Shown: piece after piece, positions 1-64,000 of the stretch
How the letters are laid out: each line of letters opens with the position of its first letter
Position numbering within the stretch: position 1 is the first letter of the stretch
Assembly: GCA_963922205.1 (NCBI GenBank)
Contig: CAWUHX010000227.1
Span: 248,001-312,000, forward strand
Reading direction: 5' to 3'
Length of the DNA stretch: 64,000 bases
Origin: Romanomermis culicivorax
Lineage: Eukaryota > Nematoda > Enoplea > Mermithida > Mermithidae
Notes under the pieces: generated by a model
Database searches by the model: none
Seen by the model: only the letters and a program-made list of their open reading frames with translations
What the model was told of the DNA's origin: nothing
Translations under genes and position numbers: made by a program

Positions 1-1191
1 TTAGTGTTGGCAGATAGTTAAACACAAGTGCGGCCCCGACTTCTACCTTATACGGGAGTACACGCACAGACCACCTGCGTCTTCCATCAATCGACTGCTA
101 GCCGTCTCAATCCAACGCCCAAAACGGCCTATCCAATCAATAAATTAAGAATTTCCAAGAAGAAATTTGAAAATATATTTACTATTTTACCCAAAATGTG
201 GAAATTCGTAGAAAATTAAGTAAAGATGGAATTTAGAAATTTAAATAAATTTTGAAATTATCTAACCCTAGTCGACTAGTTGCTACACTCCACTTCTTCC
301 CCATCACATAGACGAATTTATTCAACTCGCTATGTGTGTAGAGGAATAATGTAGTTTCGCAAAAAGTCCAAATTTTGCGCTACGGGCAGCTTTGCCACAC
401 TTTTTCAAGTTGACAGAACAATTATGTTCCCACTAAACTTTTACAATTGTCTAGGCCTTCGTCTAGACACCTGTGGGCTATAACATCCTGCTTTGCCCAA
501 TAAATTTTTAAATTAAGTAAGTTTAAAACTTAGGTCGCTTACCATCGACTAAAAAATACCGATTGTTTTGCCGCACCTGCGGCTGTCCCTAGGTCACGTG
601 GGGGTCCGTGACCAAATACTGCTTCGTCCGGCGTCCATTGGGGGGCCTGGACATTCCTTCCGCTTCTTTTTCGAATTCTACTAATTCCGCGCTATCAATT
701 TTTGCAAAATTTTTTAAATTTGTTTAATATGAGCTGAAAAATCGACAAATTTTCCGCTTTCGCTACTTTTTGTCTATTTTCACTCTAAAACTCAGCGGTT
801 TTCCCAATTCTTCCAATATTCACAGAATTGGGGGGCAACAACTAACTATTTCCTCCGAAATTAATCGGACTCGGGGAAATATAAAATTTAGGCCGCGAAA
901 AAAGATTTAAAAATTTAGGTTTTTGCGAAGAGTGGTTTTTCACCAAAAATTTTGAGAAATTTTAAGATTTACGCGAGGGAAAATTAAAAATACACGATAA
1001 ATACGCGATAAATACATAAATAATTACAATTAAATACAATTTGTACTTAAATACAGAATTGGGGACGAAAAAATATGGGGGGGTATTCATACGCACACAC
1101 ACACGCGAAAAACGGCGCTACGCGCTACGGCAGTTTATAATTACTTATTTTCGAATCTACAGTAAACTGCGTGTCCTTAGATGACACGTCG
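1..1191. other. 3' flank of the Ty3/gypsy element, non-coding
   Basis: This stretch follows the pol stop codon in the minus direction and should hold the polypurine tract and 3' LTR, part of which may lie outside the window. A purine-rich tract in the minus sense is visible near 850-860, and G-runs occur at 833-838 and 1075-1081. A short CA repeat lies at 1094-1104. I could not match any part of this region by eye to the other flank of the element (7740-8300), so LTR limits are not given. No host gene is seen. Confidence 0.5.
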
Positions 1192-4100
1192 TTAGACTGC
1201 AGCCATCTGCCAGTCTCGTAGCGAAAGTGCTTTAACCTGCTCACGGATACCACCTGCTTTTTCAGCGGCTCTCCAGTGAGCGATTTCAAGCACATTCTCT
1301 GATAATCTCCTATTATCAGTAACAACATACGATCCTTGCCACGGAAGACCCAGTTTTTTCTGTTTATCGACTTTCAGCAAAACCCAATCATTGACGGAAT
1401 AATCATGAGCCTTTGCTTTACGGTCAAAAAACTTTTTACTGCTCTCCGCAGCCTTCCTGATATTCTCAGCAATGGTCTCATAAGTTTCTACTAAGCTTTC
1501 GGTTAGTATATGCTTATAAGCCTCATAGTTCATTGGTAGAACTATGTTTCTAGCAACACCAATACTAATGCCAAAATTTGCCTCATGACCTCTCAATAAG
1601 GCAAATGGAGAACATCTCGTTGAGGTATGAGGTGTGGCATTATATGCAAAAACGACAGATTGCAAATATCTGTCCCACTTATCTGAATCCTCTATAGCAA
1701 CCTTTCGCAACTGCTTGATCAAGGTTTGGTTAAACCTTTCAACCATTCCATTTCCTTGTGGATGGTAGGCAGTTGTGAAAATCTTCTGACACTCCAACAA
1801 TTTACAGACTGAGGTCATCAAATCAGCTGTAAAGCATGAACCGTTATCACTCAACAATTTCACCGGGGTTCCATGCCTGAACACAATATTTCGAAGAAAA
1901 CTGTCCACAATGGTTACAGCAGATTGATCCGGGATCATTTCTGCTTCCACCCATTTTGTAAAGTAATCTTGAAATACTATCACATACGGTCTTTTCTCGC
2001 TCATGGGAGATATTCCCACAATGTCTACAGAAACTATGTCAAATGGTCCTCTAGGAATGATTGGATTCAATGGCGGAATTGTAGCCTTTCCTGGAGTCGC
2101 AATTTGACATATCGGACAAAAGCTGATCCAGCTCCGAACATCCTTCTCGATGCTCGGCCACCAGAACCGCTTCTTAATAATAGCAAGGGTTCTCTTAAAC
2201 CCTTGATGCGTCATCATCACTGCTCCATGATACTGATGCAGGACAACTTTTTTGAGAACAGAGGGGACAACAACTTGATCCTCTGCCTCGCCAAAAGTCT
2301 CTCTATATAGTATCCCTTGATTGATATAAAAGTTACTTTGAGACTTAGTGCTACTACTAGCACCTAGTTTCTCGAAGATCACTTTTAGATCTTTATCCTT
2401 TCCTTGCAACTTTGACATCAAGGCGTTTGAGATAAGCCCTTTCGGTCTATCATCTTCAATCTCTGGGGCTTCTTTAAACTCCTTCTCCTTTGGTTCAAAA
2501 ATTCTCTTCACCTCTTCTTTAGGTTTTGCTTGCCCAGGAGGATGTCCTTTTTCCTCCTGCTGCAAGTTTTTTGCCATTTGTCTAGTGACTACCGCCTCAA
2601 TTTCATATTTCTCAGGCGTTCGATAATTATCAAATTCTGGAGAAATATTAAGTTGAGTTTCATCACTAACACCATAATTTGAAGCCACTGAAGCTGTGGC
2701 CATCTTCACTGGAGTGAAGACTCCTACAGCCTCATCCACTTCATCTCCTCTGAGTTCCCGAAGTTGTTTCACTAAAACTTTGTGGTTTTGGCTAAGGACT
2801 TCGTCTTCAGCAAGAGATTTCACATCTTCTTTCTGAAAGATAAGCTCCCATTTTGGTGGCAACTTCTCTTTCTGCTCATCCGGTTCCTCCTTCCTGGAGA
2901 GGAAATCTGCCATGGCATTCTGTCTGCCAGGCACATACTCCAACTTGTGATTAAACTGGCAAATGAATGCGTACCACCTCTTGAGTTTGTCATTAGTCTG
3001 TGTATTCACCCTCATTGATAATAATGGTTTGTGGTCAGTTTGAATCCTGACCTTTTGGCCCAAAAGATAATGTTTATAAATTTTAAGGCCGTAAACCACA
3101 GCTAAGCATTCCCTTTCGGTGGCGCACCATTTCCTTTCTTCTGCCCGCAATATCCGACTATTGTAGGCAACTACCCAACGTTCCGAGTCAGTCTCTTGAC
3201 ATAACACTGCTCCCAATGCAATTCCACTGGCATCCGTTTGAAGAATGAATCGTGCAGATCCATCTAAAATTGGATGTCTTAAGAAAGGTACTGAGGTCAA
3301 TGCTACTTTGAGCTTCTCAAAAGTTGTGTAATGCAACTCCGTTACATTCCATGTTCCCTTCTTGCCTGTTAATTTATACAAAGGTTCAGCTAGTGCTGCT
3401 AGGTCCGGTATAAATTTCTTACACCATTGTAGCATACCTAGGAATCTTTGCATTTTCTTAACAGAATCCGGGAATGGAAATTCCGTTATCGCCTTGACCT
3501 TCTTAGGATCCGGAGAAATTCCATTCGCATCCAAGATGTGTCCTAAAAAGTGCACCTTCTCGGGAAGAAATTCACATTTCTCTGGCTTAAGAGTCAACTT
3601 TGCCTTCCTCAACGCTTCTAGCACCATTTTCAAATTCTCTAAGTGTTCCTCGAACGTATTCGAGAAGATGATAATATCATCTATGTACACTAGGCAAATT
3701 TTCCATACCAAATCCCCAAGGATTCTCTCCATCATCCTTTGGAATTCAGCAGGTGCATTCTTCAACCCAAACGGCATCACTTTAAACTGAAACAAGCCCT
3801 CTTGGCATATAAAAGCCGTTTTCTCCTTGCTCTCCTCCTCCATCGGGACCTGCCAATATCCCGACTTCAAATCTAGAGTCGTATAAAACTTCGCTCTTCC
3901 AAGGCAATCTAAATAGTCATCCATTCTCGGGATGGGATATTTATCATCCTTGGTCACTTCGTTTATACCTCTAAAATCCACTACGGGTCTCGTAGTTCCA
4001 TCTTTCTTTCCAACCAGGAACAAGGGTGCAGCCCACGGTGACTTCGAGGGCTCGATCACTCCTTGATCTAACATCTCCTTTATGTGTCGCCTTACTCCTG

Positions 4101-5490
4101 GCCGACTATTAATTGAAGCTCTGTAATATCTCTTTGCTACAGGTCTTGCATCTCCTGTATCTATCTTGCATGTCAGAGCTGGGGTTGTAGTAGCCGGATC
4201 ACCAGGCAAGCTAAAGACATCTCTGTATTTCAACAAAGATTCTATAGCTTCCGTTTTCTTCTCTTCCGAAATTTTTGCCTTTGATATCATTTTGCATAGT
4301 GAAGTATAGAACTCTACAGAATCAGCTTTTGATAATGCAGGCATTCCTTCCTTTACCATGCAAGTCTGATATTCCTCTTCCTCCTTTATCTTCTTCATTT
4401 CCTTCACTTTCTTGTACGTATCATCATCTTCAATAAGCATAGATTCTGTATAGCCAATGATTTGATCTCTCTCAAACCGGCAACCAGAACCTGTGGTATT
4501 GGAGATTAGTACTACAAACTCCTCTTGTGATCCGTCTACAACCGCTTTCTCCATTCTGAACTTCCTTTCAGAATCTTTTGATTGGACAATAATTCCGTTC
4601 AACGTGGCATCTCCATGTTGATCCCAAAGTTTTGCCTTCATCAAAACATCTGTTCCATATGGAATGTAGGTTTTACTACATACAACAATTGCAACAGTTG
4701 TCTTTAGTAGACAGACTTTTGGATAAACAATTTGATTTATGCAATCAGTCGACGCCACACTGACTTTAGTTACTTCTTCCATTACCGTTTGCACAGTAGT
4801 TACAGAAGGAACTTGAACTACGTCAATCTTTCTCTCAATGCCTTGTATCGTCATGGCATTTCTTTTGAAATCAATCACCACACCTAAATCTGGGTGTGCT
4901 AAAAAATCTGTGCCTAAGATCAGGTCCTCACCTGCATCTGGCAACACTATAGCATTGACTGGAAAACTTCCGAATTCAGTCTTCATACAAACTGGTACAT
5001 ACCCATAGGCATGCACAACTTTTCCATCAGCTACAGTCACTTTAAGGATACGAGGGTACACTGTATAATCAACGTCTAATGCCCTTTTCAGGAGCTTTGA
5101 AGACATGACCGTACACTGAGCTCCTGTATCGATTAAAGCTCTGGTAGCCGTTTCTTTAATAACCACATTTATATAGAACGGAACCGTTTTCGGGTAATTT
5201 TCCAACAATCTTCTCTCTACGTCCGTTGCTTTTCTTCCATATTTCACATGAGCCAAATCTCTTTCTTTCACTTTCTCTAGAGGTGTCACCTTATCCAGGT
5301 GAATAATACTTCCGAGAACCAAACTAGAAGATTTGTTTCTACTCTGATCACTTTCATCATCTACATCTGTACGGCTTGTCACCATTACGTTATGCGAACT
5401 AGGTTGCGACTGGTTTCGAAACAAATGATCCAGACTGATCCTGGACGGTACTACCCTGAATAGCAGGTTGACTAGTTGGTGCAGGTAACA
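1192..5490 (-). CDS. pol: Pol polyprotein (protease, RT, RNase H, integrase) of a Ty3/gypsy element
   Basis: The frame is open from 5490 (just after an in-frame TGA at 5491-5493) to the stop at 1192; the first ATG in frame is at 5385. Domains in order: an aspartic protease with the active-site motif LIDTGAQ near residue 100; a reverse transcriptase with the LDLKSGYWQV and VMPFGLKNAP blocks and the catalytic YIDD; an RNase H with QTDASGIALGAVL and the TERECLAVVYGL helix; an integrase with an HHCC zinc-binding region (HQGF ... CPICQ) and a D,D,E core seen as VDIVG, SDNGS and HPQGNGMVERFNQ. The tail keeps a basic DNA-binding segment. It is in the -1 frame relative to gag, but the TGA lies between the gag stop and the open region, so simple -1 frameshifting would not reach pol. 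Internal initiation, or a disabling mutation, are the alternatives. Confidence 0.95.
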   Translation of the reverse strand, partial: CYLHQLVNLLFRVVPSRISLDHLFRNQSQPSSHNVMVTSRTDVDDESDQSRNKSSSLVLGSIIHLDKVTPLEKVKERDLAHVKYGRKATDVERRLLENYPKTVPFYINVVIKETATRALIDTGAQCTVMSSKLLKRALDVDYTVYPRILKVTVADGKVVHAYGYVPVCMKTEFGSFPVNAIVLPDAGEDLILGTDFLAHPDLGVVIDFKRNAMTIQGIERKIDVVQVPSVTTVQTVMEEVTKVSVASTDCINQIVYPKVCLLKTTVAIVVCSKTYIPYGTDVLMKAKLWDQHGDATLNGIIVQSKDSERKFRMEKAVVDGSQEEFVVLISNTTGSGCRFERDQIIGYTESMLIEDDDTYKKVKEMKKIKEEEEYQTCMVKEGMPALSKADSVEFYTSLCKMISKAKISEEKKTEAIESLLKYRDVFSLPGDPATTTPALTCKIDTGDARPVAKRYYRASINSRPGVRRHIKEMLDQGVIEPSKSPWAAPLFLVGKKDGTTRPVVDFRGINEVTKDDKYPIPRMDDYLDCLGRAKFYTTLDLKSGYWQVPMEEESKEKTAFICQEGLFQFKVMPFGLKNAPAEFQRMMERILGDLVWKICLVYIDDIIIFSNTFEEHLENLKMVLEALRKAKLTLKPEKCEFLPEKVHFLGHILDANGISPDPKKVKAITEFPFPDSVKKMQRFLGMLQWCKKFIPDLAALAEPLYKLTGKKGTWNVTELHYTTFEKLKVALTSVPFLRHPILDGSARFILQTDASGIALGAVLCQETDSERWVVAYNSRILRAEERKWCATERECLAVVYGLKIYKHYLLGQKVRIQTDHKPLLSMRVNTQTNDKLKRWYAFICQFNHKLEYVPGRQNAMADFLSRKEEPDEQKEKLPPKWELIFQKEDVKSLAEDEVLSQNHKVLVKQLRELRGDEVDEAVGVFTPVKMATASVASNYGVSDETQLNISPEFDNYRTPEKYEIEAVVTRQMAKNLQQEEKGHPPGQAKPKEEVKRIFEPKEKEFKEAPEIEDDRPKGLISNALMSKLQGKDKDLKVIFEKLGASSSTKSQSNFYINQGILYRETFGEAEDQVVVPSVLKKVVLHQYHGAVMMTHQGFKRTLAIIKKRFWWPSIEKDVRSWISFCPICQIATPGKATIPPLNPIIPRGPFDIVSVDIVGISPMSEKRPYVIVFQDYFTKWVEAEMIPDQSAVTIVDSFLRNIVFRHGTPVKLLSDNGSCFTADLMTSVCKLLECQKIFTTAYHPQGNGMVERFNQTLIKQLRKVAIEDSDKWDRYLQSVVFAYNATPHTSTRCSPFALLRGHEANFGISIGVARNIVLPMNYEAYKHILTESLVETYETIAENIRKAAESSKKFFDRKAKAHDYSVNDWVLLKVDKQKKLGLPWQGSYVVTDNRRLSENVLEIAHWRAAEKAGGIREQVKALSLRDWQMAAV

Positions 5491-5528
5491 TCAACTGAGG
5501 CTGTCTCTGCAACTGGATGCCTTGCTCC

Positions 5529-7739
5529 CTACATTTGATCTTCTTCGGGGAATCCTACATAATAGGCACCTCTTCCTCTTCCTCTAAATCCAAACTGAGG
5601 TCCACCTCTACCTCTAAAACTTCCTCTAAATGAAGCGTTCCTATCACCACCATAATACTGATTAGACATGCCACGGTTAAATCCACCGCGTTGCTGTTGC
5701 TGATGCCGGTAAGCTAACGTTTTACACTCTTCCGTAGCATGAGTATTATTCTTATGATAAATGCAATAGGGTCTCTGCTGCTTCAACTGCTTCTGCTTTT
5801 CAGCAGACGCAGCCTTCACAGTAGTCAACTCTTTTAAGGCTTCACTCTGAGTAACTTGTAATTTATCTACTTTCTGAACCAATTGTAGCCATTCCTTTGA
5901 GAGAATAGCTAGAAAAGACTCCTTGGCCTGCTCCTCGTTAGACTTTTTGACATCACGAGGCGACGGACCAGGTAGCATCTCTTCCGCATTCTCCTCACTT
6001 CTCTCCTCTTCCACTGCCTTTTGCAACTGATTTTGTGGTCTTGACTTCGTCTGGTTATACTTTTTAGTACTTCCATACGGAGCATTCCCGACAAAAGCAA
6101 TTTCCGGGCACATCTCCTCCGTAGCTACAACTTGATTCACTACAATCGGTTTATCTTTGGCTCCAAAAGTAGTAAACACATTCTTGTACTTTTTATCAAT
6201 CTGAGTTACGGCGTATGCAAGGTCTTGCCATGTTTTCATCGATGGCAATACATCCTGCAACTCCGTCTGATACAACGGACTACTTTTATAAATGAAGGCA
6301 TTAATAATATTCTCTTGCCTTACTTGATCACTCTGATCTGCATAGACCAGATCCACATGATTACTCAATCTCTTTAAAAACTCTAAGGCTGACTCGCCTT
6401 CTTCCTGTTTCATATTAAACAACTCTCTTTTGAGCATCGTCAAATCATAAGTTGGCGCGAGATATTTTGAAATATTTCTCCGCGCTTCTGTATAACTTGA
6501 GGATGTTCTCGCTATCCTCCTCGCCGTATTTTGAGACAACCTTCTCAAACACTCCTTTTTCACTTTATCAGCCGTATTCTCCAGAAACTCACTTTCCAGA
6601 TCAGTAAAAAACTTCAAAGCCTCCGTCGGCTTTATACTATCATGTAAAGGTCTATGTTTCAAGGCCTTTACTACATCTCTCACATCAACTTCTACACTTG
6701 AGCTAGAGTTCGACATAGATGAACTACTATTATCACTATCTGAGTAATGTCTACTCCTAGCTCTTGATCTGTGAGATCTCTTTCGACTCTTTGACTTTCT
6801 CTTTCTTCTCCTCTCAGGGCTAAGGTCAGCTCTATTTGCGGTATCTCTCCAAGGAGTAGGACGAGAAAACCTATCCTCTCCCTGGGACGATTCGTCGCAA
6901 ATAGTCACCTTCCTTTCCCTCGACCTCCTATTCTCTGAGTAACCGTAGGCATTCGATTGTGTTTGTTCAGCATTCCTCGAACTCTGCGGCTCCTCAGTCC
7001 AACCTCTATCTCTAGCCGAATATTTGTCTCTATCCTCTTGAGACCTGACATAAACTTCTGAATGAACCTCTCTCTTAGGTTCACTAACTCTCTCAACTCT
7101 ATTCTCAAGGTAAGAAGACTCACCTATCTTCCTCCGTTGATCATCCTCGGACTCCTTTTCCTTGACCTGCGCGCTTTCGATTACTTTGATCAATAACTCG
7201 ACCTTCTTCTCCAGCGCGTTAATTCGTACGTCCTTGGGATCGACTGGATCCCTCTGCTCCTCTCGCCGAATAAAATTTGTCATTTCGGGGTCGTATCGCC
7301 TCGAATATTTGTCGTCGTATAAATCGGCTGGCGCGTCCTCGTAATATTCGTCGTAATTCATGTCCACCATGTTTGACCTCCACGCCGGTTTCGATTTCCG
7401 TCTAATCTCCTCCAGCGTCTCGGCCATCGGATGGACCAATTTTGAGGGCGACGTCGGTCTCTCCTTCTCAAAGGTCTGCTGACCTCTGACACTACCACTT
7501 ACAGTAGTTTCAATCTCGGCTCTCCTAGCCATCTCAAAACCACTTCTCCTCAACTCTTCTTCAACTCTTGCCATTTCGGCAATTCCACTCTCTCTCCTTC
7601 CTTCAGTCTCAGGCGCCTGTGCTTGAACCTTTTCTACCGCTGCGTGTTCTTCAGCAGAGTCCAGATTCGAAACACTAGGTTCGTGTGACCTAGGAGGAGT
7701 CCTCAACATTTTTCCTACCGGAATACTCATCTTTTTCAC
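5529..7739 (-). CDS. gag: Gag-like structural protein of the Ty3/gypsy element
   Basis: The frame encodes 736 residues, starting at an ATG at 7739 and lying directly upstream of pol. The N-terminal third is charged and probably coiled. An Arg/Ser-rich stretch ([17 protein letters not shown]) and a serine run precede a capsid-like domain with the retrotransposon-gag pattern, including [18 protein letters not shown], which corresponds to the conserved capsid homology segment. Near residues 659-672 there is a compact C-x2-H-x4-H-x4-C zinc knuckle ([14 protein letters not shown]), of the type found in several gypsy Gag proteins in place of the usual CCHC. The C terminus is glycine/arginine rich (repeated RGRG and FRG) and probably binds RNA. 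The role in particle assembly and RNA packaging is inferred from family and position. Confidence 0.9.
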
Positions 7740-8300
7740 TTTTCCGGTATGTGCCTGTAAATAAAACCCAGGAGGTTTAGTTATTTTTCTGGTGGTTCTC
7801 CGGTTATCCGTCGTGAGAGGCGTTAAGAGTCCACCACTTGTTAGGCAGCTGTGGGGTCACAATTAAGCAACAGTTCTAACCACAGGCTAACAACAACAAC
7901 AAACACCAAACTCTCCCAGACGTTTCACCAGATATACACCAGAACTTTCACTAAACCTCAGGCAGGACACCTTGGCACGTACCTCAGGAGCTCCTACCCA
8001 AGTCTCCACTCCTATTCTTAAAGACTCCCTCCACTACGCTCACAAAACAAAACAACTTACAGGTCCAAGTTGTATTGGGTGACGAAGGGCGACGCCAATA
8101 ATAAATAATATACAAAAATATTATAAATAAGACGATGGCGGCGACGCTCCATAAAATAAGTCTTTTTCCATAATGCCAAAAAGACAGAAAACACGCGAAA
8201 CAGTGGCAGCATAAACCTATGCAAATATATCATTCTTTCCGGCCACTTTTCGCCGCGTCCAACCGCCTGCGCACCGACGCCGGAAGCTGAACACGTGCAC
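7740..8300. other. 5' leader side of the Ty3/gypsy element
   Basis: This region precedes gag in the minus direction and should hold the untranslated leader, primer-binding site and 5' LTR. I see no open frame and no clear TGG-type primer-binding site next to a TG...CA end. An AT-rich patch at 8095-8130 could hold promoter elements. From about 8315 the sequence becomes a G/C-run repeat unrelated to the retrotransposon, so the element may be truncated here. Confidence 0.4.
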
Positions 8301-8338
8301 CTGAGCCCACCTCAACAGGGGGGGGGGGAGCTGGGGGG

Positions 8339-8492
8339 GGACCCCCAACTTGGCCAACCATGTACCCAACATCACCCAACCCCCCCAATTTGGAAAAAAT
8401 TTGCAAAAAAGTGTATGGTTTTTGGCCTTTTTTGGGAAAAATTTCTACTTTTTCCGACCCCCCCCCCCAACTGGTCGGAGGTCTTACAGGTA
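8339..8492 (-). repeat. Partial copy of the G-run TA-MITE family
   Basis: The segment ends at the right in CCGACC...CAACTGGTCGGAGGTCTTACAGG followed by TA, matching the terminus of the full element at 21034-21280 (the string is split here; its core is ACTGGTCGGAGGTCTTAC). Internal blocks shared with other copies include the CAACTTGGCCAA block, a stretch near GTGTATG, and TTTTTGGCC. Long C-runs border it. Short open frames across it are artefacts of low complexity. Confidence 0.75.
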
Positions 8493-8633
8493 TGAGGGGG
8501 TGTCTAGGGTCTCATGTACGAGGGTTTATCCCCTGCTCCCCATGTGCATGTATGGGCTGACAGAATATATATAGCCCACTGAAATATCAGCAAAGCAGAT
8601 CCTCATATCGCTCTTCGCTAAATTAAAAAACCG

Positions 8634-8915
8634 TTGACCAAATCCACGACCTCCGTTACATTCATAACAGATAGAGACCCAATTTTGGGAAAAATAAACC
8701 TCGCAAACTGCACCAGGATAAAACTTCATTGCCCTGACGGCCAAATTTTTCTGCACATTATGGAGAAAAATTTAGAGGAAACGGTTTTTGAAAAAAATGA
8801 AAGTAAAATTACCATTACTGCAACAATCGAAACGTTAATAACCAATCAAATAAGCGCGGAAGCGGCGCAGCGGTATATTTGCAACAGGGATGAGGGCCGC
8901 ACGATGACTGACTGA
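8634..8915 (+). other. Unassigned small open frame (93 codons)
   Basis: A single open frame of 93 codons with mixed composition and no low-complexity runs, unlike the G-run frames around it. It contains no motif I recognise and no membrane segment. It lies in repeat-rich DNA with no adjoining splice-compatible coding exons that I could find. It may be a fragment of a transposon protein or chance. I list it because it is the only compositionally normal frame between the retrotransposon and the RBM15-type gene. Confidence 0.15.
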
Positions 8916-9310
8916 AAACACTAAAACCTTATTGATATAGGTATATATAGATGCATAGTGAGAATCTAGATTTATTGGTGGGGTGTGACGTAGGGATTAT
9001 TTTTTTGCAGTGCTAAAGGAAACACAGCAATCTCGCTGGTTGAAGAATTCAATTTTATAATGATTGCTAGATTTTTCATTTTTCGCTGTCGGTTAAAGTT
9101 CGCATTTGGAATAACCATACCTGTGAATGAGAGAGGTTTATGGATCCCCTACCTCTGGCGGTCCCAGTGCCCAAACCACGACCGAAGGTTAACACCTAAC
9201 TCCCCGAATGGAAACTGGGCATAAACATCTTTATTTGGCCGTACTGTATCTGTTTTAACCGCACCTAAATCCAAGTATCTTATTTCTGCACATAAAAAAT
9301 GTGCCAAAAA

Positions 9311-9462
9311 CATACCTATAATTGAGATGGTTGAGGAAGGACCCCCCCAACTTGGCCAAGCCTATACTCAACCCCCCTCAAACCTGGAAAAATCAGGAAA
9401 AAAGTGCCCTTTTGGCAAAATTTACGACTTTTTTCAACCCTCCCAAAATTTCAGGTTTACTT
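9311..9462 (-). repeat. Diverged copy of the G-run TA-MITE family
   Basis: Blocks match the copy at 8339-8492 in the same order: ACCCCCCCAACTTGGCCAA, then a segment ending in CTGGAAAAATC, then a TTTGGCAAAATTTACGACTT block. The terminal inverted repeat is not intact at the right. It runs into a TTTTTTCCCTCAAA motif at 9470 that resembles the end clusters of the other elements described here. Confidence 0.55.
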
Positions 9463-9467
9463 CACTG

Positions 9468-10560
9468 TTTTTTCCCTCAAATGGCGCTTTTTCGGGAAAA
9501 AAATTCGAAAAAGAAAAAAAGGGTAAACTGCAGATGACGGTGGCCACCGAATTTACCCTACCTTTAAAATTTTCCTTAGGCTTAGGGTACAGCAGCTGCG
9601 CCCCAGCGCTGTAGAGGCTCTTCCAAATGTTTCGGCGTGGCCACCGCCAATTTCGGCGTGGCCATCGTCATCTGTAAAAACTCCGAAAAAAAATTGGGCT
9701 CTTTTCCCATTTGGAGAAGAAAATTTTGGGGATCGGATACAGAAAAGATGCATTTTGGTGCATTTCAGAAGGTCATAATCTCAAAATTTTCCGGGTTATA
9801 ACTTCAATTATCGTTGTTATGTATTACCTAGCTTAGCCGCGGCTTTTAGCATGTCTACCGTTATTTATCACTCAATCTATAATAGTTTTCATCATCTTAA
9901 ACGTATGATCTCACGTTTTAATTGGTACTCTTCAATATTTTATAATGATATTTAATGAAGATTCGCATTTTTTCCGTTTGAGAAACATCAATAAGTCTCT
10001 AAGCATTTTGATGCGATTATTTCTTTTCAAACGTAAAATCAATTCAAAAGCTTCATGGAAATATCTTTCGGAAATTTATACTCTTCCTACTCATATATTT
10101 TCGACCAAGTTCATGAGAGTTTACAAATAAATAAGTAAAATCCTAGAAATTACGACCTTTGAACACAAAATTCGAATCTAATTCTTGAAATAAATGTTCG
10201 GAAAACTTATTTTCCAGCGTCGCAGAATGTCAATACCCAAATAATTTTTTCGGCGCGTTTTTAGGCTCTCACTTGTCATCATAGAGGACTTGACCATCGA
10301 TTTCCCATGTAATTTTAAGTCATTATGCTCTTGGATAGTTTGCTGGAAAATTTGTTCCTAAGTGCTTGTTGATTAGACTTCAAAAATCGAAATTTCAATT
10401 TTTTTCTCAATTTTAAAGAATTAAGGACTCTAAAAAACACCAGAAGGCTTGAAAAAGCTCAAAAACACTTAAATAAAGCGTCTATGGGCATTTTTAAGCG
10501 AAAAAAACGACCGGAGGGGCCCCGGAGAACAGTTTTTTTTTCCCTCAATCGATCATTTTT
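9468..10560 (+). mobile_element. Probable non-autonomous element carrying the shared core (copy 1)
   Basis: From about 9745 to 10450 this is a diverged copy of the core found in four other elements; landmark blocks are TTTGGTGCATTT, AATGAAGATTCGCATTTT, TCAATTCAAAAGCTTCATGG, CACTTGTCATCATAGAGGAC and GCTCAAAAACACTTAAAT. It is bordered by TTTTTTCCCTCAAA at 9470 and by TTTTTTTTTCCCTCAATCG and TTTTGAGGAATT at 10535-10570, so the end motif here may be CCCTCAA. I could not find a convincing target duplication, so the limits are approximate. An extra segment at 9535-9690 contains GGCGTGGCCA repeats and a block shared with 11768-11850. Confidence 0.5.
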
Positions 10561-10639
10561 GAGGAATTTTTTTTGAAATTGGGGAAATTTTTTTGTGCTT
10601 AGGCACCACTTTGAGGAGAAATGTTTTGATGATTTTCTG

Positions 10640-11690
10640 TCCCGAGGTGCATTTTACGCCTTATAAAACTGAAAATTGTTGAAATTTTACGGCGCTTCGC
10701 GCAGCATTTTAATTATTTAATAATTTTTCTATATTATTCCAATGCACGGTTAGAAAATGTCAGTCTAGCTAATGCTTATATAGCTTTTAGTTATCAAAAT
10801 ATTATGGATAAATATTGCATCATGTGTCATTTTTTTGAGAATTTGACGAAAAACAAGATTTTTCTCGGTTATTTTCCCAAAGTTTTTTTTGCGGTCTTTA
10901 AAAAGATTTCGAACTTTGTGTGATTAAAACATTTTGAGTCCAAGTGAGAATTCTTGCTGGTTGTAGAATCAAAATTCTTGGTTGAATTCCTAGTTTTCGA
11001 ATTTTAGTCTGCCCGACTGAAAATTCATTGAATTGACTGAAAAACTAAACTTTCTGTCTAGGAAATAAAAGTTGAAAAGGTTTATTTTCCAGCGTTCCAG
11101 AGAACATCATTATCCCAGAAATATTTTAGGCGCAGGGCGCCGAACAAGTCGGGGGCCAAACTTCGCCGTACGGTGCCATATGGCACCACATTGAGCTGCT
11201 ATACTTCGCCGCACGCGCCGTGCGGTGCCGTACGGCGCCTGATGAGTTGCTGCTGAACTTCACAACGTACGACCCCGTATGGTGGTGAATGATAATAAGT
11301 AAATGAAAATGATAAGTAGCTGCTATACTTATGCGCCGTACGGAGCATGATAAATAGCTGCCATACTTACGTGTCGTACGGCACTGTACGGCGCTCTACG
11401 GCACTGTACGGCGAAGTATAGTTGGCCCCTTACTCATACCAATCTCTTCATTCTCTCTTCAAAACTCGAAAAATTTGGTTTTGAAAACCTAAAACTGACG
11501 CGAATCGGAAGAAATAGAAGAAAACTTGCTCTTGGTGGTTTTTACGACAAAATCAAGCTGATTTATTGATTTTAGAGTGAACAACCAACAATTTATCTGT
11601 GCAACACCAAAATTTTTCCCCAAAGTGCATATTCGATTGGAACCTGGCTTTTGCAGGAAAAAAGGGCTAAATTTTATAGGTCGGTTCCCG
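10640..11690 (+). repeat. Dispersed repeat F, copy interrupted by a small insertion
   Basis: The region aligns by eye with 40430-41135. Shared blocks include TTTTAATTATTTAATAATT, CGGTTAGAAAATGTCA, GCCCGACTGAAAATTC, GCGCCGAACAAGT, AAATTTGGTTTTGAAA and CCAAAATTTTTCCCC. The copy at 40.4 kb lacks the segment 11152-11429, which is therefore an insertion here. The right end near 11655 (GGAACCTGGCTTTTGCAGG) resembles the right end near 41110. No coding potential is seen. Confidence 0.7.
11152..11429. mobile_element. Small insertion with CGCCGTACGGCGC-type repeats
   Basis: Both ends read GGGGCCAA inward (GGGGCCAAACTTCGCCG at left, and the reverse complement of CGAAGTATAGTTGGCCCC at right), giving imperfect terminal inverted repeats. 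The interior repeats a palindromic GCCGTACGG motif at least six times, together with TATACTT. Comparison with the uninterrupted copy of repeat F at 40.9 kb shows this block is an insertion. A target duplication is not obvious. Confidence 0.6.
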
Positions 11691-11767
11691 GCCTTCAGCC
11701 TATGTATATGAGTTGTTTGTTAATTTTGAGCATGGATTTCTGTGACTAGTGAGTAGACATTTATTTT

Positions 11768-11850
11768 TCCTTTAAAATTTTCCTTAGGCTTAGGCTTAGG
11801 GCACAGCAGCTGCGTCCGAAGGGCGCAGCGCTGTTGAGGCTCTTCCAAAT
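11768..11850. repeat. Short block shared with 9553-9640
   Basis: The sequence CCTTTAAAATTTTCCTTAGG, then GCTTAGGG, then CACAGCAGCTGCG and a hairpin, then GAGGCTCTTCCAAATG, is found in both places. It contains a short TTAGGCTTAGGCTTAGGG run resembling telomere-type repeats. The run is only three units, so I take it as part of the repeat rather than telomeric DNA. Confidence 0.5.
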
Positions 11851-11902
11851 GAAGTTGTTAGTTAAAATTAGTATCAAGGGTTTTAAAGGAATATAGTGTT
11901 TA

Positions 11903-11985
11903 TACTTCCTGGTGAAATTGTGTAGTGGTAAACGCATTAAGTCCATAGGCTGACTGATGGACCAGGTTTGATTCTTGAAGTAGGT
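11903..11985 (+). repeat. tRNA-like segment, possible SINE head
   Basis: A TGTAGTGGTAAACGC box is followed about 40 bases later by AGGTTTGATTCTTG. These resemble the internal pol III A and B boxes (TRGYNNARNGG and GGTTCRANTCC), with a short anticodon-arm-like spacer (ATAGGCTGACTGATGGACC). The 5' acceptor stem does not pair with anything obvious downstream, so a functional tRNA is unlikely. A tRNA-derived SINE remnant is the best reading. Confidence 0.4.
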
Positions 11986-12134
11986 AGGATAGTGGCAAGG
12001 TCTATGTGAGATGTGAGCAGATTTCATGCAAATGAGTTCCTGAATGCCATGAGCGCCTACATTTTTGAACTGATCTGAATAGCTGGCATCGTAAGGAGTC
12101 CGAAAACGTCATTGGACCATAATTGGGAAGGAAA

Positions 12135-12911
12135 CACTGTTTATCCACATTTGCACTATAATGTGGAAAAAAATTTCGATGTCTTTCCACAAATGTGGAA
12201 GAAAACTTTGTCGTTTTCATAATTGAAAAGGTGCATTTTGGTGCATTTTAGGAGGTCCAAATCTCAAAATTTAATAATCTTTAATAACTTTAATAAACCT
12301 TAATAATCATTATTATTTATTACCGAGCTCAGGCGCGGCTTTTAGCATGTCTACCTTCACTTACCATTTAATCTTCAATAGTTTTCATCATCTTAAACGT
12401 ATTATTTCATGTTTAATGGGCAATTTTGTCTATTATATCCTTATTTAATGAAGATCCGCATTTTTCCCTTCGTAGATTTTTTGAGAAAGATCAACACGTC
12501 ATTTTTCTCAACTTATTGAAGCGTTTGTTCCTTTCTTAATGTAAATTCAATTCAAAAGCTTCATGGAAGTATTTCTGGAAAATTTCTACGCTTCTTACTC
12601 ATAGCTTTTCGGCCAAATTTATGAAAGGTTACAAACAGGTTTTAAAATTTTTCGAATGATAAATTTCTAGAAATTACGATTATATGATTTATGATCACAG
12701 AATTTAAATCTAATTTTCCAGATATATGATCAGAATGATTATCAGAATGCTTTAAATAAAAGGCTCAAAAACACTTAAATAAAGCGTTTTCGTTTATGAT
12801 CATTTTCAAGCAAAAAACGAAGATTTTAAGACGAAAAAAATTTTTTCCACATGTGGAAAAAATTTGACCCCTTTGACCTTTGTGGAAAAAAGTTCGTGAA
12901 AAAAAACAGTG
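12135..12911 (+). mobile_element. Non-autonomous hAT-like element, GTGGAAA end motif, shared core (copy 2)
   Basis: The left end is CACTGTTTATCCACATTTG and the right end AAAAAAAACAGTG, forming terminal inverted repeats of the CAGTG type. TGTGGAAA and TTTCCACA repeat several times just inside both ends. The middle (12225-12800) is a copy of the shared core. Flanks GAAGGAAA and GAAGGGAG match at six of eight bases, a possible decayed 8-bp target duplication. The family relation to 31574-32583, which has the same motif and core, is clear. No transposase is encoded. Confidence 0.8.
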
Positions 12912-13678
12912 GAAGGGAGGAAACCGACTCAGCGTTTTTTTTGTGCACGGACATTTGTGCCAATTGGCACAAGAGGCCAAAAAAATTTGTGCCAATGGCA
13001 CAAAAAATTTTTTTCTACAAGGAACATACTGAAAACTCCGGAAAAGTTTCAGGCCAAAAGTTTGATAAAAATATATATCATTTGAAGCTAATAACGGATT
13101 AATTTTTTTGTAAAAATCATGCCCTATTTTTGATCTCTAATTTATTCGTTCAAATCTTCTAAAATTTGTCCTTCACATTTATTCATTATTTCCTCATTCT
13201 CGACTAATTATATTTTGAATAGTAATTTTGTTCTTTTTCGACGGGTAATAGAATCTTTCATTCGTTCATTCATTCAACCTATTTTTCAGCAAACCACGAC
13301 AGTGAAATAAAAAAAAATTGCAAGAAAATAGTTCACGGCGACTTAAAAAGAAATGGAATGCTGAGAAAATTTGAATAACTCTAGAATTGTTCAGGAAGTT
13401 CAAATTAACTCAATTTTCGACTGCGAATATTTATATAATGTAAAGACTAGAGAAAATAAAGTTTAAAATAAAATTTAAAAAAATAAATTTAAAATAAAAA
13501 AAAAAAATAAAAATAAAAAAAAATAAAAAAATTAAATTTAAAATAAAAATAAAATAAAATTAAAATAAAGTTTTTTCTATTAGAATCAATCAAACACAAA
13601 AATTAAGGATTTCAGTTCTAAAACCGAATCCGACTGAATGAACAGAGAATATTCGGAATTTTTTTTCATTCATCGGTC

Positions 13679-14775
13679 CAGTGTTTTTTTTGCACGAGCT
13701 GTTTTGCACGGTGCAAAAAAGTCATTAGAAAAGTTTTGCACGACAAAAATTTTTTTGTACTATAAACAGGTTTTTATTTGTACATGACCCATTTGAACAT
13801 GTACAAACAGCAGCCAATATTTCATTTGTACAATTTGTACATAGCAAATATTGGTACCAATAAGTAACCTGTGTTATTCCACGTCATGGCCAAAAATCAT
13901 GACCAAAATCAAATCAGTGTAATTTTCAAATTTTATTTATAAACTACAAACATTGCAAAAAACTGAAATTTTCCAGTTTCAAGTCTAATTTACAAGCATT
14001 GTTAAACAAATTTTCTAGAAAACTGACCAATAGCATAATGAATTTGCATTAGATGATAAAGATGGTTAATTCCTCTATGATGACAAGTGAAAGCCCAAAA
14101 AAGATGTTTTTGTGTATTGACATTCGTCGACACAGGAGAATCAATTTTCCAAACATCAATTTCAAGAATTAGATCCAATTTTTGTGTTCAAGAGTCGTAA
14201 TTTTTAAAATTTTATTATTTGAAAAATTTTAAAACCAGTAATTTATTCGTTGAATCTCATGAACTTGGCCGAAAAGATATTAGTGGAAGAGTCGAAATTT
14301 CCGAAAAAACTACTTCTATGAAGATTCTGAATTGATTTTACGTTAAGAAAGGAATAATCGCTTCAAAAAGTTTAGACTTGACGTATTGATCTTTCTCAAA
14401 AAAATTTTTCAAGAAAAAACTGTGAATCTTCATTAAGTATCAAGATAATATTGAAGATTACCATTTAAAACATGAGATAATACGTTTGGGATGATGAAAA
14501 CTATTATATACATTAAATTATAGGTGAAGGTAGACATTCTGAAAGCCGCATCTGAGCTACGTAATACATATTATTGATCATTAAAGTTATTAAACATTAA
14601 AGTTAAAATTTTGAGATTCGGACCTACTAAAATGCACCAAAATGCACCTTTTCTATATCAAGACACCAAATTTTTCCCACATTTGATAAATATTTTTTTG
14701 CACGGTGCAAAAAAACCTGAAAAAAAAGTTTTGCACGAGCGGAAAAAGTTTTGCACAGTGCAAAAAAAAACACTG
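13679..14775 (-). mobile_element. Non-autonomous hAT-like element, GTGCAAA end motif, shared core (copy 3)
   Basis: The ends are CAGTGTTTTTTTTGCACG and GTGCAAAAAAAAACACTG. The flanks CATCGGTC (13671-13678 and 14776-14783) are an exact 8-bp target duplication. GTGCAAAA and TTTTGCAC are repeated inside each end. The interior (about 14000-14640) is the shared core in reverse orientation relative to copies 1, 2 and 5. No open frame suggests a transposase, so mobilisation would have been in trans. Confidence 0.92.
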
Positions 14776-14849
14776 CATCGGTCATCAACAGCCTGTAAAG
14801 TTTGCTGCAGCCTGCAACGACACTCTAATACAAAATACACTGTTCGAAG

Positions 14850-15640
14850 CAGGCTTTTTTTCGTCAAAAATTTACAGGCCAAATGGCTCCTAGACCTAAA
14901 TTTTAAGGAGCCAAACAGACATTTTTAGGGGCCATAAATAATCAATGCACACTTTTGATAAAAATTAATTCATTATATAATTCGTATAGTTTGATTGTAT
15001 TTAATCCAAATTTACTTGTATCACAAATAGGGCAAATTTTTTGAATTTGCTTTTAAAACGGAACTCATCAAAAAAGTTTATTTTCAGTCAGAACACGATA
15101 CGTTTATTCATTACGTTTCTTAGCAAAATCGCCAGTTTTATATCGCGTTTCTTTAGCCCTTATTTTGTAAGCACTTCCGAAATCAAAATTATTACAATTG
15201 CTGTGGCATTTCTGCAAACGCATCAAGACGTCCAAATGTTCAGCCTGATTTGATGATCGATGAAAAATCTAATTTTGCTATTTGATTTCTTGATCAAGTA
15301 AGACCTTACTGTTGTTTGCGACCGAGTTTTCGTCTTTAATCTGTTCACCAGAGAAAAACCACGCCCAACGCCAGCGTTTGTTGCATTGAAACACAGAATT
15401 ATCTCGGAAAAAACAGTTAAAAATAGTAGTAAATCGCTTATTGTTAAAGAGATCTTAAAAATAGAAACGCATTCATGTAAAGTTGCTTGATATATAATAT
15501 AATTATAGCAAACAACTAAAATTCGGTTAAACTTCAGCTGAATTTTTTGGAGCCAAATTGGCTCCTTGAAGTAAAATTTTAGGAGCCATTTTCGAACTTT
15601 TAGGAGCCCAGGCTCCTAAAATGACTAAAAAAAAAGCCTG
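14850..15640. mobile_element. Non-autonomous hAT-like element, GGAGCC end motif
   Basis: The ends are CAGGCTTTTTTTCGTC and GACTAAAAAAAAAGCCTG. The flanks GTTCGAAG (14842-14849 and 15641-15648) are an exact 8-bp duplication. GGAGCC and GGCTCC recur at both ends (14890-14935 and 15550-15620). The middle is AT-rich and unrelated to the shared core. The end layout is strikingly like that of 28124-29235, but with GGAGCC where that element has CAAGCC. Confidence 0.92.
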
Positions 15641-15898
15641 GTTCGAAGAGAAATCGCTCGCGTTCGAGTCTAATATACGAGTAGGAAATATTATATGCAT
15701 TGAATCGGCACGAAGCGCCGAAAATTTTTGGCATTTTCAACGCCTAAAACGTCTAAAAATCTAGAAAATTTAATGTTTGACCAGCCAAAAACTTTGTGCC
15801 AATTGGCACAAACGCTCAAAATTTTTTGTGTGTGCCATTCCAAAATTTTCTGTGCCAAAAACCATGTTTTGGCACAAAAAAAAAACACTGAACCGACC

Positions 15899-16873
15899 AT
15901 ACCTGTGAGACCTCGGGCGGGGGGGGGGGGGGGCACCGTTTTTTTTGCTCAAAGATTTTTTCCACATGAGAACCGGACCCAAAATTTTTTTCCTTATTTT
16001 CCAAAAATTTTCCGCATTTTTAAAAACGCTTATAATGTGGCTACGGATGCTTTTTGAGCATTTTAGGAGCATACCCAAGCATTTTGTTGTATTTGTAGTC
16101 AGAAACTTGCAAAAATGAGGAAAAAAATTGAGAAAATTCTGGTTATGTTAGTCAAAATGAGCTCATCAAGAATATATTGGTGTTCTATAGGAGCGGATGA
16201 AGCAAGTTAATGATAGAATTCTCATGAATTTATCCGCTATTAACATTTCTGTTATTCCAATTAGAATCATCTAATTTTATTTAGTTCTTGGTCCGGCGCG
16301 GGGCGCCGGAAAAATTTCGGATTTTCACTTTCTAAAACGCTGGAAAATGAAGCTTCATAACGTAGGGAAATAAATTAAAATCAGACTGATCAAGTGTAAT
16401 CTGCTCCCCATTCCGGCGCGAAGCGCCGGAAAAATTTTCGGGTTTTATATCCTAAAAACCTGAAAAATAAATCTCTCCAACAGAAAATTCGTGAACAAAA
16501 GTTTTAAAATCGCAGTCTAGAATGATGTCTTCAATTCCCAGTGTCAATAAACGCAAAACTTCAGATTGCAAACGTTTAAAAAATTCCAATCATCGAGAGA
16601 AAAAAATGAGAGAATTGATGAAAAATCTCTATTTTCGGCGACATAATTGACTGTAAACGATTAGAAAATGAAACGAGCTAACTTGATTGATAGAAACTGT
16701 TAAGCATTAATTAGTAAGTCGAAGTAGATATGCTAACGGCCGCGCCTGATAGAATATAGTTATAATTAAATTTTTGAGATTTTGACCTTTTAAAGTCCAT
16801 GAAGACGCATCTTTTCGGAGAGTTCCCCAAAATTTTTTCCACAATGAGAACCATACGTACCCAAAATTTTTGG
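15899..16873. other. Repeat-rich DNA with GCGCCGG hairpins; no gene
   Basis: The left edge (CATACCTGTGAGACCTC followed by a G-run at 15919-15932) is the end of a G-run MITE. A TTTTTTCCACATGAGAACC block follows at 15957. Two hairpins lie at about 16293-16309 and 16413-16429, the second with arms CCGGCGC/GCGCCGG and a GAA loop. From about 16640 to 16840 a reversed, strongly diverged piece of the shared core can be recognised (GTAGATATGCTAACGG, then TTTTGAGATTTTGACC). No coding exons are seen. Confidence 0.5.
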
Positions 16874-19800
16874 CAGGGGCTATGCAGCGCCCGGCGCTCT
16901 ATAACAGTATTCCATTATTTTTTTTATTCAGCGCCCGGCGCTGAATAACCAAGCATTATGATTTTTTTTATTCAGCGCCGGGCGCTGAATAACCAGTGGC
17001 ATGACACACGGTTATTCAGCGCCCGTCGACGATCTTAACTACAGTAATCGAGACTTAAATCATTATATGCTGAAAATACTAACCTAATCAGCGATATTAG
17101 TGAACGAAAGTCAAAAGTAATAGAGACCGCTCGCACCAGTGATTATACCTGTAAGAGATCCGACCCGTTGGGAGGATCCCAAGATTTGGGTGTGGGCATC
17201 GAAAAAACGCGAAAAATTTCGAAAATTTACCCAAAAAGCCACTTTTTTCCCAATTTTTTCAAGTGTGCGGGGGGGGGGTTGGGTACATACCTGTATTTGG
17301 GGGGTCGGGGGGGACTTGGCCAACCCTGCACCCAAAATCATTCCCCCTCCCCTGTTTGGAAAAAATATTTTCAAAAAAGTGTATGTTTTTTGGCCTTTTT
17401 GGAAAAAATTTCGACTTTTTCCTACCCCCCCCCCCCCCCAACTGGTCGGAGGTCTTACAGGTATGGTTGGGTATAGGGTTGACCAAGTTGAGGGTGGGGG
17501 TTCCGATGGGTATAGGGTTCGACCAAGTTGGGGGTGGAGGTCCCCCCCCCCCCAGTCCTCCCACAATTTACTGGTATGCCAATGATTCCTGAACTATTCT
17601 AGGAGTTGCCTATGGATTTCCGTATTCATGAAACTTTGACATGAGTGATTATAAGACGTAACAACATAATTCTCAAGGCTGAAGTTCAACGAAGAGGCTT
17701 AATTTGATAATTTAATTTTGTGGATTTTCATGTGTGAGCTTTGAATATTGTATGTCAAAATGAACTGAGATGACCATGTAGCAAATGAATAGGCATGGGC
17801 GATGTACTGATGTTTTCAATCAGCCAGATACTGCGGTCAACCAACTGGATAACAAAAAAAATGAGCTAGAAATGGGCAAAACAGTAAAAATCACATTTAT
17901 TTTGGATTGATGATAGACAACCGAAGATCAGAGATCTGGCCCGGCCCCCAACCAAAAATCTGGATTCTTCAACCAGCATGAACTTCTCTCATTGTCTAAC
18001 ACTGCGCATGACTCTAACATGAAAGAGCATGCTACCATAACAATCGCATATACTTGCAAAAACAATATGGGTTTATCTGTAGTCAGTCTATACAGAAATT
18101 CGGTTGGTTCTCAAATCCTCTCCGTCTTTGCCAGGCCAAATCAGGTTAGAAAACCGGCTGTAGTACATTTATTTCGAAGAAAATAGACAAAATACAATCA
18201 AAGTTAATTGTCGGGCTCACTTCAGATCAAGAGCTCCCAAGGTCAGATTAGCTAAATGTCCAATATAAATGCACCAGTTTTGACAAAACTAGTCGCCCAG
18301 TGATCAATTCTTAGGACTTCGGGTAGGGGTAATACCCCCTCGTACCCCTTCCTATGGGACAGTCTGGACACTTGTGAACAAAATAAAAATGAAATTATCA
18401 TGTTGAACATAATTCTTTTCTCTGTACAGTTAGCCAGTTTTCCAGTCAAACTGGCCCTGACTCAATTTTTGATCTGGGGCTACTTTCACAAGTCACAAGT
18501 ACGGTGGTTGAGTCGTACCTCTCACATGCTCAGTGGTGTCAAGCACAAATACATTTAGTCGAAATTAAAGTTTTATGGCGCCTAGTGCAGGAATATATGT
18601 TGTAATTCTTGGGATTGGAAAATCCGCTGTTTTTTCGAAATCATGCTTATTTGGGAAAAATGTTTAAAAAAGCTGAAAATGTTAATTATCGACGCACGAA
18701 AAACAATATTGGTGCGTTTTCTAACGTGAGCATCTGAAATTGGCCAACGAAGTGGGAAATAGTGAGTTGTTTTTCGAACATTGCTCTACACCTACTCTGG
18801 CTGTTAGTGCATGAATTGTGAAATTTCTATAGCTCATTGGCTTGGGTACATGAAAACAATTATTTATGTGACCATTGGGATTCTGCACAATAAAGTATCA
18901 CTGAACCGCTACATTTTGGTGCAAGCAAAACCTTTATAGAGGTGCCCTGAACTCTTCTAAAGGTTCAGTGGTACCTATAAATAGAAATAGGTGCAAGAGA
19001 AAACGCCATTCAATTAGTTCAGTTCATTATTATTTTCTGTGGTGCAGTGTGTGTCAGTTCTGTGGTGCAGAGTTTGGTACAGGTCAATTTTTATGCCACT
19101 GAATCAATAGAAAGGCTCAGATGCGTTTGGTACATCTAGCCCTTTGTCTGGTGCCGAGAACTAGTCCGTCTGGTAGTTGCCAGTTGAGCTATTTTCCACG
19201 TATATGATACTTTGACCATTTTTCCTAGTGGTTACTTCATGTGATTGTCAAGAATCTAATTTTTCCGTCATGTGAACAAAATATTCGCATTCGAGACATA
19301 CAAAACACAAAAAGCGAAAAAACTATAAGTAATCTGTTTCGTTGGTAATATATATGGAATAAAGTTAATCCTGAACCTGTTGAAAAAGAACTACTCTAGG
19401 AGTGTTCTGTGTATGTGAACAAGCAAGTTATCCTGAACTCTTGACCTTCTAATACAGTGCAAATAACACTGTTGAACTTCTAGGTTGCTGCTAGCAGAAC
19501 TTGATGAATAGAAAGATCGCCACCACTAGTAATGTGTGCTCTGTTAAATTTTTCCATGACTCGTTTCACGATTTTCAAGCTTCGCTGTACACCCACCGAA
19601 CGATAAAAATCGTATGCTTGATGAGAAACTGTTTTCGACTAGCCAGTTCTTTATTTCTAAGCAGATTGCAATTCGTGTTCAATCATTTTCGAGACTCCAG
19701 CAAAAGTCCAAAGACCTAATAGAGGTGAAGACCTTGCGAGTTATAGTCACAGTAGTAGAAACGTTATATCAAAGTCTGGCTTTTAGAAATAGACTGGCGT

Positions 19801-20244
19801 TGTATATATTGCAACGAAACTAATGAGGATTAGATTAAAATCATATTCCTTAACCACAAATCACTTGAAAAAATCAAATTGTAATTGTAAATAATTGTAA
19901 GCTGTCAAAATTCATTCTTAGCCGGATCGACTGCAAGTGACCAGTCGTAGTTTGATCGCAGCTCAGAGAGGTTTGCCCGAATCCAAAGCGTACGTACTTC
20001 GAATCAACGAATTTTGGATGATGGAACTGATATTTTGATGAAACATAAACTCTACGGGTGCAACGCGAGAAGTATATTGTAACATAATAGAACCGGGCGC
20101 TGAATAACCAACGTAATGATAAAATGTTATTCAGCGCCCGGCGCTGCATAAAAAAATTAACATGCTTGGTTATTCAGCGCCGGGCGCTGAATAAAAAAAA
20201 TTAAGACGAAAGGATATTCAGCGCCCGGCGCTGAATAACCACTG
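16874..20244. mobile_element. Element bounded by GGCGCTGAATAA palindromes
   Basis: The left end CAGGGGCTATGCAGCGCC and the reverse complement of the right end (CAGTGGTTATTCAGCGCC) pair as inverted repeats. Inside each end, three to four copies of a palindrome of the form TTATTCAGCGCC-GGCGCTGAATAA occur (16880-17030 and 20092-20240). The 3 kb interior has no recognisable protein. It holds a G-run MITE (17146-17464), a fragment of the repeat seen at 39626-39804 (about 18228-18366) and otherwise anonymous AT-rich DNA. Flanks do not give a clean 8-bp duplication. Placement in the hAT-like group rests on the ends and motif layout. Confidence 0.65.
17146..17464. mobile_element. G-run TA-MITE copy, composite
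   Basis: It begins TA-CCTGTAAGAGATCCGACCC and ends GGTCGGAGGTCTTACAGG-TA, the same termini as 21034-21280. An internal ACATACCTGTATTTGGGG at 17290 suggests one copy inserted into or abutting another. C- and G-runs of 8-16 bases lie inside both ends. All open frames over it, in several frames and both strands, are products of the runs. Confidence 0.75.
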
Positions 20245-20289
20245 CCAAAATTTTTTTCCTCATTTCGAAATTTTTTTCCTCAAAAGACC

Positions 20290-20760
20290 CCATTTGAGGA
20301 AAAAAAAACGGTGGGGGGGGGTAGAAAAAAGTCGAAATTTTTCCCAAAAAAGGCCAAAAAGTACAGGTATGGAACCGACTTGTAAAAAAATTCCAAAAAA
20401 TTTTTCAACGAGATGTACCAGTAGTCACAGTAAAAAGACTTCCAGCTCAATTTATTATATGACACGAAACACCTGACGGAAACTGTCGACACATGTCGAT
20501 CCTGCTCTGTCGTTAGATTCCATTCCCAGAATTGAATTCTCGACCGCGATTAATTTCTCTGAATCTTCGAGCAGGTTGAACTTTATTTTTGCTTTATGGT
20601 TGAAGTTATTACTGTCATTTTCCAAAATCGATATTCTCAATTTCGTCCACAAGACCAGGTTTCTTTCTGCACACAGCAACCAAATTTCGGGCTGTGCTTG
20701 CAAGTGCAGTGCGACCAAATTTTTTCTGCCAAGTTGCACAGTGCAACTTGAGGCCTGACT
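20290..20760. repeat. Repeat fragments: G-run MITE piece and repeat F pieces
   Basis: At 20310-20375 a GTAGAAAAAAGTCGAAATTT block and ACAGGTATGG end identify a truncated G-run MITE. Next to it are TTTTTTTCCTCA and TGAGGAAAAAAA copies (20255-20310). Around 20650-20756 a piece bounded by CAGGTTTCTTTCTGCACA and GCAACTTGAGGCCTG resembles the right end of repeat F (41090-41135). No gene is seen. Confidence 0.45.
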
Positions 20761-20769
20761 GCTCTTTTG

Positions 20770-20960
20770 ATTAGGTTATAGGGTTTCCTGTCCGGATGCA
20801 GTTTTTTGCGTTCTAAAATGGGAAAAAGTGGAAATTTTCCGGCGCTTAACGCCCGGGCTTCAATTTATTCATAATTTTTTATATTATTCTAGTGCTCGGT
20901 TAGAAAATGTTATTCTAATTAATTATCAAATTATTATGGATAAATGGTTTATCCTGCATT
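20770..20960 (+). repeat. Partial copy of dispersed repeat F
   Basis: Blocks TATATTATTCTAGTGCTCGG, TTAGAAAATGTTATTCTA and TTATTATGGATAAAT match, in order, those at 10730-10810 and 40490-40575. The copy stops at about 20965. Confidence 0.6.
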
Positions 20961-21033
20961 GTTCCCGACGAATAAATTCTTTTGCGATCTTCTTCATACC
21001 TACTATTCGGATTTACCCCCCCCCCCCTCCCAA

Positions 21034-21280
21034 CCATACCTGTAAGACCTCCGACCAGTTGGGGGGGGGGGGGAGGAAAAAGTCGAAATTTTTCCCAAAA
21101 AAGGCCAAAAAACATACACTTTTTGGCAAATTTTTTTAATTTTTTCCCAACTGGGGCGGGGTTGGGGGTGGGAAATGATTTTGGGTACTGGGTTCGGTTG
21201 GCCAAGTTGGGGGGGTCCCCCCCAACCCCCCCCCCAAGTACAGGTATGCCCCCAACTGGTCGGAGGTCTTACAGGCATGG
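21034..21280. mobile_element. Full-length G-run MITE with about 30-bp terminal inverted repeats
   Basis: The left end CCATACCTGTAAGACCTCCG continues into ACCAGTTGGGG; the right end is its reverse complement, with one change in the last bases (ACAGGCATGG). Total length is 247 bp. In the other copies the outermost bases read TA|CCTGTAAG and CTTACAGG|TA, so a TA target duplication, as in Tc1/mariner-type MITEs, is plausible. The interior has 10-13 base G- and C-runs and TTGGCCAAGTTGG. It ends about 230 bp upstream of the start codon of the RBM15-type gene, abutting its promoter. Confidence 0.85.
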
Positions 21281-21507
21281 CTCTTAAGTCATGTGGCTTG
21301 TAATGAATCGATATAATGAACGGCGACATTTCACCCGCCGGCAGATGCTTCACCTTCACCCGCGCTTTTATATTGGTGTTGTTTAGCTAAGAAGTCACCC
21401 CTCCTCGATACTTTTGGGGATTCTTTTCGCCCTTTTTGGCTTCTGTTCTTGGTGGTTAATAACACTGTTCGTTATTTTTCATTCTAGATTTCTAATTTTA
21501 TTCTAAA
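21281..21507 (+). promoter_or_regulatory. Putative promoter and 5'UTR of the RBM15/Spenito gene
   Basis: This is the only repeat-free stretch between the MITE ending at 21280 and the start codon at 21508. A TTTTATATTGG box lies at 21366-21376, and pyrimidine-rich DNA follows (21400-21450). A TTTTTCATTCTAG sequence just before the ATG (21475-21487) could be a 5'UTR splice acceptor. The transcription start cannot be fixed from sequence. Confidence 0.4.
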
Positions 21508-24500
21508 ATGTCAAGCGACAGCGACAGTGACCGCGAAGCTAGAGTTCGCAACAGTTCTTACTATTTGGAAAAATTTGGTAGCCGTTCACCCGAAGAATAC
21601 AAAAGCTTACGCATAACGAATATCGACCCCAAAATCGGCGAGCACGATTTAGATAACGTTCTGAGGAAGCTTTTTTCGCGTTACGGCGAAATGCATTGTA
21701 AAGTCGTCAACCCAAGGGATGTGCACGAACGTATTGCATACGTGAATTTTGATTTCGGGGAAGATGCTCGCGATGCGAGGTAGGTTTTGTAAATACCGTA
21801 CCTGTAATTAAGGGGAGCCCCCCCCCCAATACACCTGTAAGATGTTCGACCAGTTGGGAGCTTAAACTCGAATTGTGGGGAGGGGGTTGAAAAAAGTCGA
21901 GAATTTTACCAAAAAAGGCCAAAAAACACTTTTTTCTTGGGATCGGCCGGCCCCCGAGCTAGTTTAAATCCCTGGCTCCGGCTGGGGGAATTTTCCAAAA
22001 AGGCCGGGGGCCGGGGATTTTTGATCATCAATTGATATAAAAGTGTTTCATTCATAAATAAGTGAAACATAATATTGGCAGGTTTTGTCTCACAATTCGT
22101 ATATTTTTTATTACGATACCTATATTAAATTTCAGCGATAAGGCAGGCAACGCAATTTATCCTACAAACCTACGAATAAGTTTTTTTATCAAACGCTTTT
22201 GAGTTTTAACCAGAGTTGGCAAAAACCAAACTTTAGAGATTTCAACTTTTTGGTTTTTATGGTTTTTAATAGTTTCTCGTTTTTAGTGGGTTTTTTAATT
22301 TAATTCCTCAGAATGCTTAGTACATCAAAATAACCGCGTAAAAAACTGCTGGAAGTTCCTTCTATCATCATCTTAAGCTAGTTTGGGAGTCCGAAAATGA
22401 CAGAAGTATTCATTTTATCGGAAGTGCCATCACATTATGATACAGGAAATCTATTATAACAATAGAAATGCAGTAATAGTGGGCGCATGAGAAAGGCACG
22501 ATGAGTCAAGAAAATAAGGAAAGTAAAAACGGAGTAGAGCATGCGATATGTAAAGATGAAACTCAAGAAAAAAAGAAGGATGTTAAATAAAGAGAAATAT
22601 ACAATACCTCATGTAAGTAGTGAACACTTATAAGAAATCAAAATATATCCGCAGAAAAACTGGAATGACAGACAACTTCAAAGTATACCGTTTTTGATGA
22701 GAGGGTTTTAAATTCATTTGATTATTACATACAAACTGCAGTTAAAAATCACACATAAGACATCTGACATGTGTCCAAATTTCTGCTTCTCAAATCTGTC
22801 TGTGACCTAACTAAAGCAAATTCGACTCATTATACATTAGTAGTCTCGCTTGCATGATGGATACATATATAATATAGACCAGAGCACCCCATGGAGGGTA
22901 TGTGGGGTATTACCCCGGTCTTAGATTTGGAAATTCATTTACTACCCCCATAAAAACAGCTCACTATAGCAAAAAATTTTGGTAGACCTCATCCTCTCCT
23001 CAATAGGTTATAGTAATTAGAGAAAAATTGCATAATGTGTGCTTGAGACGAATTATTCAGTGGTATTTTTGACACATTTACTGAGCAAATGATAATGGGA
23101 AAGTATGCAACTTCTGTGCCATACAGCGATTTTTAGGAAAGGATTTTAGCGCATTAATATATATACTACTTGTAGGAAATCATTTGGAAGATCAAATAAT
23201 GACTTATGTATATGTGATTTATCAAAAAAATCGCCCCTTGGGAAGAGAAACATTATGTTCTTAAAATTCTTCATGTTCATGCTCTCCTTTCCTTTCTGTA
23301 CGCATATGGTTACCCAAGCTGTGGCATACTTTCCTACTGTGAGTTGAGGCATGCGAGGTCCGTTGACGTGGATCAGGAGTGGTACCTGGTTTCAAACTCG
23401 TGGTGTATAATGTAATGGGATTAATACTACTAAAGTCACATCACATTGAGCATCAGCACTTTCAATTGGACAGTGGTGGAATAAGCTTATACTCCTGAAG
23501 ATGCTGATTCAAATAATGTTTCCAAAAGTATGTTGTGCCCGATTCTTGAAATGTGCAGGAATCAGTTGACACGACATGTTCAAGGTGTGACTATTCTCTG
23601 CGTATAATCAGTGGCGAATCCAGAAATTTTTTCAGGGGGGCGGTGCTCAAAATTAGGTATTTATCCAAAAAATTCAAAAATTTTTCAAATTTGCCGAATT
23701 TCGAATTTGCAGAAAAAAATCGTGGTATTTCAAAAGTTTGGGGGGGGGGCGTCCGCCCCCCGCCGACCTAAATCCGCACTTGCGTATAATTAGTACATTC
23801 CAGAGCACCCCATGGGGGGGGGGGTATGGGGGGTATTACCCCCCTCTTAGATTTGGAAATTCATTTACTACCCCCATAAAAACAGCTCACTATAGCAAAA
23901 AATTTTGGTAGACTTCATCCTCTCCCCAGTATTTTATACTAATTCGAGAAAAATTGCAGAATGTGTGATTCTGAGGAATTACTCACTGCTCTTTTTGACA
24001 CATTTACTGAGCAAATGATGATGGGAAAGTATGCAACTTCTGTGCCATATAGCGATTTTTAGGAAAGGATATCAGCACATTAATATATACTACTTGTAGG
24101 AAATCATTATAAATATAATTGGGAGATGAAATAATGCGTTATGTATATGTGATAAATCAAAAAATCGCCCCTTGGGAAGAAAAACATTATGTTCTTAAAA
24201 TTCTGCCTCTTCATGCTCTCCTTTCCTTTTCCCCACTTCTGCGTTGGGTCTTCTGTGCGCATATGGTTACCCAAGCTGTGGCATACTTTCCTGCTATGAT
24301 TTGAGACATGTGAGGTCTGTTGACGTGGATCAGGAGTGGTACTTGGTTTTAAATTCGTAGTTCATAGTAGGGCTGTTTCGAGTACTCGAACTCGAACTGG
24401 AACTCGATTAAAACTCGACAATTTTGGCAACTCGAACTCGAAAACTTGGAAATTTAAAACTCGAACTCGATTTTTTTCAACCATTATTTCGAGTTCTTTT

Positions 24501-27500
24501 CGAGTTTAAACTTTAGAATATAATGGAATTAAGAAATCCTGCTTAGTGTTTAAGATAAAATGTCATAAGTAACATAATTTCCCAAACATTTTATTCATCT
24601 CCATGCGAAGTCAAGCTAAAAATAGAAAAGGTAAAGGCAATGATTGATTTAATCGCCAAAAAATAAGCTATATATTTGAATAGATGTAATGTATATTTAC
24701 CTTAACAGCGATTCCGTCAGATTCGACCAAATATCAGTCGTAAAAGATACTCCGTTATAGATGAAAGTTTGAATTTCTAATTTAACTTTTTCTCGCAATT
24801 TCATATATACTTCGTCTACTTTTTCTGTGTAGAAGCAGCCCGATTTCAAGTTATATGAAGGAATAATCTGAAGAAAGCATAGTATATAACAGTTCTCTAC
24901 ATGAGTAGCTGTATATAGATAATTGGCACACACCAACTTAAACAAAAACTTGATTCATATTTCTTATCTTAGTTCCTTCATTAGGGCCATGAAACCAATG
25001 TCTTCTACGTGGCTGAATGGTAGATCGTCTAAAATTATCATTTCAGCTATTTTTTTATCATTTTTTTGGAACGAGCATCACTATTGATCCATTATTTTAT
25101 CTGAAAATTATCCGAATTTCAAATGAATTTCTTCAATAAACTATGAAACTCACTGGCTGAGCGTCATCTAAAGTTTTTTGGCTTTTCATTTCCATTTGTA
25201 TCTTTTTCTTCAAATGTTCCATATCAGAAAAACGAGCTTTGAAGTTAAATTGATTGGTTTTAGAACAAAATTAAAATTTCGACTGGTGTGACTGTGTGCT
25301 TTTTTTGTAGATGAACAAGCCAATTGAGCGAGCTTCATACTGCAAAAATTGCACTTTGCCATATTGCCATGTTTCTTCAAAGCCATCCCAAATAATACTT
25401 TTTCTAGGCATTTTATTAATGATGTCAAGTCAAATATTGCTTAAATAGATAAAATGTATAATTGGTGTGGAAATACAGAATAATGCATTTGATTAAAAAA
25501 TATGATCTGCTTCAACCTGCAAGTATGAGACAAATAGTAGTGACTGCATAAAATTTTATACTAGTAACTATGACATATGCTAAACAGTTCTATGTAGTTC
25601 AGTTGTACCAGACCAGGTGCATAATAATATTGACTGGCATTTATGTAACAAAATGAACGCTTATATACAATAGTGAATTACTCGAACTCGACTCGAAACA
25701 ATTTTTAAACTCGAACTCGGAAAAGCAAAAAGACCAAGCTCGAACTCGAAATTACTAAAATTCTCTGATCGAAACAGCCCTAGTTCATAGTTTAATGGGA
25801 TTAATAATACTAAAGCCACATTCAGCATCAGGACTCTCAATTGGAAGCACTGTTCCAATCCAAGCCTGTTATGCCCGATTCTTGAAATGTGCAGGAATCA
25901 GTTGGCACAACAGTCCCCAAAGTGTGACTATTCTGTACGTATAATTACTGCATTAAAGTTGCATGATTGGGAGCTGGAAAATGGAGTTGAAATAGTAAAT
26001 GTTTTTTGCCTGTAAAAAGCATAAAGTAGGGGCATTAATCAGTTTTGTAAGTTCGAGAAACTACAACTCCCCCCTCCTTAGGAAAAAGCTGAGAGCAAAA
26101 AAAAAATTTCACGGCATATTTCAAGTACTACCCTTGAAATTTCAGATTTTACCCCTACCTAAATTTTCGACCTTGGGGACCTCTGGTACATTCAAGTTGT
26201 TTTTTGTAAGTTGTAATTGAGAATTGATTTGTGGTGAGAGTACTACGTCACCCACCCCCTCTCTGAAAAAAAGTTGGGAGCAAAAAAAAAGGTCACGGCA
26301 TATTTCAAGTACTACCCTTACAATTTAAGATTTTATCCCTACCTAAGTTTCCGACCTTGGGGACCTCTGATATAGACTATCAATTGATTCACTCATATTT
26401 TGCGTACGATTTTTTTCTACTTCATAGAGAAGTCAATCCACATAAAAACGAGCCACTCAAAAGTTCTTTTCTCTATTAACCTACAGTATGCTATCATTGA
26501 ACACAGACTACCCCATAGGGAGGGGTATGAGGGGGCTATTACCCCTTCCTAAAGCCCTTAAAATTGATCACTGGTTGATCACAAAATAACGTGTTTAGTG
26601 GACATTTAGCTACACTACCCCCGAAAATTTTTAATTTTACCCCTACCTGAAAAATCTGACCTTGGGGACCTCTGATTGAACATATTGAACTTATGAGGTT
26701 CAATTAAGCTTAACTGGTCCGGATAAAATATTCTTATTGTTTGTCTCATTTACATTTTGAAATTTAGAGCTAAGAAAATTAAAAACCTTACTGCGACAAC
26801 AGATTCAGAATATTAAACTCAATCATATTTTATAAAATTTCGTTGATAATTTGGATGTCGGAATACACACTACAAAAGACTTTTTTGTTTGTAAGCTTAC
26901 AGCAGATTCGACTCATGTACTAAATGTGTGCTTGCATGATGGATACATAAAATATCGATTGACTTATATCTTTTGTGTACAAAATGTATCATAGAAATAC
27001 GATTTTTTTTCTACTTTGTAGTGAAGTCAGCTTTTAGGCTTGAAGAGACACCAATACGTGTCTAGAAGATCGGCCAACGCGAAAAAAAGTTTCTCCGTGA
27101 TTTTGGAAAAAAAAATAAAATACCAAGGATTTTGCGTTCTTTTTGTTTTTTAAAAAAAACCAAAAAGCGAGGGCTTGCCAACCGTGGTCTTGATTGATTT
27201 AAAAATCGGTTCAATTTATTTATACCTCAAGTTGATGACAAAATTTATATTAGGTGTATATATGTCTTTCAGGGATTTTTTTCCGCACAGGGTGGATTTT
27301 TTTGGGGTCGTGCGGAAAATTTTTGGAGAGTTTTCCGCACGGAACGGGAACTTTTTCATCTTTTTAGGGGTTTTTGGTGGTGGTGCTGAAATTTTTCTAG
27401 CCGATTTCCGCAAGATGCGGAACGATCAGTGCGGAAAAAACCCTGGTGTCTTTACCCCGGCCGGGGTCGGAGTAAAATTCTTCCTCCGGCCCCGGCCGGA

Positions 27501-30500
27501 GTAAAATTTCTTCCCTCGGCCGATCCCTACTTTTTTCCCAACTTTTCTTAATTTTTTCGAGTTTGGGGGGGGGTTGGGTGCAGGGTTGGCCAAGTTGGGG
27601 AGTCCCCTCCCCACTCCACCCTCCCAATTACAGCGATGCCCCCTGACTTATTCGAACCTCATACACAAATGTCGGAACACACCCCCAACTCGGAAAAATT
27701 TAGAAAAAAGCTTTTGTTAGTCTCTTTTTAGGAAAATTTTCGTTTTTTCAACTTGTTTTTGGGATTTTTGGGGATCCCCAAACCAAAATTTTGGGTTTAC
27801 CTCCCTCCAACCAGTCGGACTTCTTACAGGTATAGTAAAAATTCACTTTTCATAAACTTGGTTTTTTGCGGGTTATTGTATAAGGCATCATAAAATTTGA
27901 ATCGAGAGCACTGTTGTAGACCGGGTGGCCGACTACCGGCTGGCCGACTGCACCGGGCGGCGGACTGTAGCACATGGCCGACTAGTTTATAATGTATAAG
28001 TCGAATCTTATGTAGAATGTTTTTGCACGAAATGTGAATAGAATGTTGCTAAATAAGGGTTTCAATGTACAAGATATCATCTAAAATGCAAGAGCAACGC
28101 AAAAATATGCTGATTAAGTAAAACAGGGTTTTTTTTTTGACCTACGAGTCACAAGCCAAGTGGCTTGTTGACCTAAAATTTTACAAGCCATTCCAAATTT
28201 TTACAAGCTAATTTTATAATATCAGTATACGTGAATAAATTCCAATGCTAGGTTATTTTTTTAAAGAAATGTATATATTGAGCATCACGGCAATTGATCA
28301 AAAAAGAGATGTCATTCAACATTATTCAATAACATTTTAGAGCTGTTAATTCATTAAAATTCAGGAAACATTTGGAATTTTTGAGTTTGATCGAAGTCTA
28401 ATATCTACAATCATTGTGGAACAAATTTTCCAGCAAACTATCCAAGAACATAATGACTTTGAATTACATGAGAAATCGACGGTTAAGTCCTCTATGATGA
28501 CAAGTGAGAGCCCAAAAAAGCTATTAATCTTTCCTGCCTGAAACACTGGAAAAATTTTTTGGGTATTGACATTCTGCGATGCTGGAAAATCAATTTTCCA
28601 AACACTTATTTGAAGAATTAGATTTGAATTTTCTGTTCAAAAGTCGTAATTTCTAGAATTTTATGTTTGAAAAATTTTAAAACCATTAATTTATTCACAC
28701 ACTCTCATGAACTTGGCCGAAAAGATATAGGTAAGAAGAGTAGAAATTTTCGAAAACTACTTCCATGAAGCTTTTGGATTGATTTTACATTAAGAAAGGA
28801 ATAATCGCTTCAAAAAGTTTACAGACTTGACGTGATCTTTCTCAAAAAATGTGTCAAGGGAAAATGTGAATCTTCATTAAATATCAAGATGAAATATTGA
28901 AGATTACCAATCAAAACATGAGATAATACGTTTAAGATGATTAAAACTATTTAAGATTAAATGATAAGTGAAGGTAGACATGTTAGGAGCAGCGGCTGAG
29001 CTAGGAAATAAATAATAATACTTATTTAAGTTATAACCGGCGCGAAGCGCCGGAAAATTTTGAGATTATGACCTCCTAAAATGCACCAAAATGCATCTTT
29101 TCTGTATCCGATATGATCAAACACATGACTCAAAAAATTCTGACAAGCCATTTTGGCTTGTTGGACTAAAATTCTACAAGCCATTTTGTCAGTCCAACAA
29201 GCCATGGCTTGTAAAATGCTAAAAAAAAAACTATGAAGTAAAAGCACACAAGGATACCTATTTGAATTCAAAAGTTTTATTATGCAAGAAATTTTTCCTC
29301 TCGTATCCGTTCACTGTGTTGAGTATATTTGTTATAAAAATGAATGAAAATGATTTTGGCGCTGCAGAATATCTGTTGACAGTTCATGGAAATTCGACGT
29401 TGCTCAAGTGCGAAGGTCGCACAAATCTCAATCATTTTTGGCTTTTCAAAAAGAATAAAACTAAACGAGGATTGACGGTTCATTTCATAGAAATTATTTT
29501 CATTCAGGGTCGTACTTGGCATTTATATACAAGAAAATCTTAATTTTGGAGTACTTATTCCCAATTTTCATGAACAGAAAATGCAAAAAATTCACCAATA
29601 TTCTTTTCAAATGGAAGCACCCTGCTGATATTCCACAAATGCGAAGGCCCTATGGATTTCACCACAGCTAAACTCATATATCGAAAAAAGTAATGAGCTT
29701 AAGTCATTCCAGAGTACGATCTTTAGATAATTTACTCAAGTAAAGACGAAATTCCGCTGTTGTTGTTCTATCTTTCCTGAAAATTCTATTTTTGCATTTT
29801 ATTCATAGTTTTTTTGCTACAAAAATATTAGAAAAAAATCGATAGAATCAATCAATCTAGGCCTTTATAATGAATTAAAAAATTATGAACTGCATATTTC
29901 TGCACTTGATTAGCATATTTTTGCGTCGCTCTTGCATTTTTTGATGATCAACATTTTATTCACATTTCGTGCGAAAACGTTTTACGTAATGTTCGACTTA
30001 CATATAAACTCTTTCAAATTGAATTCGGTCACCCGATACAGTCGGCCATCCGCTACAGTCGGCCAGGCGGCACAGTCGGTCACCCGCTACACAATCGAGA
30101 GCACTGCCAAACGCTTCAAATTCACCTGCCAGTTGTAGACTAGAACGAATTAAAAAGCGAAAAGTGTTTCAACTTACTCAAAAAAGTATCATTGTCTCCC
30201 GAGTAAAACGATATAATTTAACAGGCGAGCATCTGAAACAGGACTTCACTTTCGGAATGAATTTGCTTGATTATAAGCGATTTGTTTGCATTAATCACAG
30301 GGTGCCGAAAATTTCCTGATTTTTGTTTAGAATGTCATCAGGCTTGTAGTGCAGTGCTTAGCTCCAGTTCAACTAAAAAATGATTAATTATAAATCACTG
30401 AAAATCGACATTAGCTCACATGCAATTAGAATATTGTGTTCTAAAATCTGTAAGGTGTCATGTGAAGTTTGTTTATGAGTACGACCTTGATCAGGTACAG

Positions 30501-33500
30501 TTTTCTTGAAGAAAAGCATACTTTTAAAAAACTAACTAATATAGCTCCGATAAAAAATAAACCCAAAAATGCCCGGATTAAAGGTTAAAAAGCATATTAC
30601 CGGTAGGGATCTGGCTGAATTTTTGGATCCGAATCTGATCCAGAACCGCTGAACCATTTTTTTAGATCCGGATCCGCTGTTCTCAAAGATTAAGATTCGA
30701 CTCATAATCAGTTCTTCACTCATTCCAGTTTGCATTAAGTTTCAAAAAAAAATTCAAGTCAACGGTAGGTAGCTAAATTTTATCTGACAAGCCGCAATTT
30801 TTCAATAGTATCGTCTAGGGTGTTTTGTAGCACGAGTCAGCATAGATAGCACGGTTGACAAATGATACTTTGTTAGTCTCAAATTAATGTGCGAGCTTGT
30901 CGATTCTAGTAACCTGCTTTTACTGCATTGTTGACTCATCAAATCATGCTTGATGTCGGTACTTTAAAAAAATGAGGCTCCCATCTGGTTCTAATTAAAT
31001 CAGCTCATTCTTACATTATGCACTTGTTTAGTTGACGGACTAGTAAATATCAAGTATAGTCAGTTTTCAGTAATACTTCTTAGGAATCGCTAAATTCGCA
31101 TTCTGTTTGGATAAAAGTTTAAATATTTTAATTTATCTGGAACAGGGTTCTCTTTTCAACATTAGTGCCATTAGCAGAGCCGCTAACTGTCCTTAATTTG
31201 TATTACTTTTTCTTGACACGACTAAAATTATTAGCACAGGCCCAACTTTGTTATAACTGTGCTAAAAAAGAAAACCCTGTTCTGGAACTGCGCTTCAACT
31301 TCAATATTCTCCATTGATTTTTTCACAAAACGTATGTACTCACTATTACTGATTTGCATAAACCTCAGCATATGTCAAAACAGCTATTTTCAAACTACTT
31401 GAGTAGTGTCTAGTAGGGATCGGCCGAGGGCTCGGCCTCGGCCGAGGATTGGTACCCTCGGCCACCCTCGGCCTCGGCCGAGGGTGTCGATCAAAAATGG
31501 CCGAGGCCGAGGATTATTTGCAACTCTAAAGCAAGTAGGATATTTTTGATGTAAAATGTTTACTGCATCAAAGCACTGTTTTTTTCCACATTTGCACTAT
31601 AATGTGGAAAAAAAATCTGGAATGTGGAAAAAATTTTTGAGGTCTTTCCACAAGTGTGAAAGAAAAATTTGGGGTTTTCATATTGAAAAGATGCATTTTG
31701 GTGCATTTTAGGAGGTCCAAATCCCTAAATTAACTTTAATAATCATCATTATTCATTAAGTAGCTCAGGCGCGGCTTTTATCATGTCTACTTTCATTTAT
31801 CACTTAATCTATAATAGTTTTCATCATCTTAAAGGTAGTATCTCATGTTTTAATTGGTTATCTTCAACATTTTATCATAATATTTAATGAAGATTCGCAT
31901 TTTTTCTTTTTGAGAAAGATGAATACACGTCAAGTCTCTAGGATTTATGATGTGATTATTTCTTTGCTAACGTAAAATCAATTCAAAAGCTTCTTGGAAA
32001 TATCTTTCGGAAAGTTATACTTTTCTTACTCATATATTTTCGACCAAGTTCATGAGAGTTTACAAATAAATTACAGATTTTAAAATTTTTCAAGTAAAAT
32101 TCTAGAAATTACGACTCTTGAACACTAAATTGGAATCTAATTCTTGAAATAATGTTCGGAAAAATGCTTTTCCAGCATCCCAGAATGTCAATATACCCAA
32201 AAAAGTTTCCGGCGCTTTGCGCCGGAAAGTACCATCTTTTTTGGGCTTTCACTTGTCATCATAGAGGACTTGACCATTGATTTCTTGTGTAATTCAAGTC
32301 AATTGTGCTCTTGGATAGTTTGCTAGAAAAATTGTTCAACAACGCTTGTAGATTAGGCTTTTAGGTCGAACATTTCAATTTTTTCTCCAATTTTAATGAA
32401 TTAACTTCTCTAAATACACCGGAAAACTTGAAAAAGCTCAAAAACAGTGCGATAAAGCGTCTGTGAGCATTTTTAAGCCAAAAAACGGATTTTAAGACGA
32501 AAAAAAATTTTTTCCACATGTGGAAAAAAAAATTTGACCCCTTTCCACATTTGTGGAAAAAAGTTCGTGGAAAAAAAACAGTGCATCAAAGTGACGGGTT
32601 GACTCCATAAATTCTACAAAATTTGCATAGAAGACATCTTTGCGTTAATTTACCTATTTAGTGTTACACTTTTACAATAAATTTTTTACAATAAATTTTT
32701 TTATGTTTTGAATTACTTGATGAAGATCATAAAGGCAAGAGTAAAGAAGTCTCTTATTAGTATTACCAGTGACCAGTGTATTAATATAATATCATGTTAA
32801 AAAAATCCTCGGCTCGGCCGAGGCCGAGGCTTTTTATTTTACCCTCGGCCGATCCCTAGTGTCTAGGAGGTTAGACCCGAAGCTGTTTCAGATTCGAGTC
32901 CCAGTCGTTAACTTGGCAAAAGTGACGAAGAGAATAATGATATTGACGAAGTTGTTATTCGTGAAAACGACGATTTTCAATTTTTCACCACAATTTAGTG
33001 ATATCTTTTAGCCAACTTTCTTCTAAAACATTATTAGAAAATTTCTCCGTTTCAGTCATTAGCACGCGTGCTAACGTTAAAATTTCTTTTCATCTTCTCG
33101 ATATATATTTCGATTTCTTGTCAATTCTACAAATCAGTATATATTAACTAGCAGCAGACAATTCATAAAATACTTCGTTCACTAGAGATAAAACGGATCC
33201 AAGATTTTCAATCTTCCGGATCCGGGTAATCAACTTGCCTCCATCCGGATCCGGGTAATTGGAAATGAGTTTCACGGATCCGGATCTGGGTAATCAGGTC
33301 CACTACATACGGATCCGGACCGGATCCGGGTAGTAATAATCTATTATACAGCTGCTGTGATTATGCAGGTATTTTAATTCATGCGTCTTTAAATGGTTCT
33401 GTTTAAGTGTTTATCAGATGCATAATATCTGCTGTGTAAAGCTATACAAATTCAGGAATGTAAATTACTGTAGTAAATCTTAATCTTAATCTTATGAAAT

Positions 33501-36500
33501 CTTAAAATTAAGATTCTTCAAATTTTGATTTTGATCAAATACCAAGATGAAGATCATAGATTAAAATAGACTAAACAATAAAGAGAGACATTTCAAGTTG
33601 TGAAAGAATCGGCTAAAACAACAACGTACGAACCGCACTTGAAAATCTGTATGATATGAAAATTGACTTCTGCCCTGTGCACAAAACATCATAAAAAATT
33701 TGTGCATGAGCTCCAAAACTGTGCTCAGTGCACAGAAAACCATGATTGAAACTGTTGTAAAACTTCTCTTTTTGAAATACAATTTACCAAAAATCAACTT
33801 TAAATCAATCAAATAAATGTTTGTTACTTTACCTTGTAACGTTACCTTAGTGTCAAAATATTAGTATCAGTTGTGTCTAAACTGCATTTGGAATTATCCG
33901 GATCCGAGTACTTGAGATGGGTTCTTCCGGACCCGGGTAATTGAAAATGCTTCTTCCGGATGCGGATCCTGAAAACTTCCGGGAAATCCGGATCCGGGTA
34001 CTCGTTTCATCTCTACTACCTAGTAATCAAGAAAAGTAGCTATCATAAATTCTCTATTAAAATTGAAAACGAATCTCAAATTATATAATATTGTTTCCAT
34101 TTCTCAATCACTCTATCGTTTCAAGATTTCCGAATCTGAGATCAATGTTCACGTGTAAAGTTAAATAAATGAACCGATTCCTCTTCTGTCTAAATTACCG
34201 AAAAAGTGTAAATTCATAGGACATAATTAGAATAATTGAACATAATGCATGATTATTCATAAGCATGCTATCATACAAGATTCAGATTCGGTCGGATCTG
34301 TCATTCAGAATCCGGATCCGCTGAACCAAATTTTTTTGGATCCGGACTCGCTGTCGTCAAAAAAGTGAATCCGACCCATTCCTGATTATCAGTACAGCAA
34401 AAACTCGAAATCGAGAAAAAATTTCGCACTTTCAAACCAGAAAAGCATGACTAAATTTCACGGAGTGACATGTGCTAATTGTGATAATTTTTTGTAGAAC
34501 AAAAGGTGCCGGAAAAATTTTGACTTCGCTTGGTCGTAAAGTGAGGGTCGATCCTGCCAACGTTGTAAGAGATCAGGGCGGAAAAATGTTGCGAAAAGAT
34601 TCTGAATCCCGAAAATCTAGAAGCCCACCGCCGCCCCCTGATCGTTACAGAGACAGTTACTCCTCGCGTCCCAGGGTAAGCTTTGCATTTTCAAATAACG
34701 TGTGTAGTTTCATATTTTCTCTCCTTTTTTTCGTTCTCGTGATGTATGACGTTCCTTTCAGGACATTATATTCGACTCAATAGAGAATTTTAATGACCAG
34801 TTTTTAATTACCACCAGCAGCCCTTAATTAGCCGAAATCGATTTTACAGATCTGAATGTCCAAAAATTTTTCCATCTTCTTTTTCGTGGTTCAATTTAGC
34901 GAAATTGATAAAATCGGGCCTTACATATCAACGCTTGTAATTGGCGAACCACTTATACATCATATTCGCCTGTTTACGATTTAAAGCAGTTATTGGTTAA
35001 TCGATTTTATCGATAAATCGTCCTATTAGGCAATGTAGAGCATATTCTTGCGATCATTTCTATTTGAGGCATTTATTTTCATGTTTACGAATTGTAATTC
35101 CTATTGATTCGTAAGTCTCAGAGTACATACGTCTCTTCTTTCCTGCTAAAAAATATGGCTTGAAGATCATTCTTAGTCTTCGGAACTTATTTAAGTGCTA
35201 AATTTAATACAAATTATGATTTTATTCACATCTCTGCCTTTGATGGAAATATATATGATATCGAGATTATATAAGAACGTATTAGGTAGTACAACAGCAA
35301 AATCAAAAAAAGATCAAAGTTTACGTTATAACACGAAATCAGTATTGCGTGCGATCATACAATGTTCGTTATAGTCTAGGCTAGCGTCAGGTTTTCGACT
35401 TTCTCCAAAATTAATCACTTCGTCGTTTGGCGTTGTGTTAATTCTTATTCTTTGAAAAATTTCGTATTTGTATCTTTATAAAATAACTTCGGTTCTCAAA
35501 AATTGCGATACTCTAAAAATTGTCGATTTGGAGTTACGTACTAGTCGATGACTAGAATGAAGTTATGAATCCAATTAATGAGACTGATTGCATATATTCT
35601 CCAAATTTTAGATCATCGATCATCGTACGAGACCAGCTGGACGTTCGCCGCCGCCGTATCGCGGAGGCGGTCGTGGCGGATACGACATGTCGCCGCCGCC
35701 CGAATTCGAGCATCCCCGACCGACTTGGGATTATAAAGAGGGCGATCCGTTCGAAGATTCGTTCGCCAGTCGGACTCTTTTTGTCGGAAATTTGGAGATC
35801 GACATCGGGTACATAATTTTCTTTTGTGACAATAGAAAATTTATATGATTTAGCTTAAAAAACGTACCGTAATTTTATCTTTGATTGCGGGTATCTCTTT
35901 CTTAAAATTTTGTATATTTGATCACCCTGTCCGCGGCGCCGTTGCTTCACTTCCCAGACTTCAGAGTTCCGTTGCATGTATATGATTTCAGCCATATGAT
36001 TGTAAAATCTTTCAGATACTCGATTAGCCATGGGATCCATAGCTTCTAGAAGGTTTTTATAGCGCTATTACCTGATTCCGTTTACAATCGAGAGGAATCT
36101 GATACAGCTTTCAAATATACAATTGTTCCTCTTTGCGTTTTCTTTAATCTTTGAACTTATATCCTAATAATTATTTTTAGCTTCAGCGGGAAGCTTAAAA
36201 TGATAAAAATGATGTATGTGAGTTTTTAGCTGATTACGATCCGATAATCTCGTGAAAGAATGAATAGGAAAATCACCGTTTGAAGTTGTTCTAAGATAGA
36301 GAGGTTGTTTTTGATTCTTTAAGCTTAAAAATCAGTTCAATATTTTTGTTTTCCATTAAATATACATATTTTTCCATTTTAGCATTAGCGAAATTCGTCA
36401 TTTTTTCGAAAAATACGGCACTGTTGAAGAAATCGACATAAAAACACCACAAAACGGAATTACGGCCTACGCTTTCGTTCGCTTTTCGGACATTTTGTCC

Positions 36501-39500
36501 GCCAGAGAGGCCAGAAAACGTTGCAGCGGTGAATATTTACGAGATAACAGGTACGTACAGTTACCGCTTAGTGAGGGAATTCCTCCAGGTCTAAATTCCG
36601 ACATAATACATTTGAGTGTATTGGATAGCCAATGACAACTTTAATAATGCTACACTAAGAATTTTCTCTCGTGGGCCTGTTTTACACTGGAATCCATATG
36701 AATGTAAACTATGAAAACGCTTCATATATTCACAGCAATCACTCTATCGAGGTGTAAATTCAGTCTTTCATCATTTGAATACTTTTTATATTAGGTCATT
36801 TTGTTAATTAGTTACTTGTCCTTATCTTTTGTTATTCCTCGGTCAAGTATAAGCCGAATTTCTATTGTTTTGCACATTTATGCAAATTTCCGTGTAAAAA
36901 AGATCAGCGAAGAAAACGTTTAATGTAACATTACCATCGAATGCACTGCTATTTACACTTTGAAATTTTTCATCATTTTAAAGATTTATTTTCTTTTGCA
37001 ATTTGCGTTTTAGCTTCCAAGTTGTGCCAAATTTTTCCAAATTTTAGGTAAAAAATAATAGATTTTATGAATTGACGTCATGTCTATTGTTCAGATGCAT
37101 CATCGGTTGGGGCAAACCAATCGTCACGCGTCGCCTTTGGGTCGGTGGTTTCACTTCCGACATTTCTCTATCGTGGCTGGAAAAAGAATTCGATCGTTTC
37201 GGACCGGTCGAAAAAATCGATTTCAATCGCGGCGAAACGCATGCTTTCGTTTTGTACGCCGATCAACGGGCCGCCACCGAAGCGTTCAGAAAATTGCGGG
37301 GATTGCGTATGAAAAATGGCGTGTTGGAAAATGTGTTCCACGTGAGTGAAAATTTGAATTTTGAATTTAAAAATAGCATTTTTGTGCTAATTTTCGTGTA
37401 AATGAAGTTTTTACTTTTTTAAGGTCGATTACGCCGATGCTAGCATGTACGAACGATCGACTTTTGACGATCGTCCACGTCGCCGTTCGAATTCCCGATC
37501 TCGTTCGCCGGCGGATCGCAATCGCAGCAGTAAACGTCGACGATCGAACAGCGGTTCGCGATCGCCGCCGCCTCGGAAACGTAACGCCAGTTCGGAGTAT
37601 GTTAAATTGGAATTTAAATTTTATTTATTTTCCGTGAATTTGTAGTTTTGTATTTGAAAATACATTCAATTGACTGATTTTGCATTCTCCCCAAAATTTC
37701 GTAAAATTTTCACTTTTTTGTGCCAAATTTTTTCTTTGGACTGTTTTTCTTCAAAAATTTTCCTTCCCAATTTTAAACCTCGTTTTCTTGACAGTCGCGA
37801 CAGATCGCCCAGCAAATCTGGACGTCGCAACAAAGATTCGTCGTCGAAAAAAGATAACGGCCGCTCCAAACGCCGACGATCTTCGTCGTCAGCATCACCG
37901 CACCGTCGTCGAAACGGCGTTGAAAATAACGGCAGCGGAAAGGGTGATAATGTATACTCTTCGCCGGCGACGCAACGTCAAACGGGTTTGGTGGCCGCCG
38001 CGGAATTTGCCGCCGATTCGTTGCAAGACTTGCACGAAGTAAAATTTTTATTGCTAAGTTCAAGAAGACTAACATTTAAAGTTTGAGGGTGTGATTTTCG
38101 GTCGATCGAAATTTTTAGCTTAAAACGCTTCAAGTTAGGTCACCAATCAACAGGTCTCGTCGAGATCCATTCAAAAATAGTATTCGAAACGTTGTATCTT
38201 TATTTTTGACGCATTTGTGAGCATTCAAAGTATGGATCGACCTCAAAAATCACTCATTTGTTCAAAATCAGAGAATTTTGAAACGTAATTGAATATGTTA
38301 GAATTTTAATTGTGTAAGATTTAAAATTTGATAAACGTAATGTGACAACCTTATCTCTTTTGATAAAAGTGTGCGGTAAAAAGCATTTCCCACCATTTTC
38401 CAGATCAGAAGCCCAATCTGGACGGGCGTTTTAGTATTGAAAAAATCGGCCTACCCCCTCCAATTGTTCAAAATGGCCGGCGACGACGATTTAGTGGACG
38501 CCTATTTACGTAACGAACGCGCCGAAAGCGTTCAATTGAATATTACGCAACGGTATAAGTTGGACCAACCTAGAACGGGCGAAATTTTGCGCGTTTCGGC
38601 TTCGGCGATGGAACATTGCGCTTATTTGTTGGCTGTTCCCAATCCGAACGTTCGTCAAGATTTAGTAAGAATTTTACGTTTTATGAACAACAGATTCAAA
38701 AAAATTCACATTGATTGGAATAGCGAATTTCTTATACAAACATAGCTTTTAAGCTGCAATTTACACTAAAAATTAGAATCGGTGAACTGGCTGTATCGTC
38801 GAAATCTATGATTACACATTTCTGATCATTACTGTCGTATGACTCTTAAAAAGATTCCATCAGATATGTCAAATTTTTAGAATTCTAGTCTAGTGAGAAA
38901 TTTTAACTTAACGAGAACTTGACTTGTAACTTTTAATATCTATCTATTGTGAATGGTCAAGAAAAACATGAGTTTAAAAACAAGAATAAAATAGGGAATA
39001 AAAAAAAGAATAAAAAAAAATTAATAATACACTAACAAGGGTGAGAACAGAAAAGTAGATGAACAACGATGACCAAAATGAAGATTGTAAGAAAAAAATC
39101 AAAAGCTGAGAAAGTAAAAAATGACTAATACATAGAAAACGGAGAATCATCCACCACAATTTCGGAACTTTGAAGTTCATGAGTATTAGCACACCCTAGT
39201 TTCTGAATTTAGAATCCAAACAAAACATAATATTCCACTGCGCTTGAACAGTCTTGATTTCAGTAATCGTTAGTTTGCTAAGCCGAGTTTTTTCTATACG
39301 AGGCAAACATTTTTGGCTCTGAATAAATTTATTTGGTATTTTTTGTATACAAGGAGATTTCTCCGGCATTTTCTACTCCCAAGTTCAATTCTTTTGAGGC
39401 TATAAAACGGAAAAATTCTATATTCAACCGTAAAAACAACATGAACTGGAAGCTTTTTAGCGTTCTGCACGATATATACCTGTAAGAACGAGCTGCATTG

Positions 39501-41778
39501 TCCAATAACGGTAAATTTTCTGTTATGAGGATTTTAACACATAATTAGGGCGCAAGAAAATTTCCTTTGGAGAAATTTTGTACAAAAATTCCCATAAAAT
39601 TCGTAATTTTTTAAGAGTCTCGTACCAGAGGTCCCCAAGGTCGAATTCTTAAGGTAGGGGTAAAGTTGAAAATTTGTATAGGTAGTGTAGCTTAATGTAC
39701 ACTAAACACGTATTTTGTCTCAGAACAAGGCCACCAGTGGTCAATTTCTAGGACTTTAAGTGGGCGTAATACCCTCCTCATGCCCCTCCCTGTGGGGCAG
39801 TCTGTCTCGTACGAAAAAAATAGTGACAGCAAGCGTAATGCTGCAAGATTTTGTAAAATGCAATTGAATTTGAAAGATTTCTTTAAAATTCGGATTAATT
39901 GGGGAGTGACGTAAAGACCCCCAGAAATCATTGACTATATGACTACATGTATGGTAGGTCCCTGAAGATTATATGGCTGAAATGAGCTAGCCACAAAATA
40001 CAATCTTTTGACTGAAAAAATTGTAATGTTGATGTTTGTTTTTTCGGATTTTCGTGCCATAAATACATTTTCAAGGTATTTTAGATGAATAGTTAGGCGA
40101 AACTCCCGTAATTTTTCTTCTTCAGTGACTCTCATCCCTAAAATTTTGGACAGTCGATGACTCCTCCCATAAAAATGTATTCCCATCCCAGACCTCAGGG
40201 CTCTGTAGCCTTATATATTTCTTCGAACGAATCTGAATTTGTACATCAACTTTCCAAAATTGTGTTATAATCATACGTGCACATCGGCGGGTAAACTCCC
40301 TTACCTGAGACCCAGGCCAATCCCCTCCTGACCCAAAAAAATCGTCTAACACCCTCAGGCCCGTTCCCCCCTAAGTTTTTTTCTGCATAAAAATTTTCAG
40401 CAATATCATAGTACTTATATATCACCATTCTTGCGTTATAAAATGGAAAATAGTGAAAATTTTGCGAGGATTTTAATTATTTAATAATTCTTCTGTATTA
40501 TTCCAGTGTGCGGTTAGAAAATGTCATTCTAGCTAATACTTATAGCTTTTAATTATCAGTCTATCATGGATAGGTATGATCCTGTGATGTTTTTTAACGA
40601 ATTTAACGAAAAGAAAGATTTTTCTCGGTTATTTCCCCAAAATTCTTTTTGCCATCTTTACAAAAATTTTGACGCTTGTGTGATTAAAACATTTTTACTC
40701 CAAATCGAAATTCTTGTTGGTTGAAGAATTAATATTCTTGGTTGCTTTCCTAGTTTTCAAATTGTAGTTTGCCCGACTGAAAATTCGTTGAACTTTACTG
40801 AAAAATTAAACGTTCTGTCCGGGAAATAAAAAGTGAATAGATTCATTTTGCAGCGTTTCAGAATATCCAAATTCAAAAAAATTCTCGGCGCTGTGCGCCG
40901 AACAAGTTAATTCATATCGAACCTCTTTCTATCCAAAATTCAGAAAATTTGGTTTTGAAAGATGAAAGCCGACGAGAATCGAATGAAATACAAGAGCTTC
41001 TGATATTTTTCCGATAAACATAAGCTGACTTATTGATTTCAGAGCGAGCAACCAAAAATCTGTCTGTGCAACCAAAATTTTTCCCCATGTTGCACATTGC
41101 AACCTGGCCTGTGCAAAAGAACTGCCTGAATCCAAACACACACAAACTAACTGAAAATATGTCGTCTTTACTGAAAAAATAATTTTCTTTTCATCTAGTA
41201 ACTTCTAAAAAATTTTGAAAAATTCCATCCCCCTTTTTTAAATCCTGGATACGGGTATGAACATCCTCCTGAACTTTTTCCAAGATAACTTTTTTGATGA
41301 TTTTTGTGAATATTTTGTATGAAAACAATGCTTTCAGAACTTGTTTTTTCTTTTGTTGCGCGCCCACCCCCCTACCTCCTGGATAAAAAGTCCAAGCACC
41401 CTCCCCCTGGAAAATTCTTGCCGCGCATGCCTGGTTATAATATAGCTCGAATTCGAATATTAATTGAATTTTTTTCCTCAGGTAGAAAAATTAGCCGATT
41501 TACAATCGAAACATTTGAAATGTTTGGTCGAATATTTTGAAGACAAAAACGCCGCCGGCGTCATAAATTTGTCGGCGTCGGGCAACAGTAACAACAACGG
41601 CGCGTCGTCGACGACGAAAATCGCACCGCAAGGCGTCGCCTACGCCTTCCCGCATTGTACGTACGCCGACGATTTCGTCGCCACTTTGTGCCCAAAATTA
41701 TCTGTCTGGCGAAAATGTAAAGACGAATGTTTGTTGATCGTTTTGCAAAAAAGTTTGACGTCGCAGACAACGGAATGA
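21508..41778 (+). CDS. nito: RBM15/Spenito-like RNA-binding protein (three RRMs and SPOC), nine exons
   Basis: Exons by splice sites and phase: 21508-21779, 34498-34675, 35612-35808, 36383-36550, 37095-37341, 37424-37596, 37795-38038, 38404-38664, 41482-41778; total 2037 nt, 678 residues. RRM1 spans exons 1-2 (SLRITNID ... YVNF), RRM2 spans 3-5 (LFVGNL ... YAFVRF), RRM3 is in exon 5 into 6 (LWVGGF ... HAFVLY). A linker rich in RS and RRR follows (residues about 370-450), then a SPOC domain over exons 8-9 starting IWTGVLVLKKSAYPLQLF. Family knowledge: RBM15/Spenito proteins act in the nucleus, recruit the m6A methyltransferase complex to RNA, affect splicing, and use SPOC for partner binding. 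RBM15, which lacks the very long N-terminal region of Spen, fits the length. Intron 1 is 12.7 kb and intron 8 is 2.8 kb, both transposon-filled; the others are under 1 kb. An Asn/Ser insert lies in the SPOC-encoding last exon. Confidence 0.93.
21795..21945. repeat. G-run MITE copy just inside intron 1
   Basis: CCGTACCTGTAATTAAGGGG at 21797 and ACACCTGTAAGATGTTCGACC at 21833 (split, each a terminus variant), followed by TTGAAAAAAGTCGAGAATTT and AAAAGGCCAAAAAACAC, identify the family. It starts about 15 bp after the exon 1 splice donor. A GGCCGGCCCC/GGGGGCCGGGG inverted pair follows at 21945-22015. Confidence 0.6.
23609..23782. mobile_element. 174-bp hAT-like MITE
   Basis: It starts CAGTGGCGAATCCAG and ends CTAAATCCGCACTTG, imperfect inverted repeats. 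Flanks CGTATAAT (23601-23608 and 23783-23790) are an exact 8-bp duplication. A G-run followed by CGTCCGCCCCCCGCC lies near the right end. The matching position in the nested sister copy (near 25939) is uninterrupted, which supports the insertion. Confidence 0.88.
24368..25782 (-). mobile_element. hAT element, CTCGAA end motif, internally deleted
   Basis: The ends are TAGGGCTGTTTCGAG and the reverse complement of CTGATCGAAACAGCCCTA. Flanks GTTCATAG (24360-24367 and 25783-25790) are an exact 8-bp duplication. ACTCGAACTCGAA and CTCGAACTCGA clusters fill both ends (24378-24505 and 25675-25755). The interior carries minus-strand transposase remnants. At 1.4 kb it is too short for a full hAT gene. 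It is the youngest layer in the stack inside intron 1. Confidence 0.93.
24697..25428 (-). pseudogene. hAT transposase remnant with BED-finger-like N terminus
   Basis: The frame at 25428-25210 contains a CNFC pair in a KHGNMAKCNFCSMKL context followed by HSHTSR, close to a BED zinc finger (C-x2-C ... H-x3-5-H) with a damaged tail. The frame at 24945-24697 contains NGVSFTTDIWSN, the conserved motif of hAT transposases around the first catalytic aspartate region. Catalytic downstream blocks and the C-terminal dimerisation region are missing, so it is not functional as a transposase. Confidence 0.75.
26504..26674. mobile_element. 171-bp MITE with the ends of the 22880 family
   Basis: It starts CAGACTACCCCATAGGG and ends CCTTGGGGACCTCTG. 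Flanks ATTGAACA (26496-26503 and 26675-26682) are an exact 8-bp duplication. It is a short internally deleted relative of the larger elements next to it and of 39626-39804, which is in the opposite orientation. Confidence 0.9.
26683..27261 (+). other. Intron 1 DNA, no recognisable feature
   Basis: AT-rich sequence between elements. It has no coding frame of interest and no terminal repeats that I can see. The block GATTCGACTCATGTAC and GATGGATACATA at about 26890-26946 recurs near 22827-22870. Confidence 0.5.
27270..27445. mobile_element. 176-bp hAT-like MITE, GTGCGGAA end motif
   Basis: The ends are CAGGGATTTTTTTCCGCAC and GTGCGGAAAAAACCCTG. Flanks ATGTCTTT (27262-27269) and GTGTCTTT (27446-27453) match at seven of eight. 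TTCCGCAC and GTGCGGAAA occur five or more times in 176 bp. Confidence 0.85.
27454..27838. repeat. End fragment of a CCTCGGCC element plus a G-run MITE copy
   Basis: CCCCGGCCGGGGTCGGAG, then CTCCGGCCCCGGCCGG, then CCCTCGGCCGATCCCTA at 27512-27528 match the right terminus of the 31414-32858 family. From 27530 a G-run MITE copy continues (TTGGCCAAGTTGGGG; TTTAGGAAAATTTTCG) and ends CAGTCGGACTTCTTACAGG-TA near 27831. Confidence 0.6.
27914..30092. mobile_element. Element with GTCGGCCA motifs and a 14-bp flanking repeat
   Basis: The left end TTGTAGACCGGGTGGCCGAC and the reverse complement of the right end (GTGTAGCGGGTGACCGAC) are inverted repeats with a 2-bp offset. GGCCGACT and AGTCGGCC recur inside both ends. 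The flanking direct repeat AATCGAGAGCACTG is 14 bp (27900-27913 and 30093-30106), longer than usual for hAT elements. A CAAGCC-type element (28124-29235) is nested inside. Remaining interior is AT-rich with no recognised protein. Confidence 0.7.
28124..29235 (-). mobile_element. Non-autonomous hAT-like element, CAAGCC end motif, shared core (copy 4)
   Basis: The ends are CAGGGTTTTTTTTTTGACC and GCTAAAAAAAAAACTATG. Flanks AAGTAAAA (28116-28123 and 29236-29243) are an exact 8-bp duplication. ACAAGCC and GGCTTGT recur at both ends (28150-28210 and 29148-29215). The interior (28380-29100) is the shared core in reverse orientation, clearly similar to 31690-32480 along its whole length. Confidence 0.92.
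30107..31405 (+). other. Intron 1 DNA with a GGATCCG cluster
   Basis: It is mostly anonymous. At 30605-30690 a cluster of GGATCCG, AGATCCGG and CCGCTGAACC motifs is found; the same arrangement recurs in the same orientation at 34285-34350, and GGATCCGG also marks 33183-34015. It may be an end fragment of that family. No gene is seen. Confidence 0.5.
31414..32858. mobile_element. hAT-like element, CCTCGGCC end motif, hosting a nested element
   Basis: The ends TAGGGATCGGCCGAGGG and CCCTCGGCCGATCCCTA are perfect 17-bp inverted repeats. Flanks GTGTCTAG (31406-31413 and 32859-32866) are an exact 8-bp duplication. GGCCGAGG and CCTCGGCC clusters fill both ends. An element with its own exact duplication (31574-32583) sits inside. 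Without it about 430 bp remain, with no coding capacity. Confidence 0.95.
31574..32583 (+). mobile_element. Non-autonomous hAT-like element, GTGGAAA end motif, shared core (copy 5)
   Basis: The ends are CACTGTTTTTTTCCACATTTG and the mirrored GTGGAAAAAAAACAGTG (first string shown to TTTG). Flanks CATCAAAG (31566-31573 and 32584-32591) are an exact 8-bp duplication inside the host element. TGTGGAAAA and TTTTCCACA recur at both ends. The interior 31690-32480 is the best-preserved shared core and includes a CCGGCGC-TTT-GCGCCGG hairpin at 32209-32225. Confidence 0.95.
32867..32925 (+). repeat. tRNA-like or SINE segment split by the hAT insertion
   Basis: CAGATTCGAGTCCCAGTC at 32890-32907 resembles a pol III B box (GGTTCGANTCC). 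If the hAT element and one target copy are removed, the preceding sequence is CTACTTGAGTAGTGTCTAGG, which could contribute the A-box region. The reconstructed piece is tRNA-like in spacing, but no acceptor stem could be shown. Confidence 0.35.
33183..34015. mobile_element. hAT-like element, GGATCCGG end motif
   Basis: The left end TAGAGATAAAACGGATCC and the reverse complement of the right end (TAGAGATGAAACGAGTACCC) pair as inverted repeats. GGATCCGGGTAAT-type motifs occur about ten times inside the two ends. Flanks (TCGTTCAC, CTACCTAG) do not match, so the target duplication is lost or the ends are slightly misplaced. No transposase is seen. Confidence 0.7.
38770..39500 (+). other. Intron 8 of the RBM15-type gene, first part: no feature
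   Basis: AT-rich sequence with an A-rich stretch at 38975-39120 that gives a spurious aromatic-rich frame on the other strand. No splice-compatible exon was found between the SPOC exons in this interval. Confidence 0.5.
39626..39804. mobile_element. 179-bp MITE of the 22880 family, reverse orientation
   Basis: It starts CAGAGGTCCCCAAGG and ends CCCTGTGGGGCAGTCTG, the reverse complement layout of 26504-26674. Flanks TCTCGTAC (39618-39625 and 39805-39812) are an exact 8-bp duplication. Confidence 0.92.
40430..41135 (+). repeat. Dispersed repeat F, uninterrupted copy
   Basis: It aligns with 10640-11690 apart from the 278-bp insertion in that copy, and so shows the empty site (GCGCCGAACAAGTTAATTC at 40895-40912). 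It contains a CGGCGCTGTGCGCCG hairpin. It lies in intron 8 of the RBM15-type gene. Confidence 0.7.
41230..41440 (+). repeat. Dispersed repeat D, copy 1
   Basis: Blocks TTTTTTGATGATTTTTGTG, ATATTTTGTATGAAAA, CTGGATAAAAAGTCCAAG and AAATTCTTGCCGCGCATG are shared with 42740-42925 and, more diverged, 47765-47985. This copy ends about 40 bp upstream of the last RBM15-type exon. Confidence 0.75.
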
Positions 41779-42739
41779 CAGGTGAAAAAATTTGATTCAA
41801 CGTATTCATTGATGACATGCACGTGATGAAGCTTTTCTGGAATTTTTTGGATAAAGATTTCAACCACCCATAAATGCGTCAAAAATGAAGATACAGTATT
41901 ATAAATCATGTTTCTGGATAGATCTCAACGAGATCTATTGACTGACATCTTATTCGTTGAGTTTTGGAGAAGAAAGTTTATGATCCCCTCGAAAAGTCTG
42001 TATTCGGGCGATGTAGACGATCGACCACGCCGATATGTGGTCAGACCTCATTGAGAAAATTCTTTCCATGACATTTTTTTGTTCCAAACGCAGCTAATCT
42101 AGCACTTATCTATAGATTTTGTCAACATCTATCCAAAAATATTATGAATTTTCCATTTTTAGTTAATTTTGACCCATGATACCCGTTACGTGCATGTGTA
42201 AAATTCTGAAATAATGTTTCGTGCATTTTGCCACTTTTCGAAAAGAATTACTTTTGAAATTTTGTTGTCACTTATATGATAATTGTTTTGTGTCGTGAAT
42301 ATAACTAGTACGTAAACTGTAAACGTGCTTTAATATTTGTGAAATGGAAAATGGGTACCGTCGTCATCGTCGTCTGCACAAAGCCTTTACTGTAGAAATT
42401 AAGGTTAGCGTAATATGTTGACAAATTTCTGTGCACATATTGCAGAAAATTGTTTCGCCCCTATTCGGCGGAACTCAATACAGCGACTCTCGAAACAGCT
42501 AACTCTCATTCCAGCGAAGTCTCAACACAGCCATTCTCAAAAGAGTGAGGTCTTAAAACAGCGATTCTCAAAACTGTGAAGTCTCAGAACAAATTCCCAA
42601 AATAGCGGATTTTCAAGTTATGTTTAGAATAGAGATTGGACGGGGTAGAGATTTTAGCGCATGGCCTATCTGGTTGGCCCGAAAAAGTCGCGCATGGCCT
42701 ATCTGGTTGGCCCGAAAAAAGAAAAAAAAAGAAATCGCC
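41779..42739 (+). other. 3' flank of the RBM15-type gene, intergenic
   Basis: The 3'UTR must begin here, but no canonical AATAAA was confirmed close to the stop codon. A run of short imperfect repeats (AACAGCGATTCTC, AACAGCTAACTCTC, AACAGCCATTCTC) lies at 42478-42600, and a direct repeat GCGCATGGCCTATCTGGTTG at 42656-42708. No gene is seen. Confidence 0.5.
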
Positions 42740-42925
42740 AAACAGCCCCCTTGAACTTCTCCTAGACAGCTTTTTTGATGATTTTTGTGCGTATTTTGTA
42801 TGAAAAACAAACTTGCGAACTTCTTTCGTTTTTTGCTCGCCCGCCCACCCTTCTACCCCCTGGATAAAAAGTCCAAGGACCCTCTCCCCTCGGAAATTCT
42901 TGCCGTGCGTGTCTGATGCTGGTTA
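42740..42925 (+). repeat. Dispersed repeat D, copy 2
   Basis: It has the same block order as 41230-41440 and ends ATTCTTGCCGTGCGTGTCTG. A pyrimidine-rich strand (42950-43190) follows, giving spurious Phe/Leu/Ser frames. Confidence 0.75.
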
Positions 42926-43426
42926 TCATACATTTTGGAACGAGTCGACAGATTTCTGACTTGTGTTTTCACATTACAGCTTTTTATTCCGGTTTGTTTA
43001 TTATTAACATATTTACATGCATTTTTTTGTTTCTTTTTTCCTTTATTGAGTTACTATCTTTTATTTTTGCTTCTGTTTTTGCATTCTTTAATTTGTGCTT
43101 CTGTTATATGTTTTTACCTAGTTTTTATTACATTATTCTAGTTTTCGTTTCTTCATTATTTGTTTTGTGTTCTGTCTTTTCAGTTTAATTATTTTATGAA
43201 TTTCATTTATTTCATTAATCAATTTTTTGAAATTAAGCTCCATGCGAAACATTTTCAAGATGGAATCCTCATAATTTTTTGTTTTGTTTTCTCAAGCGTC
43301 TTCGCTGCTTAAATTTTGACCCGTCAGAAATATTGGTCACAACCAACAACATATTTGCATTATTCTTTAGACATCAAGAGATGCTGATTCTGACAAAAGT
43401 TATCAAACGCTGGCCCAATTTGGGAC

Positions 43427-45304
43427 TAGTGATGGACCGATGGCCAAAAATTTGCCATCGGCCGATGCCGATGCATCGGCCAGGGTCACCGATGGCATCG
43501 GCCGATGGCCGATTGCCGATGCATCGGCTGTAACATGTACAAAATGCAACCTGAAGTTGTTACACTCTAATAAATTTAAAATTATTATGAATTATTCACA
43601 AAGTTTTACTGATATTTTCAACATTCAATAATTAACAACATTTCATTCATCTAATTTGTCATCAACAACGGCATCTGTTGTACTACCTTCACTTTGATTG
43701 CTGAGTTCACTAGAAGCTTCTTCAACTTCAGCTTGTTTTTCCAGTTTGCACTATTGGATCCAATCTCAGCAATAAACGGGATCTTTTTCCACTTCTAACA
43801 TCTTTTGCTTTTTAAAATGATCATTCACTAGCTACTGACCCAATTGGAGCTGATAATAATTTCATGGAAAGCTAAAGAAATTTTTTTCATAATGAAACTT
43901 TTCTTCAACTGCACACTATTTTGACTCACATTAGCTAATTCTGGTTTTGTTGCAGCATTTTACTTCCATTATTCTAGTAATTTATTCCAAAACAATGGCT
44001 TTTGCTTGCTAAATTGTTGACATTGCATTTTTTTCGGGCTACAGCTCATTTTCAGATAAACTTGCAATGCCCAAATAGTGCCTGAAATTGGTCAGTTTTG
44101 TGTAAATGCTTGAATTATTTACATTAGTATTAATTGTGGCTTACTGAGAAAGTTTGGAGAATGAGTTTGAAGATTCATTCAAATTTTTGAACCATATTTT
44201 TAGAAAAGCGTTGATTTTGTTATTTTTGATCGACAACCATTCTAGCCAAAGCTATAGTCGTTTTTTCTTGACGTGCTTCTAAATAATGAAAGTGAAAAGT
44301 AAGTAGTATTTTAGATTTCACGATGTTTTGATAAACAATATATTATATAGAAATGAAAATTGGTGAGCATACTGACCTAACCCTTGACAATTTTTCGAGT
44401 GAAAAATTTACACTAAGGGCTTTATGTAAACAATTTTGACAACGATACTGATTTGTGTCACTTTTCTATTCGGAAGCATTTTATAAAAAACAGACTTTAG
44501 TTCAGCTTTGTCTTCTGCTTGAGGATCACAGAGAGCCTAAATTATTTAATTTTGATTTGTATGATCAATATGTGTTATATTTCAAATTTCAATCCATCCT
44601 TTTCAAATCCAGGATCTAGTAAGATGCCAAAGCATGAAGTCTATTGTCTTCAATGGGTTTAAAGTGGGCTCGATTATCATTTCTATAAAAATATTGATTC
44701 ATTTTCCCCGACAATTCCTCCTTTAATGAACCTTATCCAGGAAAGTTGAAATTGTGGATTGAGTGGCGTAAAGTTCTTACGATTCTTTAATTTATGTTTT
44801 TCAAAAAATTTAGGCACAAAATCTACCTTACGTTTCTTCAGCTATTTCTTCCAAAATACAGGCGTTTCTAGATTCATAGATTTTTACAGTTTCTGCAAAA
44901 GATTTTAACAAATTGACAAGCTGCAAAATTATAATTATCTAAGGTGTGGATACATTATACATGTATTAAAGTATATTCTTACCGCCGCAGCTAAAATATC
45001 CCATTCATAGCTTGTCAAATTCTTGTTATCTAGTTCATCAATGGCAACACAGGGCAAATATGCTAGACATTAAAACAACCATTTTCACAAAAAAATAATG
45101 TATTTAGTACTAAAGTAAGTGTAAAATATGTATGTGAACAATCTGTTTTTTAAGCATATGCACCTGCATTCATTGTAACAAAAAGTTGCCAAACAATCGG
45201 CCATCGGCCGATTATTTGCCAAAACATCGGCCGATGGCCGATGCCAGAAAAACGCAACAATCGGCCGATGCATCGGCCGATGCCGATGCATCAGTCCATC
45301 ACTA
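43427..45304 (-). mobile_element. Decayed autonomous-type hAT element, CATCGGCC end motif
   Basis: The left end is TAGTGATGGACCGATGGCC and the right end GATGCATCAGTCCATCACTA. Flanks TTTGGGAC (43419-43426 and 45305-45312) are an exact 8-bp duplication. ATCGGCCGATG and GCATCGGCC clusters fill both ends (43440-43530 and 45195-45295). The 1.65 kb interior contains minus-strand transposase remnants, including an intron. It lies between the converging RBM15-type and TAF13 genes. Confidence 0.94.
43643..45072 (-). pseudogene. Broken hAT transposase, C-terminal half
   Basis: Reading from the right: a segment LPCVAIDELDNK ... LTSYEWDILAAA ends at a GT donor (44983/44982). After a 62-bp intron the exon 44920-44832 reads LVNLLKSFAETVKIYESRN and ends at another GT. 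Further on, HFKPIEDNRLHALAS and, one frame over, LDPGFEKDG match the ALATLLDPRFK block of hAT transposases, with a frameshift between them. EALCDPQAEDKAEL follows, and an acidic tail ends at 43643. The N-terminal BED finger and first catalytic region are absent, so the gene is dead. Confidence 0.75.
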
Positions 45305-45312
45305 TTTGGGAC

Positions 45313-46170
45313 ATGGGTCTCCACCTCTCACGGCGTGGTGACCCCTAGTATTTTCCGCTAAAATAAATATTTGCACAAAACCTTGAAGAAAACTATCCGA
45401 CTGGAAATTTCTAGCATACCGTAGAACATCGGAAAATTCGCTAGTAAAAATCTTTACAATATAAAAGCAATGGCGAATAATTTTCAACAATCGGATTGTT
45501 TTTTCTTGCCAATTTACAATAGCTATACATGTAAAATACAAAAAATTGAACACTCCAATCAGCGCTCATAGCAACGATTAGAACAGCAACGAGGAAAATC
45601 TATGGGAGGTCAAAAAAATTTTAAACCACAAAAAGCGTATTATTCCATCCAAGTTTTGGCCATGAATTCGAAATTTTTTTTTAATTTTATTCCAAGGATA
45701 TTTTCCATTACATTCTCAGACAATGATTAATAGGATTCTAAGACTGTTGAAAAATTTTGAATGAGCAAACTAGATGTAAACATGGATCTGACCTTGTGAC
45801 AGCAATATAGAAGAATGGGGTGATGAAAACACAAATGTCCTTCATGGGTTAAAATTCTCGAAAATGTGTTGGGACATCCTGTTTCACGTCTGAGTTTTAT
45901 GAGAATATTTTGAGATAATATGACTCGAGGACCCGAAAACCATTCAGAAAAGCTAGAACTAGAATCCCTTACAGTTACTGAGTACCGAGAATTACAGATT
46001 TTCAGCTTCAAAAATAATTACACGAAAAATTTACGAGTGCACCTTCCTCAAAAGTGGAGATACAGTATTCCAATTCAAGTTTCTGAGGTGATCCCAATCA
46101 GATTTATCAAGTGATGTTGTCTACGTGCCCGCCTCAAAAAGTTGCTATCTAAACGATATCAAACCTTGTA
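45313..46170. other. Intergenic, 3' side of TAF13; no feature seen
   Basis: AT-rich anonymous DNA. It should contain the TAF13 3'UTR near 46100-46170. No repeat or coding exon is recognised here. Confidence 0.45.
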
Positions 46171-49100
46171 TCAATATTTGGCTTCATCGAACGCCTTTCT
46201 AGCTCTCCTCAGCTCCTCGTTCATGGTCAATAGGTCTTTAACTCGGCAATATTTTTTCGGATCGCGTCGTATCAAATACCAAACGTCTTCTAATTGTAAC
46301 TTACCCGTTTTTCCGACGTCTAAAGCTTTCGAAGTGAAATTTTTGATAAATTCCACTACAATTTCTTCCAATAGTTCGACGCTTTCCGTATAAGGTTGTT
46401 TATCGTCGCCGAAACCGTACATCATACACCGCAATTCTTTTAGGAAATGATGCCGTTTTTTGCCCGAATTATTATTCGACGTATTGTTGTGAGAAGTTCT
46501 GAAAAAGTTTCTATATTTTACATACAATTTTTCCTCATGAAGAATATTAATTTTTTGTTCGAACAAAAATTTTCTTGCTCTAAAATGCAACGAATCGGTC
46601 ACCAATCGATAGACCTTCTCGAAATGTTTTGGAAAATCTGACCCACAATATTGTCTACGTTTTTGACTGAGTTAGAGTTAATTGAGAAGATCTATTTGAC
46701 TTCCAACAGATTCTGTCAAATCACAATCTCACTATAGAAAAATCTATTCTTAGCAAACAAATCTTTTGATTCACAAGAATTAAATTTTTAACGCTCTGTC
46801 GCCATTCAGGAGACTCAGATTCGCCATAATTTTGAATTGAATATAAGTGTTTATCTAGATATTATGGAAAAAGCTTTGATGTTTCATTGAAATTTTAGAT
46901 GGAATGTGTCAAAGACGGCGTAGAAAATCAAAAAATTTGAGTTTTTTCTACCAAACATTGCGATAAAGTCAATAAGCTTAAAGAAAGAACGAAACTTTGC
47001 CAGATGAATCCGAATAATTTTACAGCGAGTGAACGCGTTTAAAAAATGGAAACAAGAAGTATACAACATATGCTCAAAGGCTGAATTCTGATCCAGATTC
47101 GGAATGAGAAAATTTGATTTACCTACAATCTATGCGCTAACTACCCTGATTTGGGACATAAAATAGCTAGAAAACCAAAACATTAGCTGGAAATCAATCT
47201 TTTTTACAAATTTAAGTAAACTGTCAAAAATACTGTACTGATTTTGAGCCCAGAAGACACAATCGATGTTCAAAAATCAAATATTGCAAAGCACCAGCAA
47301 AAACTTCTGCCACAGCATAGGCACTGCCATAATAAGCACCACAAAATTTATTTTTTGACGAAAATCTGAATATCTTGCAAATGTAAAAAATTCAGGTATT
47401 CAAAAATCAGAAATTTAATGATCAGCTTCATATTATCGTTAACATCTTGAAACATTGATAAACTTGATTTTGGCATTAGAACAAGTATCATACTGAAATT
47501 TTTCCAAACTCAGCCCGTGTTTGACATCCTACGTGGAGGCGCCTAGATAACACTGTTTTTAATTTATAACATGAAAATTTAATGTTAATTAAACGATCCC
47601 ATTAATTATGCCTATTATAAGAGGAGAAAGAACCAGAACAAGTTAAGCAATCAAAGTCAGTAAATTTTAAAATCAATGTTCTCAACTATGTCAACATGGT
47701 TTTCTAAATCCATGATTTCTTGTAAAATTTTCGAAAAACAAGTTTGAGCATCCAGTTATTTTGGGCGAGAGGTAGGAGAAGAAGGTCTCCTACTTGAGAC
47801 ACTCGACGCCCCCTGACCCAAAAAGAATCGTCAAATATTCCCACCTGAACCTTTTCGATGAGTTTTATGCATATATTTTGCATGAAAAACTTGCGGAGCC
47901 TTTTTTTACTCACCCACCCCATCCGATGAAAAGTCCGAGGACCCTCCAGGAAAATTCTTTTCGTGCATGTCTGGCGCAGATACAGTTTAGATTCTGGTTT
48001 GGTAAAAATGGAACATTTATTTTCAATTTTATGAAGAATCAATTGTAGAAAAAAACATGAAAATTAAATTTCGATCACTATCGCCTCGACAAGAAAAGAA
48101 TGCAATTTTCTACAGATCACTAAAAATTTTATTCACTTCCGATTTTTGGATTACTGCGAAAAACGAATCTGGATGAAATGTGCGCCAGAAAAAGTTCAAA
48201 ACCCGGATATCCATGTTTTTTGCACCGTCTTATATCCGGATATATCTGGATATTTTTAATGTTGTTTCCGAAGAGGTAAGGATAGAATACACTGGCACAG
48301 GTCGAAAACTTCCAGAAATTTTTGTCGAGGTTTCCCATTCGTTTCGGTAAAAAATTAACTTCGTTAAGAACTGAAATTGTGTTATTTTTCATTAAATTTT
48401 GTTTAATTTTTGAAAAATGAGCAATGTTCAATTGTAAATATCTTCAGAAATATTCTTTTTCTTTCGTTAATTTTTTAACGAAACGTCCTGGGAAGCCTTG
48501 ACAAAGATTTCTGAAGGTTTTCGACCTGTGCCCGTATATTCTATAAGAACAGATATTGGATTTGTGAAAGTTTTTCGATGAATTTTTTGCAATTTTTAAA
48601 AAATGTGAAATGGTCAATTTTGAATATCTCCATAAATGGTCTTTTTATTTTTTTAATTTTTTGCTGGGATTTGTAGGAGGATTTGGGGCACATGTGTGTA
48701 AATTTTGAGCCGTATCCCGCAGCTTCTTGTGGAGCAAGTGCTAAAAATATGCAAATTTTGAAATATAATTTTCAAAGTTTTTGACTTTAAAAGCATAGCT
48801 CGTAGACCGAGTGTGTTGTATTAATTTTCCATATGCACGCTAGGAGTGAGCATCATCTGCTCTACTTAATACAAAAAACCGCTTGGTGAAAGGTCAAAAA
48901 TACAGAGAGCTGCAGTTCTTTGAGTAAAAGTGGTCAATTTTGGTCAAATTCATAAATTTTCGAAACTTTGAATCTCGATATTTCAGCGAATTTTTGATTT
49001 TATGTAAAGCGGTTTGCACCATTGAACTCAGCGTTAAAAGTTATATACTATGTGTAAAAATCGCCCTATGTTATTTTTTGACGTGTCCGACGTTAGTACA

Positions 49101-51304
49101 TACTACGGTCGATGCTAACGGAAACTGACTCATAATACATTGGCTCACTACTGAACCTTTTGTTGTTTTGTTGTTGAAGCTTTGTGTCATAAATGCACAT
49201 AGGCTATTGGAAGGGTATTGGATTAATATACCCTGAAGGTCGAATTGAAGTTTTGCTATAGGCCCAGTTTCAGAAATTAAAGTACTGAAATATTGTCCAA
49301 AACTATAAATATAAGCAAAATATTTCTAAAGAAGATCAGATTGAGAATATGCTCAGCTGAAAGAGAGGTAAAGCTTGATCTGTTTGCTTCAACTAGATGT
49401 TAATAATCATTACTTTTCTCTAACAATACAAGCAAGAGATGTACACTTAAGCAATGCAATTATACCCAATCCTGGAAAAAATTGCTATGTGCTACATTTT
49501 GGACCCTTCCAATACCCTGAGATACCTCACCTCGTGCATGTATGCTTTGTGTAATAATATAGGGCGATTCCCAACTGAGCGAATTCCCAATTGAGCGATA
49601 GAGAATGTAATAACACTTCCTTCAGATATTCCTTCTTTCCCTTATATATTTTCTTTGTATGTATTTCTTTTTTCTTTCGTTGTGTGTGTTGCTTATGTTT
49701 TCGTTTATGTATGTTTTTGCATTTTCCTCTTTTATCTCTGCTTTTATTCATTTTCATTTTTTTGTCATTTACTTCTTTCTTTTTTACTCATGAAACAATA
49801 CACTACAAGTTACCATTTTCAATAACCATTGTCTCCTAAATAATTCTCCGGCACGCTATATTTCCTATTTAATTTTATTCTTTGTGATTTTTCTTCATTC
49901 TTACCTACTTTTCACCTTAGTTTTTTCCTTATACTTCTTTACCTTTCTCTTTTTCTATACTCGTGATTCTTTCTTTTTTTGTTATTTTTTCTGTCTTCCT
50001 TGCTGCTTTCTCTATCTTGCCTCCTCTTTCTTGTCACTTTTTAAAGTTTGTTTTCTTTTTCTAGTGCTTTTCCAGGTATTTTCACTTATTCTTAATGTGT
50101 TCATTTCTTGACGCTTCCTTTTTCTTGATGTTTTGTTTCTCCCAGCATTCTTTTGTTCATATTTCTATGAAGATTTTCACACTTACAAGGATGAAAGACA
50201 CAAGCATGCCGAAATGTTCAAGAATTATACGGGAGACTACGGTTATTTAAAATGACAACTTGTAATGTATTGTATCATGAGCAAAAAAAGAAAAAATTGG
50301 ATGACAAGAAGGAAGAAAATGAAAGAAGACACAGACAAAAAATAAAAATGCAAAAACATACATAAACAGGCAACACAGAACAAAAGAAAAAATAAATACA
50401 TACAAAGAAAGATACAAGGTAAAGAAAAAAACATGAAGAAAGTGTAACGAAATTCTCGATCGCTCGTTTGCAATCACCCACATGAGAATACCCCATAAGC
50501 ATATAACTCCTCAGTAACCTTTACTTCTTTTTTGAACAGTGGAAATATCCGGATATTTTTTCACATCCGGATACCCATTTTTCAAAATATCCGCCCGGAT
50601 ATCCGACACACATCACTAAAAATATAATAGTTCTTTAACATCCGGTAGCTATGTATCTTAGTTTTGTTATACATCGAATGAGCATTATTTCTAATTGGAA
50701 GATGACCTTGCTATGCAGATTCTAAAAATATAAACATCGTCAGAATCAGTTATTTTTAAAAGCTCGAAAACGTGATCTTCCTAAAATTCTAAAGTCTGAG
50801 CTACGAAAAGCCCAAGACAGAAAGAAAAAAATTCCCTTTGGAGTAAAATTTGATGCATTTTTTTAATCTTGACCATACGCGTCCACTTTGATTGAAACCG
50901 ACTGGATCATTTTGCGATAAACTAATCAAGAACAAAATTAGACAGTTAGAAAAGGTTCCAACCAAAAAAAGCGCCAATACATGCCGAAAAATTTCCAAAA
51001 AGCTGGACAAGTAGAATTGGTGTTTCAAAATCTAAAAGTAAACGTCCTACTCTGCGTTAGCGTTCGAAGTCCCGGCGCCGTCGGACGGATTGTTGTAAGC
51101 CGAAGCGGCGGCCACTACGGCGTCCAGAGCATCTTGTAAATGAGAATCGACAGCCGTCGATACATTCGTCGCACGATGACTGTGAGAATTTTTGCTGCTC
51201 ATTTCCATTTCTTCGTCCTCGACTTCCTCGCCGTCCAAATCGACGACACCCGACAATTCGTCGGACATGGTCAAAGAAACGTCTTTGTCGATATTATGGT
51301 CCAT
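46171..51304 (-). CDS. Taf13: TFIID subunit 13 (TAF13), two exons
   Basis: Exon 1 is 51304-51051 and exon 2 is 46498-46171; 582 nt, 193 residues, with a phase-compatible junction (GA|A). Exon 2 holds the histone-fold domain: LKELRCMMYGFGDD, then ESVELLEEIVVEFI, then EDVWYLIRRDPKKYCRVKDLL and the C terminus MNEELRRARKAFDEAKY (each under 22 residues and contiguous with the family pattern). TAF13 pairs with TAF11 inside TFIID in the nucleus and contributes to promoter binding by pol II machinery. The family is usually about 120-130 residues; here an acidic, Ser/Asn-rich N-terminal extension of about 85 residues is supplied by exon 1. Exon 2 is certain. Exon 1 is inferred from position, frame, phase and acidic character; an alternative short first exon inside the 4.5 kb intron cannot be excluded. 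Confidence 0.9.
46600..47760 (-). other. TAF13 intron, 3' part: no feature
   Basis: Anonymous AT-rich DNA. Short frames here have no family resemblance. Confidence 0.45.
47765..47985 (+). repeat. Dispersed repeat D, copy 3 (diverged), in the TAF13 intron
   Basis: CCCAAAAAGAATCGTCAAAT, CATATATTTTGCATGAAAAA, GATGAAAAGTCCGAGGACCC and AAATTCTTTTCGTGCATGTC correspond in order to blocks of copies 1 and 2. The sequence at 40285-40345 (CTGACCCAAAAAAATCGTC) is a fourth, partial relative. Confidence 0.65.
48190..48260. repeat. GGATATCC motif cluster
   Basis: CCCGGATATCCATG, TATATCCGGATATATC and TGGATATTTTT occur within 70 bp. A second cluster at 50538-50618 ends CCGACACACATCACTA, a hAT-like TAGTGATG end in reverse. 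The two could be remnants of one element or of two. Confidence 0.45.
49560..50495. repeat. Long inverted repeat (fold-back) in the TAF13 intron
   Basis: The arm 49590-49830 is pyrimidine-rich on the plus strand. The arm 50235-50465 is its purine-rich mirror: TTGTATGTATTT, TGTATGTTTTTGCATTTT, CATGAAACAATACACTACAAG on the left correspond to the reverse complements of AAATACATACAAAG, AAAAATGCAAAAACATACAT and CTTGTAATGTATTGTATCATG. The 400-bp spacer is also pyrimidine-rich. The Phe- and Cys-rich frames over both arms are artefacts. A foldback transposon remnant is the simplest reading. Confidence 0.7.
50538..50618. repeat. GGATATCC cluster with a hAT-like terminus
   Basis: Five GGATAT or ATATCC copies in 80 bp end at CACATCACTA (50618). 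The reverse complement, TAGTGATGTGTGTCGG, resembles the TAGTGATGGACCG terminus of 43427-45304. The partner end was not found. Confidence 0.5.
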
Positions 51305-51509
51305 GGCGTCGAAAAATTTAGATTTTCGATGGAATAACCTGACTTTTGGTCAAATCTCAATAGAAAAAACCATCAAAAATATCAAATTTTGCGTCAAAAA
51401 AATAAAAAAAAGAAGTTCGTCACTCGAATTTTCACACGAAAAAAAACAAAATTTCATTCATAAAATTTTATCAACAATCATCAACAACAATAAACATTAT
51501 AAAATTTGT

Positions 51510-54500
51510 TTACGAATCGTTACTTTTTTTATGTCGTTTAACTTTATGATCCTTTTTACCATTTTGTTGGGACTTATTCGGTCGTTTTTTGGCGGCGTTA
51601 TCTTTGTTCAACATTATACGATTTTCTTTCACGTATTCGTACATGCCCAAATTCCACCAAACTAATCTGAAAAATCGATTAGGATTACATTTGGCATGAT
51701 TTTCTATCAAAATTGATCGAATTTGTGATTTAATCGATTCGGCGTCGGCGATTTTAGCGTGAAAAATTGATTCTAACGCGTGTCGGCCCACCATATGGCA
51801 AACCATGTTAGGAATTGAGGGCTAAAAATGAAACTTAAATGTAAAGTACTAAACTGCAGTAATTTTTGAATAGTTATCTTTCGGATTACAAATTGGCTGT
51901 TACTTAATGCAAAACTATTCATTTTTCTGAGTTTTCAATAATTTTTTGACACATTAAAAAATTGATAAATTCTGATTCTTCTGCAACTCCCAGTTACGAG
52001 TTATGTAAAAAAATACTTTCTTTGGATGCAAGAACCAGTACATTTTATAACATAAATTATGCTCCCTACAGTAGAATTTTTTTTCGTCAACGCTAATTTG
52101 TACAAGCTGATCAAACGCTAAATTTGACCTAGTTGCAAATAAATTCGTCGCCAATTCTTCCAATTTTTTCACTGATGAGTATAAATAACGTCAATCAAAA
52201 TTTCAATTAGAAGGAATTTATGAGAACATTAGTCTTCTCCTGCCCTTCGGATTCTAGAAATTTTTTTAAAATTTGTCGGAAGCATAGTGGAGCTCTTTTA
52301 AACTTGGACCTAAAGTTTTTTCACTTGGAATGTGATAACGGATGAAGATGAAACTTCAGGACTAAAACCCGAACAACATGTTTTTATCGTTGTTGAAAAA
52401 AATTGTGACACTTATATTTTGATTACTGTAACGTATAGAATCTTAAACTGACTTTCATGAAGGTAATCTATCTGCAACGTAATGTATATACCTTTATCTT
52501 ATCGAACAATTTCAATTTTATGTCGTCTTTAACCTTCGTAGATAAGAATAAAACGTCGAAAACTCGACTGGCGGATTGTTGAAGAGCTAATGCGGCTAAA
52601 TGTTCGTCGTTCAAGGACAAAAATCTGTCGAGCAAGTCGTCAATATCGTCAAACTTTAGCAGATTGATGAGCAATACTGCTCCAGTTTTACGGATATGCC
52701 TCTAAGAAGAAAATTTGGAATGAGTATAGGCATACATGTAATTGGGGGGAGTGCTATTGGAATCCCCCCAGAAATCGTCGGCAATAAGGCTAGCCATTGG
52801 GCGACCCTCCAGCATTTTCGAATCCTATGGCTAGCCATAGGGTAGGCATAGGGACCCCATACTTTTGGTCGGAAACATTTTTTGACGAAAAATGTAAATT
52901 TTCTCGGCGCTCTGCGCCATGGTTTTTTAGTTTTCTGGACAAAAATTACTGTTCTTTAACTATTTTTCGAATTTTTTCCCCTTCACATACCCTCCCTAAA
53001 AATTTTGGGGATGAGCATAGGTTATAACCATACATGCACAAGGACAGGGGGTGGAATACAAAATTTTTTTTCATTCTTGATAATGAAAAAAAAGGTCTCA
53101 GAAAGTCTTCTAACATCCAAGCAGCATATTCTTCAACCTATATTAGTCAGATATATGAAAATATTTGCTTAGACAGCACTTTTTAAAGGTTCCATGTTAC
53201 TTCTTTGGAAATGATTTGTTTAGAAAAATTGTCAAACTACAACGTCATTTCCATTTTTATGACGACTTTTTTTCTCTCTTGCTTATTTTCCTTCGTCATG
53301 TTCTCAATCATTGCTGGAAAAGTTAAATCTGCTGGGGGTCAAACCCCCCCCCCCCACGTGCATGTATGGTTATAACTACAACCATCTGTGAGGTAAGAAA
53401 AAAACAATGTCTACATTAAAAACACGGAAGTATGGTGGAAATGACGAAAGCGTATCTTACCGTATCCAACTTCTTTTTATCGTCTAAAAATTTGATCAAT
53501 TCCGGCTCATCCATCAAGAATACAATTGCCAAAATGCTCAAATTCCTGTTTTCTTCCGAAACTTTCAACGATTTATATAGTTTCTAAAAGTTTTAAAGTT
53601 CCAATTATTCATCGAGTTGTAAGCGTACCAACTTACCTCCAATAATTCTTTTTGCATATAATTGCTTTGGGCTGATGCTCTGGTCATGCATGCTGGAATA
53701 GAGAATTTCTTTTCCGTCCATAATTGATCCCAGATAGGTAAAAGTTTTGTGAACATATCGGCGCACTAAATAGAGAAAATATGGTTCAGGTTTCAAAGCA
53801 TAGAATAGAGTAAATATATGCTAAACATGCACGTGAATATAGCAAAAATATTTTCACGTTTCGTTATTTCTCGATTTTCGATACAAATCTATATTTTCAA
53901 ATTCGTGATCAACAAAACTTTTAACTTAACATTAAAATAAATTCTTTAAATTGACTCTATTTTTCGATGCGAACAAACATACTCTTACAATGGTTTGGCT
54001 GCGGCAATTTTCCAATAACCGTTTTACGATACAATTAGAACATTCGTTGGATAACATTTCGAGTAGATTAGCCGAACAATGAGCGTTGTAAAATTTTTCG
54101 AAAGTCGAGTCGTCGCAATATACTATGATCGTTTCGTACATTCTCGGCGAAGGACAATCGGCGGCTTGGAAATTCGACATCACCGTTCTAAAAAATCGGT
54201 AAAAATGGTAAATTGGAAGAATCGTTCAAGGAACAATATCGCTTCATTTTTCCGTTTTGAAAAATTAAATTTTTTTACCTCGAACGTAAATTTACAATCG
54301 GAAAAATTTCGAAATTTTGAAGTTTAAGGACTGAAATTCACATTTTTTACTTTTTTCATCTTGCAACTACAAAAAATGTCATAAAATCTGTTCACCGTGA
54401 ACTCTAACATCTGCTCACTTAGTATCAGCAGCAACAACCGATTCGCTGAATTGCTCGAAATGACCCGTTCTAGCGTAAGCAGCGTCCAACTCCAAAAATG

Positions 54501-57500
54501 AATCCACGGCCCAAACGGCGGACGCATTAGAAAACAGACCTTGAAAATTTTTTTACATGAAAATAACTGCTTATGACTAAGACTAGTCCTAGCCTAAAAA
54601 ATGAATTTCAGAAATATGAACAAATCGACTATTTTTCTTCGTAAAATAATTTTTTAAAGTTGAAAATCTACTATCCGAAATATCAAGCAAATAAAGCAAA
54701 AAAATCATCAAATAATTTCTCCAATACCGATGTCCAATTTTCTTTTGAAGTTTCAATTTTAAAAATTACACTCAATTGTATCAGTGAAATCTGCGTATTG
54801 CTTGCCCAACATATCAAATGTTTCGTAGAAGAATTTTGCTTTTTAGTTTAAACTCACTCCGAATGCCTATTTTACAAATCTGAAAACGAAATACAAGATT
54901 TATAAAATTTTCAAATCAGTATGGCTTGTGGCAGATTCTCCAATGCCGCAAGTTGGCAACATCGCGAAATCTTACTGTAATTAGAATAAAGTTTTATACC
55001 AACTTTTCGGGCTGAATACGGTAAAATTGATACATTGTAAAAGTTCTATCGGGAGTGTTTGTAGCCTTTAGCATTATGTGAACAATGACCAGAGATGTAA
55101 TTTTTAAAATATTGGTTGGTTACGGGCAGGTCGATTTTTCAATTTATGCTTCAATACTCCATTACATTCAAGTATGATAAAGCTATTAACTCCTTCTCGA
55201 TTATTTTGGATGAGTAACCTGTTGCCAGCAACTGATTATTTAATAAAATATGCTGATAAAGTAGAATTGAATGATGGCTAATAAATTAGCAGTAGCCGTT
55301 AAAGATTCACATTCTTCTTTGGTCTGTTACTTGGGTATTAACAAAATTCTGCTGATGAAACAGAGTATTAACGATGCATAAATTTCTCTTGTTGATTAAT
55401 TAAATACAATTTGCGTTCTGATATATAGTTCAGTTCCATAAAAATCTATATCATACTTCTTATTACAGACTATTCCGCATAAAAATGTCATGGTGGAAAT
55501 TACCAGAAAAAGTTTCTGCTAAAGACGAATTTTCCTGTCATTCTAGTAGTAGAAAATTTTATTTTATCACTATATCATCTCTCTAATTCACCTTGTTCAA
55601 AATCATAGTGTAGTTTTCCATGCATATCCAAGAACGGTGAGAAGAAACTTACTGCGTGAAAATATTACTCAATATCAAGATTAGACCACACCAGTGACAG
55701 AACTGTACTAAACAGCTATATAAATGTAATCGAACAGCTATTAGTTTACTCATTGTGCTTAGTTCGGCCGCATGGGACAAAATTGTTAAGTTATCAAGTT
55801 CCAGAAATTTTAGAGAATTCAGATGTCAAAAGGAACAAACAGCGAAGCCGCTTGAAACCAATATTTCCGGGCGAGAAATATCGATTTTTCCGAAATTCCA
55901 ACTGGTTAATATCGATCCCGGTAAACTGCTGAGCTTCTAGAAGACATGCACACATTTTAACATTACCATGAACTTTTTCGTAATCGAGCAAGTGCTTGAC
56001 TATCGAAGTAAAACGTTTTTTAAACGTCGATTTGAATTCGATAGCGTTTTTCGATTTAATAGCCGCTCTATCGACGAAAACGCTAACGAAAACGGTCTTC
56101 TTTTTGCCCAATCCGCATAAAATCCGTCCTAAACAACACAAAAATCGACTACCGTTCGCGTGTTGTATCAAATCGTCGATAATTTTGACGCTGTGTTTGG
56201 TCAAATGTTCGATTAACGAAGCGATTTCTTCGTCTATTTGACCATCCCTTTCTTCTTTATTTTCGGCGTAAAATTTATCGCCGATATTGTGGAGAACGGC
56301 TTCTATACAAGACGCGATATGCTCGTCGTCGGAAAATAGAGCGTCGATCAAAGCTTTAGACTTTTGAGACGAAAATGATTTCATGAATGAAAAGCTAAGG
56401 TCAAAAGAATGTCCGGCAATGATTTCCAATGCTTTACACGAAGTGAATGTTTTTAAAATTGATACGGCGTCGACGTTTTTATCGAAGACTTCCTCTTTAC
56501 ACTTTTTGAGCAGATCGTCTAAAAAATGAAAAACTAAATTTACATATATACGTAGCATAATTGTGCAAAGTCAAATGAAGTTCCAAATTATTTTACAGCA
56601 ATTGGCGCAAATATTACACGTATCAAAGGGAAATTGAAGCTCGAAATAAAAATTTTATGGTTTGATTTGAACGACAATTAATCTACTTCACATTCGTTTC
56701 TTGATTCAAAATTTCCTAAATGCCCTAAAATAACCTTTTAGATAATCAATTTTTATGAAACTAGGATATGTAGTTGAATTAAATTTACATGAAAAGTTTT
56801 TTCTTCCGAATTTCTGGCTGCTTATGAATGTGGGAACTTGACAACTTCTAAGAAACAAAAAAAAACGACAGAATTTTCCGACAAAATGTCTTGAGAATGT
56901 CAACTAAACATCAAATTAAAATAGCAGCAGTTCATGGAATTAATTTACAACAATGAAATGCTTAAAACAAAATTTACTAACGAAAATACTCTCCTTCAAA
57001 TTTCAATTTTGGTTTTACAATCTTGAGTTTCACGGTTCCGGTTTTCGAAAAATGGAGATTTTTATGTTTGGTTAAGCGAAACACCCCTACCTACGGTAAG
57101 TAAAAAGCGTTATTTTTCAGATTTGACTTAATTACCACGAACTAACATGCCTCGCCATCATACATGCACATGCAGGGGGGTTGTTGGGGGTCTAGACACC
57201 GCAATCCTTTACCCATAACAAATTTGGTCTGACCTCCAGCAAAATTCTTTGATGTAAAATTCGAAATATCTTCGATTTTCTTGGAAAATTGTGTTACCTG
57301 ATCCTCAGCTTGAGCATACATGCTCGCTACCCTGCGCTGAAAACAAAAACTTGAAGAACTGAATTTGCCTATGAGCCGCAGTCATTCATTCTTGATAAAA
57401 ATCGTGCTCTTAACATTATTTATGGTTTATTAACAATTTTTGATAATCTAAAGCATTAAAAGTATTTCAAAATGTTGATTCACAACACAATCCAATCCAA

Positions 57501-58481
57501 ATTTTGACCTTGATTAGCATTTTCTATGTAGTCGAAAACCCAAAAATCTGTCGCAAAAAACTTTTGAAATCAACAGTTTTCGAGTCGTAATAATCTAAAA
57601 TAGAAAATTTTGTTCTAGTGACCATAAATATAAAAAATATGGCAAACGAAGATTAATCGAACTTACATTGTTAGTTAGGAAAGAAATTCCAGTGAAAAAC
57701 TTGAAATTACATTCTTGGTACAGATGTGAAGGGTAGTGAAAACGGTTCGTATGATGCATTACAGACAACTGCAATTAGTTACATTGTTCAGATTTTTCGG
57801 TCAACTAGCATCACAGAATGCTAGGGTCATTTGATTCTATGATATTCAGACTAAGTGGAATGGCTTAGTTGTGGAAATCGTGAATAGCGTGATTAGTTTT
57901 CAGACATATTCAAGAAGAGTACATAAACTTGAAAGACAATGTCTTCGAGTAGTTCGCTTTATGACACAAAAGATCATTATTTGGGAAAGATTTGATTAGC
58001 TTGCAACAACTTTTAGCTCCCGGAATTATTGGAAATATTTCTTGACGCCCGTGAACTTTAGATTTCAAGATGAATGCTTACAAAATATCAGAAAAAATTA
58101 CATTATAAAAAGCTGTGGTTCACTGAAGATGGATTCAAGGCATTTATGAAAAAACTAAATAATACGTACAAACAGAAGCTATAACTAACCAGCGTCCTTC
58201 TGTTGATTAGTGATCGCGTTAGCCGCTCGAACTAAATGGTCGATAACTTCCGTGCCAAGTAATGCGTCGGGGCTTTTTTCAATTTTACGCGATTCGCTGG
58301 CTTTTCTGTTCAAAACTTTCTTACGCGTTTTGGTCATTTTTTTCGTAACGATTTTCAAGCGCGGTCGATTGTCATTTTCATCGGCCGTTTTTTGTTCATT
58401 TTCCAACTCGGATTCTTGATCGCTTTGATTTTCTTCGTCCTCCATTCCTGAATCGAGCTCTTTATCTTCGATATCGGACAT
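51510..58481 (-). CDS. Nop9: NOP9-type pumilio-repeat protein, paralogue A, eight exons
   Basis: Exons: 58481-58190, 56518-55967, 54539-54419, 54187-53989, 53765-53637, 53583-53461, 52701-52492, 51821-51510; 1938 nt, 645 residues, phases 1,1,2,0,0,0,0. The N terminus is acidic (SDIEDKELDSGMEDEE) followed by a basic KKMTKTRKKVLNRK stretch. Puf-type helical repeats follow, for example DDSTFEKFYNAHCSANLL and CIVKRLLENCRSQ. The C terminus is lysine-rich (KKDHKVKRHKK), as in nucleolar proteins. NOP9 in yeast and human is an 11-repeat Puf-like protein that binds pre-40S rRNA and acts in 18S maturation. The order of segments matches the neighbouring copy B exon by exon. Copy A is the more diverged: the GSHLLRC repeat signature of B reads GSRFLCC here. 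Introns of 1.4 and 1.7 kb hold no recognised gene. The family call is good; conserved function of this copy is less certain. Confidence 0.85.
53021..53376. mobile_element. MITE with CATACATGCAC ends in a NOP9-A intron
   Basis: The left end GTTATAACCATACATGCAC mirrors the right end GTGCATGTATGGTTATAAC exactly over 19 bp. Because GTTATAAC is itself a palindrome, it may be an 8-bp target duplication flanking an element CATACATGCAC...GTGCATGTATG (53029-53368). Partial relatives with the same CATACATGCAC end are seen at 52728, 57165, 49531 and 8522. A C-run precedes the right end. Confidence 0.75.
54540..55966 (-). other. NOP9-A intron 2: no feature
   Basis: This 1.4 kb intron is AT-rich and free of the repeats described elsewhere. 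A few short plus-strand frames have no support. Confidence 0.5.
56519..58189 (-). other. NOP9-A intron 1, one repeat fragment
   Basis: This 1.67 kb intron holds a CATCATACATGCACATGCAGG fragment (57159-57179, the last base trimmed in the family pattern) of the 53021 MITE family followed by a G-run. Otherwise it is anonymous. Confidence 0.5.
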
Positions 58482-58616
58482 GTTCGCAACGATTAACTGG
58501 ATAAAAAATATGAATTAAATTGAAGAACGAAAAAATGAAGAAAAAACGGATATATACAGTATACATATGAACGTAAAAGCCTTAAGTACAACGCAGAACC
58601 AAATTTGAACAATAAA

Positions 58617-58622
58617 TTTATT
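58617..58622 (-). terminator. Polyadenylation signal of NOP9 paralogue B
   Basis: AATAAA on the minus strand lies 20 bases after the stop codon of paralogue B (58643) and about 135 bp before the start codon of paralogue A. This supports separate transcripts for the two genes. Confidence 0.55.
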
Positions 58623-58642
58623 TATAATGATCAACTTCGATT

Positions 58643-61600
58643 CTAGTTGACACGTTTTTGTTTTTTGAATTTCCGACCCTTATGCTGATATTGATGACTT
58701 GTGTTTTTAGTATTCAATAAATTAAACTTCTCCAACGTTCTTTTGCCGTAGAAGGAGCCGGCGAGTCGTGAAGAATTCTTCATTAAAATCAAATCGATTT
58801 CTTTAACGTTTCTAGCGCTACTGGACGAATGTAAAAAATTTAACGTGTGAAAACCAACTTTGTGTTCGGCTAATGCGGGCAATGAAGGCTAAAAAGGAAA
58901 AAATGATTAATAGAGAGGAAAAGTTGACAACATTTTTTATCTACATATAGGATATGCTTCAAGGTGCATTATTACAGTAAAAATCGGAAAACGTACTCAA
59001 GATTCTGAAACTAGTCCAACTACTATATATCATGTACTAACGACATCATAAATTTTCGCAAGTTTCTAAAGTTAACATCAAAAATTTTACCTTAATCTTC
59101 TCGAAAAACTTGGTCTTTTTTTCGTCCGTGACCGAAGAACTCGACAAAAATGATCTAACGGCGAAACAAGCCGATTCGTGGCATACAAGTAGAACCAAAG
59201 TTTTGATTTTAAGAGCCAAAAAACTATCGACCAAATCTTCGTTGTCTGTAAATTTGAACAAATTTTGGAGGAACATACCGCCGAAATATTTTACATCAGC
59301 CTGAAAAAACGCATCTCCGACTTAAACAAATTTTCGTTCAGATAAAAAATCTTACGAAGTTTATATCAACAGTTTCTTCAATTTGCGACATTTTTTTCAA
59401 TAGCAAAATGGATAAGATCTTAGCAACGCCTCTCTCTTGGGCATCTATTTCTAGGAAACCGTATATCATCTACGAGAAACAATATTGTATGCACGGTGGA
59501 CAAAATTCATTCAAAAGTGGAAATTACGTTCTTGAGTTCCTCTTGATGGCATCCGATTGTCGCCGACGTTACTAGAAATGACGATAATAGACCATGTTTA
59601 TTTTGCGACCATATATTATTCACAATAGGTCTCAATTCGTCCAAAATTTCGGAAAACTAAGATAAAGAAACAGGTGAAATCCATAAATGATCAGGATCAA
59701 ACATCACTCTCAGTTACTAACGAAAAAGTTTGATAATAAGATGTTAGAATGTTACGATACGGCATCGTTACCATTTTTTCCGAATTGCATTTTTCTATGA
59801 TCCGTTGTACGACGAAATTTCCCGAAAAATTGTTCCCAAAGTGTACTAAATTTCCTTTACAATGGCTATTAAAGAAACGTTCAAAAGTTGATTCGTCTGA
59901 GCATTTGATCATTTTTTCGTAGAACCGGGACGCAAATTTGTCGCATATCTGCCGCGAAATTAATCTACACGTGAATAAAAAATACAACTTTTTAGAAAGA
60001 GAGAGAAGGAAACAGTTCGACTTACTTTCGATCAGATGATATGCAATCGTCAAGGAAATGTTGTAAATGTTTTGAAGATGAATATTTCGTACAAAGATCA
60101 AGGCACTCTTGAATCAGGAGCGAGGTTGGCTCGTGATTAAGCTGCTCTGTAAGTAAAAAACATCACAATGAAAATAACTAAATCCGTAAGGCATTCTGGT
60201 CTAAGAAAATTTCAAAAGCTCATACAGATGTACATACGGATATGGATATCACAATTTATACAGTGGCACGGCATCTCCTTGTGTCTTATTTCAACAGAGA
60301 AAAAGCTGAATTCTACAACAAGAGAGAAGATTCTCGCAAAATTTTTTGAACCTCAAGATTCTGAAGTTTGCAGAGTATGTATATATTTCCTATCTCGAAG
60401 GAATAACCCAGATTTCCGTACGAAAAATTTCATAAATAAATACCATATAAGAATGATGGGCACATTCATTCCAGAAGCAAAAGAATTAAATTTATTAAAT
60501 TAGTCATTCTTTACTATTACTGGTGTGAAACATTTGACCAGATATGTTATCCGAAAACTGACCTTGGACGAATGACCAATTTAGGACGAAATTCAACAAA
60601 ATTTCGAAGCCCTGTTTGAAAATAGTCGACAATTCGCCATTAATAGTAGAGTCCATTTCAATAGTATTTTCCGCGTTTTTCCTACCGTCCCTTTTGCCCA
60701 AACCGCAAAACGTACGAGCCAAACATCGCAGCAAATGACTGCCGTGGAAGGTGCCGACCAAATTTTCAACATCTTCGACGATCAAATCGCCGATTTCTTT
60801 AATAATAGCGGCGATTTCGTTATCAGTAATTGCATCATCGGGGTTTTCGACGCTCGAATTGTACGATTCGCCGAGTTTATAAAGCATGGATTCTAAACAA
60901 CCGCAAGCGCCGCTATATTTGAAGACTTGGTAAATATTCTTCCGTTTGCAAGACAATAATTTTTTTAAAAAATAAGATGAAAATACCGCCGAAACGCCGC
61001 CAATTGTCGATAAAGCCCGTGAAACCGACGGCGAAAATAAGAGTAAAATGGCGTCGGCATGACTCGATTCGATTTCTTCCTTGCATCGTTCAACTAGAGT
61101 GGCTGAAAGGCGAAAATCAGAATGAATATATATGTTGCGGTACAATTTTTTAAATCCAGATTAAAATGAAAATATTATGCCAGAGAAAGTAGAATAAAGA
61201 TGAAGAATTTATTTCAATCAATTATCAACAATTAAAACCCAGGATTTGGACCTTCTAAAATATACATCCAGATTTCAGAATTGAAATGTTATATTACACG
61301 GGAATGATTTCCATAGCATGTGTTGGAAAATTGGAGATTTTTACACCATTAAATATTAAAAAATGTTACAATCATATTAGGAACGAAATAAGGCTGCAAA
61401 ATAGCTATTTCTAACAAAAACAATGAGTAATATGCGCGTTGATTTTCAAACGAGTCTTTCGAATTTTGCAGTATGCATGAGCCGAGATCAAAAATTTGAA
61501 ACGTCAAAATCTTTCAACACAGCTGAGTTAAGTGAGATTTCGCTGGATTGCACCCATGCACAAAAATCTAATTCAATAAGCTTTCAAATGCACGAGTAAG

Positions 61601-61981
61601 CTTGAACAAATAAACATGTTAGTGAAGAATCTAATTTCCGTTTTCTGCGGATATAGGAGAAGATGAACTTTCAATCTAAAATTCATATCAATTTTCGAAT
61701 CAGCATTTTCCGCCGAACTTACGAATAGGAATTTCATCCGCAGTTTGAATGCCTTTTGACAACGATATCAAATAATCAATAAGATCTTGATCTATTGGAT
61801 TAGATTCGGAAAAGTCTTCATCCATTTTAGAAAAGCTTGATTGCGAATCGTAATATCGATTTTCCATTGGTCTCTGACGCTTTCCATATTTTTTGGAACC
61901 ATCCATTCCCATTTCTGCGTATGCGCCGACGTCATTCTGAGAATGCTCTTCGTGACGTCGACCTTTTGCTCGGAATTTCAT
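58643..61981 (-). CDS. Nop9: NOP9-type pumilio-repeat protein, paralogue B, eight exons
   Basis: Exons: 61981-61723, 61102-60563, 60146-60026, 59964-59772, 59656-59528, 59469-59356, 59300-59091, 58888-58643; 1812 nt, 603 residues. A splice acceptor 13 bp before the ATG suggests a 5'UTR intron. Puf-like repeats are visible as DVENLVGTFHGSHLLRCL in exon 2 and FFNSHCKGNLVHFGNN followed by GNFVVQRIIEKC in exon 4. These match the NOP9 pattern of a repeat with GSHxLR and one with NFxxQRLL. The C terminus is basic (HKGRKFKKQKRVN). Family role: nucleolar binding of pre-ribosomal RNA in small-subunit biogenesis. Length is close to human (about 636) and yeast NOP9. The exon lengths 121, 129 and 210 are identical to paralogue A, and all intron phases agree. 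It keeps the family signatures better than A, and is likely the ancestral function holder. Confidence 0.88.
60147..60562 (-). other. NOP9-B intron 2; antisense frame judged spurious
   Basis: A 111-codon plus-strand frame (60168-60503) lies within this intron. It has no recognisable domain and is not conserved in the matching intron of paralogue A, so I take it as chance. Confidence 0.5.
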
Positions 61982-62427
61982 ATCTATCGATCTAAAAAAA
62001 CAATTATATTTAGGTTTTGATCTGTTGTCATGTTTTGTTGCTGAAGTAAACGGAAGAAAACAATTTTTTGACAATAAATTAAGCTATAGACAAAGTCATT
62101 TAATAAGGGAAAGCACTATGTGCGGCGCTATAAATACAAAATAAACGAAACTGGAGTATATTAAATTGAATAGAGTAAACACCTTCACTTATGTCCTGCA
62201 GGACCAGACCGACTTTTACCCGAAACGTAGATCAAAAAGATCACTTTTAGCATGAGCAACGAAACATTCTAAAGTAAATGAAAATTTCGGTTTAAATATC
62301 AATAAAAATATCATTAATAGATCGATAAAAAATGCAGCAAACGAACAATTGTATGCAAGCAAATATAAAATCAAATTATACAAGGATTGTTAAAAAAGAA
62401 CGCATTAAAAAAATTCGAACCGACATG

Positions 62428-63972
62428 TTAACCCGTACGAGTGGTTTGTTCCTTCGCAATAACAATTTTGAGAACTTCGTCTAAATTTTTGATAACCTGT
62501 GAAAAAATCGTCGTCACGAGTTCAAGAAAAAATACTAGATAAAAAAAAATTACGTGATCGACGTTTTCTATGGAAAAGCACATCGGCGGCTTGATTTTGA
62601 TAATATTAGAGTCTGGGCCTTCGGCGCTCAAAATAATATTTTTGCTTCGCATTCTGGAACATCATAGATAAATATGAATACCAACATTATAAACGGAGAT
62701 AGTGAATGATTTTGAAATAGAAAAACTACCACAAAATTGGTACTCGAGAAGAAATGTGTTCAGAGTATTTTTAGAATAAGAAAGTTCTCGTTCAACGGAG
62801 CGACTATGAAGCGTACAACATGGCCAATCTAACGAATTTCCAGTGTTTCGAGTACATCATCAGCCTATGATCAAAATTGACTCTAGTGATCAAAAAAGAA
62901 CTTAAATTACATTGATATAATATTTAAGGCATCTTCGGTCGCCGGCGTTCGTTGCTCCAAGTCTTTTACAAATTCCACGCCAAGGAAAAGACCAACTCCT
63001 CTAAAAATTGATTACGTGCTGAATTGAAGAGCGAATCAGATGAGAAAACGATCAGAAACCACGCAGAATTGCCTCAACGAATCACAGGATAACAAGACAA
63101 GACAATGTATACCTAACATCACCGATAATCGAATAACGTAACTTGAGCCAGTTTAGTTTTTCGAGAAAATAATCGCCGACCAGAATAGCGTTTTGTAATA
63201 AATTCTCTCTTTCGATAACTTCCATAACCGATAATGCCGCTACGCAGGATACTGGATTTCCACCAAACTGAACAACATTATTTCATAGAAATAATCGGAA
63301 ATGCTGTTGTTAGACTATTATTATGTACAGTATTAAAATATTCCATTCCATGACCGAAACGATCTGAGATATGGCGCTTGGTAGCAACGGCCGAAACAGG
63401 AAAACCATTTCCCATCGGTTTACCCATGGTTACGATATCGGGTGTGAATTCTGAGAGCAGAAATATCGGTGATAATGAATCTGACACAAAGATTATGCAC
63501 TTTTGAAGATCAGTTTCCGAGTCAAGATGAATTTCATAACATGGGTCTGATAGACGAAATAAAAAGTCCTAACATTTTACCTTTATCATACAATTGAAAA
63601 GCCCAAAAATTTGTTCCGATTCGTCCAAAACCAGTTTGAACTTCATCGGCGACGAACAGCGCTCCGTTTTCGTGAACAATTCTGATTAAAAAATAGCCGT
63701 CAAGTGACAATTTCTTCTCAATTTATACTTTGCATCAATACTCACCTTAAAACAGCCTCTATGTAACCTGGCGGCGGTATGACCTGTCCACCGCAGCTTT
63801 GCAGCGATTCCATAATAAAAACTGCGACTTTGCGGCCTCGAGCCACACAATTTTCGAAAATGCTTTTCACTTCTAAAGCGTAAATTTCGGCCAACTTTTT
63901 CAATGCGACTTCGTCGTGAAGCTGATTATCGGGCAGCCTATGCTTTCCTCGGTAAACATCAGGACAAGGCGC
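62428..63972 (-). CDS. ETNPPL/PHYKPL-type PLP phospho-lyase, C-terminal exons (5' end outside window)
   Basis: Exons in transcript order: 63972-63746, 63681-63581, 63450-63329, 63267-63113, 63000-62911, 62653-62554, 62496-62428; 864 nt, 287 residues in phase. The upstream exons lie beyond 64000. The fold-type I class III aminotransferase motifs are present: [38 protein letters not shown] (the Asp contacts the PLP ring) and [10 protein letters not shown] with the Schiff-base lysine, then [27 protein letters not shown] and [10 protein letters not shown]. The PLP-lysine context and the CGGQ and KPPMCF blocks are those of the AGXT2-like group, which in vertebrates comprises ethanolamine-phosphate phospho-lyase and 5-phosphohydroxy-L-lysine phospho-lyase. 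Which substrate is used cannot be told; insects have a single ancestral-type member. The C terminus ends soon after the last helix, without the vertebrate tail. The last intron is only 57 bp. Confidence 0.93.
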
Positions 63973-64000
63973 CTGATGAAAGATAGTCGAGATAATTTGG

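Follow-up and report, generated by a model that had tools for sequence, protein, structure and literature searches.

Transposable element families in the genome of Romanomermis culicivorax (described in PMC3890508) carry copies of one short motif inside both ends. The coordinated replacement of this motif between families turns out to comprise at least two processes, namely in-place recoding (GTGGAAA/GGGGAAA, hereafter GTGG/GGGG, and CAAGCC/GGAGCC) and enclosure of an element by new ends. The sequence-only reading of this DNA had suggested coevolution with a DNA-binding domain or a gene-conversion-like process as its cause. The replacement is real, but gene conversion alone does not explain in-place recoding, as it would need a pre-existing donor in which the spacers were the same and the motifs already recoded.

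Elements and their end motifs

The window (the whole stretch of 64,000 nucleotides analyzed) contains 12 elements with such arrays (Table 1). As claimed earlier, most have 8-bp target site duplications (TSDs). These are perfect in seven elements (13679, 14850, 24368, 28124, 31414, 31574, and 43427), have one mismatch in two (12930 and 27270), and are absent or degraded in three, the right ends of which were assigned in this analysis. The element at 12135 has a degraded TSD, GAAGGAAA/GAAGGGAG, with two mismatches once its right end is shifted to 12911. No TSD is present at the ends as set of 16874 and 33183, with none common to both sides in the latter. The element at 33183 has a TAGAGATAAAAC end at left, and its right side (near 34374) is like an end from another GGATCC family. 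Since the two sides are of unlike families, this feature may represent two neighbouring elements or a chimera.

Table 1. Features mapped in the window, with positions counted from its first nucleotide.
Feature	Position	Strand	Remarks
T-tail element, GTGGAAA	12135..12911	.	shared interior; TSD degraded, 2/8 mismatched
T-tail element, GTGCCAA	12930..15890	.	TSD AACCGACT/AACCGACC; encloses two nested elements
T-tail element, GTGCAAA	13679..14775	-	shared interior; TSD CATCGGTC; nested within 12930-15890
T-tail element, GGAGCC	14850..15640	-	TSD GTTCGAAG; ends homologous to 28124 ends; nested within 12930-15890
Two inverted GGCGCTGAATAA palindrome arrays, 3.2 kb apart	16874..20263	.	putative single element
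Non-autonomous TAG-type hAT element, CTCGAA	24368..25782	.	TSD GTTCATAG
Short T-tail element, motif GTGCGGAA	27270..27445	.	TSD, 1 mismatch
T-tail element, CAAGCC	28124..29235	-	shared interior; TSD AAGTAAAA
TAG-type element, motif CCTCGGCC	31414..32858	.	TSD GTGTCTAG; encloses 31574-32583
T-tail element, GTGGAAA	31574..32583	+	TSD CATCAAAG; shared-interior group reference
Shared interior, genome query	31662..32420	+	42 matches listed
GGATCCGG arrays	33183..34385	.	left end TAGAGATAAAAC type; right end resembling TAGGGATGGGCC family
TAG-type element, motif CATCGGCC	43427..45304	.	TSD TTTGGGAC

The claim that each element carries its own motif at both ends holds throughout the window. In all 12 elements, the motif core is over-represented in the terminal 150 bp at each end (0/500 dinucleotide shuffles per end reaching the count), and cores of the 10 other motifs are present in the ends of two elements, namely the two with GTGGAAA, which have a single GTGCAA each. 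The stricter claim that every copy has the same motif stands as one prevailing motif per element, but single foreign or degenerate sites occur inside otherwise coherent arrays. For example, GATATC is found once in each of 14 TAGGGATGGGCC ends, and degenerate sites are also found in 14850. In a blind test of T-tail elements, the most frequent 6-mer(s) at one end recurred at the other in 19 of 24 elements (a pass being at most 10 of 200 shuffles reaching the observed count), including two with doubtful ends, L042 (three TSD mismatches) and L046 (two). Among the five failures, the numbers of shuffles as high, of 200, were 92 (L043), 83 (L016e), 12 (L047), 17 (L048), and 16 (L028b); the word chosen for L043 and L016e was CCCAAA. 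The shuffles, together with genome controls of 0 or 1, ruled out the concern that simple low-complexity sequence accounts for the motifs.

Among the places listed, the motifs are also family-specific genome-wide. For the A-arm motif pair (1539 matches, control 0), 96 of 100 listed places are coherent (73 GTGG and 23 GGGG) and four are mixed. The B-arm motif pair with identical spacer (1054 matches, control 0) is coherent in 98 of 100 listed places, and the CAAGCC/GGAGCC search (1067 matches, control 0) gave 99 coherent places of 100 listed (67 CAAGCC and 32 GGAGCC) and one CGAGCC. Pairing of arms across 0.6–1.1 kb, which drew on all 100 A places and 69 of the 100 listed B places (contigs 1–9), found the same motif at both arms in 33 of 34 elements and no GTGG/GGGG crosses. 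Mixed motifs at the two ends, which had been raised as a possible objection, are thus rare among these places.

In-place recoding and enclosure by new ends

Interior identity between GTGGAAA and GGGGAAA elements is 92%. In a comparison between the consensus of seven GTGG copies and that of three GGGG copies, picked for having both ends found, the variable base is switched at eight of nine aligned motif sites, compared with 13 of 676 like changes elsewhere (p = 1.6e-12). Six of the eight switched sites have the exact new word in register, one is CGGGAA, and one is shifted by one base; the ninth site coincides with a deletion. Among 20 loci sampled for element ends, nine were without a TSD pair and two yielded that of an outer element. 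When the motifs are excised, the spacers still align in both arms (0/500 shuffles as good for GTGG/GGGG and 1/500 for CAAGCC/GGAGCC), with one of six control comparisons also being unusual (28124 arm A vs. 27270, 13/500). The CAAGCC and GGAGCC elements have spacers and layout in common, and the replacement of GGAGCC in 14850 by CAAGCC in 28124, noted in the earlier reading, reflects true homology.

The T-tail elements are mostly 0.8–1.3 kb, putatively non-coding, and have MITE-like features (short, high copy, TIR plus TSD). A 22-bp interior word occurs at 8972 places (up to three mismatches; control 1) and stands behind at least four end types. With the longer interior query, 40 of 4524 first-look candidates were scored. 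Across four end classes, the interior keeps a constant position and orientation, with identities of 0.875–0.921 among the classes. Three GTGCAAA copies, which descend from one insertion, contain a buried GTGGAAA B-end (score 56–73 vs. shuffle maximum 32–37); this end was not seen in 13679 (score 21, shuffle maximum 30). Enclosure of an old element by new ends is seen in this one GTGCAAA lineage, and co-amplification of nests in two cases. A GTGCAAA target preference for GTTTATAC was considered and dropped, given that L027e, L029 (one flank alone aligned), L047, and L048 have the same flanks as descendants of one insertion. In L027, that insertion sits inside a TAGTGATCGTAC-ended element.

Alternatively, families may have traded entire end modules through template switching or ectopic recombination, such that interiors are shared merely as a result of shuffling among ends of unlike ancestry and no site-by-site recoding was selected. 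This is possible, if rather unlikely. It accords with the buried old end and the co-amplified nests, with arm spacers that are less alike between GTGG and GGGG elements (identity 0.68 and 0.81) than the interiors (0.92), and with the arms of GTGCAAA, CAAGCC, and GTGGAAA elements, which have no visible alignment with one another. However, the arms in both the GTGG/GGGG and CAAGCC/GGAGCC pairs are homologous along their length and carry a recoded motif. Whole-end exchange only shifts such recoding to an earlier time and does not produce it.

Transposases and the proposed recognition tag

The TAG-type families are hAT elements, with 8-bp TSD, short TIR, a Dimer_Tnp_hAT transposase, and, in two families, a BED finger. 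The genome has at least 150 matches to Dimer_Tnp_hAT (PF05699) above cut-off. The zf-BED domain is above cut-off in two families (E = 1.2e-13 and 2.5e-4), both with GGATCC, and was not located in the other transposase families read. A perfect TSD with TAG-type TIR surrounds the transposase matches at L009, L010, L012, L013, L017, L020, L025, L027, and others; no such element was found round the match in eight of 20 loci scanned (e.g., L016, L018, L019, and L021–L024). The hAT transposase locus L065 has the same end as the CTCGAA element of the window.

For comparison of motifs and transposases, 41 loci were used, namely L069 and others taken in rank order from 150 matches listed (a few near-duplicates and others were skipped). 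The motif labels behind the locus count were assigned in this analysis from the same ends, the label of L049 being changed to none and that of L067 set manually. Among the 33 of 41 loci that were counted (those with a recognized TAG-type end, L027 left out), the own motif is in the majority in 32, with 178 own and 33 foreign motif matches, a tally inflated by near-copies. The tree of the 41 C-terminal domains, also inflated by near-copies, has nine motif-label changes (minimum 8, shuffled mean 19.4, 0/200 as low). GGATCC is common to two transposase groups (two changes on the tree, one forced by well-supported branches), and therefore a new group does not necessarily bring a new motif. Transposase lineages with their own motif are expected if the motif is the tag of the transposase. 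The proposal that it is such a recognition tag appears well supported for the TAG-type families by the locus counts and the tree, and we infer that it may apply to the T-tail families.

A scan of 257 kb yielded 10 T-tail elements with TSD, and no T-tail transposase was found in any of them. A 2.9-kb T-tail candidate has nested insertions only, as far as readable, and no transposase; the search also turned up a hAT with DUF4371 and motif GGCCGCAA. The hAT membership of the T-tail families therefore rests on TSD and tip, and these families are hAT-like. The consensus TSD of hAT elements is 8 bp long, with T as its second and A as its seventh base. Among 12 perfect T-tail TSDs, 11 have T2 and/or A7, and 16 of 24 positions agree compared with an assumed 0.32 (p = 0.0005).

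The motifs may instead be targets of another element-encoded or host protein, such as a VANDAL/VANC-like anti-silencing factor or a host repressor, and drift with that protein. Although the short motif arrays bound by VANC proteins vary among VANDAL families, according to the relevant sections of PMC5735166, the arrays here lie about 20–220 bp from both tips, as do Hermes subterminal sites, and this explanation is improbable. Ordinary divergence of unrelated families, each with its own subterminal repeats and with the shared interior as a common insert, is highly improbable: it may hold among the TAG-type families, in which different motifs go with distant transposases, but for the T-tail group it is contradicted by the alignments of two family pairs, the arms of which are homologous but differ in the motif, and by an interior kept in place and orientation across four end classes.

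Proposed change of tags and comparison with known systems

The explanation that we consider probable is that these are cut-and-paste DNA transposon families, mostly non-autonomous, in which the subterminal motif is a transposase-recognition tag and tags are recoded in place or ends are replaced by enclosure. This suggests that elements can change which transposase moves them. Under this explanation, a transposase lineage with shifted specificity would become available, and each recoded site would add some binding, such that copies gather matching sites until both ends are recoded. In addition, an element may be enclosed by the ends of another family and carried by them, and its old ends would then decay inside. 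Against the additive model, the parts of PMC10368747 considered here indicate that the right-end repeats of Hermes are not BED-bound in the structure, and additional contacts within the ends are considered unlikely there. More tentatively, with the chances somewhat against it, one non-autonomous lineage may have switched transposase repeatedly, by in-place recoding or by new wrapping ends, leaving in the genome a fossil series of shifts in transposase specificity (GAGGAAA, GGGGAAA, GTGGAAA; CAAGCC, GGAGCC) readable base by base.

These families bear on how specificity can shift jointly in a transposase and its recognition sites without passing through an inactive stage. A large set of homologous families, distinguished mainly by the recoded motif, provides natural before/after pairs, each with roughly a thousand matches or more, and therefore the order in which changes arose and what each BED domain prefers to bind are directly testable. 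These patterns also suggest that a non-autonomous element could outlive its own transposase by a change of tag.

Ac/Ds are hAT transposons with subterminal repeats. In Hermes, another hAT element, subterminal repeats are bound by BED fingers, as described in part of PMC10368747. The elements here resemble Hermes and other hATs in the 8-bp TSD, the short TIR, and the several short motifs that lie in either orientation up to about 200 bp from each tip; the TAG-type elements further share the C-terminal hAT dimerisation domain and, for two families, the BED finger. In contrast to these systems, family pairs within one genome have almost every motif copy recoded in place at the two ends, and these pairs keep the spacers and, for GTGG/GGGG, also the interior. 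No report of in-place recoding was recognized in the portions of the literature on coevolving subterminal repeats that were consulted, and the corresponding portion of the work on Galileo (PMC4168063) has nothing close.

The coral CMITE families, as covered in sections of PMC2872659, are likewise non-autonomous, with a conserved interior and differing ends, and their authors propose cross-mobilisation. However, CMITEs are piggyBac-like and about 100 bp long, with a TTAA target and 14-bp TIRs of CC[C/T]T type, and no repeated motif arrays are described in those sections. The elements here are about 1 kb, with 8-bp TSDs, CACTG/CAGTG-type tips, and ends that differ by recoded motif arrays. The VANDAL/VANC system of Arabidopsis also has a short repeated non-coding motif that differs between related families, for which the sections of PMC5735166 consulted propose coevolution with an element-encoded DNA-binding protein and spread by tandem-repeat formation. 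Unlike VANDAL motifs, the GTGG/GGGG sites are collinear, non-tandem, and fixed, and are substituted in place with the spacers kept, at ends about 0.9 kb apart.

Motifs and target sites of the window elements

Each of the 12 window elements (named by their start positions) is enriched for its own motif, a short word in both orientations, in both terminal 150 bp, and none of 500 shuffles reached the count at either end. The claim of the sequence-only reading that one motif is found at both ends of each element is thus borne out, and the shuffled ends speak against low-complexity chance sequence. That every copy has the same motif holds less strictly, as two of the 12 have one foreign site apiece in their ends and degenerate sites occur in 14850 and 28124. 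Target-site duplications (TSDs), previously described as mostly 8 bp, are perfect in seven elements and have one mismatch in two; that of 12135 is degraded and was seen once the end was corrected to 12911, and none was found for 16874 or 33183 among the 12 tested. Element 12930 contains 13679 and 14850, and 31414 contains 31574.

The T-tail elements in the window (12135, 12930, 13679, 14850, 27270, 28124, and 31574) have tips that start with CA and a T run inside the first dozen bases. The hAT TSD consensus has T at position 2 and A at position 7. T-tail TSDs have one or both of these in 11 of 12 cases, which fits hAT without proving membership. Tips such as TAGGGCTGTTTC characterise the TAG-type elements (24368, 31414, and 43427, with the left end at 33183 also of this type).

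Coordinates of individual features in the window and at other loci (L numbers) of the same genome
Feature	Location	Strand	Observations
Retroelement, long frames of 1432 and 775 codons	window 1192-7856	minus	Frames read by eye as pol-like and gag-like
Inverted GGCGCTGAATAA palindrome arrays, 3.2 kb apart	window 16874-20263		Without TSD; may be more than one element
GGATCC arrays	window 33183-34385		One end looks like that of one hAT family and the other like that of another, both families having this motif; either a chimera or two neighbours
TFIID-18kDa (TAF13) frame	window 46171-46671		Nearest named record Romanomermis culicivorax (85% identity over 65% of query); Trichuris and Trichinella next; judged by this single gene, the host is probably an enoplean and perhaps a mermithid nematode
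Composite	L027:1448-4627		GTGCAAA T-tail element inside TAGTGATCGTAC-ended TAG-type element; multiplied as a composite
hAT with DUF4371, open 864-codon frame	L069 (C77:1206070-1210370)		Perfect TSD AAGAGGTT; tips CAGAGCCGTGCC/CAGGGCCGTGCC; GGCCGCAA words at either end
Element with tips CATACATGTAAC/CATACATGTAAT	L024:1240-1680		8-bp TSD; C or G tracts; differs from hAT tips

Recoded sites, shared interiors, and enclosed ends

In a tip-to-tip alignment of GTGGAAA and GGGGAAA elements, the variable base is switched at eight of nine motif sites (T to G, or A to C for motifs in the opposite orientation), compared with 13 of 676 like base changes outside motif sites (p = 1.6e-12, with sites taken as independent). 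Of the switched sites, six carry the new word exactly and in register, another is CGGGAA, and the last is offset by one base; the remaining motif site coincides with a deletion. With motifs excised, the spacer alignment beats all 500 shuffles in both arms (A and B, the end regions on either side of the interior). For the B arm, the genome contains 1054 matches to the pattern TTTTCCHCAAATGDGGAAAGGGRTCAAA; of 100 listed matches, 98 are coherent, both exceptions including GAGG/CCTC. For the A-arm pair (1539 matches), 96 of 100 listed are coherent, and this coherence is partly family identity because the GTGG and GGGG A arms also differ in central bases. Pairing the A-arm and B-arm lists gave 34 elements (22 GTGG/GTGG, 11 GGGG/GGGG, and one bearing a GAGG site), such that 33 of 34 from the listed places have uniform rather than mixed motifs at the two ends.

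The ends of 14850 and 28124, noted earlier as a replacement of GGAGCC by CAAGCC in a preserved layout, follow the same pattern as the GTGGAAA/GGGGAAA pair. Arm A has five exact sites in each element; arm B has two exact and two degenerate sites in 14850, and three and one in 28124. Their spacer homology was equalled by one of 500 shuffles per arm, compared with 41-428 of 500 for five of six controls against other elements and 13 of 500 for the sixth. Among 100 listed of 1067 genome matches, 67 are TGGCTTGTTGACCTAAAATTTTACAAGCCA, 32 are TGGCTCCTAGACCTAAAATTTTAGGAGCCA (small variants included), and one is CGAGCC. Thus, in both pairs, the motif words differ by one or two bases, nearly all aligned sites are recoded, and the intervening spacer can stay identical.

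Elements 12135, 13679, 28124, and 31574 have homologous interiors; the 14850 interior had no blastn match to this shared interior. A 22-bp interior word occurs at 8972 genome places with three or fewer mismatches (reversed control, 1). End types beside it, scored by eye at 20 places in listed order on contig 1, were GTGGAAA (8), GGGGAAA (4), GTGCAAA (4), CAAGCC (3), and one not clear (L039); the TSD pair was the element's own at nine places and an outer element's at two more. Consensus interiors of the four end classes are 0.875-0.921 identical. Between GTGG and GGGG elements, the arm spacers (0.68 and 0.81) are less alike than the interiors (0.92), suggesting either that ends evolve fast or that they are also exchanged as modules; these values favor both alike.

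In three GTGCAAA elements (L027e, L047, and L048), a GTGGAAA B-end is buried some 91-162 bp inward of the current end (scores 56-73; shuffle maxima 32-37). For 13679, the score of 21 falls below the shuffle maximum of 30, and no buried B-end was found there. On the opposite side, an innermost GTGGAAA site is recognisable, but its signal is weak (GTGCAAA consensus 42, maximum 37; 13679 40, maximum 27). Because their flanks are in common, L027e, L029, L047, and L048 represent one ancestral insertion. L027 and L046 are both composites in which a T-tail element within a TAG-type element was multiplied together with it; L037 and L046, which are 94% identical over 1577 bp, both have a CAAGCC element within a TAGAGCTTCACAC element. 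Thus, enclosure and co-amplification occur, and new ends can be acquired in this way.

Motifs at hAT transposase loci

We read 41 of at least 150 listed PF05699 matches in the 359-Mb genome. In 33, a recognised TAG-type end lies downstream, and its last 204 bp were scored. The lineage's own motif (GGATCC, GATATC, CCCGAA/GGGTAC, GAAACC, GGAACC, or CTCGAA) is the majority in 32 of 33, with 178 own and 33 foreign matches; in the exception, L054, the two are tied. The end of L065, a CTCGAA locus, is the one also seen in 24368. On a tree of the 41 domains, motif labels require nine changes (minimum 8; shuffled mean 19.4), a result flattered by near-copies. GGATCC is common to two transposase groups (two changes, one forced by well-supported branches). 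BED fingers were identified in only two families, both with the same motif. The lineage-own motifs and the tree agree with a motif that serves as the transposase's binding site, as left-end repeats do in Hermes. The earlier proposal of a transposase tag is well supported for TAG-type elements; for T-tail families, no transposase was found among the 10 elements with TSDs identified in 257 kb, nor in a 2.9-kb candidate.

At all 14 loci of the TAGGGATGGGCC family (L009-L017, L021, L028, L057, L058, and L064), each counted GGATCC-tagged 3' end has exactly one GATATC, a fixed odd site. The L069 family may be young, as PF05699 matches elsewhere score nearly the same.

Proposed mechanism and known systems

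The best explanation, which we regard as reasonably probable, is that the motif is a transposase-recognition tag whose copies were recoded in place or enclosed by the ends of another family. The transposase would read the tag (for T-tail families, by analogy), and if several sites act jointly, an element with only some of them recoded could still move. A copy gaining sites matched to another or changed transposase would be moved more, and greater movement of matching copies could recode both ends in parallel.

In the Hermes study, left-end repeats are shown to be transposase sites, whereas in the structure BED domains are not bound to the right-end repeats, and additional contacts within the ends are described as unlikely to be important (PMC10368747). 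The latter two statements speak against an additive multi-site model and make the parallel with the present families incomplete. Searches of literature listings, which take in little of the subscription literature, turned up no account in which all subterminal sites were recoded in place. Coral CMITEs resemble the present families in having conserved interiors behind differing ends (PMC2872659). In VANDAL elements, motif arrays are proposed to coevolve with the element-encoded protein VANC; there the arrays spread through tandem repeats, whereas the sites here appear to be recoded in place (PMC5735166).
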